Source: Phlebiopsis flavidoalba
Lineage: Eukaryota; Basidiomycota; Agaricomycetes; Polyporales; Phanerochaetaceae
Length of the DNA: 64,000 bases
Assembly: GCA_035772785.1 (NCBI GenBank)
Contig: JAOCPU010000035.1
Location: 248,001 to 312,000, forward strand
Direction: 5' to 3'
Both the position numbers and the translations under genes were made by a program. Each line of letters opens with the position of its first letter. Position 1 is the first letter of the stretch. Positions 1-64,000 of the stretch are shown piece after piece. The notes under the pieces are model-generated. The model was not told the origin of the DNA. It saw only the letters and a program-made list of their open reading frames with translations, and made no database searches.

Positions 1-429
1 CTGCTCGAGGGCCCTTGCGGCAGAGCTCGCAGTCGAGGCAACGAGGGTCCGAGCGAGCCACTTGATGCCCGACGAGGTCAGCCGAAGACCGGGTTTTCCG
101 TGGCCTAGAGCGCGACGGGCGAGTCCGTGCTGTGCGTGCGCGCCGATCGCGACGCCGACGATGCCGACGCCCTGTTCGTGCCGTCAGTACCGTCAACCCC
201 TGAGCGTGGGAGGACTCCGGGGAACGCACTCGTGGCCGCCGACGAGCGGGGTCTTGGGCGGGGATGGGCCAGTCGCCCTTGGCGGCGTGCAGGTCGGTGT
301 GGCACACGCCGGTGCAGTCGAGCTTGACGAGGCACTCAGCCGCCGGGCTTGAGGTCCTCGGGGCGCGGGACGGGGATCTCGGTGACCTCGAGGGTCCGCG
401 CCGGTCGACGCGACGACGGCGGCCTTCAT
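1..429 (-). CDS. Zinc-dependent alcohol dehydrogenase, N-terminal half (cut by window edge)
   Basis: This is a medium-chain, GroES-like alcohol dehydrogenase, which reversibly oxidises alcohols to aldehydes or ketones with NAD(P). The ATG at 429 opens MKAAVVAST. Further pieces are [18 protein letters not shown], then [19 protein letters not shown], whose Cys is a catalytic zinc ligand, then GGHE with the second ligand His, and [10 protein letters not shown] at about 11-45, the structural zinc-binding loop. The rest lies beyond base 1. The pieces sit in different frames separated by single-base indels (for example after KPGG and at the CCCCGCCC run near 258), with no intron needed. Either the sequence carries indel errors or the gene is decaying. 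An AT-rich TATA-like element lies near 541-548 on the minus strand, about 115 bp upstream. The family call is firm; the exact substrate is unknown. Confidence 0.85.
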
Positions 430-2984
430 CGTCTGGGGGTATGGTGTATGTCGTGGACATGGTAGCTGTGTGTGGAGGGATGCAGAAGAGGGAAACCAGA
501 GGAGGCTTGCTGGGGAGCCTAGCGGCGGCGCGGCGGTTCTATTTATTCGGCTGGGGGCGTGCGGCTGCGCGGCGTGCGCTGCACAAGCAAAGAAACGCGC
601 GGGGGGCGCAGGCGCGCGGCTGGAGCAGCCTCGTGCGAGGATCGATGCGAGCATGGTTCAGCTGGCCCCGGCAGAAGCACCCCAGCGCGACCCTGAGCAG
701 GAGAGAAGAAGCAAGGCGGTGATGTGCCTGTCGCCCGCCCGCCCCGCGTTTATAGGGCGTCACCGCCCCCCCTTCCGCCCGAGCCAGGCCCCGCCTGGAG
801 CGGCGTCCCGTCCCCCCCCTCCCATGCCTCGATCTAATCTTATCGCGCGCGGCGCGTCTGTCCATCCGGGGCCGCGGCTCGCGCACCAGAACCCGCTCGG
901 CTCCCGCATCGAGAGTATTCTCGGAATAGCGTTCGCAGCGGGCCCAACGCGCCCTCCGCCGCAGCGCTGCGCGCACCTCCGAGCGTCGCTGGGCAATAGC
1001 CCCATTCTCTATCTCTTGGGCGACACGGGCGCGCGGCAACAGGGGCGCACTACCCCGAATTTGAGCGAATGTCAAATTGCGCTGATGCTAGCTTCTTCTG
1101 CGGGGGGGTCAGGCGGGGCGCGGGACGCGACAGCGCGGGGGTCACTTGACGGCGCGGAATCACAGATTTATATTGCCGTGGCGGACTGTGGCGACGGATC
1201 CGACCCCTGCCCCTGAACGTTTCGCTGCCCCAGCGCGCTCGCCAGGCCGCGGCCCCCGCCTTCGTCCCCACACGCGCGCCATCGAGAGGGCAGCCTTGGA
1301 CGCGTCTCGTGCACCATCGATCGATTATTGGCACGCTTGCCCGCTTTCGGACTAGCCGCACCAGACGAGAGGGTATCCGCCCGCATATGATTGTCTGCAG
1401 GCTCGCAGAGAACAGAGGGGGGTAACGTGAGTCGCGCGTCCATTCGACTGTCCAACTCCCTTTTACCCCGCATGCGCAGAAGGGCGCCGTGGATCGATGC
1501 TCGTGTGCTACACAAAGCAAGAGAGAGAGCGGACGGGACGGGGCGGCGCGCCACGTGAACTTCGCACTGGCTGCGCGTTGTGGCACAGCCTCTTGACTAC
1601 ACACGCTTTACGCACTCGGAGAACTCGCTCGCGGTCCGCCTCGCAAAGTTTTCTTGCATTTTCACCCAGATTTGGTGAGCATCTTCTCGCACTCGCCGCT
1701 CACCGTATGTTCTGCGCACTGCCACTAGACTCTTTATTTTCTTGTGTTCGCCGCGGGCGAGCACATCGAGACCGACAGAGACCGACACTGGATCCATGAA
1801 AATTGCTCGTCGGAGCACAGTACGGCCGTGTGGCCACAGAGCTTAGAGTCTCGGCTGCTGCCTCTGGCTCCTGCTCGCGGTCCCGACGTCGGCGACGGAG
1901 TCAGCGCATATATGCATCTGCCTTGTCCGGGATGGCGTTGGCCGGGTCGTTGACTCCGTATCTATGCCTCCCCTATGGTTGACCACATCCCCGTCCTCTC
2001 GTTGACTTCAGCAGACTTCAGCGCTGCAGACGACGTACTAGGAGTGTCAGGACGCTGGCCTCACGGAGGATAGAAGGTCGGGATGCACCTCCGACCGTCG
2101 CAGCTGGTGGGCGAAGGCAGCGTACATCGTCTCCGTCTCGGCGAATGTGACCATGTCGTCGACTCAGTTGCCCGACTTGGCCTTGCATGCACGGTGCGCA
2201 CTCCTGCATTTTTGCTTCGTCTGACGCTGCTATGGAAATTAGGAGCACTCAAGTCGCTTTGGTCGCGGACGCTACGGCGTTGGCTTTCGCTGTGAGCATG
2301 ATGCTAACTGCACTTGGACAACACATGGGTGCCCGATGTGTATCTTCATCCGACGTGATCACACTTCCCCCCCTAGCTATACACGCCCTCCTTGTCACCA
2401 GCTCTACTTTGCTCCTCGGACCCACTCTTCCGCAGATGTCGTCCCAGGAACCTGACACCCCGCAGTCACGAAAAAAACGTTCTGCTCGCAGATGTACCAA
2501 CCCCCCGCCGCTGGCCTGCTGTGGCGCGGTACCATCACATCGAAAATTCTGCAACAACTAGACTCAAGCCTCCGCTAGCCTGTGGCGCGCGATACCATCG
2601 CGTCGCAATCGGCACCAACCCGACCCCCGCATCTAATGGCACTCCTTGCAGACAACCTCGCGGTGACACCATACGCGCCATCACCCTAGTGTGCTCGCAG
2701 GCGCAATCAACGACGAGGGTACTGATATAACAACCCTACCGTCCACCTCCCTTGACGTCAAACACACCCATCTTTTTTGTCGACAAATCTTTTAATCTCT
2801 GACGATCAGTAGACCCGGACTTGTGGTCCGTGTTGCGCCTTGGAGGCTCTTGTTTACCTGTTTTGACCTTGCTCTCCACGTTCGTCTCGGCGCCCCTCTC
2901 GTTTATCAACACGTTTGGTGTACTCGCCACCATGCACCGCGCGCTCACCACCGCGCACCGCGCGCGTTCACCACTGCGCCGCTC
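430..2984. other. Gene-poor stretch, no supported gene
   Basis: The first 900 bases are GC-rich and contain the upstream region of the alcohol dehydrogenase. Open frames exist on both strands here, but I see no family motif, no convincing splice structure and no codon-like periodicity that favours one strand. I annotate nothing in it. Confidence 0.5.
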
Positions 2985-3290
2985 GGACTTCCCACCGTGC
3001 TCCTTAGGCTCGCCACCTTCGCCACCGCTAGCACCGCTAAGCTCTCCAAAATATCAGCGAGCCCCCAGCTCTCCTGCGATTCGAAATTGTGACATCAGTC
3101 AATAGGTTCATACTCTAACGGGTCGTATCCCCATGTTTTCTGGAATTTAGGAGATATGAAGAGACTCGAGGAGTGTATGCGTTTCACTTCGCTGCTGTAG
3201 ATTAGATTAGATCACTTTGCTATAGATGAGATTGCGCGCTGCGTCGAATCGTAGATAAGATTAAAACGCTTGATGGCTCTCCTGCGCCGT
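2985..3290 (+). repeat. Dispersed repeat, copy 1
   Basis: A diverged copy of the sequence at 10062-10375, same orientation. Shared blocks include CGCCACC..GCACC, ATCAGC.AGC, TTCTGG.ATTTAGGA and a TGTAGAT-A-GAT-AGAT stretch ending CTTGATGGC or CCTGATGGC. A shorter third copy is at 8120-8225. No coding frame is conserved between copies, so this is probably an old transposon remnant or duplicated intergenic DNA. Confidence 0.5.
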
Positions 3291-3535
3291 TTGGCGCCAA
3301 TGCAAAAGTTCCCGCTTGCGTCTTGCTCTCAATGTCGTTTAAACTCGTTTAATCCTTCTGAACATGCTACTACCGTTGCGTTTGTCTCTGGGCGATTGTC
3401 GAACATAGCAGAAGCTACTAGATCCTTCGAGGGTTTTGCCTCCTACGATTGACTTAGCTTGCCGCTGCGAGTGCGCGGCGCACTGAAAGCACCGTCCTGA
3501 CTCTCCGTGACTGCGCACCTGCACACAAAAAAACG

Positions 3536-3543
3536 TATAAATA
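3536..3543 (+). promoter_or_regulatory. TATA box with pyrimidine-rich leader
   Basis: TATAAATA is followed by a CT-rich tract and an ATG 63 nt downstream at 3599, the usual layout of a strong fungal core promoter. Confidence 0.6.
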
Positions 3544-3598
3544 CGGTTCCGTCTCCCCTTTCCTCTTGTCCTCAGCACTCCTCTCTACAACCACAACA

Positions 3599-3698
3599 AT
3601 GTCCAACACCAAAGTCTTCAAGCATCACAAACCCCCTCGACGGCCGCACCCGCCGTCTCGCTTTCGCCGCTGCGCCCCACCTGGAGCCGATCTCGCCG
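3599..3698 (+). CDS. Probable first exon, product unknown
   Basis: The ATG at 3599 (context ACAACAATG) opens MSNTKVF. The exon ends at a GTAAGC donor at 3699, and a plausible acceptor GTGCTCAG lies near 3787 after a CTGAT branch-like site. Within the exon one frame reads KVFKHHKPPRRP and the next reads SITNPLDGRTRRLAF, so a one-base frame break is possible. I do not recognise the product. Support comes from the TATA box, leader, start context and donor, not from homology. Confidence 0.45.
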
Positions 3699-3988
3699 GT
3701 AAGCTTGAGAGCCTCATTCGGCATCCGTAAGGACGTATCTGTGCGTCGCGTACGTACGACGCCGACGGCTGATGAGGTTCGTGCTCAGCTCGGGATGCGA
3801 GCTGTGAGCTTGAGCATCTTTCTATGAGGCGCGTGCCGCTGAGGTTGAGGGAGACGCAACTCTGTGAGGGCTTTTCGGTTACTCTGTGAGGACCAAGAGC
3901 TATGAGCAGTGTCCGAACAGAGTGAGGTGGACGGACACGCCGGCAGACCAACACCACTGACGACCCGCGCTGAGGACGCCACAACACG

Positions 3989-4026
3989 CCGCCCCCCCCC
4001 GCCCTCCCCCCCCCCCCCACCCCCCC
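3989..4026. repeat. Poly-C tract
   Basis: An almost pure run of C broken by single G, T and A bases. Three similar C or G tracts occur elsewhere in the window. Confidence 0.9.
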
Positions 4027-4047
4027 TTTTACGCGGCCTTTGATTTT

Positions 4048-4575
4048 TTGGGCCCCTCGCGCCCGTCGTCGAAGAAGCCCACCCGCCCGACAACGGACAC
4101 GTCCACCGTCTCCTCCGTCGACTCAGGACGTCGAGAGCATAAACAGCGCCCGACTTTCCCGATGCAACCCTTCGCGGGGGAGCGATTTACCCTTCTTCTT
4201 CACGCACACTGGCCCGCGCGCGAGGAGCGACACTTCCGCGGTTGGCAGAGGCGGCCCCAACCTTCGGTCCTCACTTCAGCATCACCCTCCACGGTGCTCC
4301 CCCTCATCATCAACCACCACCACCACCACCACACCACCCCGGCCCGCATCCTTCCCGTCCTTCATGACCCCCGCCGGCCCTCCGCCCTTCGCCATGTCCG
4401 GCGGACGCGGCGGGCGAGGTGGCCGGCCACGAGCATATGCGCGGGCACCCGTACCACTCTCATCATCACCGCGGGATGGTCGTCGGGGTCACTCCAGTGG
4501 GGAGGCGCAATGGGGTCGCCTATGCGGGGAGGGTTTATGTTTATGCAGGGTTGTGCATGGCGTAGGAGAGATTAG
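4048..4575 (+). CDS. Possible low-complexity protein rich in Pro, Ser, Gly and His
   Basis: An open frame with PTRPTTDTSTVSSVDSGR is followed by a CAC-repeat run (about 4315-4335) that reads poly-His in this frame. After about 4380 the Gly- and Arg-rich reading in the neighbouring frame (GGRGGRGGRPRAYARAP) looks equally protein-like. The start is not supported by a promoter and may belong to a transcript beginning at 3599. Composition alone could explain the open frame, so the call is weak. Confidence 0.28.
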   Translation: MGPSRPSSKKPTRPTTDTSTVSSVDSGRREHKQRPTFPMQPFAGERFTLLLHAHWPAREERHFRGWQRRPQPSVLTSASPSTVLPLIINHHHHHHTTPARILPVLHDPRRPSALRHVRRTRRARWPATSICAGTRTTLIITAGWSSGSLQWGGAMGSPMRGGFMFMQGCAWRRRD

Positions 4576-5150
4576 CAAGGTATTCAGTAGTGTAGAGGAG
4601 TGGAGAGGAGAGGGAGGTTGAGGCGGAGTGTGGAGAAGTCGAAGGTAGGTACACGGGTCTCGGTCAACAGAGGCTTTCTTTCTCCTTTTACTCAAGGGTT
4701 ATAAATCAAATACTTAAATGATTTGCTCTTACTGTATCGATATTGTGTGACTGTATGGTGAGCGAGGAGCTTCCTCAGGAGTGGCCGCCACAGAAGGCGA
4801 TCATGCCAGCGATGTGCCGATAGCCGATGCCCGAGACGCGGTGCTTTGGGCGCTCCGAGCGGTCGACACTTCTTGTCTTTCGCGACCACTAGATTCTATT
4901 GGGCTTGTGAGCATCGACAGGTCCCCACGCCGACAGCCTCCTCAGACTCTTAACATGGGAGATTTCACATTCGTTCCAGCAAGTCTTTTCATATTATATG
5001 AACTTGAAACTCCTAGGTATTTGACCCGCGCTACTTCTCACAAAGTATCACCAATATCACGCTCAGAATCTCTCGCAAACAGCTTAGGCTTTGCTTTAGC
5101 ACCACCACAAAGCGCTGAGCGCCGTACACCACACCTTCTTACTCGCAATG
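4576..5150. other. No clear gene
   Basis: Short open frames on both strands without recognisable motifs or splice structure. Confidence 0.4.
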
Positions 5151-5156
5151 GCTCGT

Positions 5157-5646
5157 TAAGGCTACTGGACCGTTATCGTATTATCCAACAATGTGACTAT
5201 GTATTTTGCTACAGTAACTGGCGCAGTCCGTCCGCTGTGACACTCACCTCGGGCGGAGGCACTGCCGTCTGCGGGCCCAACTGCGGCGCACCATTTCCAA
5301 AGGATCCTCAGCCCTTCGGCACGCCGGGACCTACTGCTGGAGATCTCAGTGGGAGTGTATAGCGGTTTCCAATCAGGGACAGCACCAGGGAATACTGCGC
5401 GACGAGGTGTACTACCGTGCTGTACGACCCCGGCGAAAGAGCGCGATGTAAGTTCTTCGTTTCGCTGATATGTAGGCTGTCGCTGTCTTTTGCGCTGACT
5501 GGATTTGCTATAAAAGAACTTATACTGTCAGTGTGCAAGGCGCTTTCCGGAGTTGTTAGACAAACCGTTCGACACACCACAAGCACGAGTACTGTGTAAA
5601 CGAGCGAAGGGAAGGGAGCTTTAAACCTGCAAAGTTAGGCCTGTAA
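5157..5646 (+). pseudogene. Family M copy 1 (damaged paralogue of the gene at 38.4 kb)
   Basis: This is a paralogue of the exon pair at 38398-38949. The block beginning near 5163 aligns with TVIVSATTCDD of copy 3 (here TVIVLSNNVT). LTSGGGTAVCGPNCGAPFPKD then corresponds to the LTSDG and VCAPLPKE blocks, and the exon ends ...KERD at a GTAAGT donor at 5448. The next exon reads VVRQTVRHTTSTSTV and then a stop near 5597. At least one frame break separates the blocks. The function of the family is unknown to me. Because breaks are widespread in this window, sequencing error is an alternative to true decay. Confidence 0.45.
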
Positions 5647-8119
5647 GTAGGACCAGTTTTATACGTGATCTTTGAGCGTTACTCTCATATGTTTTCATTA
5701 GTGTTCATCTGCACAAAACCTTTGACGCACACGCGCGCCCATGAACGAGAGTAACGGCAAACCAGACAATTATGAATATCAGCATGTTGATTCTGGGCCC
5801 TTTAACGTGCTATAAACAACGCGATATCACGGGGACAAGACAATCACGACATCCGCGGCATCACCTCACGCATACACCGGAGAATAGAAATCCTATTGCC
5901 GCTCCTGTCTCACTGCGCGGCCTTGCTAACGCCGGAACGCTCGTGCAATCCTTGCGACACGTTTCTGTCTGTCTGATTTGAAGCAGATAGCCACGCGATG
6001 CTTTGGTTGCCTCCGCTATCGAGTTAGAGCTTGCAGATAGGTCTGCGATATTGTTAACTCCGGTGAGTCACGCTGTCAGTCGGATCGATATTATCGAGGC
6101 TCCTCCGCCAAACCCCACATCCCAGCCATGAGAAAGCATGGATCTTTTCGCGCGTATTTACCTACAGCTTCAAAGTTGATCCTTGTTTTTACTACGGTTT
6201 TTAGCACACATTCAAGGATCTATCTGGCTCAGCTCCGATAGACAATAAATAGCGCACGCGAGTCAGTCATCGTCACGCGTACAATCCCCTACTCTCTGCA
6301 TCCTTTTTTTTCGATCTATCCTCCCCTCATACCTGTCCCCTGGTGCAAGCTGCCACACAAGCCAGTGACTTATGTGTCTTATCTTGCTATGACCCTGACC
6401 GTCAACATAAACGGAACCGGCTGCTATCAATGTGATCACTCACGGTTGTAGTTTTACACATCCTGTGGTCACTCACCACTTGATCACTCTCATGATCGGA
6501 ACATCATAGCAGTCAATGCACTACTCACACACACATGGCATTCTTGTGTACTCGCGCACAACATACAGTTCAGGGCTTGCTCCCCGCCACTTACCTATCA
6601 CAAAGAGCTTTGCACAACCAGCCATGTCGACTGCTCCTGCTAACCCTCTCTCAAAGCTGTAGCGTCTAGCGGTCGCGTGATGTATGACAGTCGCTCCCTC
6701 CAAGCGCCTTTATGATAAGACCAGAAAGCGCCACAAAGTTCAGAGAACTCTACTCCTTTCTTACAGCAGCCGACCCTGCTGACGATCGTAAGGAGCGTTA
6801 TTCGCCGGTCCGCTTATTAAATATATTTGATGCGCCAATAGGGCCTCAGGGTGGGCTTGGTAGTTGGCTCCCGCTCCACGTCGAGCAAGAGAACTATCGC
6901 GTCCTTGCGGTTCATCCAAGTTGTAGGGACGCGAATAGGTATGCGCGCCCCATAGTTTTTTTTTTTTTTAAAAACCTCTCCTCAACACATTAAGAGTGCG
7001 TTACTCTGTGGCCATGCGGCGCCCCCTTTAATAGCCGAGAGAATGTCGCGACGTAAGCTCCTTAATATCGGGCCTTGCATTAGGAACAAGCATTTATCTG
7101 TTGAGGCTAAAGTGAGAGCAAGTACCAGTAATACGACTTCAAACTAGACATGCAATGATACATAATGCTGCGACTGACACAACGCTAGTGGCGCAGCTGA
7201 CTGGGTTAATGGCATGCTGCGTTAAATCTGATTAGATATGCTCCCAGAACTATGGAAGATAGCATATGCTGCCTCTACCGGGCTTAGAGCCTTTCTGATT
7301 ATATAGAATCAGAAAACTGGCGAGCACCATACTACAGTACCTTGTCCGAAACGAACATCCGCATCCACAGGCCTACTCCCCCGGTGCCCTGAATTGAAAA
7401 TCTCAAGATAGCTTCGATTCATATCTGTATCTGCAACTATACGATTGCCATGTTGGCATTTAGGCTGTTGACGACATGATGCGTAAAGGGACCATGGGAT
7501 CTCGTGTGTATTGTCGAATCAATGGATAAGCAAGATGGTCACCGCACGAGACTCAGTTGTGCGTTACATCTGCTACAAGCCCTTTCCATGGATACAGTCC
7601 TGACCATAATCCTCACAGATTATCTGAAGGACTATCACGTATAGATTGATCTCTGGCCTTTCTGATTCTAGGACCTATGGGGACACGGTTTCTGGTCCCA
7701 TCAATCCTCACGCAGATTGCTTGCAACATCGGAAGATGGCATGCAGGTGACCAGGTAATGTGCATTGGCCAAAAAAGATTCTTCCCGATTGGAGGACCTA
7801 TCGTCCGAGTCAACTCACATAAGACGTTTTGCGAAATTCGCAAGGAGTTCTTTATCAGTTGTGACGACTCGCTCGACTCTTGCTAATTTCAATTTGTTTT
7901 AGGCTGGTATTCCACCGTCTTCGCGGGTCAGAGTCCGCCACCAATCAGCGCACCACGTGGTTTTGTTGGTGAGTGAAAACAACATACGTTCACGTCTCCT
8001 CCTCAGCTAAATGGTACCTACATCGCTCGGTTGCCGACTTGGCAGCGCCTATATCCAGCGCTGACCCATGAAACTTGGAGAGCACCCAGGTCGCGTTGGT
8101 CTCGTCAGGCTGTGGGTTC
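5647..8119. other. Gene-poor stretch, no supported gene
   Basis: AT-richer DNA without recognisable domains. Open frames near 6712-6993 and 7677-7886 are long enough to mention but have no splice, promoter or homology support. Confidence 0.45.
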
Positions 8120-8225
8120 CGCACCTTCACCACGGCGATCGCCTAAGATTCGCCAACTACGCTCCTTCATGAACAGCCCGCATCAGCGAGCTCCTAGCTC
8201 TGTCGCGCCGCGAACATTTTGGGAC
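8120..8225 (+). repeat. Dispersed repeat, copy 3 (short)
   Basis: Shares the segment CCCGCATCAGC.AGCTCC.AG and its left flank with the repeats at 2985-3290 and 10062-10375. Confidence 0.4.
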
Positions 8226-8729
8226 ATCATTCGACAAGTCCATGCTACAAGGGCTTTTACTTACTTGTTGGCGATTTCTCGTCCGCAGTCAATATCTGAC
8301 GCAAAACGTCTCCCCAGACTTGTGCGTCTCGTTATCTGCTCTGTACCTTCTAGTGCCTCTTCACCTAGAACCACCCCCAGACTATCAGGCGTATAAGAGC
8401 CTGCACAGGTCGCTCTGGGCGTGTCGGATTAACCAGCGACGTCCGTTCTCCACTCGAGATATTGCGACCCTTCCTGGGGTGCGGTCATCTCTCCGATCAC
8501 TTCCAAGCTGCGAAGACGAACTTGGCGACAAACACCTCTTCGGAGTCTCGCTCCTCTCATACACATCCCCGACTTGCTCTTGACATCCTCGCTGCATTTC
8601 CGTAAAAAGAGCTCTTGGGGCGTCTATGTCAACACTCGGAGTTCTCAGATATCTGACCCGCCAGCTTTTCATAATCGTTCACGCTCGGCGTCTCCCTAGC
8701 AGATAAACAGATACATTCCTACTCGCAGG

Positions 8730-9525
8730 TGACCTTGTACCTCCAAGCGATGACGTTTTCTGGCACTAACCCCCTCCTGGTCAAAGCGGTGCGTCAGTGG
8801 TCACTTGTATATCCCATCATAGCATCAGGACTGATAACGATTGAAGACGGTCCTACGGTGGCACTCAGCTGCTCGGGGCGGAATGAGTCTATTATCGGAT
8901 CCTGCGCCGGCGCGGCCACTTCCTGCAATGATAGCTGGGAGTTTTGGCACATGGCTCTCATCGAAGCTCAAGCGTTTGCATACACCCTTCTTGGAACGGG
9001 GAGTCCACCTGCGAAACAACGGAGGAGTACTGCCATGCTCGATGTGATGGGCGAGGAACACGATGGTAAGCCTTCATCGTTCAATTAGGGACGTATTCAA
9101 GTTGCTGATGAAAGTTGTTAAGAAAGGCAATTGAGTCGTGATATGCATTCAAGTCCTTGAGCACTGAGCCATGAAGCTCACCACAAGTACCAGTACTGTG
9201 CGTGGCATGACGAGTGAGTGGTGATGGGAGTTACCGGTAAACTGAACCCGAGAGACAGCTCTTGTCCACAGCTGACTTTATATGTAGCCAGGATACCCCC
9301 TATACGAGTGCCTCGACGATGTTCATCCATCTACACGAGATCCATTTCACGTATACTCCCATTGGTAAACAGAAGCAACAGCGGCCACAAACAGAATTGG
9401 ATGTTGAATCTCCCAGTGGCGTTATCCCCGGTAAGGGCCTAGGTGAACATCCTATAATTGCGAAGAAGAATCGACATTTGCGTCTGCAACAACGCATTTC
9501 CCCAGGTATACAGAGTTGCCGGTAA
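8730..9525 (+). CDS. Family M copy 2, unknown function
   Basis: Exon-like segment 8729-9065 follows an acceptor CGCAG and reads VTLYLQAMTFSGTNPLL, then GSCAGAATSCNDSWEFWHM, ending at a GTAAGC donor. Its last codons match copies 1 and 3 if one base is removed from a GGG run (EYCHARC then EEHD). The next exon carries KLTTSTSTVRGMTS, the family hallmark TTST-x-TVR, and ends at a GTGAGT donor at 9214. A third exon, ADFICSQDTPYTSASTMF, follows an acceptor near 9267. No signal peptide or promoter was located. Confidence 0.42.
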
Positions 9526-10061
9526 CGTACCTGTCAACTATTGTTGTCTGCGCTCCTGCCTTGCTCTACTATGGTCCTGCATCGAATGCGTACTTAGTAT
9601 GTGGATCATTCAGCCATCATATCTGGTTCCGAGTTGTCTGATTCTGTGGTAAGCAGCACCGCCTCTTTATTGCCCTTTGCATCGAGTAAAAGCTTAGCGG
9701 GTGATGTCGGTAACGTCTGCTGCTCGAGTGGGACACCTTCTCTGTCGCTCTAGCATGAAGACTTCCCCCCACTGAGGCCGACGTCCCCGTAAAAACGCTG
9801 CTACCATCTTCGCGCACAGCTATGGGACTGACCTAAGTTCATCGCCCTTTTAGATGCGGCATACAAGGTCAATGAAACAAGCTCTACGACCCCGCCATGA
9901 AGTGATATAGATATATCGATGCCTCGTTCACGGGATTTCTCGCCCTCCGGACCATTGGACCATAGGTTCGATCTGGAGCATTCTGGGTCTTCCTGGCATT
10001 ACCGACCTCGAGCACCAAGGAGTTTGTGCTCCTCCTCCAACCTTTTCCTACCAGACCATGC

Positions 10062-10375
10062 AGACCGTAGGGCCGTACCGCTTGCCCACTTTCGCCACCG
10101 GCAGCACCGGCTATGTGCCCAATGATCCCGCATCAGCCAGCTCCCAGGTTCCGGCTCTATCGTGACATAGAATTGAGGGGTCAGCGGGCTCCGCCAGCTT
10201 CTGGGATTTAGGAACCTGAACAGAAACCGGCCGTGAATGTTAATGAGTGGTTCACACCAGAAGCCATTCGCCTTCCTACCTGTAGATAAGATAAGATTAT
10301 TCTGCTATTGATAAGAGTTGTGGCACTTGCGTCGAACCGAAGATAGATTACAGTGCCTGATGGCCGGTGACGCTA
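10062..10375 (+). repeat. Dispersed repeat, copy 2
   Basis: Partner of 2985-3290. The right half is the more similar: TGTAGATAAGATAAGAT here against TGTAGATTAGATTAGAT there, then GCGTCGAA and GATGGC in both. Confidence 0.5.
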
Positions 10376-10389
10376 ATTTGGGGGGCACC

Positions 10390-10424
10390 GTCGGGCTGTC
10401 GGGCGTCGGGCGTCGGGCGTCGGG
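10390..10424. repeat. Tandem repeat, unit GTCGGGC
   Basis: About five imperfect copies of a 7-bp unit directly beside the dispersed repeat and upstream of the F-box gene. Confidence 0.85.
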
Positions 10425-10676
10425 TATCCAAATTCATCACGTGATCCCATCAAGTTTTCGGTTTATGGCTTCGAGCCCTGCAGGGTGCCAACCTACACTC
10501 TCCAACGACCATTTGAGAGGGCGGTAGCACACAGTCTATCCGTCACAGTATTCTTCGTTATTAATTTATCGCTATAGAACTAATTGTCTGTGTGAGTCTT
10601 ACCGTCCCTTTCGTTGTGTCAGTCGCGGCCATTTTCAACTACTCACGAGAGACATGTTCCCCCTTCTGCCAGGATA

Positions 10677-12308
10677 ATGCATCGCTGTCTTCAAATCGTT
10701 GAGGTTCGTTCGCGTAATCTTGGGAACAGCTCGGAAGAAAAATGAGAAGGCTACACTGCTTGCGATGGCCCATAGACATGTCGCTCATTCTTTGATCCTG
10801 CCATGGACGTACTGTGCGGAGAAGCTCACCCGACCCGAGGTCCTGTTCTCGATTGTTCTTCCGGCCCATACACGAGGGAAAGGGGTCAATACTTATGTGC
10901 GTTACTATTACAATTGGCGACCATACACCTAATAATTTGTATACATCGCATCCAGACAATCACTGCGGCCCCTACCGCATCAGAATGGCAGCGCTTCGGA
11001 CAGTATGCTCGGCGGGTCAAGTCATTCAGGGCATACTTCGACCTTCAATATGGATAGCGACGACGAAGATGAAGACGAAAGTCATTCTGCCGAATGCTCT
11101 CGGGAGTCTCTCAGAGCTCACTACCCGGAGAAGAGGCTCTTCCCTAACTTGCGCACACCTTCGAATGCGGCATCGACGAACTCGGCGAATGGTATCCCTT
11201 CATCTTTTCACCCGCTCTCTCGTCAATCATAATACAGTACGACAACGCAGAGTCCGCTTCCCTCTTTTGTGATGCTGTCAAAGTCTGCAATAAATCCTTG
11301 GCGAAACTCGAGCTCAACGACCTTCACGCGGGAAGGAACACACGGAGCGTTTACGAGAAGATTTCACGAATTGTCGCAACAATGACATCTCTCCAAGCCC
11401 TGAATATCCCCCGTTTACTTCAAGAGACATTGGCAGGTCTCGCTGCCCTGGCCCAAGCTGACCGAGCTCTCCACGACTATTGACTACCAACCATATCGTC
11501 CCCGACGGGATAAAAACATCACTCAACTTTTCTACACTTACGAAACTCGCCCCTGACAATCCAGGAACTCCGATGAAAACTCCTCTACTTTCCCTCTTCG
11601 GGTCTTGTCGCTTCTCGAATTTGACATCTCTCGTCATTCAACTGAACGCCCACCATGATTTATGGGGGCATTTTCCTGGAGTGGCCCCTCAAGTCACCAC
11701 GCTATTTGAAGCAGTAGCCCAAATCAGGTCCATTCGCACTTTCAAGCTCAACAGTACGTCCGGCCACGTTGTATCCCGTAATCCGTTGGGGTTACAAGTA
11801 TTATCGGGACTCTTCAGCCTTCACGACCTTGAAGAGCTGGAGATCAGTCCAATCGCCTTGTGGCCTCTCCTCGCAGGATATCCCCACTATTGCCAGCGCA
11901 TGGCCAAACCTTCGCTCTCTCATCCTTGGAGTGTTCCGTAACTTCATTGATCTCGAGACAGATCGCCCCGTGCTCAGCCTAGAGGATCTGCTGCCTTTTG
12001 CGGAGCATTGTCCGCATCTGGAGTGCCTCGGCTGCCGCTCAAGCTTTCCGGAAGCCCATGCCTCGTCGTACCTACCGTTCGGACACGCCACCTCCCGCTT
12101 GCGTACGATCGAATGTGGACACTATCCTGTGCGCTATTTCCCGTTCATCCCTACTTTTATGGCGGGCGTCTTCCCGCATGCCAGATTGTCGAGGCATCCC
12201 TTCCACACCACAAGCTCGTTGGAGGACGATTTGGCCATACAGGCGATCAATGACACCCTGGATACTATTATTCGTGCGTTTGAGGAAGGCAGGAAATTCG
12301 GTGGCTGA
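10677..12308 (+). CDS. F-box/leucine-rich-repeat type protein (Agaricomycete family)
   Basis: This resembles the large Agaricomycete family of F-box substrate adaptors for SCF ubiquitin ligases. The ATG at 10677 opens MHRCLQIVEV. Next come CRSFFDPAMDVL (end of the F-box-like region), SEWQRFGQYARRVKSF (the ..YARRV.. signature common after the F-box), SPALSSIIIQYDN, MTSLQALNIP, SNLTSLVIQL, DLEELEISPI and, near the end, LLPFAEHCPHLECLG and FMAGVFPHARL, which are degenerate leucine-rich segments. The stop is at 12306-12308. The frame changes at least four times (near 10780, 11090, 11460 and 11890) without usable introns, so the product as read is not continuous. Length without the breaks, about 500 residues, is normal for the family. 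The target is unknown. Confidence 0.75.
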
Positions 12309-13409
12309 AGTTCAACTACAACGCCTAGTACGTTTCGTCACCATCCAATGTGCGTTTGGAGAGCTGATGTTCTATTAGGCGTCTTCAATTCTAATTATCA
12401 GTCTTGCGCGCTCAAACTAATCTCGCGTATAGTGTTCGTCCATAATAACTTTCATTGCTTGATTTAATCCAGGACTATCACGTCGAGCCACTCGTCCCTT
12501 GTTCATAAAACCAGGCCCTTCGCGCGTGTAAAGTAACATGCCGAGAACTTTGTCCAACTCCCGCGTTTCTCTCAAAAATTCTCCTTTTCCTTGGGCGTCC
12601 CACTGCGAAGCCTTGCTTTCGTTGACGCCATGCTCTCATCTGGTCTGCAGAGCTATGCGAGCAGTTGTCTTCCTCGTCTACGTCGAGAGTGTGGATGAAC
12701 CCTGGGTCCAGACGCGAATTGCGTAATCTCCATCTCCATGAGAGTACGCGCGCTCTCACCGGAATCGCGTGGGTCAGAATCACACGATGGGAGATAGTTC
12801 ATCGCCGCTACACCACCCCAGCGGGTGTCTCAAGAGGGTCCACTCTATCGGTATGCTCACTAGCCTTACCAGACGCGCGGTAATTCAATGCCGTACTCAC
12901 CTACCGTTTCGCAGACAATTTCGCGCGCTTGTAGCTATGAACTCTTGTCCGGCTCCAATCTGCTCATCATCCACGGGAAGCGCACATTCTTGACCGCAGA
13001 ACCGCTTGCGACAGCTCCATTGCCATGTCCTCACTCCTGAAGGCTATGTTCTGATGTTCGTCGCCAAAACGTACCCGCTACTGTCAAAAGGGTGCCCGTT
13101 GCCATCGTGATTTTGTAGAGCGCTGCAACAGTGAGTGCTCGAGGAGGGACACTGTTTTTCTTATAGCTGACTGGTATGACATTGTTTCGCTCGGTATTGC
13201 TCTACAGGACCGGATACCGTCTAACATTACGTTAGTGATTTTTGTGGGCCAGGTGGTGGCCTGCTATGGAGCCACCCCCTAACCTGCAGTCCCACGCACA
13301 ATCGACGGTTATATGACGAATAGTGTTGCGACAGCAAGCCGAATAGCGAGAAAGTGAGTAGTGCTGCTGTATGTTTGCGACTATGAAGCGCTGACTAAGG
13401 CTTTAGAAC
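12309..13409. other. Possible upstream exons of the membrane protein, unresolved
   Basis: Plus-strand fragments such as SYELLSGSNLLIIHGKRTFL (two adjacent frames, about 12935-13000) look protein-like and could be the extracellular part of the gene ending at 13651. I cannot place exon borders with confidence. Confidence 0.3.
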
Positions 13410-13651
13410 ATGTCTTCCACGTTGGCCAGCGTGGTTTCAGAGTCCATCGTGACGGGGTACTCCTCCCCCCAATCCCCCGCCCACTGAAACCCCAAACCAT
13501 CGCAGGAGTCGCCATAGCCGCTACGGCGGTACTATCGTGCATCGTGACTTATTTTCTAGTGCTACGACGACGCATCCTACGCAGGAGGAATCGCGGCGAA
13601 ACGTCGTCATCTGACGACAAAGAGACCAAGTCAGATTATACAAGTGTGTGA
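13410..13651 (+). CDS. Single-pass membrane protein, C-terminal part
   Basis: The ATG at 13410 opens MSSTLASVVSESIVTGYSS. A C-rich stretch (CCTCCCCCCAATCCCCC) shifts the frame into KPQTIAGVAIAATAVLSC and IVTYFLVLRRRILRRR, then a Ser/Asp-rich tail ending KSDYTSV and a stop. The layout is a Pro-rich stalk, one membrane helix, a basic stop-transfer cluster and a short acidic cytoplasmic tail, typical of fungal type I surface proteins. If the ATG is not the true start, this is the last exon of a longer gene beginning upstream. Function unknown. Confidence 0.5.
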
Positions 13652-14939
13652 CGGCCTGAATCTCTGCACTCTTTCTCTAACATACAACTCAAGTAAAACC
13701 CTCCCGTCCTGCGGTCGCACCATTCAAACAATTCATCCTTCCAATTTACTCGAAGTTTGCCCGCCCGAAGCCCGCTTCCAAGGATCGAGAGAAGACCATG
13801 AATGTCAGCTATACTAGTATATTTATCACGAGGGGACGTCACCCTCGGACCTCTTTACCTCGTTCATAGGCTCAACGCCTCCTGCATTGTCGGTATGGGC
13901 ACTTATCCGACGGCCGATCCTCTACGCCTCGGAGCAACCAAGAGCATATAGAAAGAGCCCGCTCGCCGCTTGTTTATGGTGTCATCAACCCGGTCGAAAC
14001 AGGTGCGTCCATAACCATCGTCCGCGTCTATAGAACCTTGTTAGTGATTGGATCCGACATAGCGTAAACATTGCTCTTACATCACTCTTCGGACTCATAG
14101 AACTTTGCATGTAAGTTCAAGCATCCGTTACCCAAGGCCGAGCGGGTGCTCATCTTTAAGGCACAGATATATCTCATAACTAGGACTTTGTAGTAAATCA
14201 ATTGAAATATATTCAGGATATGTTTCTGCAATGCGGCATTATCATACGGGGCACACGTGCGCCATGCGCACATCTTGTGACTGACTTGGAATCGGTAGCC
14301 CTGTCCTAACTGCTGCGTTCCAGCCCAATTACGGATGCCCAATCGCGACACCTTAAAAGGAGAACTGCAACTAAAAGTACGGCGCGCGCAAGAAGAACGT
14401 CCACGGTGAAATGCATTTGTCCACTCTAAATTGAAGCTTACGAGCTTACCATTGATGGGTAATCTAGTGCAGCGAGGTCTCAGGATGGTGCCCACTTCGC
14501 CGGGCTCGGTCACCCTGCCGCGACTATCTTAGCCTGAACAAGCTCCGACAGCTATTCGGTGATGACCCAGGGAACACGACATCAGCATTCCGGAGAACTA
14601 TCAAGTATTCGCGCGTCGCGAGAGCCGTACGCGAGTCAGACCTTACTCGTTGTCCTTGTATTGGACCCCAAAGAACGGTTTCGGTGGGATAACTTCGGGA
14701 CATACTCTTTTTGAGTGGTAACTTGCGCAGTCGCTCGCTCTGGTCTCACTCTAGGAAGAACGCTCTCCAGTATTCCCTGGCCTTGAGGCCTGAGGACGGT
14801 GATGGAGTGAGTGAGTGAAATATTGATCGAATCCATCACTTTTTCTGTTCAATGTGGCTCCTGCTCTAGATATACGTCCTGAGGCCCATACGCTCAACAC
14901 TGGGGCGGCACTTGTTGCTAACACAAACTCCATCGGGCT
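13652..14939. other. No clear gene
   Basis: A minus-strand open frame at 14082-14513 is the longest, but it shows no recognisable motif. Nothing else is supported. Confidence 0.4.
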
Positions 14940-16019
14940 CTGTTCGACGATGCATCTTATGATGATGATGAGCTAATGAAGGTCGGCCCATACATCACTA
15001 TAATCACAAGAAGTGATGAGCAATTGCTTCCAGATCTCGTATATCTGACACATCAGTCAAGCTCCAAGGCTATGTATTGTCATGCGACACGTGAGCCCCT
15101 GAATACATCTAACTTGTTTGAGAAAGTGTTCCCGTCTCATGGATAGTATCAGCCCTTTCCGAATGTCCGTACACACAGTCGATTTCGAAGCCGTCTTCGC
15201 AATCAGATATCCCTGTCAAAGCGGATACATGTATGCTATGCTCGGCGGACATTCAAGTAGTATATCTCTGGTGCCACCTGGGTGAGACTTCCGGAGCATT
15301 ACATTCTGGCTTGTTGTCGCTGACTGGTAACACCTAGGCAAGGACTCCGAGTGCTGAGCTGGAGGGCTGAGGCTCTCTGCGACGGTATTAGCACACAACA
15401 AAATGACGGCAGCAGCTCTATTCATCCTTCTGAGCCTCACGTTCCTCAGTCAGGGAATTATTGCTGGCGTAGTCGTTGGGACAGTCCTGGTTCTTCTTAT
15501 TCGGTGTAGGTGCGCTTCTGTACCTCGTTACTCGTCCGCAGACGACGGCGCACGAAAGTGGCGAGTCAAAGGGGATACTTAGGGCGATGGAGGCAGCTGA
15601 GTAGTGAGTAATTTTTGTGCGTTATAGGGAGTGTGAGCAGCCTTAACATACACAAATCGAGGTAATACGCCTTCGCCAATCGAAGCAAAGAACGTGGATA
15701 CTATCCCTCCCGTGTTTTCCAAATTTGCGAGCTATAAGCCAGCACCCATACTACCTGTGTTCGCACGGTTTGCCCCACCAGAAAGCAACGGACGAGCCCG
15801 TGACACCCTCGTCGACATGCAGTTCCGCCACATACACTCCAGACTATTCATCGTCTCCGCTCTTTAACCTCTGTTTTTGCCTCGACTGCAGGCCATGGAT
15901 CCCGTTACCTGGATCGGACGTGCTTACGATCCGAGTTCCCGAGCCATCTTTCACCAGACTTACCCTGACCTCTTCGCTGGGGAGAGCTGGTCGGGGCCAG
16001 GGCTGAACATTGATACCTG
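14940..16019 (+). CDS. Type I membrane protein with cytoplasmic tail, unknown function
   Basis: Three coding segments can be linked. 14940-15146 reads LFDDASYDDDELMKVGPYI and on to NLFEKVFPSHG before a stop. 15403-15600 holds one strong membrane helix, GIIAGVVVGTVLV, continuing LLFGVGALLYLVTRP after a one-base shift, and ends AMEAAE at a GTGAGT donor near 15603. 15692-16019 reads VFSKFASYKPAPILPVFARF and, after a short intron ending CTGCAG near 15890, AMDPVTWIGRAYDPSSRA to the stop. A separate reading from the ATG at 15403 gives an intact 59-residue hydrophobic peptide (MTAAALFILLSLTFL). The two readings cannot be separated by eye. Confidence 0.45.
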
Positions 16020-17140
16020 AAAACTTTGTAAGTAACCATAAACGGATAGGTATATCCCAAGATATTGAAGGGGTTGCGTAGTTTCATAGACTTTAATGGG
16101 AGCGATATGATCCCCTAACAAACTATATTCACATGGTATTTGTTCTACTGTCTCGAAGTGGCCACTGTCCAGCAATCTATGACAGACCTGTACAATTCCA
16201 AAATATTCCATTGCGTTACGTTCCTGCATAGTGGATCGTGTGACGAAACAATTCGCTATGTGTAAGCGCAGTATCATTTGCAAGATGGAGGCGCCATCGT
16301 GTCTCCAGATCAATGATCTTAATATCATAAACACGTCAAGGTTCATCACGCACAGTGTATGCTTGCAAAGCGTTACACAGGAGATATGTCGAAGCATTGT
16401 CTCAACCCCCGATCGAGAGCACGACAACATCCATAAATATTTGGATGAGCCCTATGAGACTCATTTATAGCGACCTTACATTGAGGAATCGAGTTAATTG
16501 TCTTACTTCTTATTGCGTGCGTTCCCCCGAGCGTCGAGGACTTTGGTGGAGCTTGAATTGATGAATAGCACTATAGTCGGGCACATCGAAGTCAGCGTCA
16601 CCCACATTGTCATTGTGCCAGGAGACCGTGATGTTGCGTCTTTGTGCAATGAGAGACTATGATATTTTATCTTTGAGATATCCGTGCATGAAACGCTTCA
16701 CGGTAATATCCTTGTGCACATGTTTAAGTTAGCTTGTGACTGATATGTATGCGATAAATTACGTTACATTCACATGGCATGTCATGCCATCAACGCCTCG
16801 AGCTCAAAGCATAACTGACAAGTTTATCCGTAATGTCAGAGGCTACGCCCCCGCTATCATGATGCAATATCGGACTCAGTGTAATTCATTCTACTATATG
16901 TATCGCGCGTAGCTATAGGCTTAGTTAGACCGTCCCCACTCTCATCAATTTCGGAGCTTTCGTCCATACAGTCACATCGGTCTGGCACCGTTGGTATGGT
17001 CTTTGAGTGTTTCTTCTACAGTAGCTTGGCAACTGACGTTTATCCACGGATGCATCATCATACTCTCACTTCACAGCGCAATACTTACAGTCTACATTTA
17101 TGAGGTCGCAATTTCTCGCTGCTAGTATCACACTACATAT
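16020..17140. other. AT-rich gene-free stretch
   Basis: No domain, promoter or splice pattern seen. The minus-strand frame at 15960-16430 overlaps the 3' end of the membrane-protein gene and is probably incidental. Confidence 0.5.
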
Positions 17141-17300
17141 ATGTTGATGCTTTGTCCCGCTGGGGCTCGACCCATCGTATCTGAGAAGAACAGCCTGAGC
17201 GGTCAGAAATTTCACCCTCTTAGAGAGATTTATCCTCAATGTAGGACCGGCCTTGGCCGTTGTAGAGCGTGTTAATGCTTATTTTATTCGTTTATTTTAG

Positions 17301-18057
17301 CGTGACCAAGGTGCAGACACGCTCGAGCTTACTCTTCCACGATGGTGCCGGTGCACCAAATGCGCTGAAGGGAATTCTTGAGCTTGTGGGAGTCAGCGGT
17401 GTATTCGGAAAATGGTGCGTTTTATTCAATTGCTATGATGCACAAAATGAACGGAACCTACCCTCATTAATTCCAGATATTACCACATTCAATTTTTGTA
17501 TTATTGCAGTTGACGCAATCTTGCCCTGAGAGCTGGCATGGCTGGTGTCATAAAATACGAAAGCTTTGGCCGTCGAGGATACTTCGCCGTGGTTAGATAT
17601 GATGCAAGCGGGCTTGCGTGACGTCATGTGGCACGCATATTTTCCCAATTTTTGGCGATGGGCGCTTAGGTACCAGTTCTCCTTCACGACCAAACCACAA
17701 TGGCCCTACTCAGTTCCATCACCCCCGGACTCCAAGAACGCTAGTAGTATAGGGGGAAAGAGGTCTACGAAGAAATTTCAGCTGTGAGCTTCTAACTTTC
17801 TCCAGTGTCACCGCTGTCGACGGCCGTCGTGTTGATGTTGATCATCATGTTGTGGATTCCTTTTCCCCCTACGCGTAGAAGGGGTGGACGATGCCCTTTT
17901 GGACTTCCGAACATACATTATCCAGCTAGTACGCCGTCCGGTAATTATGATGGCTCTGGCTTTGTTTCTTGCATCGATACCTTGTTCATCTTTTGAATCT
18001 GACTTTGATCTGACTCGCAACGAACTTGAAAAACGGTCATACCTCATCATACGATGA
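17301..18057 (+). CDS. Likely member of the GAP-exon secreted-protein family, 5' end missing
   Basis: After the acceptor TATTTTAG (ends 17300) the exon reads, from its second base, VTKVQTRSSLLFHDGAGAPN, then LKGILELVGVSGVFGK. It carries the GAP tripeptide in the same phase as the second exons of the genes at 19-57 kb. A short upstream frame from 17141 reads MLMLCPAGARPIVSEKNS, whose ARPI matches the post-signal region of the 19.5-kb gene, but no signal peptide or palindrome precedes it. Downstream segments read VIKYESFGRRGYFAVVRYD and, at the end, VRRPVIMMALALFLASIP through NELEKRSYLIIR and a stop at 18055-18057. Frame breaks lie between segments. Confidence 0.42.
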
Positions 18058-18329
18058 TCGTTTTTTTGCAAGGCCCCGGAGCGCCATGATATACCTTTAG
18101 TATTCTCTTCTCTCCGCTCAACTCGGATGGAAGACGTCTCTTAAGCTCGTGTACCGATCTGCATCACTCAAGTTTCACAGCCTCCTCCTCCGTCAGATCA
18201 TTGCACTTGGAATAGGACGTCAAACACGGGACACAGCACCTAACACTTCGGAGGGAAGACTGACTTAGGTCCTTGTAGCTATTGAAAACCCGGTATTTAA
18301 GCCTGCCACGACACCTGCACGGCCACCCC

Positions 18330-18341
18330 AGAGCCGGCTCT
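18330..18341 (+). promoter_or_regulatory. Palindrome AGAGCCGGCTCT, promoter of secreted-protein gene a
   Basis: Perfect 12-bp palindrome 36 nt after the TATA-like TATTTAA (18294-18300) and 54 nt before the ATG at 18384, so near the expected transcription start. Confidence 0.75.
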
Positions 18342-18383
18342 CTCCCTATCGCACACTAATCCTCTTCATCTCGACAACGAGTC

Positions 18384-18542
18384 ATGCGTTTCATTCTCCT
18401 CGCCTGCGTGTTCATTGCTCCTCTTGTATCCGATGCGTTGCCACTCAGCACAACATCTTTCGAAGCCAACACCTTACTATGGTGGCACCGGGAGTCTCGA
18501 AATGGGCATTCGGATATCCGCCAGAACGACAACGGGCAGTGA
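18384..18542 (+). CDS. Small secreted protein a, exon 1
   Basis: The exon opens with a clean signal peptide, MRFILLACVFIAPLVSDALP, followed by a hydrophilic stretch ending RQNDNG. It stops at a phase-2 GTGAGT donor at 18539, and reading on gives an in-frame TGA at 18540, so an unspliced message would encode a 52-residue secreted peptide. A matching second exon may start at 19030 (after GGTGCAG): in the expected phase it reads TRPIRCTTTKSSVQGAPGWK. That would need a 490-nt intron, long for this genome, so the link is uncertain. No frame break in exon 1. Function unknown. Confidence 0.6.
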   Translation: MRFILLACVFIAPLVSDALPLSTTSFEANTLLWWHRESRNGHSDIRQNDNGQ

Positions 18543-19472
18543 GTACGACTCGGACTGGCTCTTTAAGATGCCAGTGCTGACGAAGTGAGGCTAGATTTAC
18601 ACATTTGCTTTCTGTGGGAGAGTCGCGCAAGGCGGTCTATTCTGAGAAATGAAATGGGGACACAATGGGCTTAAGCTCCTCGTTATAGTAGGTGCCTACT
18701 TACTTTCGCAGCTTGACAGGGAAGCTGAGAGGCCTTGAAGCGGTCTGATAAGTGTCGCAGCGCAGGAGTTACGATCAGGATTATCATGAGCCTCGCTCGC
18801 AATAAATACCCCTGGCAAGCGCGATCGACGGCATCTTCATGTCCAGTACATTTTCTTTGAGGATTGTACAAATTATCCCTTCCAGTACAAGCAGGAGCTG
18901 TACCCTCGTGCTTACGGAAGGAAATTTTTTGGGTTTGGAATCAATAGCTGATTAGGCTCGGCCTAGCTGGATCTGAATCAAGTGGGATTTACAATCATGG
19001 CAGGTGGCGCTTGATTCTGCCGGGTGCAGCACCCGGCCCATTCGCTGTACGACCACAAAGTCATCGGTGCAAGGCGCGCCGGGTTGGAAGTACGAGTCAA
19101 CATTGACAACGAGAGGGATGCGTCGCGGTGTATTCCGTCCAATTTAACCCCGAAATTTGAGAGTGTAGTGGTCTCGCACTACGTCCACGAAACAGCGCTC
19201 GTCGCCTGTCCTTTGCTCTGGGAGTTCTCCTGCGGCGGCGGATGTAAGCTTGAGAGACGTTTGTTTTGCACACGGACGTGTGCGGAGTTAGGCATAAATT
19301 TCAAATCAATGCTATGGAACGACGAGACACCTTGACATTCAGCATGTGTACATCCATACACTCCGGGATGATCTCAGGTACGCCTGTGTCTGCGTCTTCC
19401 TATAAATTCCGGAAGTGATTCGTGCAATGACGAAGCTATATATACGAAGTGCAACTTCAAGCAAAACTTCGC

Positions 19473-19484
19473 AGAGCTGGCTCT
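19473..19484 (+). promoter_or_regulatory. Palindrome variant AGAGCTGGCTCT, promoter of gene b
   Basis: Lies 36 nt after TATATATA (19437-19444) and 37 nt before the ATG at 19510. Both 5-bp arms are intact and only the centre differs. Confidence 0.75.
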
Positions 19485-19509
19485 CTCCCTCATCCCGACC
19501 ACGAAAACC

Positions 19510-19871
19510 ATGCAGAGCGTCCTCAACCTTCATCCTCCTCGCGCTGTCCATCCCTATTCTTGCAGGCAGCGCCCGCCCAATAGCACGCTCAGACCACACG
19601 CATCCATCACAGGCTATGGATAAGGGCGAATCGTGAGTCAGTCCGGGGCTACCTCGACGTCACGCCGGCTGACGTACCACGATCGCAGATGGACTGCTCG
19701 CGACGGACGCGAGCTGAGCGGAGCGTTCTCGCTGAACCCGTACGAGATTTCGCCCATGGTTGGGAAATAGCATCTAATTTGCGCGCATAAAGAATCCTCG
19801 CAGATGTGGGTGAGATTGTCGGGAGCGGGCGCGCCGACTATTGAGCAGGACGTCCAAGCACTGCGCCCCGC
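19510..19871 (+). CDS. Small secreted protein b (one-base break in the signal peptide)
   Basis: The ATG at 19510 reads MQS and then leaves frame. The next frame gives STFILLALSIPILAGSARPI, a normal signal peptide, and continues to MDKGES at a GTGAGT donor at 19633. In that frame the intron is phase 2, as in its relatives. A candidate second exon, 19804-19871, reads WVRLSGAGAPTIEQDVQALR and aligns with GAPRLNDLQDAIR of gene g. An alternative exon at 19689 (AERSVLAEPVRDF) cannot be excluded. A single extra base after codon 3 explains the break; sequencing error and decay are both possible. Confidence 0.5.
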
Positions 19872-20571
19872 GTATGTAGTGACACGTCACGGAACGGCGA
19901 GAGAAAGCTGATCAATGCTGCATAGGTCAGGAACGTTTTGAGGAATGAGTCATGTTCGAGTGTTTTGAGGGGTTTGTCCCATCGCTGTGTTGGCCAAATG
20001 ACAGTTTTTCAGGAGATTTACGAAGCGTAGCCGACACATGATAAAGGGAGGTGATTGCACCACATGGCTGTGAAAGAGGCGATGTGTCGTGACTGAGCGA
20101 ATGCTTGATGTCGTCGAAGCAAGCCGCGGATCGCAGATTTTGCGAGTAATGCCAATGTTGAAGAAACGTCGGCACGTCAGAAATCTTGCGCTATGCGAGA
20201 GGGCACGTTTCTCGTTGACGGGCCGGGATTCCATGAGGGAACGATCGTCGTGGCGCAGGCGCGTCGCATAGCCACCTTGTCCGCCACTCGTTCCTTGCCA
20301 CGCCTGGTGGCGTGCGCATGCAGCTTATAGTATGCTGCCTGCTATACGCGCGAAAAATTGGGTCAATCATCGCTAGTCTGTTAATGAAGGACTTTTTGAC
20401 GTACAACAATGTCATCTGCGCCACATACATTCCATCATTTTCCTGCTGGATGGCTACAGGGCAAGAACGGACTTGGAGCCCTGCCGCTGCGCCTTCCACA
20501 GATGAGCGCTGCTGTCCAGAAGCGCGGACGGGGAGCATATAGACAGAGCATGAATGCAGTGGATGTTTTGC

Positions 20572-20583
20572 AGAGCCGGCTCT
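20572..20583 (+). promoter_or_regulatory. Palindrome AGAGCCGGCTCT, promoter of gene c
   Basis: About 35 nt after a weak TATA element (ATATAG near 20537) and 52 nt before the ATG at 20624. Confidence 0.75.
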
Positions 20584-20623
20584 CCTGTGAATTCGCCCAT
20601 ATCCACCCTCCTCCTCGACAACA

Positions 20624-21264
20624 ATGCAGCGCACTGCAATCTTCGTTCTGCTCGCACTCAATTCAACGTCGTCACAAGCGATGCGCGACCTCTGCCAGTC
20701 GCCTCTCCCGCACCGTAAGCCCGCGTTTTTTTTCTTGACGTAGGGTCCCAGAAGAACGTCTGAGATATGTGGAAACATAGCCTAGGCCTAGACACCACCT
20801 CGCCCTTCTTCGGCGCTCCGAAAATGGTGGATTTCATCATCTTCGTGTGGGCCAAGCCCGTACGTTCATTGCAGGCGTTACAGATGTAGGGTGTAGTGTT
20901 GACTAATCACGATGCAGTAATGGGCGGTTTTGAGAAGGAGGTCACGAGCTCCAGGGATCCAAAGCGTTTGGTGTATGGTGTGTGTGAGGCAGGGTACGGG
21001 TCGTCCACTGTTTTTGGCGGGTATGGAGAACGAAGAGAATGGGCGAGTGGTGAACATGTAGGCATCGGGGGCCAGAATGGTATCGATGTTTTTCTCTGTT
21101 TCGGACCAATGAGGAAGATGTCGCGTGCGATACATCTCGGGATCAACTTGAAAATGTACGGTGTAAGAATAACTTCACAAGGAGTTGATGTCACTAGGCT
21201 CACCTTTTTACTCATTCGCTGGCCAGTTGTCGCCGCTTTGTGCGTTGCGGTCATGATATTTTGA
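20624..21264 (+). CDS. Small secreted protein c
   Basis: Exon 1 (20624-20714) opens MQRTAIFVLLAL. The mature start SDARPLPVASPAP is one frame over, a single-base deletion relative to gene d. The GTAAGC donor is phase 2 in the corrected frame. Exon 2 (20781-20859) reads, after one base, LGLDTTSPFFGAPKMVDFII and VWAKP, ending at GTACGT. A third exon after the acceptor GATGCAG (20917) stays open to 21264: MGGFEKEVTSSRDPKRLVYG, then CEAGYGSSTVFGGYGERREW, and ends in a hydrophobic segment LTFLLIRWPVVAALCVAVMI. That segment could be a membrane or anchor signal, or lie beyond a splice at 21161. Function unknown. Gene d is its tandem duplicate. Confidence 0.6.
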
Positions 21265-21664
21265 TTCGCTCTTTTGCTCAGGGGATATGCACAGGGACGG
21301 TAAGAGAAACCACAGGCGTCGTCCAATGAGGATGAGGCCATTGTCCTAAGAAAACGCATCGGCCGTGCGACGCAACGCGAAACATGCTCTCCTAGCCGGC
21401 CCAAGGCGTGGCGGGGCCATGATTGTCGCCACATAAGACGCTTCGCACAGCCCGTCCTGTCCACAGCACAAGGTTAACACTGATTGATTGATCAACGCAG
21501 ATCCGACGTACCTGTCCATCCAAAACATGCGCACCTCAACAGCCGCATGCTGAATAACCGCAGGTGAAAGCGGGTTTCTACGCCCGCTTCCAGCTTCAGA
21601 TAAGCGCCCGGGACTGCGTGCGCGGGCAGCATATATGCAGAGAGCGACCGTGAAGAACGACTGT

Positions 21665-21676
21665 AGAGCCGGCTCT
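21665..21676 (+). promoter_or_regulatory. Palindrome AGAGCCGGCTCT, promoter of gene d
   Basis: 34 nt after ATATAT (21631-21636) and 46 nt before the ATG at 21711. Confidence 0.8.
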
Positions 21677-21710
21677 CCTACAACACGTCCATTCAAACTA
21701 CCTTACAACG

Positions 21711-22060
21711 ATGCAGCGCACCGCTTTCGTCATCCTCGTCGTTTCTTTCAACATCTTCGCAAGTAGCGCCCGACCTCTCCCGCCCCTCTCTAAGTCTCTG
21801 TGAGCCATCGTCATTTTTATACCTCCTACAAAGCGTCTGAGATGACTATAGCGGCTTGCCTCAGGGGATGACTTCGCCCTTTTTCGGTGCCCGCAGGTGC
21901 TGAATACGGAATGGTTTGGCCCGCAGAACCCGTGCGTGTTTTGCATGGGGCGGAATAAAGTGTATAGCTGACTAGATTATCGTAGTGGTGGGCGGTTCTG
22001 GTAACGGGAATGATGGGACTTCTTGAGGGTCCCAGGAAGTCGGTGCAAGGTACACTTAGG
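21711..22060 (+). CDS. Small secreted protein d
   Basis: Exon 1 (21711-21799) is intact: the signal peptide MQRTAFVILVVSFNIFASSA is followed by RPLPPLSKS and a phase-2 GTGAGC donor. Unspliced, it stops at once after 30 residues. Exon 2 (21852-21931) begins in the matching phase and reads GLPQGMTSPFFGA. One missing base then shifts it; in the next frame PQVLNTEWFGPQNP aligns with gene c. Exon 3 starts at 21986 with VVGGSGN and, after another one-base break, EGPRKSVQGTLRAW, aligned with SRDPKRLVYG of gene c. The 3' end is not resolved. Confidence 0.55.
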
Positions 22061-22339
22061 GCTTGGTTATTCCCCAAGAAATGACAGTTTGTCGATGTAT
22101 GACGTAGTGAGGGACAAAGCCCCGAATGCAGTGATCGGTTTGCGGTAACGTTGAGCATTAGGTCTTGAGTAGCTATGTCTACTTTGTAGCGATAACTGAA
22201 GCAGAGATACCGTTAAGTATTACTTCGTGCGGAGATTGATGTCTCCCATACTCACCATCTACTCATCCGTCACCCGCTCGTTCTCGCCCACTACGTCCTG
22301 GTCACATGAAAGACCGTTTGTTTCGTCCGAGGGAGTAAT

Positions 22340-23838
22340 GATAGCAATCCCCGGTGACCAAATGGCTGGAGACAGGAGCAATATCTGCATTTACGACTCA
22401 GCAAACTAGATATGAAGGTAAGCACGTGCCCCTACTGCGAATCCTGAAGGGATACTCACCTTAAGGAGACTATATGCGCTGATCAATTGACGGACTGAGG
22501 CGCGACGTAGTGCGTGTCCAGCGCGTCGACTTCTTACTGTCTCCTTTCACTTGGCAACGATACAACGCTTCCGCACATTTGACTTTCTCTTCCTTCATTA
22601 AACCCTCTCAAGCGGCGACCGCGTGGGATTTTGTTGTAGGAACGCGACATCTGAATCTACTGTGCAGGTGAATAGACAACGCGCTTTGTGAATCGATTTT
22701 GAACTGACCATAACGCGTCCCTCGTACATACCACTAACGGCTTCTAGCCAGCTGCTTCGTCATTATACGATAGGTGCGCCCCAAATGAGCGATCCCAGGC
22801 CGACAGTGCGTGTTTTAGCATCCCCGCGCATGATGACCACCCTAGGCTATGGCTGCGTTGGCAGATCAACACGAGGATTAGAGGACCCAGTGATTCATGC
22901 TCACCCAATAACGTAGACTCAGAAGAAAGAGCATGTCTTAAGCAGAATGTGCTGGACGACCAGACGGACGGTGGTGGCAGAGCAAAGAGACGAGGGAACA
23001 CATATTAGCGCCGGTTGTCTGAGCGTCGGCAAAACGCCACCATGCCGCCACCATCTAAATTGGGCACTAGGCGCGATTGATGCGCCTTGATATACGAAAC
23101 GCCCGCATTTCTTCTCTCCCTTGTTCATGACTCTCCCGTTCATGACTCGACAGAGTCGGTTCTCGCCTCAACAAGCTTGGTACTTTTGCTAAATACTTCA
23201 CTGCGGCGGATATCTCGAAGACGTACCGAGAGGGTGCAACGTCTGGGACGAATGCGCGAACCTCCATGACGCGAGTCCGACCGGATCGTCGTTGGTGCTA
23301 CCGACCAGAAGTCCGCCGAACGCTGTGATCCCCACAGCAACGCTTTCTCAAAGGTTGTCTGAGGGGTGTAATGGATCCACTTGGAAGAAGAGGAGAAAGC
23401 GCGGCTCGATACACTGGCAGATGAGAGGAGAAATGCTGCCGACTGTCTCCTCCTGGACGTTCCTTCATAAAACGCTTTGCTCTAACGGAACCGAGGCTAA
23501 TGCACTGCTGTCGCTCGTTGTATGCTAGTGGTAAAGATGTGTTTGGGCAATATTCCACGGGTGAGTATCACGTCACTATCACTTGCGCTTTGTACGCTGA
23601 TCCACCAGACAGACTGTAACAGCCGCTGGAAACCCGTCTGTGTGCAGACAGAATTTTCGGAATCAGATCACCTCGGAACCTCGTTCAGAAAGTCGGTCAC
23701 GTATGCGATGTGAATGGCGTTCATTGTTGCTTTAGGGTTCCTCTAGACTCAGTACAACTCAAGGGTATACTGCAAGCACACGGCTCATAGCCTCATCCCC
23801 CCTCATCGACATCGAACGCTCCTTCCACACCGCCACTA
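22340..23838. other. Intergenic, with one unassigned coding-like segment
   Basis: Plus-strand fragments at about 23170-23480 (KYFTAADISKTYREGATSG, then EEEEKARLDTLADERRNAAD) look protein-like, the second strongly charged and helical, but they lie in separate frames without a supported start. A degenerate palindrome at 23152 precedes them at the wrong distance from its TATA-like element. Confidence 0.35.
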
Positions 23839-25020
23839 TCAACCTCTCCGTCCATGCTTCTTCCTCATAGATATACATGGACTCCTAATCCCTCTTCCCG
23901 CTTCGTCCCCCTGGTCGTTTCGGAGAAGATCAAAGCCGTCGCCTTTTTCCTTAAGATCAAGCGCGGCAGGCACGACCTCTTCCGAAACGCCGTCCTGTGG
24001 CTGGCAAATCTCCTGAGCTGCATTCGTAAGCTTATGCTCAAGCTCATGCATCTCCCCTTTTGCGTCTTGGTCGCACACTTTGACGTCCTCGCCGGTACCG
24101 GCGGGATCTTCCTTGGTCGGGCCCTCGTCAGCTTGCACCTCCTCTTCCAGGAGTTGTTCAAGGATGGACCTCTCATCCTCGTCAACTATCTCCCCCCTAT
24201 CCCCTCCAAGAGCTGGACAAGGATGGACCTCTCATCCTCCTCTTCGTCCTCCGACGCCTCTGCCTCTTCAGTACAAAGGAGACAGGAGACCCTCGGACAC
24301 ATGGCGCCCGTGGCTCGTCGGCCGTGGGCTTTGAAGCGGTACAAAACTTTTGCAAGAGCACGTTTGTGGGAGCTGGGGTATCATCGTGTCCCATCATCGT
24401 GCTCCTTGAGGAAAAGATCTGCCTTGTCATTGGAGGCCGGTATGTCGGCCTTCTCATCGATGGAATCCTTGAATCTAAGAAACATGCCCTCTTCGTTAGG
24501 CTTCCCTGCAACGTCGATTCCGTCATCGTCAGCGCCCTCAGAGACCCCGCCCTCGTCCTCGGACCCGGAGGTCGTCTCGGCTGCCTAAACTCTGCGAAGA
24601 CAACACGGTTCCGAATGTTGAATGTTCGCAGCCTAGTACCAGTGGCCGTGTTGTTCGACACCCCGTCGTCACCTTGACCGAGCTCCCGTCTTGGCTGCTC
24701 TGTGGATTGTGCTGCAATTTTGCCCAGCACACGACGTCCGTGTATCTCGGGAGGGCTCTGAGGGCTCGTGATATCTTGCTTTTTTGGTGGCGTGATGCTT
24801 CCGACGAAGGACGGATACCCCCTCCTAGCCGTCCCGTACACTGGCGATGTGTGGGGCTGGTTCTCGTCCCCCTCTGGCTCTGAGTCTGACTCGCAGTCGG
24901 ACCATGTCGCTGGCCTCAGCCTCATCCATGGTCTAAGCCTTCGGGCCTTTGTCTCATTTGTTTTTTGTAAGTGTCTTCTGTTTCTTGGCTTGGTACTCTT
25001 CGTTGATGTTGCTCGTAGAG
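23839..25020 (-). CDS. Acidic, disordered protein X1 (paralogue of X2), unknown function
   Basis: Read on the minus strand, the 5' part contains ATWSDCESDSEPEGDENQP and the motif IRNRVVFAEF. The 3' part is highly charged: EAEASEDEEEDERS, then a near-duplicate pair EDERSILVQLLEG and EDERSILEQLLEE, then EMHELEHKLTNAAQEI and DLLRNDQGDEAGRG before the stop at 23839. A plausible first exon starts MTSTSNINEEYQAKKQK at about 25028. The same ATWSDCESDSE and RVVF motifs, in the same order, occur in the gene at 27.7-29.6 kb. Composition suggests an intrinsically disordered, probably nuclear, protein; that is inference. Several one-base breaks. Confidence 0.5.
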
Positions 25021-26354
25021 GTCATGGCTGTTGACTCCTTTGACTGGTAAACTTTCCACGGGGACGCAAGCTTCAGGCGTCACCGTGTGGCGGCCGATAT
25101 CCGACGCGCCGAGGTTTGACTCTGTTAATGGTTCCCTTACTGTCTACTACAACGCTGAGGCGAAGCACTTACTTTTGGTCGGCGTGGCCTTCGCTCTTGG
25201 CCACGGTGCTCGCACCCGTTATGACCGGCAAGCTGTAAGAAGAGGTGAGCGGCGTCGATAACGAAGCTACTGTAAACATACCGTTGATCATTATCTGCTA
25301 CAGGCGCGCCCACAGCTTCTTGGGTAGCTACGGCCACTTCGTTCGATTCCTCGCCACATTGGCCTGTTTGTCCTCAGGAGCAAGACGCCCGCTATTTATG
25401 TTTGTCGTCACCATCTGTGCTCTCTGACCTACGTTTGAGTGCGTTGCAGACTTGTAGATGAGTACGGACTCGGGGAGAGGACGTTGAAGGAAGAGGATGT
25501 GGTGGTTGTGGTTCAAGAACTCGTGTGGCGCGTCAGGGGCCTTAAATCACCACCCGCTTTGCATTGTCCGTCGCCTGATCCGCCCCCCGACGCCCTCGTT
25601 GCATCTCGGCGACTGCTGACAAAAAGCATCCCGCCGAACAGACAAACGAACTTTCGGCTTCGCTGAATGCGCCCACGACCCCATTGTTGCTGTCGGCCAC
25701 CTGCAATGCATCGCCCTCTTAGTCGGCCACTTGATTCGAGTACAAGGCTCCAGACGGCGTGTCTAGCTTCGAGGGTAAGGCTGTTGCCTGCTGTTCTGTA
25801 ACGGCCGACTTCTGGTCGATAACCCCTCTGTCGTCGTTTACGGCCGCATAGAGCTGACTCACTTCGTGTCGTCGACCGTCCTACGAGTCCACATCAATTT
25901 GAAGCGTCTATACCCCTTATATGCAGTACGTGTTGGGTCAAAGTTGCGACCATTATTCAGCTGATTTTTGCTTTGGAACATAGTCTGCGAGTATGCCACC
26001 GCTTGAGGTGAACCAAAGCTTCAACGCTTGAGTTATGTTATTGAAGGCCATGGTCCGGATAGTAAGGTGGCATTGCAGAATATCCCCCCGTATATCGTCC
26101 AATAATCCGGCTGCAGTGGGAACAATGATCAGTCCTTGAACGCGAGATGTTGCACCTGGTGCGATCCACAGTTGGTGTCACCTCGTGACTCATTCGACGC
26201 AGCCCTTGCGAAAGTCCGGTGCTTTTCAGGATCCAACCTATTCAATTCATCGCATTGCTGCCCACAGAGAGCTCTGCTATCAACTGTACAACGTTGATCT
26301 GACTGACTCTATGGACAATACAGATGGGAGATCTCGACAACTATGACGCTCGCT
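25021..26354. other. Unresolved stretch between X1 and gene e
   Basis: A plus-strand open frame at 25031-25261 (VWRPISDAPRFDSVNGSLTV ... YNAEAKHLLLVGVAF) ends near a GTGAGC donor, and another at 25439-25666 (EYGLGERTLKEEDVVVVVQE) is coding-like. No family is recognised and no gene model is proposed. Confidence 0.35.
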
Positions 26355-26379
26355 TACCGTCATCGTCTATCCAAGCAAC
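26355..26379 (+). promoter_or_regulatory. Upstream block shared by genes e and g
   Basis: 22 of 25 bases match 31156-31180 (core ATCGTCTA-n-CCAAGCAAC). It lies about 184 bp before the ATG of gene e, and the partner about 181 bp before that of gene g. It could be an activator site or simply residual duplication. Confidence 0.5.
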
Positions 26380-26488
26380 AATGGATAAACTTCAATCTCC
26401 GTAAGCATACGATCCGAAGAAAAATATGCTCTGATTATTGGGAGGCCGCAGTATATATGCGGCGCTGTCGACGTAGGATATGTTTTTC

Positions 26489-26500
26489 AGAGCCGGCTCT
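26489..26500 (+). promoter_or_regulatory. Palindrome AGAGCCGGCTCT, promoter of gene e
   Basis: 37 nt after TATATAT (26452-26458) and 50 nt before the ATG at 26539. Confidence 0.8.
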
Positions 26501-26538
26501 CCAGCAATCTTCCATTTACTACACGCCTTTGCTAAATC

Positions 26539-26794
26539 ATGCGGGGAATTCTGTCCTTGCTCTCGGTCGTTCTTGCTCTCGATGCTCTCATAGGAAGCAC
26601 CGAGCCGGTCGCAGATCACTCCCACGTTCTCCCGAGCAAGACGCAGGAGACGAGGGTTCAATGTGAGTAGGTCATATTGGGAACTCACCCTGAAAGAGTC
26701 TGAATGACTTGTTTAGAACTCATCTAGCTGAGCCTTTTGGTGGCGCGCCATATTTGTTTCAAAACGTTGCTGAAGGGTTTGGAGGCGACAGCGG
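26539..26794 (+). CDS. Small secreted protein e
   Basis: Exon 1 (26539-26662) carries the signal peptide MRGILSLLSVVLALDALIGS followed by TEPVADHSHVLPSKTQETRV and a GTGAGT donor; unspliced it stops at 26668. Exon 2 (26717-26794, acceptor TTGTTTAG) reads from its second base THLAEPFGGAPYLFQNV and AEGFGGDS, then GTGAGT. Glu-Pro and Gly-Ala-Pro occupy the same exon positions (5-6 and 9-11) as in gene g. Exon 1 ends in phase 1 rather than phase 2, so one base is probably missing or extra. Further exons after 26795 were not identified. Confidence 0.6.
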
Positions 26795-27739
26795 GTGAGT
26801 TAGGGTGCGTGAAACCAATTGAAGTCTCAAGCTCATCCACCGCGACATGAAGGGAGGGTACAACCAGTCATCCGTCTGTTTGAAGATTTTTCTCAACCGC
26901 CTCGAGTCAAAATTGGCGCATCGCCTCGTCCATCCCATGCCAACATGACGAGCAACGCAGCCGACATCACTGCGCGCATCTTCTCGCACGACAAGTCCCT
27001 AGCGCTCCCCGCTGCCGCTGTCGCCGTCGTCGTCGCCATTCTTGATGCGATGTAACATAGCCAATCTTGTTCATTTCATCATAGCTTGGACAGAAATTAA
27101 AATAAAACAGAGTGTTAAACATTATTATTACTGAGTAGTTTGATTCAGAGTGAAGTGAAGGTTAGCGAGGCCTCGGTGAAAACCCTATCAAGCCCCGAAC
27201 GCCACGATGGCGATGTAGACGTAGCGCCGGCACATTTTGCGTGGCCTCGTCCACCACCCACACTCCATGTTGGCCTCACAACTTACAAGACACCTCTTTT
27301 ACAATGTTCTTCACATGACTTGAATTAATTCGGGATATAAATGCTCTTTTAGCATAAAATTAAACTTCGTTGGAGGTGCGTAGCGTCACTCTACGAGCGA
27401 ACGACTCGGAGTGTCTGGATCGCACTTCAAAGCGTCGAAGCTTCGCAAACTCAATCCTGCGCATAGATGGTCGTCGGGACCCGGAAAAATATAGGCGTAA
27501 TCGTCGCTATAGAGCTGCATTGGCCCGGACATGATGCATGAGATGCATGAGAGGTGAGGGAGTCAAGGATGTCTGCGTGTACTCCAGGGTCATCAAGGGT
27601 GCGTGCTAGCTCATGTTCCTTCACGGTCCGCCCTCACGATTATCACAGTCGCAATCGATTGGAAGAATGTATTGTCACCATCATTTTTGCGGGAAGCACA
27701 TTTGGACTACAAGTTCATGGCCGATTTCGGTGCGCCGTG
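26795..27739. other. No clear gene
   Basis: May contain later exons of gene e and the 3' flank of X2. A plus-strand frame ending ALPAAAVAVVVAILDAM near 27055 is hydrophobic but unsupported. Confidence 0.35.
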
Positions 27740-29568
27740 AGGCGCATAAAAGGGCAGAAGTCCCCCATCGACTCCTCCATCGGCTCCCTCAAGCTCTCCC
27801 CCCACGGCCCTTCTTTGCGGGCACATTCTGCTCCTCGTCCCCTCTTTCTCTTCCCCCCTCCAGTCTGCTTAGGGACGGCTATTTTAGTCGCTGTCTCTTT
27901 CTCGGCTTTCTTCGACGGGGGCCTGCCTTCGCACTCTCGGCGCTTCGCTCCGTCGTCGTACTCTTCCCCTTCCCCTTCGCCTTTTGGCTCGTCGCCCTAG
28001 GCTGTGGCTGCGCAGGTGCGGCGCGCGGCGGCTTGTGTTCGGTGAAGTTTTGCTGCTTTTTTAACTGCGATACGCGCGCTCCGTTTCAACCGTGGGGAGC
28101 GTCGCGGGTGCGGCGTCCACAGCGCTTGTCTTGCTCGGAGGTCTCTTGTGCCTCGCAGGCTAGCCCCGAGCATCCGCCTCCAACCCCTTTTCGGTCTCCT
28201 CACCGCCAGCCACAATACCGGTATCACCGCCAGCGGGCTCGTTGGAGACGACAATCTGTTCGCTACCGCTAGGCCCGCTCTTCACTTGACGTCAAGACCT
28301 TCGGCGGCGTGTGGAAGCATCCGCCGGTTCATTTTGGAGAGCTTCAGAAGCTAGGCGATTATCCTTCATCGCGGAGTTTACCGGTGCTGTCTCTTGCACA
28401 GGGAGGTCCCAAGTCCAGAGGATCGAGAGGATGTACCAAGGCGTCGTCGTCTTCGCCGGCCGAGTCCCTGGTCAAGAAGAACTCGACCTCGTCGTCGGAG
28501 CTGACTGCTTCATAGCCGGCCTCGTTGTTGCGGAATACAACGTCAGATCCCTCGTCTTCGTCCTCGCTCTCTAGCCCCGTGTCGTTTTCCAACCGTCCGA
28601 ACACCACACGGCTGCGGATCTTAAACGCGACCTGGTCATCGGATTCCTCAAGAGCGATATCGGCTTGAGAAATCGCCGACGGGATGTTCACGTCGCTCTC
28701 AGGCTCCTTTACTGCTCTTCCAGCAGACCACCAAGGGCATTGCGTCCATGGTGCCCCCGGGGATCCCGGAGGTGTGATATTTCTTCTTACTGTGAGCAAG
28801 TCGTTCGCAGGAAGGGTGAATACCCCTCTCCGGGCTATCCCGTGCATCGCGGCGGGGGTGGTTGGTTGTCTTCCCCCTCAACCTCTGAGTCTGACTCGCA
28901 ATCGGACCATGTCGCCCGGCTCTCAGGGTAATGCCAGGGCCCTAAGCCACCCATACTTGAGTCCCAGTTTCGAAATCATTGCTCGCTGGTCGGACTACAC
29001 GGATGATGAGCTGACGATATGGCTCGGCAAGAAGAATGAAATACATACGGTGCGTCGTTCTCCTCTGTGTTGTCTTGCAGCTGTTCATCGTCATCGTTCT
29101 CAAAGGCGACGCTTGTGTCTTTATACAGAGGTGAGCTCGTGGCGTACAGCGCCGTATCTCCTATGGTTTCCGAAGTCAGACTGACGCCAAGGTCAACATC
29201 GCTGGTGTCTTCCCCACTCTCGGATACAACACTGCCATCGAAGTCAGTTTCAGGTCACAGCGCGGGTCGCGGCCGACCACACACCTTTTATCATTCAGCG
29301 ACCCTCGTCTTCGGCCCGCAGCGGAGACGTGCTCATCGGCGCCGCCGAGCTTCAAAGGACGGGTGGAGCAGTGTTATGCTGGGGGAGGTCACTGCGAACG
29401 TACTGCTGACCCCCATCTGGTACAGAATCGTCCCCGTCACGTTGCGCGGCTTGCTTCAGATCCATGGCCATCGAAAGACTCTTGAACCTCAGGAGTGAGG
29501 CGGCTGCTAGCTGCGCTCATCGCCGCGGACAGTGGTCTCTGGCCAACACCCGAGTCCTTTGCAGACAT
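27740..29568 (-). CDS. Acidic, disordered protein X2 (paralogue of X1), unknown function
   Basis: The minus-strand ATG at 29568 opens MSAKDSGVGQRPLSAAMSAA, then RLTPEVQESFDGHGSEASRA. Next come VVSESGEDTSDVDLGVSL and VAFENDDDEQLQDNTEEND, then ATWSDCESDSEVEGEDNQP, shared with X1, KIRSRVVFGRLENDTGLE with EDEDEGSDVVFRNNEAGYEA, and a basic 3' part, HPRRSPRLKRSARIA and KAKGKGKSTTTERSAESAKA. An acidic body with a Lys/Arg-rich end resembles chromatin-associated or retroelement-linked disordered proteins, but I recognise no named domain. Frame breaks are frequent and the exact exons are uncertain. Confidence 0.5.
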
Positions 29569-31155
29569 ATCGGTACGTTTTGGTACCGCGAAGAAGGCAA
29601 AGACGAAGGTGGAGGTCGTGTAGTGGTCAGTGGTGGAAGATACCCGCGTCGCGCCCGCGTCGGTCCTTAAATCGCCCTGCGTGGTCCATCACCAACCGTG
29701 TGCCACTCCTTGTCAAAAGGTCCTTTGTTCCCCGCCCCCATCAACGGGAAGGTGGCCGACGTGGCCTGCTCGCGTCATTGGCTCGCTGCTGCTGGGCTCG
29801 GGATGTGTCTGGTGAAGTATTACTAGTATTACTCCGCCTTTCTCCAGTTGCAGTAGAATGGGTCGCACCCCGCAAAGTTTACTGGGCCCCGACCTTTAAC
29901 ATTGCCGTCACTAGCAGATGCTAGCCTCAACTAGGTGGACCCGGTAGGCATCTTCTTGCCCGTTTGCGAGGTACACGCGTCCCACCCAAGCTTATGTCAA
30001 GAAAGAGTCTACCATCCTTTTCGTGCTGTTCGCGCGAAGCGCAATTTTCTCACCGCCCCGCGAGTAGACTTGAACTTACATGTCAATGAGTATTTTCGCC
30101 CGCTTGTTATGTGGCATGCGTTTTGAATATTCGAATGCTTATCTAGTGGACTCATTAAAACGAAAAAGTGCTGCTTGCTAGCTGAGAATATGTGTTCGAA
30201 GGGGAGCAATGCCTGAATTGTGCACCGTGACTAGCGTGCAGCGTTCGCCGCTCACTGTCAGTAGGACGTAGGCTCGGCCATCGGCCATCGGCTATCGGTC
30301 ACCGGACGCTTACGCCCCGCCTCAGTCTTCGAGACGCCCACGCTAGCTGTCCGCGACCACCATTTCTCGCGTCGTCGTCCGCTCCTGCTCGATCTCAACA
30401 GTGTACCCCTCAATTCCCTAACCACCTTTCACAATCGATCTCTTAGATTTGAATGAATGAACTCTATTGCCCGAGATTACTCGTGGCATACCGAATGCGG
30501 GCTCTCGAAAGCGAGCTCTCGGGTGGCAAGGAAAATCATCCCACTGTGCTGACCAGACGAGCAATTTGCATGTCAATGATGTCTGCATCTTCGGGAAGGT
30601 GACCGGCCCGAGGCCTCTACGATTTGACGGCTTTTCTACTCTGAGAGGTCTCAGACGCAAGTCTCCACCCTTCAAAGCATTCACGAGCTGAGCCACAAGT
30701 CATGGTCAGTATTGCGCTAGCCTGAGCGCTGGCAGTATACATGACGACTTACGCATTTCCCAGTTGTTCAATCGTCCAATCTGTCCCTGAAGCACTATCA
30801 AAAGCGAGTGACCCAGGTTGTGCCAACGTGGGAGAGCCTGCTCTGCGGAGTCACTCTCGCATCTGTGCCTTGACTAAAACCGTACCACGGTCGAAATTGT
30901 GCATCACATCTCTCTGTTGCATTGATACCGAAGTATCCCTCTCCCACAGTTGCCCTCGATACAATGCCTGGAAGCTGTACGCAGTTCGGACCACCGCTGA
31001 TCTCAACACGCCCACAACATGCCGCTTATCGCATTGCATACACTTCAGGAGTCTCGGCTCACGAATGAATTTTGAACAAAGTGCGCTAACATACTGATCT
31101 GACGAGCGGCTGACGACAACGTAGATATAGCATCTTAACACCAACGATACCCGCA
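29569..31155. other. Gene-poor stretch with a short repeat
   Basis: Contains the GGCCATC-type repeat at 30273-30304. No supported gene. A palindrome-like site at 30833 lacks a TATA box and ATG at the family distances. Confidence 0.4.
30273..30304. repeat. Short GGCCATC/GGTCACC repeat, copy 1
   Basis: Related to the longer array at 32017-32084. The sequence after both is also alike (CGAGACGCCC ... GTCCGCGACCAC), so this is a dispersed element rather than a chance microsatellite. Confidence 0.6.
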
Positions 31156-31180
31156 TACCGCTATCGTCTAGCCAAGCAAC
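31156..31180 (+). promoter_or_regulatory. Upstream block shared by genes g and e
   Basis: Partner of 26355-26379, 22 of 25 bases identical. Confidence 0.5.
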
Positions 31181-31309
31181 TGTAGATGGAAGTGTAGTAT
31201 CCCGCTACGTGCATTCCAAAGAGAAATCCGTTCTGTCGCAGAACACACATACAGCACAGCAGTATATGGACAGTATATATGTGGGCCGCAGGAACAGAGC
31301 AGGTTCTGC

Positions 31310-31320
31310 AGAGCTGCTCT
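31310..31320 (+). promoter_or_regulatory. Palindrome variant AGAGCTGCTCT, promoter of gene g
   Basis: 36 nt after TATATAT (31274-31280) and 27 nt before the ATG at 31337. Arms intact, centre reduced to one base. Confidence 0.75.
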
Positions 31321-31336
31321 CTTACAACACCCCACG

Positions 31337-31615
31337 ATGCAGAGCATCTCAACCCTTGCCCTCCTGATTATCTCCTGTTATGTCTTCATGGCGAGTACGC
31401 TCCCGGTACGACGCCTACGACGCACGCACCTGCGTTCGAAGAGACGAGGGCGGAGGAGGATAGATGGAATGTAAGCCGGCATGATCGCAAGCGTATATAA
31501 AACAGCTGACAACTCGTCTGCGTGGTGAGCTTCGATATAGGGCAACTGTTTCGGAGCCTTACAATGGCGCGCCGCGGCTGAACGACCTTCAAGATGCGAT
31601 ACGGGGTAGTGAAGA
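31337..31615 (+). CDS. Small secreted protein g with basic linker
   Basis: Exon 1 (31337-31470) encodes the signal peptide MQSISTLALLIISCYVFMAS followed by a strikingly basic linker, VRRLRRTHLRSKRRGRRR, and ends in phase 2 at a GTAAGC donor; unspliced it stops immediately. Exon 2 (31541-31615, acceptor CGATATAG) resumes in the matching phase: ATVSEPYNGAPRLNDLQD then AIRGSE, followed by GTGAGT. This is the cleanest member: promoter, start, signal peptide, splice sites and phase agree without correction. The Arg-rich linker holds several dibasic sites of the kind fungal KEX2 proteases cut; that is inference. Later exons not found. Confidence 0.65.
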
Positions 31616-32016
31616 GTGAGTCGACGCGCACAGAGACGTCGATCGTTCTATAGTGTGGACTCAGTATGGTTGCGCAGCTTGTTGTTGCTTTAAGAAGACT
31701 CGCGTTCTGGCAGATAGTACAATGGCAAAAAGACGAAGAATATGTCAGCATGTGAGTATCAGACGCGCCAAACACACTCATGGGCTCGATGCTCAATGAT
31801 TTATCACAGCAAGCAGCGCAGATCGGGCAGAACTGGAGGGCGAAGGATATAGATGTACTGCATATAACGCAAGCCCCGTTAAATCATGGTTTCCAAAATT
31901 TGAAGGAGTAGAGGGATGTGCAGGATGCTTAAAATATCGTTCAATTGCATTCTACGCTCACTGCACGGCATGTCGAGATCAATGTTGCGGCTAGGTTTCG
32001 CTACGCCACCATGGTT

Positions 32017-32084
32017 CGGCCATCGGTCATCGGCCATCGGTCATCGGCCATCGGTCATCGGCCATCGGTCATCGGCCATCGGTC
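32017..32084. repeat. Tandem repeat, 14-bp unit ATCGGTCATCGGCC
   Basis: About five alternating GGTC/GGCC units. Related shorter tracts lie at 30273-30304 and, inverted, at 38065-38087. Confidence 0.9.
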
Positions 32085-34462
32085 TTTCGGGCCTATCGTT
32101 TACGAGACGCCCGCACTTCGTCCGCGACCACTATCAGCCACCATCTCGCCTCGTCCTCGCTCCTACCTGGCTAGACTATGTACATATTCTGGCTTGTTTG
32201 TCACTCTCTCAAATGACTCTACAATGCATATATGCGCGAAAATACGCGTGATACACCGGGTACTTACGGGCTCCTCAAAACAAGCTCCCAGAAGCTTAAG
32301 GCAAGAAGACCGTCTACTACGTTGAGGACGGGGCATATGCAGCGTGATGAGTCGCACAGTATATTACGCCACCCCACCTTTTTTTGAGTGTGGTATGTGG
32401 GTTGCGGTGCTGAAGAGGAACCATTGTGTGAAAATGACACAGACGAGGAGAAGGTATTATGCACGGACTAGCGCAAGGATTTTCGGATGGCCATATCTCG
32501 TATGGTCTCGTATGATCAAATCCGTATCTCTCCTAAAAAGTGTCTACAACTTTCATCTAGATGCTTGCCGTGTCCGTTTCAGTCAAGCTACACCTACTTA
32601 TTCTCAAAAAAACGCGACTAGCACCTTGTCGGAGTCTGAGACGCGTCGTGTTCATCCGAAGCGGTTTTCACAGGTACAAGAGTGGCGTAATCTTTAGGCA
32701 AAAACTACGTTCTCGGTACGAATGCAAGTGTACAAATATTCGTCAGCCTTCTGACTTATTTACTCATCTACAGGACGCGCTGACAGCGTTTTTTTCTGTC
32801 ACACAAGAATCCAGCCTTTTGGTACCCCTCTCGAAAGCCTTCAACATGGTGACACGCGCATTAGGCTCGTTGGACTCCTCTTTTGTCAAATGCCACGTCA
32901 CTGCCGCTGGGAGAGAAGTCGTCTTGACACTCAGCAGATGCTTGCGACAATAACTCAAATGGCCTACCTCGGCCTCAATTCCTTCTCCGACCAGGTCATT
33001 AATGGCGAGCCTGCGCCGAGAACCGAACCAAAATTGAACCTTTTCTCCTGAAACGCAAACGTGACTGGCGCTCCGGACCCGAAAAGGCGAAGCACCGCCA
33101 AACTATCTTCGATCTGTCTTCATTGCTGGGTCGCAGATGGCGCATTTAGCATACAGAGGACGAAAGGCGCGAGCGGCGGAACATACAGTGGTGAGGTGCC
33201 CACAGCACCAGGTGAGACGATGGGGGCACCAGTCGTCGAATGAGCCAGTAAACCAGAGCGAAGATCAGAAAAGCGGCAGCGTGTGTGGTATGTGCTCATG
33301 CAGGAGTGTCTTTTCCAGAAAATTCATGAAAGTGGGTAGAGTGTTCGTGCTGTGAGGCGCGTGGATCAGTCCAGAAAAAGGAGGATCCACTACAAGTATT
33401 AGCACCGCGCGATCGAAGGATGTACACTCACAAGGGAGCTCCAGAGCTAAAGAGGCTTCCTACTTTGCAGCCCATTATACACGCTTCAGCGAGCACACTG
33501 GCCACAGTCCGAATCGTGTACAGCGGTAATACAACACAAGACGTTCAGCGGACACCTTGCGTGTCGCATGCCGACAGCGGTGATGCGATCATCACTCCTG
33601 TTTTTGTCGTTTTCTGCGCTTCCCGAACCAGCTGAGGCAAGGAAGACTTCATCGCTAACGCTGGAATAGAGGCACGTCATAACATCTGTGCCTTCATCTC
33701 TCGCTCATTACGCTTCTAGACGTCGTTAGCACCCTTGTTTTCTCATAAGCTGTGTATAGTAAGTGTCACATGGGACAGTTCGGCCGGGGATCCTGTTACA
33801 CTACAGGTCCTTCCATCGAGCAAGGAAGTCGCACTAGACTGCCAGACACTTGCCGTCAGAGTCCAAAGGCATTTCGGAAAATTCGCACCATCAACCAATT
33901 CTCAAGGCCTCATCATTCTACCTAATTGAACAATCTTGCAAGGCCTACGACTATTCCGTGCCGTGTACAAGTATATTTGACGTGTCACGAACGGTCCCAG
34001 GGTGCGACATTCTTGTCATCAGCATCAATCTCGCGTTGAACATGAATCCAACAAACAGGGCGATTAATCTGGTACATGTTGACCGCATCTCGTCACATTT
34101 ACTATACTGAATCTGCAGATAGTCTCACTTCCACTACAGCTGCTAATAGTCCGATTGAATCTATGCCACACGCCGCGCCCATGAAAAGAGAAACAAATTA
34201 TGCTCGCAGGAGCCGTTCGGTGCCGCGGTGGTCAGGGTGATATCAATCTCCATCCATTGACAAATACACTCATTTGGGCCCAACAATTATATCATAGTTG
34301 AATCTCGGGCAATACACATCCATCTTTCTCCTTCGTTCTTCCCGACCACGAAGTCTCAGATCTCGGCGCTCTCTCTAGAATCTGCCCGAGCTGCGTCACG
34401 GCCGGTAAGTTTTACCACTCTCGATGCTTGCCAGCATAGACGACAGCTTACTTTGGTCTTAG
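32085..34462. other. Unresolved stretch
   Basis: Plus-strand fragments are coding-like but unassigned: LQDALTAFFSVTQESSLLVP (about 32770), and YSGEVPTAPGETMGAPVV (about 33188-33240), which contains a GAP tripeptide and might be a stray second exon of the secreted family. A TATA-like element is near 34285. Confidence 0.35.
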
Positions 34463-35124
34463 ACCATTGATTGCTGGGGGTTCTCGCCTGGAGCTCCAGC
34501 AAAGGCAAAGTTGTCGGAATCGATCACGGTTCCCCGGCTTGAGAAAAACAAAACACAGGATGTCAAGGTGAATGCGATTGCGCATACGATAGAGGGAGGG
34601 CTTACAAGGACGCAGCCGGTCTCAACGGGGACTCTGGCGCTGGTGGAGCTGGCGATTGTAGTCGACGTAGTTGATGAGGACACGTCGCGCATTTGCCACC
34701 TGAGTAGTACAGGTAAGTGGACGAGAGTGCGTAAACCATGAGACAACTCACGCTCCGCGTTTTTCTACTTTCAAGGACCCACTTGCGCGCTGAGGATGCG
34801 ACTCGGGGAGTAATGGACGTGCGCTGCTCGTAAAGGCCGTAGGAGGATAGAACAAGAAACAAGATAGGACGTGGCGTGCATCGTGGAGGATTCAACGAGG
34901 AAGGATGGAATAACGAACGACAGAGAACCGGCTCTAAAAAATCCTCTACAACTTGGCCTCGTATTATATGTTTGCCTTCATCCGCTGTTTTGCTTGATGA
35001 TATGAATCTGGGCTGTGTGGATAGCGGACAGACTCGGAGGTACCCTGCATTCGTGGGGGTTACTGCGTGTGATCGAGATCGGTATTGCGAAGCTATGAGA
35101 CAAGGCGAAATCAATGAAAGATGA
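34463..35124 (+). CDS. Gene D, possible distant GAP-exon family member
   Basis: After the acceptor GGTCTTAG (ends 34462) the exon reads TIDCWGFSPGAPAKAKLSE then LEKNKTQDVKVNAIAHTIEG and LALVELAIVVDVVDEDTSRI, ending at a GTAAGT donor near 34711. A last exon beginning near 34778 reads, with breaks, GRGVHRGGFNEEGWNNERQ, CLPSSAVLLDDMNLGCVD and CDRDRYCEAMRQGEINER to a stop at 35122-35124. A first exon may lie at about 34325-34406 before a GTAAG donor, but no ATG or signal peptide is visible there. SPGAP resembles SPFFGAP of genes c and d; homology is only suggested. Confidence 0.4.
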
Positions 35125-36125
35125 GTACGAAACTATCATGTTCTTCCGGTCAAATCCATCTATGATCATTCTGACACAGCAACGAACATACGGTTACATA
35201 CCCAAGCGTGGGGGACGTCCTTTAACCTGCCTTTAACTCGTGCTAACAGCTTTGTGTTCGCTAAGCGGCAACAAGTCGGGATATGTGTAGGTGCGCGCTG
35301 AGCACAGAGAGTTCGATAGCTGAAGACTCCTCGACGAGAAATCCTGGCAGCGCGCAAGCGGTCGTACTGGCCATGACACAACCCGAGGCCGATTCATGGA
35401 CCAATGCCCGATGGCCCCGAAGCAAGTGGCGCTGGCGGTCGCATGAGCGCTACAAGGTGCGATGTTTTTTGTTTTGGCCACCCTTCCTTCGAGAACACAT
35501 CATGACTTCTCACATCTTCACAACATCTCTTCGGATAGACGATCTCTTTGGCATACAACCAACGTAGCGCTGGGTAGAGCCCAGTGCCCGGTACTTGAAA
35601 CAAGAGAGCTTGATTGCCAGCGCGCGTCGGATGGAGCCCCCCCCCATCTGCCTGGATGCTCTCCTTGGAGTAACTATGTAGGAAAGTTTTTCCATGATAC
35701 TATGGCTCGATTAAGTCCGAAATTGATACAACTCCATCAGCACTGCGGCCTGCGGTAGGTCGTCATGTCGGCGCAGCCATCACATTTGATTGTTCAAGTA
35801 ACAGTTACACAGGGTTCACGTCTTCGGGTTTCCGCTTGATGTAGTCTCCCAAAGACAGACGGCGTTAACAGCGGGAAAGGCTGTTAAGGCTTGATGCAGA
35901 TATCATGTGTTTGGCACATACTATGCGCTCAAACACATCATCAAGTCAAACTCTACCACCGTTGACACAGACCTGACGTTTCCGCCACAATTCATGCAAG
36001 AGGGGATCCACACTTGCAGGAGTATGAAACTTCGCCACAAAAATCCTGTCAAACGCACTCACTGAGCTCTGCTTATCATGATCTGCTCAAGCTAAGGCCC
36101 TAGAAGAAGGTAGTACACGAGCCGG
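35125..36125. other. No clear gene
   Basis: Short open frames on both strands, none with motif or splice support. Confidence 0.4.
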
Positions 36126-36166
36126 TATATAATCCTACTACTACTGACGATGACACTGCTCACGGG

Positions 36167-36178
36167 AGAGCGGGCTCT
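36167..36178 (+). promoter_or_regulatory. Palindrome variant AGAGCGGGCTCT, promoter of gene h
   Basis: 41 nt after TATATAA (36126-36132) and 39 nt before the ATG at 36206. Arms intact. Confidence 0.7.
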
Positions 36179-36205
36179 CTTCTCCTGATCATCTCCCGTA
36201 ACCCA

Positions 36206-36407
36206 ATGCGGTCTCATTATCTTCGCATTGGGATTCTTCATACCAGTGTGTATCTGTAGCACGGCCAATCTCTTCTTACTTTGTTAAACACTAAACTACC
36301 TCCGCTTGGGAGCACTCCTTCCTCACTAGCCGCAATGGCCTAGCTCCGGCGCACCGCCTTATCCAGAGGTGGTGGAGATGGGGCCCGGTGCAGACTCAGA
36401 TGGAACG
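36206..36407 (+). CDS. Small secreted protein h (frame break after the start)
   Basis: The ATG at 36206 leaves frame after two codons. The neighbouring frame gives GLIIFALGFFIPVCICSTA, a good signal-peptide core. Exon 2 (36344-36407, acceptor GGCCTAG) reads from its second base SGAPPYPEVVEMGPGADSDG and ends at GTGAGT, with the GAP motif in the family phase. A further exon-like segment, 36541-36766 (acceptor TTTTGACAG), can be read as YVATKSQAFVRRGLSNIL or, in another frame, LKLSCAEAFLTFCGDKESVL. I cannot choose between them. Confidence 0.45.
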
Positions 36408-37372
36408 GTGAGTTTTTATCATTTTGTATTAGTGCTATTACGGACTAAACGGTTACGATTCTAAGTTTTTGAAGCTTAGTTATCACACGCGAATCGCTTT
36501 GTGAGAGTAATTCACATGGTTTTTCCTCGTCTTTTGACAGGTATATGTGGCAACGAAATCTCAAGCTTTCGTGCGCCGAGGCCTTTCTAACATTTTGTGG
36601 AGACAAAGAAAGTGTATTATACCATGAGGGAAAAACAAGACGAACGATAATTGGGCTGGATAACCTAGATGTCCTTCAATTATCGCATCTTGTTGGACTC
36701 ATTTTCTTTTATCGCGGCCAAGGTCCAAGCGTGATGTTGTTTGGAGTCGTGAATCAGAGGATCTTAGGTAAACTACACTCGTCATACTACCCTGCTCAAT
36801 TAAACTCTTCAATGCACTCCGAGTCAGCAGATCACCCGGAAAACATTGGAACACAAGAGCGGGTCCTCAATCAGGTGTTCATGATATTTTGACCTTAGAT
36901 GGATTTGGTTGTGGCGTCTTGTAGGCCATCCGCTAAGTAACGCGCCGCTCCAACGTCTCAACGTTTAGGTTAACAATCCAGCTCAAGACAACACGCGACT
37001 AGCCAACGTCACCGGGAAGCCCGCCCTCGTCGAACCAGAAAAGAGTAATACAGACTTCGCCTTTTGATGCTGGGCCAGATGGAAGAAAAACCCATCGTGT
37101 TGTTCTCTGTTCGTTTCTGTGCTGCATGACATCAAAAGAGGCTCGATATCCTGTTTATGCTGATAATCGTTTTCCATAACTAAGAGCGGGCGTTATCATT
37201 GACAACTCAACGATGGAGGCTCCGTTTGCTCCTCCAGTAGCTTACGACGGACTAAAGGCATCTCAGGTGTACGCATCGCTTCTGAAATGCCCTGCGTACA
37301 ACTCACAGCAATACTCGATCCCCGCATACACCGAGAGCAACTCACTTACATGGCTTCCGCTGCGGGCACAAG
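36408..37372. other. Mostly non-coding, possible later exons of gene h
   Basis: Apart from the segment at 36541-36766 I see nothing supported here. The end of the stretch is the promoter of gene i. Confidence 0.4.
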
Positions 37373-37414
37373 ATATATATGCGGGTATGCGATACACGTT
37401 TACAAGCGCCCACC

Positions 37415-37426
37415 AGAGCAGGCTCT
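37415..37426 (+). promoter_or_regulatory. Palindrome variant AGAGCAGGCTCT, promoter of gene i
   Basis: About 42 nt after ATATATAT (37373-37380) and 38 nt before the ATG at 37453. Arms intact. Confidence 0.75.
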
Positions 37427-37452
37427 CTCACCTCCATCCCCATCCTTCAATC

Positions 37453-37663
37453 ATGCAGATTGCCACAGCCCTCACAGTGTTGCTTATTTGCCTCCGATTC
37501 TCCTTCAGCAATGCCCTTCCGGCGCCGCTTCATGGGACTGGAGATGTTGATAAAGATGTGAATCCGTCTCTGCGGATAGAGCATATACTTATTACTGAAA
37601 AACTGTTCAGTCTAGATAACGATTTTCACTCGAATCCTTTCAACACGCGCCCTCAGACGAGTT
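37453..37663 (+). CDS. Small secreted protein i
   Basis: Exon 1 (37453-37557) opens with the signal peptide MQIATALTVLLICLRFSFSN, then ALPAPLHGTGDVDKD, to a GTGAAT donor. Exon 2 starts at 37611 after CTGTTCAG and reads LDNDFHSNPFNTRPQTSC, where NPFNTRP aligns with SPFFGAP of genes c and d but the GAP is degenerate. Reading through the intron keeps one open frame to 37719, so an unspliced form is also possible. The intron phase differs from the other members, which suggests a one-base error or a different donor. Confidence 0.5.
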
Positions 37664-38064
37664 GTAGGAGTTTTTTTTCGGCCCGCCGTGAGTGGGTTTG
37701 CGGGGTTTCATACCCTTAGCGGAAATGAGTGTGAGAGAATAACTGGCCCGACAGAAACGGTTCGGATAGGTTTCACTGAGCTTCCTTGATTTGAAAGGCC
37801 TACAATATATGAAAATCAGCGAGCTTGATGTGTTTCTGTAGAGGATGCAGGTGCTACGAAATCGGCAGAAACCGGGGTTGGCCACCCGGAATCTGACCTG
37901 CAGGTATCGATGTTTTCTCCTGCTACCCTTGTATATATACCGCCCAAAGAGATGTGCACGCGAACCAGCGCGGTATCATGGATGATTAAAGCATGATCTC
38001 TGCCCTCAGCGGGAAAAGATCTATATCGAGTAGGGGCGACTCAAGGGACCGCTCGGCGGTCGCA

Positions 38065-38087
38065 ATGACCGATGACCGATGGCCGAG
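38065..38087. repeat. GGCCATCGGTC repeat, inverted copy
   Basis: Reverse complement of the unit at 32017-32084, three short units. Confidence 0.6.
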
Positions 38088-38397
38088 AGGCGCAAATGCT
38101 TTGGCGGCGCTTCGAAGAGCGATGCTCGTCGTTATCGTGCACCGCGACGACCAGTTGCAAAGGTCCCCTCCTATGAGATTAACACTCATTGTCCTACAAC
38201 CACCACCACGTCGAATATCTCTCAAGGCTTCCATGTCTCTAGCCCTCAGACGTCCGACACGTAACTCTCTTTCGTCACGCTTGTCGGAGTAAGTGTACCA
38301 ATGCATCATTCGCAAGAACACCGCATGACCCGCACACGCGTAAAGCCCAGCACACCATCCCCAGAGCACTATTCCTATTCTGTCAAAGCGTATCGCT

Positions 38398-38949
38398 AGG
38401 GTCATGCCTGCACAGTCATTGTATCCGCAACAACTTGTGACGACAGTCTACACGGCACACTCACCTCGGACGGGTTTTTTTGCTATTCGCCGGTCCCTCC
38501 GCTGGTGTGTGCACCATTGCCAAAAGAACCGAATAGAATGGGTTCAATTGGAACCGTAAAAATTCGTCCTGGCTGTCAAAGAGGGATAAGCAATAGGGGC
38601 ACCGTTTGGACAAACCAGGCGTACTACCATGCTGGATGTAAGAACGAGGAGCGCGATGTATGGTAAGTTTTCATTTTGCGGTAGTGGTGGTGTATTCCGA
38701 GCTGATTCGATAGCTAGAGAGGAAATTGAGTTATAGGTGCGCAAGTTTCTGCTGAAAGCTGTAAAACCAACCACGAGTACCCAGACTGTGCGAAAAAGTA
38801 AAAACGGATGCAAGTTCCAGAACTTCAGAGTCAGCCCGGGCCAACAGCTGGCTTTATACAGAGCCACGCATCCCTCTCGTACAGCTTCCAATGGTACAGA
38901 GTCCGTCTACACAACACATTCTCACGTACCAATTGACCAACAAACGTAA
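38398..38949 (+). CDS. Family M copy 3, best-preserved member, unknown function
   Basis: Exon A (38398-38657, acceptor CGCTAG) is one uninterrupted frame: GHACTVIVSATTCDDSLHG, then FFCYSPVPPLVCAPLPKEPN, GTVKIRPGCQRGISNRGT and AYYHAGCKNEERD, ending at a GTATGG donor. Exon B (38737-38949, acceptor GTTATAG) continues in phase with VRKFLLKAVKPTTSTQTVRK and CKFQNFRVSPGQQLAL to a TAA. Seven cysteines point to a secreted or extracellular domain. Upstream, TATATATA at 37932-37939 and fragments at 37993-38290 may hold the promoter and first exon, ending at a GTAAGT donor near 38288. Copies 1, 2 and 4 share YxHA.C..E..D and TTST-x-TVR. Confidence 0.55.
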
Positions 38950-39509
38950 GCAAAGGGTGCCGCAAACAAGCCATCTCTCGAATCTCAGCCTACCATCGGA
39001 TTTTGGGACTTCTAACTTGCTGTAAAACAACACGGCATCGCGAAGACGAATCTGGACGGCACGCAAAGCAACAGCCTCGCGCGCACATCTCATAGCAGAA
39101 GCTCGTCGACCAATGCTGTTGTGACCCTATCTCGCTCCAGAGCAGCTCTGCGCCGACGTGCGTGTGCAATCTTTTCGCATATAACTGCTGGTCTGATGAT
39201 AGGACAGATCGCACCAGTACTTGATTCTGCCCGGCGTTGAGTAGAATGTCCTGGACGAGCTGGCAACGCTCGCAAGTCGAGCGAGTTACGCTCTCGTCTC
39301 GGCTGGTGTCAAGACTCGAGTTCTGCTCCTGCCGATAACGCAAAAGAAAGCTGCTACTATTCATGTTTGGTCCAAAACTACGGGGATGAGCCAGATTCAC
39401 AGCCTTTTTAAACGCGCATACAATGACCTACGCGGCCTAGAGCAGCTCCGTATCATAATCGGTTCAGGAGCGCGCGAGTCGGTCGGCGCCACGTTTTCCC
39501 TCCCATTCG
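38950..39509. other. No clear gene
   Basis: Short frames only. A palindrome-like AGAGCAGCTCT at 39136 lacks the family layout. Confidence 0.4.
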
Positions 39510-40249
39510 TTACCCACTGCCATCACCACTAGCTTGAAGCAATGGACGCCCCAACTTTGGAACTGAGGCCCGCATGCAGTTCCGACGACGTATCCGATGG
39601 TTTTTGCTGGCCCCGCACCTCCTCTCATCCTGCCTATTGCGGTGTCCTGACCCGTACAAGTTGTTGCGTACAGATGGGCCTCGCATCCGTATCGCTGTCG
39701 TCATCGGCTCCTCGGCGCCGACGGCCTTTGCACAAGGCATTCTATCCATGCAAGGCTCGCTGTCCTCAAACTGAATAACACGGCAGTCTCTCACCCCACA
39801 CCAATTTTCACGCCACGACGAGTTGTCCACACCAGCCTTCACGTCACACCTTATTTTGCACCAACATATTATCGAATCGCGTTCAAACATGTATTCACCA
39901 TACAAATCCCGCGCAAAATTAGCAGAGATCTGTCTCCCCCTCTGTGGCAAATTTCCCGCCTCTGGCAGGGACAGGCAAGCGGTCCTCAGTGTATAATTAG
40001 GGAAGGTAAGGACACGCTGCACTCACGGTGGTCTGAGACATTCTTCATCGGGACCCACGCTCGGTGCACCCGCCCCGGGACTGGCAGATGTTACACTTGC
40101 CAAGTCTGAGCTCGTATTCGGACCAAAGTGCGGTACACCCGACTCCTCTAGGCTAACGACAGGACGTGTGATGGTGAGCATGTCACGGATGTAGAGCACA
40201 TTGAAATGCTGAGCGTGAGAGCAAGAGCTATTGCGGTGTAGGTTTTCAT
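39510..40249 (-). CDS. Cysteine-rich secreted protein (minus strand)
   Basis: The ATG at 40249 opens MKTYTAIALALTLSISMCST, a signal peptide. After a one-base break the exon continues MLTITRPVVSLEESGVPHFG and SPGAGAPSVGPDEECLRP to a GTGAGT donor near 40031. A 65-nt intron ends CCTGCCAG, and exon 2 reads GNLPQRGRQISANFARDLYG, then IICWCKIRCDVKAG, WCGVRDCRVIQFEDSEPCMD and MPCAKAVGAEEP, with at least eight cysteines. The minus-strand TATA element (ACTATATATTG, about 40433-40443) is 185 bp upstream, and the family palindrome is absent, although CAGCTCTGGAGCT lies between. It is thus secreted but separate from the plus-strand array, despite a GAP in exon 1. Confidence 0.5.
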
Positions 40250-40443
40250 GTCTGTGTGACTTGTGATATGTCGTGATGTGATCTGATGGCTAGAAATATC
40301 GATGATACACGAAGACACCGAAAGAGAGAGATAGGGGAGCCGACCACCAGTGCCGTATTAATATTCAGTACGAGAATGGGTGATTTGGGGTGAAAGCTCC
40401 AGAGCTGTGGCGACGACTTTCGCTGACTAGCTCAATATATAGT

Positions 40444-41375
40444 CAGTCAATGACACTCCTCACATAGCAAGATAACTTCCAAAGCAGCCCATCCATCTTC
40501 ATCACCGCACGAAACAGCCATACCTTGGCATTGACGCGGCACTCCTGTTTCAATTAGCAGGCTTACCAACACGCCGCGAAGGTGTTATCACATCGCGGGA
40601 CCGAGCCGGGAGCTGCATCCGCTGGAAAGCTCGGCAGATATCGTGCACGCCGAATCCTCACCGGACACCGTTCGGCCGCCATCTCGCGCATTTGTCCGCC
40701 GGACTACTTCCTGAGTCTATTCTACGTGGAAATGCGCGCATGGCTCTACCGGCATGCATCTGCTCGTTCGATTCCAGGACAGACTGGCCACGTGGTTTGT
40801 CTCCTAGCTTGCCGTGCAGGTTTCACCGAAAGAAATTACGCCAGGGTCGGCAGCGGGAACTGCTCGAAACGGACTTTTTCCCCGTCTAGAGGACTCCTCG
40901 CACGAGCAAGTATTTCACATAACTACTCCCTTTGACCGCCGCCGCGGATTGGCATACCTTCAAACTCAACGCCCCTCCTAAATCTTTGCTGTTGCGACCG
41001 TGCATACATTGACTAGCAGAACATTCTCGTTTGATGCTGGGTTGCTTGGGAAATGCCGGGGTTTACCCCACGTTCCGTTACATTGTCCTCGTCTCCCAAA
41101 ACGCTAGGCACGGCGATCTAGCGTCCTCTACGCCGAGGTCCCTTCTGGCCAAGGGCGACCGTGGATCCTGGCGAGATGCCTGCCGCTCGACGACGTGGGT
41201 TAAGAGGCCGACGTCCACGACTGAACCATCACCTCACCATCATCCTTGAACTGTCTTTGTGGCAGTCTTATTACGCAGTATGCGTCTCCCTCTTTCCCTC
41301 GACGTGCGTCATCAAATGCAGCAGCCCACCATCCCGCATTGCACGCGGCGCTCATCCCGGTGAACAGCCAAACAA
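40444..41375. other. Unresolved stretch
   Basis: Plus-strand fragments such as RTFSFDAGLLGKCRGLPHV and LYAEVPSGQGRPWILARC (about 41020-41190) look coding but have no recognised family or start. Confidence 0.35.
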
Positions 41376-41453
41376 AATTTTCCAGAAAGTCCGGATTTGG
41401 GAATTCTGTGCCAGCGTCTGTTGCCTCTGTGCCTCTGTGCCGTCTGTGCCTTC
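41376..41453 (+). repeat. Left arm of a long inverted repeat with TCTGTGCC satellite
   Basis: AAAATTTTCC...GTCCGGA...GAATTCTGTGCC followed by CTCTGTGCC units. The inverted partner is 43664-43768, so the pair frames about 2.2 kb. Confidence 0.65.
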
Positions 41454-41955
41454 ATAGACGCTCACGTCACGATGTGTTAGCGCGCTGATATGATGTGTTG
41501 TCCAAATGTACTATGGGTGGCCCAGTGTTTATAAAACTTTTGATGGTCGCACTTACCACGCTTTCCTCCCGTCATTTTGTGTAAATATAAGTAGGCAGAT
41601 GTATGCAATATCATATGGGGTATCTTCTTATTCTGATTTTTCCTTTCTCTTTTTTTGGTGCAAGCAGAGGGTAGCGGAAGGATTCCGGAGGGCCAAGTCA
41701 GTGGCAGATAGCGTTCCCAGTGTTTATAATTTTGATGGCAGCGGTCACGGCGTTGTCACACAGATGCCGCAGCGGCCATCAATTTATACACGTGGCAAGA
41801 TGCCAGAGTACAGAGAGGCGTGGATAGACGTGTTTGCGCGCGTGTCGAATTGGACAGTGTTTTGAAGACGAGATGAAGTAAAAGGTACACAAAGACTATG
41901 TACACTGAATCTATGGTATAAATCTATATACATGTAATCATAACGTCAATTTATA
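41454..41955. other. Possible gene end inside the repeat island
   Basis: A plus-strand open frame to 41865 ends RPSIYTRGKMPEYREAWIDV then FARVSNWTVF and a stop. It is plausible as the last exon of an unidentified gene. Confidence 0.3.
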
Positions 41956-42348
41956 CTGTAGTTTTTTGACCAAAGCGGACGTCACGCGTCACAGACCCCC
42001 CTCAGAGCAATGATCTGTGCGAAGTGTCACAGGTCACAGAGGGGTTGTCCGGCTGTGACACCGCTTTCGGTCGGCATCAATTTTGGGCGCCTGCGGCGCC
42101 AGAGGGATAGTTCACAAATATATGTAGTTTTTCGTGACAGTAGAACAAAAGGAGTGCGTTTTTGAGTTTTTCTCGTGCATAAGCTCACACAGTATAGACA
42201 AAACTGTCTGCTTGAGGATCAAAAAAAGTCACGTCCGGCTCACAATCCGGTCACCGTCACAGGGTCACAGCGCCCTGGGCCGGTCGTCCGCTTCGGTTCA
42301 TCGGTGTCACGGTCACAGGCCCGTCCGCTTTGGTCGAAAAAACTACAG
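41956..42348. mobile_element. 393-bp MITE, Tc1/mariner type
   Basis: Terminal inverted repeats of 26 and 27 bp (CTGTAGTTTTTT-GACCAAAG at the left, its complement with one extra base at the right) both end in GCGGACG inside the element. A TA dinucleotide flanks each end (41954-41955 and 42349-42350), the target duplication of Tc1/mariner elements. There is no transposase frame inside, so it is non-autonomous. The ends carry many GTCACAG or CTGTGAC heptamers, which could be transposase-binding subterminal repeats. Confidence 0.8.
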
Positions 42349-42437
42349 TAGTCCCGAGGTACGATTTTACTATGGTTGTAACCGATTGGGCTACAACTCG
42401 ATTTGGACACTTATGTCACATATCACTGGCACAACCA

Positions 42438-42457
42438 GGGGGGGTGGGGGGGGGGGG
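42438..42457. repeat. Poly-G tract
   Basis: Seven G, one T, then twelve G. Confidence 0.9.
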
Positions 42458-43414
42458 TGTAGAACACTTGTTACCACTGTAGAACCTTGTCTCTGCAACT
42501 GTCTTCAAGAAGGCACAACAGCGTAAATCCGTCCCAGACATGCTCAACTCGTATGTGAGCAGTCAAAAGGCCAAGTCTCCCTATCAAATGGGGTGTTGGA
42601 AAAATGGTTCCGCAAGTGCTTCATTGTAAACAGATGTGCAGCCAGTTGCAGAAGTCCTAATATAAAATGAAATCGCTCAGTGATTGGCTTGTACAAACTA
42701 GAATGAAAAATAATGAATACCAGCTTGAGAGCATCAGTTGAATCCATAGGTTGATTACTTGGATATGGATAAAACTGATGTTCTCCAACTTGAAGGGTAG
42801 CCATCAGGAACAGGTGCTGTAATATTCACGTGTTCCATTCCGCACTGCGTAATACATGATGGTAATTTGTCTTGCATCCTGTAGTATAACTTTTGGCTAC
42901 TGTGTGTAGAGTACCAAAAGTTTAAGACTCACTCTCACAAGAAAGATGAATACTCCATGTAGAAGAACACCCCGGTCAAGGGTAAAATAATATACACAGC
43001 ACGTTGGCTGTATTTTCTTCATAGCTGATGTCTTTGTGCAGCCCTCAGTCAGGCAATAGTGACTGGGAGGATAAAGAGAGGTGCCTGCCAGCTAAGATAC
43101 AACTTGTAAGATGATAATTTAAGACTACTAGATAGAAAGACATAACTCTAAACCAAGAGGGTCCATACTCGGGACAGCACCTAATTTCCGCCTGAGGTCC
43201 GATTGTAGACTGTGAACATAAATAATTGTCATCCCATACAAAGGCCTTGAGGTCATTCCAGCAGTGCTCACATGTATAGTGTCTAACCCCAGTGACACGG
43301 GATAGCCAATGCGAAGCACAGTAGGCGGTAGATGTAGAGGTGGCGTGGAAGTGGACACAGACGCTGGCTGAGCAATAAATGATCACTCGTTTCTTGCAAG
43401 CTGCAGCACATAAG

Positions 43415-43431
43415 AAAAAAAAAAAAAAAAA
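43415..43431. repeat. Poly-A tract
   Basis: Seventeen consecutive A, with no adjacent reverse-transcriptase or target-site evidence. Confidence 0.9.
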
Positions 43432-43663
43432 TGAAGTGGTAGACCTAGGCGGAGGCCCAGAGAGTCAAGCATGAGCAGGATAGAAGACCAATGTCTTATC
43501 AAGCTACAGCCTGTAACCCGTCCATGGTGGTGCTGAGCATACACTCGTATGCCGTTTGCGTTTGCCCGACCACGGTTCCAGAGGTTCAAACTCCGATCCG
43601 AAATCCTATCCATTTCAGGTATACTGATGTCCTAATATCACCACATCACTATCTAGGCGCCCC

Positions 43664-43768
43664 AATGGCACAGACGGCACAGACGGCAAGCGGAGGCACG
43701 GAGGCACAGAGGCACAGGAGGCACAGAATTCTCCGTTGTTCCCGGACGCTCTCGAAATTTTCAATTCG
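43664..43768 (-). repeat. Right arm of the inverted repeat with GGCACAGA satellite
   Basis: Reverse complement of the 41376-41453 arm: GAATTCTGTGCC, the GTCCGG block and the AAAATTT block are in the same order. The GGCACAGA/GGCACGGA units are more numerous here. Confidence 0.65.
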
Positions 43769-43842
43769 ATCTCGGAGTCCACAAGTCACGTATACAGCTC
43801 ACTACGTGGCAAAACACGTGCCCAAACCTCCCAGGCCATGAT

Positions 43843-44169
43843 TTGGCTAGAATCAGGGTGGTATGCCAGTTTAGCTTTAACGAACAAGGGCCGGGGGTAG
43901 GCGCTCAACCTCGGTCTCAGATTTTGTTCCCTACTGAGTTCATGCTTTGTCGCGCCGTTACGCCGCGGGATGAAGATTCAATCAGGCCGCCACGGGAAAC
44001 GACGAGCGTGAGTGTGCCGGAGTCATTGAACTGCGGGGAGCCGGAGATGGCTGGCCGGCGGTCGCCGGTGATATTAGCGGAAGGTGGACGGTGTCCGAGC
44101 GCGGATTATGAGACTTTGTGTGGCGGACCGCAACTGGTGCCGGAATATAGGATGGACTATCATGCATAG
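43843..44169 (+). CDS. Open frame, 108 residues, unknown
   Basis: An uninterrupted frame next to the right repeat arm. It reads SFNEQGPGVGAQPRSQ, VTPRDEDSIRPPRETTSVSV, SLNCGEPEMAGRRSP and VPEYRMDYHA before the stop. Composition is protein-like, but there is no promoter, signal peptide or family match. The true start may be upstream, possibly through an intron ending near 43617. Confidence 0.33.
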   Translation: MARIRVVCQFSFNEQGPGVGAQPRSQILFPTEFMLCRAVTPRDEDSIRPPRETTSVSVPESLNCGEPEMAGRRSPVILAEGGRCPSADYETLCGGPQLVPEYRMDYHA

Positions 44170-46099
44170 AGTGATGAATGGTCCTGTAGTGTCTTCATTC
44201 GTGTGCAAGATGTCGTGCTGTGGCTGTTTGGCTGACAGAAATGGCTAGACGAAGCGTTAGCCTGCGATGGTGGATTAGAACCGCGACTTGAAACCGGACC
44301 ACCTGTGGCCGTGGCTGTTCGCAAAAAAAAGGGGAGGCTCCTGAGCTATGGATGAAGTGAGACGGCCTGCACTAGTGGTGCTTCACTTTTATGGTCAGCC
44401 TTGGGCGCCCTGAACGCATGTGCTAGCAAGAGCGCTTATTAACTATTCAAATTCAAAAACGCGCAAGCCTATAATGACTTCTACTAACAGACAAGCTTTG
44501 TCCTGCCGCGTATGTTGACGCTTCAGCCAACTTACGGTATGGTAGGTTTTGCCATACCGTCTTTTATCCGCTTTCTTACGCGATAAATTTGGCGTTTTTC
44601 TATGCGCTCAGACGGCTCGCGTACACCGTAGAAGCAGGTATCTTGCCCATCATTTGACCCGCTTTGATACCGAGCTATCGAACAATTACGAAGCAAGAGC
44701 CACCATGCCAGGACGACAAACACCACCCGGGGTGTGGGCGCTACATCGGACTGAGCGGCATTACACGCAGTCGCCGTACGCATTGTCCTAAGAACTTATC
44801 CGACGGAGATATGATCCCGCCGTATGGCTCCCTCACTGTACTGTGCCAAACCCCCTCAGGGCAATGAGCTCGGTTGTCTGCTCTGAGTAGTGTCGTTTCT
44901 TTGCGTGGTGGGTTCATTACGCGCCACCGACAACGTTTATTGATGAAGCCGACGCTAGAAGAGGCGACGGGATGGACAGACTAAGTTGTGGGCTGCCAAC
45001 GGCATTCACTGGGGAAAAGGGGAGCAGCTGATGGCACGGTACCGTTTTTTATGGCGCACTGCGCTGTTTCAGGGGTGTATTGAAAGTTCTGCGGGTATTA
45101 GAATGATATGTGTCTCAGGAAACCTGCCGGAAGAATACGTGGACTCCGCGTGCAGCCAGACACATCATGTGAGTCCACATGTGAGTGATCATCACATTGT
45201 CCCACTTATGTGCCGCCACGGTAAAACACCAGGCTCGACCCGCCCCGGAAGCTTGGGCAGCCCACCGCCCAGGCTGTGGACACTCACAGCGAGATGACAT
45301 GATTCAAATGGTACTCGTTAATACATCGCACTAGACCAAAAAGGCAACAAAGTTTTTTTTTTTTTTTTTTTTGCCACAAAGTACGTCGAGGAGGCCTAGC
45401 ACTAGTGAATGGTCTTCGACCTCATCTAGATAAGTATGGATAACTGAGCCGTGGGCCCATTAAGTGTAGGGTTTGCATTGCATTGCGGTGAGAGCATGCT
45501 ATACAGTACCCGAGATGACTGCCATGGCTCGATGCTATCGTGGACTCGCTGTTGAACGTATCTTCCCACAATCAAGACAATTTGAACACAGATAAAAACT
45601 ATAGATCATGGGGGAAGGGGGGAGAAGTGGTTGCCCAGTTGCCCACTGCGCCGCGCTTGCGCCGTCACATGATCCCATTTCCGCTGCTAAAGTGTTCTTT
45701 TTTAGCTGAGATTATCGGAAAAGCGGCTGTTGCTACTTTACTCAATGGGCGAAGCTCACTCTCTAACCGGGTTAATTCTGGTGGGCCAGCCCCTAGAATG
45801 CTATCGAACACTCCTCGGACCTGAACTTCGATCCTGCGAATAATCATAAAAGGCGGTTGCATTGTGAGCATGGGCGGGAGGTGACGCAACCTACGTGCCA
45901 CGCACCGATGGTGTGAAATGAGATGGCGAAAGTATGACGGCGCGCTATATGACTACGGCTACGTGCCGCTGCCAGGATGAGTGTGAAGACGAAAACCCAC
46001 GAGATGTAAGTGTTCATCACCTTGCTACTTATGCTGTTCGTGTGTAGTACTTCTTGTAAAGGCTGTGAAAATTCTCAGGCGGGATTGATTGTCCGTGCG
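44170..46099. other. Unresolved stretch
   Basis: Contains a 20-base poly-T (45353-45372). A plus-strand fragment at about 45030-45170 (NLPEEYVDSACSQTHH before a GTGAGT donor) may be another secreted-domain exon, but I could not link it. Confidence 0.35.
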
Positions 46100-46105
46100 T
46101 AATGC

Positions 46106-46338
46106 AGGTCGACCACAAGTACCCAGTACTGTGGGATGGAGGGACAAAAAGGTCACTCGGGGCTCCAGCAGCTGCAAAGCGAAACGGACGTACCAGGCAG
46201 TGCATTAAATATGGGCATTCAAGAGCAGCCCCGCACAGCCGGCATCGTGTTCAACTGCTCAGGGGTGGCAGATACCCATCGTTTTATCTGCGTACGATTC
46301 ACACCATAAAACACTTTCATCGTGCGCGGACTGTTTGA
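46106..46338 (+). pseudogene. Family M copy 4 fragment
   Basis: Begins with the nucleotide block that encodes TTST-x-TV in the other copies (CCACAAGTACCCAGTACTGTG), here split by one extra C, then SLGAPAAAKRNGRTR. Only the exon-B region is recognisable. Confidence 0.35.
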
Positions 46339-46800
46339 TTCTCGGGCGACCATCGGGCAAATTGATATCAACACCAAAAACCGAGACCACAGTTGCTTTA
46401 GCTAGAGTATTCGACAAAGAACTCGTCATGAATCTTTGAAATCTGTAGCGCTGCGTCAGCTAGAGTCCAAAACACCAGTTGGTAATGTCCAATGCGTGTT
46501 GCAATTTTGGCTGTCAATAGACGGGCCAACTCTTCTAGCAGGCGTACTTAGCCCGCGTATTTGCTATAGAGAACCTTAGACGACGATGAGAGAAGTCCTG
46601 CCTAGTTCCAGAGGTCGGACTTGCGAACTAAGCAACAACGTGATAGCATGAGCTTAGCACTGTGTTTGAGCATGGTTATCCAAAAAGACAAACGACTCGA
46701 GCTGAAACGGACATGCTTAATACATGAAAATTTGTAATTCCGCGTGAGCATGCTTTCGTCACCCACCGTCGCGCGCTCATGTAGGCAGGTGTCCCTTGAG
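46339..46800. other. No clear gene
   Basis: Nothing supported. Confidence 0.45.
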
Positions 46801-48730
46801 CAACTCACTGAGAGGATAGCGTTGAGATCCGTTCAGAACGACCAGCAGCTCCTCCGCATACTCCCCCGCCGTTCGTGTTGTCTTCCATTGCGACGCTGTC
46901 GACGCTGGGGGCGCAAGCGTATCAGCAGGCCCGGCGAGCGTTTCAGCTGAGGCCCGCAGTGCCGCGTCTCTGCTCTACAACGGGCTGCAGCGCGCACCAG
47001 TCTTGCCGCCCCCCGCAAGCCCCTGCCAGTATGTATGATCCGCGCGCACGGTCGCGTGCGCCCTCCGGCGCATTTGGTCGCAGGCCTTGCGTCGGGTCCT
47101 CTGAGATTACTGTGCGATAGCTTGCGAAGGCTTTGGCGGCGCTGCTTCTTACGACGTGTTGCGGCCGCAGGTGGTGAGGGTCGGCCTTCGGTAACGAGCT
47201 TTGCTTGGGCGCAGCGGAGTAGGGGTTTGCTGCGATCCTTGTCATGACACCAGGGGGGGCGCGTCGGTCAATCGGTCCGTCCTCGAGAAGATGAGGCCAA
47301 TCGCTTGGTGATTCGCGCACCTGTGGAAACAGAGAAAAAGAGGTTACAGAGTGAGCAGGAGACCGCAGAATCATAATATTGGACCGCTTTGCCTAGGTAC
47401 TCATGGCGTCTGCTGGCAGGCTCGCGAGACGCGCCCTTCAGGTTCTCAGAGCTCCTTTGCTCCAGACCAAATCCATGCCTCAGACTGAAAGCTTTGTGTC
47501 CCCCCGCGTTTAAACTGCATAGAAGATAGCAATTAAACCATGTCACCGTGATAACTATTTACTTTTGGCTCTCATAGTTTACTTTGGCCTTGCGGGCCCT
47601 GTGTCGGGTCGAGTGGAGGTCCGCTCGCAAGACGTGCTTCCACCGTCTTCATCTCGGCGTCGATCTCCGCGACCTTCGTACTGTACCTTTTGAAAATACG
47701 TGATGAATAAAAAATATTTTCCAAAACTCGGTGCGCACCTTGTTGCTCAATGCTCCCACCTCAATCATCCGTGGTGTTCAGCGCGTCAACATGTTGTTCA
47801 AAAGCGCCGTCGTCCTGTTCTTCGGGCACACTTTCAGCTGGGCGTCCAGGTCACGGCGAGCTTGACGAGCATTCATCCGCGCCGACGGTGTGCACGGCGG
47901 AGTAGCCATGGGTGAGGTCGTTGCAGATATTCGGGAGTGGCAGTCGCGGAGTGCTGGCACACGAAGGGCGTCCATGTGTCTCCTGGGCGCGCGCCGAGCG
48001 AGTAATGCCCTTTCTTTTTTTTTGAGTTGCCAATGTCGATGCGACAAGATCAGCCTGCAAGCTCGCTTCAAGCCTGGTAGTCGCTGCGAAACCTCTTCGA
48101 CTTCATTCTTCGAGGCCGCTTCGCCCCTCGAGTGATGCTATTTTGTCGTTGATGTTCTCGCGCAGGGTCGCGTAGCTCAATCTGTCCGACCAAAGTGTGC
48201 TGTGATACGATGTCAGTCGGCATACATGGACGCAGAGCAACACGAGACTGACCGTAAGTACCCAGAAGACCATCAACGGATGCTGCCCGCTGAAGCCCTC
48301 CAGGGCAGCGCCCCTCGTGAACCCACTGTCCCTGGGCTTCTCAGTCCCGCTCCTACGTCCAAACCACGGCGATAATACGTTCCTGGTGCACAATCAGTCT
48401 CGATCAACCTTGCACTCATTTGTGACACACATACCCTTTGGACGTCCTGAACAAACCGCACTCCGAGCACCCGGTGCTCGTCCGCATGGTAAAGCCAGTG
48501 CTCTGGCCATAGATATCTTCGCCCCCTGGCTGCAACACCAGCGCATGCTCTTCGCCGCCCTCGCCACCGCCGCGCCAGCCATTGTGTGCTGCCATCTGTG
48601 AACTCGGAACGGAGCGCAAGTGCGCGACGACGTGTGTTTCCGTTCGCGGAATCGTGACACGCACCGCGCGTACACGCGACTTGTGTCCCGATCTTACGCG
48701 CTCCGTCTCCGCGTCGTCGGTGCGTCCTCA
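46801..48730 (-). CDS. Membrane-anchored coiled-coil protein, unknown
   Basis: On the minus strand a hydrophobic helix, MVFWVLTVSLVLLCVHVC (about 48216-48270), is followed by heptad-rich segments: LRENINDKIASLEGR, ATTRLEASLQADLVAST, ARQARRDLDAQLKVC and STKVAEIDAEMKTVEARLAS. After an intron ending TTTCCACAG near 47315 come about 500 bases ending TRTAGEYAEELLVVLNGSQR. One membrane segment followed by coiled coil recalls nuclear-envelope SUN proteins, but I do not see the SUN-domain signature, so I leave it unnamed. Frames switch several times. The upstream border with the lectin-like gene is uncertain. Confidence 0.4.
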
Positions 48731-48779
48731 TCTGTTGTTGTTGTTAGAAAGACCCGAAGAAAATGAAATGAGGGCTTAC

Positions 48780-50215
48780 CGCTGAAGTGCGAGCCGCCTT
48801 ACACCCCATGTGAGCCGGCCCCACTTGCTGGCCCGCTTTCTCACCAATCTTGTCGATAGCGACAGCGTCGGTCCAGTGGTAGCCCGAACCGATGTTGGGG
48901 ACGGCGATGGTGTGGTATAAGATCTGATATATCTTGTCCCCCCCTTGTGAGAACACTTTAGCTCAGCCAGGACACTTGACGTAGTTCAGAGACAGACCTA
49001 GGTCCTTGTCCAACCCAGAATACGTTTCGGGATGTTGACGTGGACCTCCTTAGTTAAAGTCCCGACGTTTGCGAACGAAGGCGATGACGATCTGCGTTCG
49101 GGAAGTGCAAACTCTCAAGAAGCTCCCACTTCACAGGGGTTTAGTGAGCCCTATCCCACATTGACAGAAAAGCCGGGCGTACCGAAGCCATTTTGCCCTC
49201 GGTTAATCCTGCATGTGGGACCATTCCTCGGCAGAATGTTTTTTTGTGCTCATCCTGGAGGATAGAGTCTGCGGAGTAGGGTCAAGAAGCTATTCTCGAC
49301 ATGATATCGAACCCTGTACCTCATCTGCAGACCCACGTTGTCGGACCACTCAACACTGAGATGAGGCAGTGATGTCCTCTCAATGACGTTGTTAAATGTT
49401 TCGGAAAACACCCGGAATAGCACTCCTATTAGACATGCGGGCCGTCACCAAAATGACTGGCAGGGACTTGCTTAAGAACGTACCATTGTTGCTTTTGGAC
49501 GTCTCACGCGCGATACTCTCGCACAGACTTCGACTCATCTTGGGAAGAAGACCCCGGATTTCGTTCAAGTCTAAGAAAAATTGAGACTCAGATAGGATTG
49601 ACAGACGGCCAAGCGCTAGTACGCACCGTTCCAGCGGTACACCGATACCCGTACCCTTGCACGCTTTAACGTTGGTCACCGTGTGAACGTCCTTTGCCCA
49701 CGTCCCACTTGGAGCCACCGCTCGCGGGGCCCGTTGCCACCCTACCACATATTTTGATAACTAGTTATCACATGAGAGGAGAAGGTTGTGTCCATGTGAG
49801 CTCACCGGTAGCACACATGCCTTTGGCGTTCTGGAAGAACAACAGCGCGCGGGAGCCGTCTTCGGCGCATACTGCGGCAATGTTGGTGCCCATAAGCGCA
49901 GTAAAGTCAAAGTCTTCGAAGCCAGTGTGAGGATGCCCAGTACGTTGTCGGCGTTGCGCTGGGACCCTCAGGTGACGTGTACGTCTTGGTAAAACAGAGA
50001 CGCGAAGTCGACCGCCCCACTACAGCGAACAGTGAGCGCTGAGTGCTGGTGAATGAGAGAAAGCCGTTGACCATACAGAGAGGGCGCAAAGCGCGCTGTT
50101 TTTGCTGCATCGGAAGGTCAACTTGACCTGTTTGCGACAGCATCAGTAGCTGGCCATCTCTTTTAATGTGATCGGTTTTACCGTGAACCATTTTCTCTTT
50201 TTCTGCGCAGGTCCT
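48780..50215 (-). CDS. Possible fungal fucose-lectin-like protein
   Basis: The most telling segment is FDFTALMGTNIAAVCAEDG then SRALLFFQNAKG (about 49813-49910), which has the form of a blade of the AAL-type six-bladed fucose lectins (GT-IAAV...R-FFQ--G). Other exonic pieces are VATGPASGGSKWDVGKG, LSESQFFLDLNEI and GSGYHWTDAVAIDKIGE. Typical introns (GTGAGC, GTACGT, GTAAGC donors) separate them. Such lectins bind fucosylated glycans. I see one convincing blade, and the others are too broken to count, so the family call is tentative. Confidence 0.35.
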
Positions 50216-52066
50216 ATCGAATCTGAGACGGAAGGTCAGTGCGGTTTAACAGAAGTGGGCCAGTGAGGTGAGTGCACTTACGGTACTTCTCGAGACTTGA
50301 CTTCCGCTTCATTGAACGTCGCTTCTGGTATCGTTGTTGCCACGACACTTCACGGACGTCTCCGTCGCTTGTCTTGGTGAACGCACGAAGGAAACGCCGA
50401 GCGAGAGCGGCGGCGGTCAGAGTCACGGTGCGCTGCATGAAGTTGATTAGTTCTGTCACTAGTAGACAAAGAAGGAACAACGAATCATGTAGGCAGAGGC
50501 ATAACGGGCTGAAAGAGGACGTTGAAAGTATCTGAGGGTTGGTGGGTAATGTTATATACAAACCTTCCAAGAAGGTGCTTACGCTCGGAGGACCTCGCAA
50601 CCGATGCTTCTAGGCCGTTCATCCAAGCGAGCTTCAATGTTTGTGTAGGAGCACGGAATATAGAGTCGAGATGAGGTACCATTCTTTCGTGACTTGGACA
50701 CTGGCATGGGAAAGTATTGTCTGGCAAAGCACTGAGCGCGCTCTACCAGACGCTTCGATGTCTTCGTTTTAAAGTATAGAGACAGGTCTTAGGTTTTAAA
50801 GCAGGTCCTCAGACTTGAACGAGCAATGGGATCAAATGCGCTAGTACTAGGAAAAGAAAGAATACGACAAATGAACACTGTCCGAACGTTTGATGAAGGC
50901 GGTGCGGGTGCGAACGGGACACATTTGTTATATTGGCTCACCATTTCAAACACAGCGGCAAGCGCTGTCCCGCGATCTGTCAACAAAGTCCCGACGAGCC
51001 ATTCATGGATCATGTTTTCCCCCTGCACCGCATTCCGGCCATTTTGAACTTCAGCGCCACTAATCGCCACAGATAATACACCCACGCGAGAAAGATGCGC
51101 AAAAATGCAGCTCCTGTCTGGTTTTGGGTAACATAGTTAGGCCTACTAAGCAAACCTCAACAGCGCGCACGGATCCAAAATTCGAATGAAAACTGTTTCA
51201 GGATGGATAGTGCTGGCAAAGTCGTGTGGTTAAATGGCCGTGGGTGGCCCTGAGTCGAACTTCCGAGACTTTACGTGGTCACATGCGTTCGTTGCCAAAG
51301 CTTATTGCCACATCGTTCTCATGGGAGGTTGCCCGCGTGGAGGTGCGCGAGCTTTTAGTGCATATCTACATTGTGTCTATATCCACAAAAGGATCAGGTC
51401 AATTCGCAAGTGGGAAGCAAAAACAGCACGTACACTGAGAACCAGAAGCTGACAAATCCTGGGGATTACCGGATACTGTAGCTCACATTACGACGCTGAG
51501 TCTGAGTCCTTAGCCAGGAACTACTGGCGCGATTTATTTCTGGAAAGTTTTACGCAACAATCACTTTTGAATTCTTGAATTTACCATTCGCATGACTTCT
51601 TTATGGCCCTGTCAAAGGATTGTGCCTCTAAATCGATGGCTTGCACGACGTCGTCGCAATCCAACGTTAAAAAAAATCAAACGTTTTTTAGCAGGCGTTA
51701 GTCTCAATCGTGAACCGTGATGTGACTGTACGTCACCTGGTCACTGTAACGAAGTCACGCGTTTTTTGCGACCTTGATCTCTACCTCGACCTCCAATGTA
51801 CAATGTTCAGATTTTTGACATTTCCCTCATTTTTCCTAGTCGGGAACATGGATATCCAAAGGAAAGCTACTACTCCCCAGGAATACATTCCAGAACCCAC
51901 TTTGGATTCTCAGCGACAGAATGAATAGGCTCCTGGCAGGCACATGGAGGTGAGTAGGAAGCATATTCGATACAATAAGCAAGTCTCCTCATCCAAAGTA
52001 CAGCTCGTAATATGACATGAAACGATATTACATAAGATATTTTCTAGTGGTTTTCGTGATATATCT
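50216..52066. other. Unresolved stretch
   Basis: A minus-strand fragment, LARRFLRAFTKTSDGDVREV then SWQQRYQKRRSMKRKSSLEK (about 50270-50430), is coding-like and may be a 5' exon of the lectin-like gene or a separate gene. Nothing else is supported. Confidence 0.35.
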
Positions 52067-52465
52067 TTGAACACGGCTTCGCCGACATCACCCTGGATTG
52101 GTTCGACCGTCACCGCGAACGTCCGTCGGGAGCCTGCACCAGAGCAGGACGTCCCAGTGTTGATTGCTCTCGCTTTGGTATCGATCCCCTTCACCCACGT
52201 TCTCCTTCAACATAGTTCCGTCGCACGCATAGTGTCAATTCTACTTATGGCTCTGTTCTCAGCACTCCTCTCGGTCGCGCGTTCCTGTCGGCCGCCTCAG
52301 TCATCTGACCTCTATATGCAGGCGTTTATCGTATGGCCTTTTGAGTATCGCCAAAGATATCGCCTTCAGCCGGCGCGCCGTCCGCCAATGGGAAATTTGC
52401 TTCGGGAGTTGCACAAAAAATTTCGACAGGTGGGCTTTCGCCATAAGTCTGGCTTCTATGAGTAG
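52067..52465 (+). CDS. Open frame with hydrophobic segments
   Basis: A 132-residue frame with two hydrophobic stretches (VLIALALVSIPFTHVLL and IVSILLMALFSALLSVA) and a basic C-terminus. No family, promoter or splice evidence, so it may be incidental. Confidence 0.25.
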   Translation: MNTASPTSPWIGSTVTANVRREPAPEQDVPVLIALALVSIPFTHVLLQHSSVARIVSILLMALFSALLSVARSCRPPQSSDLYMQAFIVWPFEYRQRYRLQPARRPPMGNLLRELHKKFRQVGFRHKSGFYE

Positions 52466-53347
52466 CTGAAGGCACAAGCTTTCAATTCTGTTGATTGTAG
52501 GGCGGCAAAATCGATTTCGGCAAGAAGTTTACGTTCGAAGTCATGATAGTAGGGCGAGGAGGTAAGCAAACGTGGGGTCAGGAGGTAATTCATGATAGTT
52601 GGGGTGAGGAGGGTAAGCAAACATTGCTCCAACATACTAGTTGTTACTGACCATGTCGCGTTCTAGATACATGCAGTAGGCGGCCTCAACATGTTTAAAT
52701 TTGCATGGCGCGCTGAATAATACCTTTTGTGGTCTATGGCGTACACCGCTCGTCTGTCAAGACATGTTGCACTGTCAGTTCTGCAGCGATGCGTCGGAGG
52801 CTATGTTGAGAGTTATATATCGCCGTAGGCCAGCCCAGAAAAGTCCTATATTTCACTGCTTCCATATTGCCTTATATCCGCTAGGAAAGGACTGACGCCA
52901 TCTGGATGCCTTTCCTCCTAGACTCAAACCCGGAAATTCGACGTTGTTGTCCTAGCCTCTGCAGCGGCGGGTCAGCATGCCATATTTTGATGTAACATAA
53001 TGTGGGTGCTTGATTGTAGCACTCAAAAGCGAATAAAAAGCTGTGCTGCTCGCTTATCATGTCGAAGGTAGAGCACGCCACTCACAGATATATCCCCACC
53101 GTCTTTTGGACCAGCCCATTTTAAGAAGACGACGGTCATATTATGAGCGCTCCCCGTCGCGATCTGTTAGCTCGCGTCGGTCCGGATAGCCTACTCTGAT
53201 GAATGTAGTTACCAAGTGGTACCTGGTCTCTCACGCGCACTTCAAAGAGCAACAACGGCGCTCCTGGGACCTGAGGGCCTATCATGCACATCCAATATGT
53301 TCCTGGATAGTGGGTGTTAATTTGTTTCTTCAATATCATTCACAGGT
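52466..53347. other. No clear gene
   Basis: Contains two nearby direct repeats around 52540-52620 (CATGATAGT..GG.G..GAGG and GGTAAGCAAAC). No gene seen. Confidence 0.45.
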
Positions 53348-53460
53348 CGACACCCACCCCGCCCCCCCCCCCCCCCGGCCTCAGCCCACCCCCACCCCCC
53401 CCCCACGTTGACCCACACCACCCCCCCCACAACACCCGAAACCCCACCACCCCACATCAC
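53348..53460. repeat. Long C-rich low-complexity tract
   Basis: About 110 bases, mostly C in runs of 4-16 separated by A, G or T. Confidence 0.9.
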
Positions 53461-56400
53461 GTTGTTGGTTAGTTTCACTACCCTACGATCGATTACCCAT
53501 GGCAATGCACTACAGTCGAGACTAGACTCCTAGTGCTGGAACGACCCTTGGTGTACGCCCAAATCGCTGAAATAGCCGGGTCAACGGTTCGCAGTCAAGG
53601 CAGCGAGAAACGTCAGAGTATCGCTTTGTTAAACGATATGCCGAAGGACAGAGCATGGCACTGATTTACAACAGCGTGCATTGCTTTGGACGACCACTCA
53701 CATATATAATGAGATATCGAGTACAGCCGTTTCTTTGCTCTTCTTCTTGGCAGGTCCAGTCCACCACATCCCTTGACATTGCTGGGTCTGCGCGGTACAG
53801 GTGTCGCAGTAAGTCGTGATCTATGTCAGTGAATTATGATGCATCATTTACAATCTAAGTCATTTACAATCTAAGGCTTCGTCGTGTGCATACTTTGCAT
53901 TAATTACTTAGCATATCACATCTTATAGACCATGAAAATCTACAAATTACAAAAATCTTGCTTGCCTCCTCCTAGGACTCTAGTTATTCAGTCGAGTCAT
54001 CGCGCCGCCCCTTTCAACAGGTCTCCCAACGAGCGTCTTCTGTAACTCTGTCAAGTCAGCGCTAACGCTGCCGACTGTTAACTCTCGGTGCGCTTACTCC
54101 TGTACGGTAATATTTTGACAAGCTACGAAATTCTCACATTGCATAGAGCCCGCCTTTGTCAGAGAGACACGGATACATTGGTAGCGGTGCACACCCCCGG
54201 AGGCAGGTGAAAACCGTGGCACAGGGTATTCGGAAAACATGAGTGAGTACCGGCGTTTCGCGGTGTATACACCCATTGACACGTGGGTTCTACCATTTTG
54301 TAGCGCGTCGTGCATAACGACGGGCGGTTTTGAAGGCCTGAATGCATCTTTCTCAGTGCAGAGACGTGCTGCTGGCAGTACCCCTGGGCTGGTGATTAGC
54401 AGACTACGTGACTCTAGTCTTCCTAGCTAGCATGGTCTGATAGTTTGCTTAGAGGATGCAAAAGTCATAGCCAGGGCCCACCGCCAGCATGTTCCGGTAA
54501 TGATATGTAAGCAAGATAGAACTGCACCGATACCCTGGCGGTGCGCTTCGTTTTTGTACACTCGTTTGAACTCGAGCCTATCAGGTAATCTGTGATTACC
54601 CCATGGGCTCCAACTCAATGCATTAAAAGGCTCAGTGCTCAAAATGTTTTAGTGTTGAACACTATGTGTTGACCTCTCTACGGTCCTTGGGAAACGTCGC
54701 AGAAGAGCTACCGAGACCACAAAACCAGGTATGCGAACAGTCATCCGCGAAAGGTCCTCTAGAATTAGGGAAATCTACCGACACAGCACTTGACGCGGCA
54801 TGAGAATGATCGGGACTGCATTTCCCAAGGAAGATACAACAGCTGGAGTTCTTTGCATCATCATCATCCTCGATTCCTCACGGAAATCGTTCGGAGTAGG
54901 CTAACGTTGCAACCAACTTCGAGCATATTTACGGCCCCGGGTACCTGCGGACGTTGCTTTGACATTCGTGAGGGCTTTGGGAGCCCTGATGTGGGTGCTG
55001 ACTATGTGATGTCAGATCCCACGCTTTTGAGGGCGGCAGCACAATGAGACGCCTCTTATACGTCTTTGCGATCCGCTGTCGTGCTGTTGCGTTGTGATGG
55101 GGATTGCTAGATGTGGTTACGTTCGATGGTAGTAGGTGTTCGCAGTGACGAGTCTGCTGATTGCATCATCGTAATAGCCAGTTATATATGGACTAACAGA
55201 CCCATACATTTTACTGAGACTCTCTAGCTCAGGGTAGTCTCGTCTCCATCCCCGGAATTTCTCAGGTAGTACTTGGTACTACCCTGGTGGTGTGTCAACT
55301 AGCGTTCCTGATGATTCCATACTAACGGTCGCTCTAAGTCTATTTGTGAACTTTTCATCTTGCGGAAACAGTCATGAAGGCTTTTGCGAGCAGCACCCCT
55401 GCTTTTCGTGGTCTTCGCAGCTATGGTGACTCCTCTGGAAATATAGCGCTCCTGTTGCCTTCATAGAGCACAAGAGTCTCGTACGCCGTGCGCCACCCAC
55501 TCAACCCCCTGGTCGAGGGTATGAGGCCCGGCTCTGACTCAGCATTTAAAGCCTTCTGAGACTGAGGTGGGAGTCATTATTTTAGGAAAGTCACTCGTTT
55601 GAGTACCTCTTGACAGACTTCTTGCAGCTTGATGATAAGACCCAACGAGCTCCATATTGTGCTGGTTTTATTCAGCGCGTCGCGTTCATTGGTTCCCGAA
55701 ACTCTACACCGTTTAATGTAAAACATAGGACTCCACTGTGGGTGTGTGACCACTTATACATGCTATCTTGAGACAAAGAACTCAGAGCCACGGGCCACGC
55801 AATTATGCCCCCGTGTCCGAAATATACTACGCTAAGGTAAGCCAAGATACTTCACCATAATTATTCTGGGTTGTTTGAGGGACCGAGCCCTAAGTCTATC
55901 TTCATACTTTGCTACAGCGATTAGGGTGTGGTAAATTGGCGTACCCAGAAGAGACTGTACTGAGTCTTTCCTCACGATGTCTGTCATTTGCATGTTATAT
56001 CAGCTTGATCATGTAAAAATCAAATACACTAGCAACAAAAGCACTGGACAATGCCTACAGTGTGTCGCACTTGTTCTTGAATAATACGAGATGATTGGAG
56101 GCCGTTAGTAGGCCACTAGCAAATTCGCCCTCATTTATTGTAGTTGGAAGCAATCAAGAGAAAAGACTTAGCCTTTAGAATGAGGTGATCGATGGCGTAC
56201 ACCATCGAGACCTGGCCATCAATCTTTGAAGATGTGGCTGTAAATTTTACACTTCGGCCGGTTCCAAGCTTAAGTTCTCCGAACTTGACAGATAGATGGA
56301 AAGACAAGTACCCCGCTACGAGAAATGGCGACCAGTCCCGTTGCTACAGTGGACTCAAATACATCTCATAGTACATCATCTCGGTCTGACCTCGACTATC

Positions 56401-56602
56401 CTCATGTTGCTTTGTGTACAGCATGAACTCGCGGTAGCCGTGGTCGACTGCATTCCAGATTACAGAACCCTTCTTTACATCCAGATGTGCACAGCTCCAC
56501 GTTGCTCATCCCTTCCGTTGTGTAGCTGCGGGATAAGGCGTGTTCGGCTCGCGGAGAACGGGAAATGGTTATGATATTTCCACATAGCAAGACTCACCGA
56601 CG
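53461..56602. other. Largest gene-poor stretch of the window
   Basis: Open frames at 54239-54430 and 54790-55047 are unremarkable. A possible broken signal peptide starts at 55374 (ATG then, one frame over, LLFVVFAAMVTPLE), but its TATA element at about 55183 is too far away for the array design. Confidence 0.4.
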
Positions 56603-56640
56603 TATATATGAGGACACATCTGAGGTAGTAAGGGATCAGC

Positions 56641-56654
56641 AGAGCAGGTCCTCT
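56641..56654 (+). promoter_or_regulatory. Degenerate palindrome AGAGCAGGTCCTCT, promoter of gene l
   Basis: 38 nt after TATATAT (56603-56609) and 44 nt before the ATG at 56685. Outer 4-bp arms are intact, with a longer centre. Confidence 0.6.
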
Positions 56655-56684
56655 CGTCAGTCGCTTTCATATTCCTTCCCAAAG

Positions 56685-57120
56685 ATGCAGACCATCGCAT
56701 TCTTCGCCATCCTCGCTTTCTCCTTCCAAGCTCTCATGGGTACCGCTACGGCCGGTACAGCCCAGTGAGCTTGTCTAGCCGTGAGAGCATGCCATTTAAT
56801 GGTGCACACCAGACATGAGATAGTAAGTCTTCGCCGGCAGAATGTATCGCTCTCAGCTGAGCTAATGGGTGCGCAGCGAGCATGGTAGGGCTATAGCGTC
56901 GAACGTCACGGCACCGCGAATACCACTTTGGCAACCTCGTCAGTGGGGTAAGTAGCCAGCTCAGCTTTTCGAATTGTATCAACATCATAGTTTGATTGTT
57001 GGTTATAGTTCTGGCTCGGTCGGCGAGCCCGTGACCGAGCAAGGCGGCGCGCCCCACGTTAGGATCCGCTCATCGCGAGGGACTGCGACCAGCGTAGTGA
57101 CGACATGTGATAGTATAATA
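56685..57120 (+). CDS. Small secreted protein l
   Basis: Exon 1 (56685-56764) is little more than a signal peptide, MQTIAFFAILAFSFQALMGT plus ATAGTA, and ends in phase 2 at a GTGAGC donor; unspliced it stops after 27 residues. The GAP exon is at 57009 (acceptor TTATAG), in the matching phase: SGSVGEPVTEQGGAPHVRI then SSRGTATSVVTTCD. Between them, 56831-56941 could be an additional exon (acceptor CCGGCAG, donor GTAAGT), but it contains a stop in the natural phase. Gene l lies 19 kb from the rest of the array, next to the pectin methylesterase. Confidence 0.55.
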
Positions 57121-57416
57121 GTGTGGCACTCACGGAACGTCTCGTAGTTCGGGAACATTTTGAGGACTGCCTTTCCGATAATGTCCCCGAGTTTGGATGT
57201 CTCCCAACCGAAGTAGCATATCCTGTCAAGCATTGTACGCACAGCGTATTGCGGATACAGCCCGGTGGCGTGTGACTTCCATAGCTGGAATAAATATGAA
57301 CGCCTCTGCTACTCTGGAGGAGTACAAACCCGGTCGATGTGCAAAATCCTTTCACATGAGTCGAATTGCATTGCATTAAAAGGTCTTCGACATGACGCTC
57401 ACATACCATGACGCTG

Positions 57417-58830
57417 CTAAAGGTACGTGCTATCCACCCAGCTAGTATAGCTCGACCCCAGGACGGCATCGATAGTATATGTTGCCGCCTGACTGCTTGT
57501 GAGTACAGTCGCAAATGACGGTCGCGATGCGCCCGATACACCTGACCCCTGTGCTGTCGTAATCGGCAAAGAATACATGATCGGTGTTAGGTGTGCTCGA
57601 AGACCACTCGGACCACATTGCCTTGTTTCATCTAGTGATATCCGTTCACAGTGAATATATTGGGACGACGCAGAAAGGAACACGGAGCTTACGGGCGCCG
57701 TGATAACTGTATTTTTTGAAGATGACTCTGAAATTTAGGAACTATAGGTTAGCTCATTTAAACGGGACCCTATATAGTCTACTCGCTTAGCGTAATCTGC
57801 AACGTCCACGTTAGCACCAGCTTTGCGAACGAGATGGAGGCGTACCTGACCAAGGTCTTCCTAGATAAACATTCCCGGTGACGTTCGAGAATGCATCAGA
57901 AGCGGCGATGACGGTATTCGACTCAAACAGGTCTGTATATTCGTTCAGTTCGCGGTCTTGGGCGCTATGAAAAAGGTCAAAAGGGTGACGTACACATGGT
58001 GTCGTCATTGGACGACCTACCGGATGCAGTTATGCAACCTGCACCCTTGCTCGCGAGAGTGTTTGCCCTTGAAGTATGCTTGACCGCGTTGACCAAAGAT
58101 ATAATCGACGGCACCCTGTAACAGAACCAGTCAATTCGGCGTGCCGCCAAAAAATGGTCGGACGTGTGGCTCACCTCGATGTAAGATTTGAGATATACTT
58201 GGGTACCCTGCTCGGCCCAAGACAGTATCCTAGCGTCGAATGAGCCTAGATCATTCAGAATACTTATAGACACTGTTTCTACCTGGTACGAAAAGAACCG
58301 ACACGCGTAGGGGGGGGGGGGCGCCAAATTGGACTGCCGTAGACGCACTCAATGCGAGAGCTTGCCCTTGCTCTTCGCGACAAAAGACCGAAGTCATTGC
58401 GTACGTCGATGTTGTACAGACGAACATTGTTTGAGTGCACTTGCAGTGTGCCGGTCGCGTCGTCGCTGGCGGAGGTCGCAAGCGAGGCGCTGTGAGTGAT
58501 GACGACTTGGTTCTTCGTGAAATCCATCGTGTCTGACGTGTATCCATAAATCTGAAAGAAATATGAGCAAAGGTCATGAGGCAGGGGAGACAGTGTACCG
58601 TTACAGCACCACTCCGTTAATGAGTACTTGCTCCTTGTACGTCCCCGGATAGATGAAATATGACCTGGGACGACCCATCGTTGGGCAAAGACGCGACAGC
58701 GGCTGATAGTGTTTTTGTAGGGACCTGAAGAAGGATTGACAACAACGGAACCGGATGGCGGAGACATCCGCGACGCGGCCAGTACCAGCGCTGGCAAGAC
58801 GCACCACGGCGAGCAGAGAGAGAGGAGCAT
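57417..58830 (-). CDS. Pectin methylesterase (carbohydrate esterase family 8)
   Basis: This secreted enzyme removes methyl esters from pectin. The ATG at 58830 opens a signal peptide, MLLSLCSPWCVLPALVLAAS, then VVVNPSSGPYK, IYPGTYKEQVLING, IYGYTSDTMDFTKNQVVITH, GQALALSAS (oxyanion Gln region), YACRFFSYQ followed after an intron by DT (the YQDT catalytic region), SYIE, GAVDYIFGQRGQAYFKGN (catalytic Asp), GAGCITASGR, GNVYLGRPWS (substrate Arg), and a C-terminus with GASRPSFATVL and SYTSWVDSTYL. About seven introns of 45-90 nt fit. At least six one- or two-base breaks occur, including AAAAA, TTT, GG, AAAAAA and GGGG runs, and a 12-base C run sits where the YACRF block begins. No nonsense substitution is seen. 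Confidence 0.88.
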
Positions 58831-60344
58831 TGTTATAGAATCCTTGAAGACATGGCGGTCGAGATGAGGGGTATTTATGGAGTCTTCCAAGAGTGGACTT
58901 GGTTCTTCGAGTGCGCGCACCCGGGGCAGCGCCAACATGACCGGCAAAGTTGCACCACAAGGGGGGGCGCGGCCCGCCGGGAGCAGTTCCTGAGAAGGAT
59001 GACCCATACGAAGTGGACATTCTTGCACCACACGACCTCGCGCCGACCTTGACGACAGCGAACAGAAGTCATCAATTTCATTCTGCAGAGCATATGAGAT
59101 GATGACCGTACATATTTCTATGCGATCGGACGACTGGGGGACGCACTGCGGAGGATCATCGCGGCAGATCAACGGACTTTGACAGCTTTCCGTCGTTCGG
59201 AGCCATAGGGTTGTAGTATTACTGTGTCTATGACGAGTCAGGCGTTCAAAACGTGACCACATGCTGAGCTTAGGCGGCGGTGCTCACTTTCGTCTAATGC
59301 CGACATCCACTTCGAAGAGAAAACTGGTATGTTAGACTATGTTATGCTCGGGATGCCTGACCTGGCGTCGTCGAGGTGATGAGACCAGTGCTGTTCCTAT
59401 AGAGGGTCGCAGAAGAGAGGGGCTCATGTTGCTCATCGTCGGAATATAGGCCTCCCGGCGATAGATAGATGCAAGAGTGTTATAGTCTAGAGTGGGTCGT
59501 TGGCCATCGTCGCGAGGCTAGAATATTTGTCCTAGTGAGAAGTGATAGATTGGGAGAGGTTTTTGATGAAACGTCGTAGAGATCTCAGAGTGCTCCTATG
59601 CGCCGTTGGACAGATCCAGGAGGGATTGCGCAAGAAACCGTCATCTACCCTTCTTGAGATTTTTGACTGCGCCTCGTGTCCAGGTATCGTCGAACGCAGA
59701 ACGGCTCCAGTCCACAAAGAATGAACGTGATCATCCGCGACCGCCTGAGCTATGGCGAGACGTGATCCACTGTCCCGAGTGTAAAGGACGAAAGCTTCAC
59801 ATGGCTCTACGTCAGCGCAGCCGACACACAGCAGCGCTGTACACGTACCTGGACGGGTGTTCAAATTTAACAAATCTGAAGGTCTGCAAGCGATGCCAAC
59901 ATGTCTCCAAACGATATTCCAAGGCCAGGACGAAGCACAGCGTGAACTCCGTGGAAAATCCAGACAATACAAACAATTTCTTCTTTTTCCTGGTACTCAC
60001 GCGGTCCAACCTTCTGACAGCTTCCATGAGACGTCCAACGTCTACGCCATGGATAATGTGACGACCTTCGCTGACAGTCGCGGCGTCGTGGGACCGTGAT
60101 TCCTCAGCAGGTTATGTACCGAGTATTCCTTGGGATAAAGCCGGGTAGCAAACATGGACGGCAAGCTCTGATCCAGCGTCAGCATTTGCACATACTACAG
60201 ACGAAGAGCATACCGCCAAAAACCGCACGATATTTCTTTCCTCCAGGTAGCCAGTCCTGCCGGTTACTGCACCACCGCCAAATAGTTCACGAGCGCTACA
60301 GCGTCGTCCCGCCGAAGGTCCACCACCTCATCCAAACACTTCCA
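58831..60344. other. Promoter side of the pectin methylesterase and an unassigned coding-like zone
   Basis: Minus-strand segments at 59532-59972 (RDSGSRLAIAQAVADDHVHS) and 60060-60240 (PSMFATRLYPKEYSVHNLLR) are protein-like. They may belong to an unrecognised gene or to the 3' end of the DUF6535 gene. Confidence 0.35.
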
Positions 60345-62850
60345 TCACATGACCAACTGCATCTGGAGCATCGAGCAGGCCTTCAGCTCGGGATGATGGA
60401 GAGCTCGAGAAGACTCTCCGCCGATCCGCTGGCGCACTGAGAGTACCGTCCTCCGCAGAAACACCACGACCCGACAACCCGACCCCCGCCGCGCCCTCCA
60501 GACGAAAACTACATCGCGGCTCATCACACGCCCCCGCCCGCAAACCATGCGACACATGAAGGAGCTCGGGGACGTTGTACGCACGTGGGCCGGTGACGAG
60601 CCCCGCGCTGCGTGTGCGCGCGCAAGAGCATGCAGGAGACGGAGGTACGTGCGGTGCCGCGCGGGGGAGAGCGCGGGTGCGTGGTGTGCGCGCATGCCCC
60701 AGAGGCGCGCGGGCCACGGCAGCTCGAAGAAGCATCCACAGTGCGCGATGTGCGCGTGCAGCGCGAGGGTCACGAGCTCGGCCATCTTTGGCGAGCACGG
60801 CGTTCGTCAGGTCGAGTTCGTCGGGTCCGTCGAGCAGCCGGTTCAGGTAGAGAAGCCATTCGTTGCAGAGAAGGACGAAGATGTGGATGTCTTCGGGGTT
60901 GTAGTCTTGCATGTCGCGGGAGTAGTAGTTGCAGATAAAGAGCGAAAGGGAGCGGGCGGTCATCTCTCCGGACTCTGTCACTACAAAGGTTGAGTGAGTA
61001 AAGGCTCGATTGAACCTGCGAATGAAGAGCTTACGCGACACAATGCCACCACTACATTCTATCGTCCCCAGTCGACAAGCGATAATGAACGCGGATGACC
61101 TCAAGCCGGAACATAGACTGTCCAATGCATCCTTCAACTCCGCGTCACAGACCAAGGTCCGAATGCCCTTTACATGATGCGGTGTGATCACAAGCGAGCG
61201 ATTCGTGCAGATGCTGCCCAGTACACAGAGCAGCCCGAGAATCATCTTTCCAAGCGCAAACGACGCGCGGCCTTCCCTCAGGGGCGTCTCGAAAAGGTCT
61301 CGATGGCAGCACAAAAGGTCCGCTGCAACGAGATGCGAGAAACAGCACTACGTGCTCACTGTACAGAGTAGGGCGCAATCCGCAACTGCACGCTTCCATA
61401 CAACGCCCGCTGGCGCGCCCGCAGCACGGTCTTGTGCAACCCGACGCTCTCTACGCGCTCCACCGCCCACAACCCACGCACGAGCTCCTGCACTCCCGCG
61501 ACGCCGCCGCCCGTCGGCGCACCTGTGGCCCCTCGGGTCTGCAGCGCGCCGAGCAGCGCCCAGTCAGCCACCGCGCGCACCGCGAGCGCGACGCGTGTAT
61601 CCGTGGTGGCGCCCGGGCCCGGGCCTGCGTGCAGCGATCCGAGGCTCTGCACGGCGTGCGCGTGGCAGCCGCGCGTCCTGCGACGCCTGCTGCACCCACG
61701 CGAAGCGCGCGGAAGAGCAGCGCGCACTCCGCCGCGTCGCGCTGCGCGGCGTGGCCGGACCCCGCGGCAACCACGCCGGCGCGCGCGGAGGGCGCGAACT
61801 CCGCGTAGACGGCGTCTTCGAGCGCGCGGGGGCGAGTCGAGGGCGTGCGGCGCGCCGGGCCAGGGCTCCCCGCCGGTGTCGGCGCTGTGCCCGCTGCGGT
61901 CGCGCTCGCGCCAGGCGCGAAAGCGGGGCGTCCAGCGGATGGTGACGGCGGAGAAGTGCCAGTAGCGGCGGCCGTGGCGCAGGGTGTGTGGGCGTGTCCG
62001 ACGACAAAGTCGGTGGAGTACTTGATGGTGCTCGACAGAAAGCTCGCGAGGACGACACAGGCCCAGGCGGTGGGCGACTTGTACGGACAGCGCCGGAAGA
62101 AGACGGGGAGGATGGTGAACGCTGACTGGGGGGGGGGACACCGCTCCTAGGAAACCTACTATTGCTGCAGTGATTACGATGGCGACAACGGTGTCGAGGG
62201 TCCACGAGCAGAATGACGAGCCCTGCAAGGAAGAGAATCATGGCCGTCTCGAGAAGTGCGGGTACAGACGATATGGTTGCGGCGACGTTTCCAAACGCTT
62301 GCCAGGCCTCGAAGGGGATCTGCCGGACGAGCACGTTGTCGCGAGGCGTCCCTAGCGTCGAGTTCCATTGGCATGTATTCGCGTAGCCACTGCTTTGCGA
62401 GTATGCCGAATAGAGCGGCAGAGAGGCTGAACACAAGACTGAGGAAGAAGAGGACGTTGATCCATCGAGCAGCCGTAGATGGAGCGAACGACGTTGAGAT
62501 GGCAGGAGTGGATGTCATACTGCCGTTCAAGGTAGCATCTAGCCTGAGAAAATACCCTCTAGAAGCTGATTCGTGGGTGTCGGTACTGTCTGGTTGTAAC
62601 ATTGTGTATGTTTCGACGACGAAGGCCGTGAGTACCGCGGAGAAAATAGACCAGCCTTAAAGTTCCTGGTTAGCATACGTCTCGGTCAAACAACATAACT
62701 TACAAAGACGAGCAATGTATCTATGTCGTCTGCATAGTCTTTGACCATACCAGAATCATGTTTTTGAAGGTAATCTTCAATGGCTGCCCACCCCGTTAGA
62801 TGATTTCTTGGGGTGGACGGTGCGACAGGCTGGTAGAGACGATTCAGCAG
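60345..62850 (-). CDS. DUF6535-domain multi-pass membrane protein
   Basis: DUF6535 is a membrane domain largely restricted to Agaricomycetes; its function is unknown. The N-terminal signature is clear: GWAAIEDYLQKHDSGMVKD then DIDTLLVF, an intron (GTAAGT...TTTAAG), FS/AVLTAFVVETYTMLQPD, WINVLFFLSLVFSLSAALFG, ILAKQWLREYM, WNSTLGTPRDNVLVRQIPFE, ALLETAMILFLAGLVILL and TVVAIVITAAIVGFLGAV, giving four membrane helices. The soluble C-terminal region includes MTARSLSLFICNYYSRDM, EDIHIFVLLCNEWLLYLN and MAELVTLALHAHIAHCG after an intron ending TTTGTAG. Frame breaks coincide with CC, AAA and a G11 run near 62130. The first exon and the exact 3' end are unresolved. Confidence 0.8.
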
Positions 62851-63431
62851 CGTTCACTTCTCCCAATTGATGCCTTTACCTCATTGATTTCCCCCATTCT
62901 TCGAGGGTCGTACGCCTACCCACAACCTACCCAGGTATGGTACAGGATTTGAGAGTGTTCGCAACATTTTGGCAGATGCTCAAGGCGTGGTCCCAAGCGC
63001 TTTGATACCCGTGGGGAGTGACATGTCACGGGACTATAACGCGAACCGTCACAGCGTCCACCCCTAATGAAGCCGCCCTTGTTCCCGCGTCGGGCGGCTT
63101 CCCATCTTGGCACTTGCCACCGCCTTCCATCCTTTGCTCGACGCTACTCTCTTCGACACTGTCGCGCTCTGCGAGCTCATTGCGCGGTACATTAATCACA
63201 TCTTAAATCCTCCCGGCCAAAGCTAGCAGCTGTGGCGCCCGCATCGGCCCAAGCAGTGGGAACCGAACATCAAGTGCTAATAAGCTTTGTGCGTCCTCTT
63301 TGTCTTCACTTCTCATGCCTCGTATTTAACCTTCCCCTAGCCTCCTCTGTGCTCCTTTCTTCCCAGAAGCACCTTTCTCTCCCCCTATCCCCAAGCTCTT
63401 TGAATCTACGAACAGAGCAAGTCAGCCGCAC
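62851..63431. other. Intergenic with divergent promoters
   Basis: Separates the minus-strand DUF6535 gene from the plus-strand gene at 63432. GTATTTAACC at about 63322 followed by a CT-rich leader is a likely core promoter for the latter. Confidence 0.45.
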
Positions 63432-64000
63432 ATGGATTCTACACACCAACCTCCTCGCCGCCGCCGTCACACCGATCCCGCCGTGCCGAGGCCCCCGGCC
63501 CTAAACTCACGCTTCAAGCGACGAACCTCACTCGAAATCGCCCTCGACATCCTGCTGTCCAACTCGCAGCCGATTACGATTCGCAACGCGCTCGCAGCGT
63601 ACATCCAGGCCGCAGACTTTACGGCCCGACGCCGCGTCCGAGGACGCGGTCACCGTCGAAGACGCCATCATCGCGTTCGAACACGCCCTCGACAAGCATC
63701 CACTACCCCTGTATGCTTCGCTGCTCTCGCCGTACGCGCATCCTTCACTCGCGCCGAAGCCGCGCAAGAACAAGAAGGTCCGCGCAAAGAAACCCGCTGC
63801 GTACGCTCCTGCTGCGTACGCCGCCGGCTCTGCGCAGACAGAACCTGTATCCTATCGTCGGCCATATATCGACGAAATCAATAAACTACGGCATGAATAT
63901 TACACCGAGAAGGTCGAGAACGCGATGAAGATGGGCTCCTACCCCTGCACTTGCGGCAAATGGGCGGCGACCCCAACCTCGACCTCGGCGGGTACCTCTA
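63432..64000 (+). CDS. Conserved-looking protein of unknown function, N-terminal part (cut by window edge)
   Basis: The ATG at 63432 follows a CT-rich leader. It reads MDSTHQPPRRRRHTDPAVP, RFKRRTSLEIALDILLSNS and PITIRNALAAYIQAADFTA. One base off, it continues DAASEDAVTVEDAIIAFEHA, PLYASLLSPYAHPSLAPKP, KNKKVRAKKPAAYAPAAYA, RPYIDEINKLRHEYYTEKVE and SYPCTCGKWAA up to the window end. Two short helical modules, a Lys-rich linker and then a CxC segment are visible. The frame break near 63625 lies at a CCC run. I do not recognise a named domain. Confidence 0.6.

Follow-up and report, generated by a model that had tools for sequence, protein, structure and literature searches.

A conserved start-site element common to a family of predicted secreted-protein genes in the basidiomycete Phlebiopsis flavidoalba

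Introduction

Regulatory sites in fungi are usually short, degenerate and located upstream. Among described systems, the mig2 genes of Ustilago maydis resemble the gene family treated here in being basidiomycete secreted-protein genes with a TATA box before the start (PMC9604717), and cis-active promoter elements have been described for them in a paper cited in PMC4917244. In nematodes, the lineage-specific promoter motif STATAWAARS predicts secreted-protein genes (PMC6062891), as the element may do here, and the DOG box is a further effector promoter motif of this sort. The oomycete INR+FPR motif comprises 16 to 19 nt at the transcription start, and its combined form is tied to regulated genes (PMC3599244).

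The locus compared here with these systems lies in a 64,000-nucleotide stretch of P. flavidoalba DNA (the window; positions 248,001 to 312,000 of contig JAOCPU010000035.1), in which a sequence-only reading had listed nine small secreted-protein genes sharing a palindromic start-site element. It is well supported by the sequence comparisons below that a conserved start-site element is common to a family of predicted secreted-protein genes. A search of the open-licence literature by element spelling and by topic returned no description of the element.

Results

Fourteen copies of the family layout, defined as a TATA box, a 13-base element and an ATG that starts a signal-peptide-like stretch, were located in the 36.3-Mb genome, a number to be taken as a lower bound. 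To the nine copies already listed, each of which is present at its coordinate, are added one on the minus strand of the window (34935), one on the minus strand at 339 kb of contig C35 (34 kb beyond), two on C11 and one on C49; eleven copies thereby fall inside 73 kb of C35. The two minus-strand copies overturn, for the family, the claim that all members lie on the plus strand. The element classes given for the nine do hold: four read AGAGCCGGCTCT, three are centre variants, copy 31310 has a one-base centre and copy 56641 retains the outer arms only.

Six window copies, all on the plus strand, have an intact frame. These are copy 18330 (18294..18538; TATA core at 18294, element 18330-18342, ATG at 18384, predicted exon 1 ending at 18538), copy 21665 (21630..21903; TATA core at 21630, element 21665-21677, predicted exons 21711-21799 and 21852-21903, together encoding 46 aa), copy 26489 (26452..26662; TATA core at 26452, element 26489-26501, ATG at 26539, predicted exon 1 ending at 26662), copy 31310 (31274..31470; TATA core at 31274, element 31310-31321, one base short, ATG at 31337, predicted exon 1 ending at 31470), copy 37415 (37374..37687; TATA core at 37374, element 37415-37427, ATG at 37453, predicted exon 1 ending at 37687) and copy 56641 (56603..56764; TATA core at 56603, element 56641-56653 reading AGAGCAGGTCCTC, ATG at 56685, predicted exon 1 ending at 56764), the nearest relative of which is the copy at C35:339 kb. 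The exon after the predicted first reads EPFGGAP in copy 26489 and EPYNGAP in copy 31310, and a downstream exon with SPFFGAP was recognized by eye in copy 20572.

The frame is broken in copy 20572 (plus strand, 20536..20626; TATA core at 20536, element 20572-20584, ATG 20624-20626) and in copy 36167 (plus strand, 36127..36208; TATA core at 36127, element 36167-36179, ATG 36206-36208), while in copy 19473 (plus strand, 19437..19512; TATA core at 19437, element 19473-19485, ATG 19510-19512) the ATG frame departs from that of the family. The tenth window copy, 34935, which was absent from the earlier list (minus strand, 34879..34970; TATA core at 34970, element 34935-34923 reading AGAGCCGGTTCTC, ATG 34881-34879), has a frame break within the signal-peptide part. 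In three of the nine listed genes, 19473, 20572 and 36167, the ATG frame misses the family-like frame, although the own ATG frame of copy 20572 is nonetheless signal-peptide-like; all signal peptides here were assessed by eye. Across the family, the signal-peptide frame is broken in five of the 14 copies with the element retained, and to judge from the reading frames some of these five may make no protein. A possible promoter relic on the minus strand (30832..30844, element AGAGCAGGCTCTC; profile E 9.8e-5), with neither a TATA box nor a nearby ATG, was left out of the family count.

An expression describing the whole arrangement matches nine of the ten family copies in the window and no other place there, against a chance mean of 0.03 matches in 200 simulated windows; the one copy that escapes it is 20572, with a TATA of the form TATAG. 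In the whole genome, TATA-N24-44-AGAGCNGGNNCTC gives 21 rows, equal to 13 distinct places of which 12 belong to the family, and its backward-pattern control gives 8 rows. Bare AGAGCNGGCTCT is not enriched genome-wide (36 rows, or 30 distinct sites, versus 32 control rows), with family promoters accounting for nine of the 30. Five patterns with altered elements recovered 13, 8, 12, 1 and 11 family places and 9, 15, 4, 3 and 5 others, respectively (backward controls 6, 17, 11, 16 and 8 rows). Of these others 3, 5, 1, 2 and 2 were inspected, the third place of the fourth pattern being 39149 on the minus strand of the window, and none of those inspected has the family layout.

An nhmmer profile of the nine copies recovers the C11 pair (E 3.1e-15 and 6.9e-11) and copy 34935 (E 1.7e-8), and a profile of 12 recovers the copies at C35:339 kb (E 5.7e-20) and on C49 (E 1.8e-19), the best reversed-sequence control being 0.76. 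By coding similarity alone, leave-one-out profiles recover seven of the 14 copies at E <0.01, and for copies 18330 and 36167 such a profile fails to recover the coding start.

The proteins themselves have no recognized relatives in the collections searched: none of eight unbroken predicted members matched Pfam at E 0.1, none of 1053 candidates matched a protein database that includes Phanerochaete proteins at E 0.01, one member tested against the PDB gave no match, and a genome protein search with one unbroken first exon returned its self-match alone. Pfam applied to 28 reading frames of the area gave one DUF6535 match and recognized ZZ in three of them, and TTAGGG telomere repeats were absent from the examined ends of contigs C11 and C35.

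The six-base TATA core starts 35-41 nt upstream of the element in the 14 copies and the ATG begins 27-54 nt past its first base, in agreement with the layout first proposed. Among 12 non-redundant promoters, nine contain the word CAGAGC and nine the word TATATA, whereas under the null no six-letter word exceeded 5, and the base before the first A of the element is C in 11 of the 14. A TATA box ~40-46 bp before the start is described for the U. maydis mig2 genes (PMC9604717), and in Aspergillus nidulans 49% of the tight starts are at CA (PMC4046813). As both the TATA-to-start spacing and the preceding C fit these fungi, the first A of the element is the likely +1 base, and the element likely spans the transcription start.

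Discussion

On these comparisons we give slightly better than even odds to a family-specific, directional 13-base start-site element that is read as DNA by a putative dedicated factor switching the family together. The element would span the transcription start, the factor would recognize it as DNA, and the 14 genes would be switched jointly and co-expressed. Little around the element is shared, for which reason it may be regarded as a dedicated switch for one family: no word common to the copies exceeds shuffles from -350 to -46, nor does any motif from +150 to +500 except GTGAGT (eight sequences versus a null maximum of 7), which is the intron donor. A strong extended initiator, favoured by the general machinery (TFIID) and giving a sharp start with no dedicated regulator, would agree with this lack of another common motif, with the position relative to TATA and with the CA at the predicted start, frequent also in A. 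nidulans. However, a general element is expected at many unrelated TATA genes, whereas only one of the 13 places found lies outside the family, and the usual initiator is much shorter and less rigid than the 13-base element; we consider this explanation unlikely. It is quite improbable that the element is kept without function, by young duplicates or by gene conversion of promoters, even though the copies are clustered, include two close pairs (20572/21665 and C11a/C11b) and carry the element also where the frame is broken. Mean pairwise identity among the 14 copies is 0.89 in the element versus 0.28-0.35 on either side, the flanks a few bases away stay near random with one of each close pair dropped, and the spacer linking TATA and element is not conserved; recent duplication as the source of the shared element is weakened by such diverged flanks.

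The sequence-only reading offered a dimeric DNA-binding protein or an RNA stem, on the ground of fixed arms around a free centre. The consensus of the 14 copies, AGAGC-N-GG-N-Y-CTC, is instead directional (13 bases, one copy being 1 base shorter): the left arm is invariant in all 14, the right arm departs in four, and the centre is half fixed, with base 6 varying and base 7 being G wherever it is present (13 copies). Nine positions are fixed in 14/14 and a tenth in the 13 that have it, an invariance partly ascertained because the genome patterns fixed most letters. A dimeric protein on a true palindrome, one of whose half-sites would be strong and the other weaker, could account for the dyad pairs 1-12, 2-11 and 5-8, which are Watson-Crick in 14/14 (3-10 in 12/14, 4-9 in 10/14), and for the perfect palindrome AGAGCCGGCTCT, all six genomic sites of which lie at family promoters. 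Against this, each variable dyad pair changes on one side alone, the central pair is complementary in seven of 13 (C at position 6 in 7/14 versus G at position 7 in 13/13, Fisher p 0.006), and nothing on the left side corresponds to the conserved C at position 13. A strict palindrome with equally constrained halves is weakened by this one-sided variation, seen among copies in which the patterns fixed most letters, and the dimer form appears unlikely. A DNA-binding protein is nevertheless probably the best reading of the sequence, while the RNA stem found no support. Provided that the start has been predicted correctly, an RNA element controlling stability or translation, as a stem or a protein-binding leader, would form the extreme 5' end of the mRNA. 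However, the element forms its own hairpin with a probability >0.5 in two of 14 leaders (<=0.27 in the other 12), no copy has both arms changed, and positions 18000 to 58000 of the window have no Rfam match; the stem was rejected on the folding and the lack of two-sided changes, and an RNA role, for instance through an unstructured leader motif, is very improbable.

If a dedicated factor does read the element, a further and rather improbable extension is that this one factor uses a rigid, directional address built into the start to choose which members of a birth-and-death array are expressed. As the element is intact in frame-broken copies, the address may be under selection as much as the peptides are, for instance if one copy at a time were chosen and the broken copies served as donors or decoys. 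A classical set of plant-pathogen effectors is unlikely, since the host is among the basidiomycete relatives of Phanerochaete, a genus of wood-decay fungi; our guess is that these are secreted peptides directed against self or competitors and evolving by birth and death.

A 13-base site that lies at the likely start and occurs almost solely in one orphan family would, if true, represent an unusual wiring of a gene family. The element also provides a handle to detect peptide genes too divergent for protein similarity and may serve as bait for the protein reading it. As to an effector-type motif reaching beyond one family, the TATA-plus-element places found represent one family, and an element variant at one other secreted-type gene, on C76, was judged to be chance. 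Unlike the family element, the mig2 elements reportedly lie upstream of the core promoter. The nematode motifs mark many unrelated gland-cell genes, whereas the element described here marks one gene family and lies at the predicted start site. The oomycete INR+FPR occurs in ~13% of genes, with no TATA detected and in another kingdom, while the element of P. flavidoalba follows a TATA box and belongs to a single family.

Extent and predicted products of the family

All nine elements reported in the sequence-only reading (18330, 19473, 20572, 21665, 26489, 31310, 36167, 37415 and 56641) are present in the window, which spans C35:248001-312000. A nucleotide profile built from these nine copies, from TATA box to signal peptide, and run over 90 kb identified a tenth window copy on the minus strand (34935, E 1.7e-8) and a close pair on contig C11 (673118, E 3.1e-15; 674754, E 6.9e-11). 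Patterns run over the 36.28 Mb genome (129 contigs) gave two minus-strand copies, at 339 kb on C35, the contig of the window, and at 255.6 kb on C49, which a profile of 12 run over 280 kb matched at E 5.7e-20 and 1.8e-19 (top match in the reversed-sequence control, E 0.76). At least 14 loci make up the family, and a 73 kb stretch of C35 contains 11 of these.

Members start with a signal-peptide-like stretch that, as judged by eye, ends in S-A-R-P or a similar x-P-L/V, and the script-predicted first intron of the six unbroken window members is in phase 2 in four and phase 1 in two. Two themes were discerned by eye. The C49 copy, 34935, 19473 and C11a (one of the C11 pair) have a (D/E)K(R) site, which may be cleaved by a Kex2-type protease, and their next exon resembles (W/R)(Q/T)xRD. 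The second theme is an exon bearing (E/S)Pxx-GAP or some variation on it (EPFGGAP in 26489, EPYNGAP in 31310, EPLSGAP at C35:339 kb, SPFFGAP in 20572). None of eight members matched Pfam, no relative was found in the protein database at E 0.01, and the single member compared to PDB gave no match.

The ATG frame departs from the family-like frame in five of the 14 copies (19473, 20572, 36167, 34935 and C11a). C11a also shows, by eye, an in-frame stop in its second exon, and its partner C11b a stop three codons past ARP; 36167 could be followed clearly only through its first exon. Recent decay or errors in sequencing may account for the frame breaks, and in the broken copies the element is no less intact than elsewhere in the family. 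When each copy in turn was left out of a profile made from just the coding start, with close pairs dropped together, seven of 14 copies scored E < 0.01 and one more 0.044; four scored 0.2-3.5, among them 19473, weaker than a non-family place, and 18330 and 36167 gave no match. The weakest members are tied to the family mainly by promoter and layout.

Genomic surroundings

The copies on C11 and C49 have ZZ-finger genes as neighbours. Just four places in the genome match ZZ, and the multi-finger ones are these two (C11:670135-670666; C49:254486-254828), in blocks 70% alike. Next to the copies, both contigs also carry a repeat that is distinct from these blocks and younger, with 95-99% identity along most of its extent (6526-9311 of L001, the C11 stretch; 6213-8940 of L039, the C49 stretch). 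The ends of C11 and C35 that were inspected showed no telomere repeat. Within the window, minus-strand frames 24197-25021 and 28359-28877 belong to a tandem duplication (24799-24939 and 28804-28948 are 75% alike) and alternate with copies 26489 and 31310; Pfam gave no match for the former on either strand or the latter on the minus strand. Downstream of 31310, a 14-base tandem repeat is present in 4.9 perfect copies (32016-32084). The DUF6535 frame at 62 kb has its best relative in Phanerochaete carnosa, a member of the basidiomycete order Polyporales (E 6e-25, with 60% identity across 57% of the query), and this single reading frame suggests an affinity to Phanerochaete.

Specificity and anatomy of the element

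Without other conditions, AGAGCNGGCTCT gave 36 rows genome-wide, representing 30 distinct sites since the palindrome is counted on both strands; nine of the 30 lie in family promoters. As the backward-pattern control gave 32 rows, the bare element is not enriched. The proposed combination with a TATA box fared otherwise: with TATA 24-44 nt ahead, a pattern that cannot match copies 18330 (TATTTAA) and 31310 (one base shorter), the whole-genome scan found 13 distinct places, of which 12 are family copies (backward control, eight rows). The perfect palindrome occurs six times in the genome, each time at a family promoter, and simulated windows held a mean of 0.03 arrangements versus nine matches in the real window, all family copies. 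At 39149 on the minus strand, TATATG lies 34 nt ahead of AGAGCTGCTCT, lacking the CTC end and a signal-peptide-like frame; this site is chance or a relic.

The consensus is C-AGAGC-N-GG-(C/T/A)-(T/C)-CTC-Y. None of the 14 copies deviates at nine of the positions (1-5, 8, 11-13), an apparent invariance to be read knowing that the genome patterns held most letters fixed; with positions 1 and 3 relaxed, the 12 family places returned had A at both, and four non-family places, one of which was inspected, were also returned. Position 7 is G in 13 copies with one gap, and the remainder vary (position 6, C7 A4 T2 G1; position 9, C10 T3 A1; position 10, T12 C2).

The TATA core starts 35-41 nt before the element, and a C stands just ahead of its first A in 11 of 14 copies. 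Published work places fungal starts 35-40 bp from TATA in Cryptococcus (credited to a manuscript in preparation); the same source gives 40-46 bp for certain genes of Ustilago, Nectria and Coprinopsis (PMC9604717). In Aspergillus nidulans the distance is 30-45 bp, and 49% of tight starts are marked by CA (PMC4046813). Together, these suggest that the element likely begins at +1.

Interpretation of the element

We lean towards a directional, family-specific start-site element, which a dedicated factor would read as DNA; the steps past sequence anatomy we infer. A general extended initiator would suit the predicted +1 position, and is unlikely given the near-restriction of the TATA-plus-element arrangement to the family. 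Passive inheritance, by young duplicates or gene conversion of promoters, is less probable still: with the 14 copies aligned at the element, their pairwise identity averages 0.28 (-60 to -25) and 0.33 (-24 to -1) upstream, 0.89 within the element, and 0.35 (+14 to +27) and 0.28 (+28 to +60) downstream, little altered with one member of each close pair left out. Codon bases past the ATG reach 0.35 (12 copies).

The sequence-only reading had proposed a palindrome with fixed arms and free centre, recognized by a dimeric protein or forming an RNA stem. At the varying dyad pairs, change is confined to one side, and the element therefore has a direction; a dimer bound to a true palindrome is as improbable as the general initiator, and an RNA leader element, for which a position at +1 would be suitable, is the most improbable reading. 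On contig C76 (24100-24860, minus), a secreted-type gene has a TATA box and a similarly placed AGGGCAGGCCCTC with both arms changed symmetrically. If real, this site would favour the palindrome; we judge the likeness to be chance, and the family profile finds nothing there.

No description of this element was found in the open-licence papers searched. Elements of related kinds are already known, as promoter motifs that mark secreted-protein genes in nematodes (PMC6062891) and as start-site elements in oomycetes (PMC3599244).
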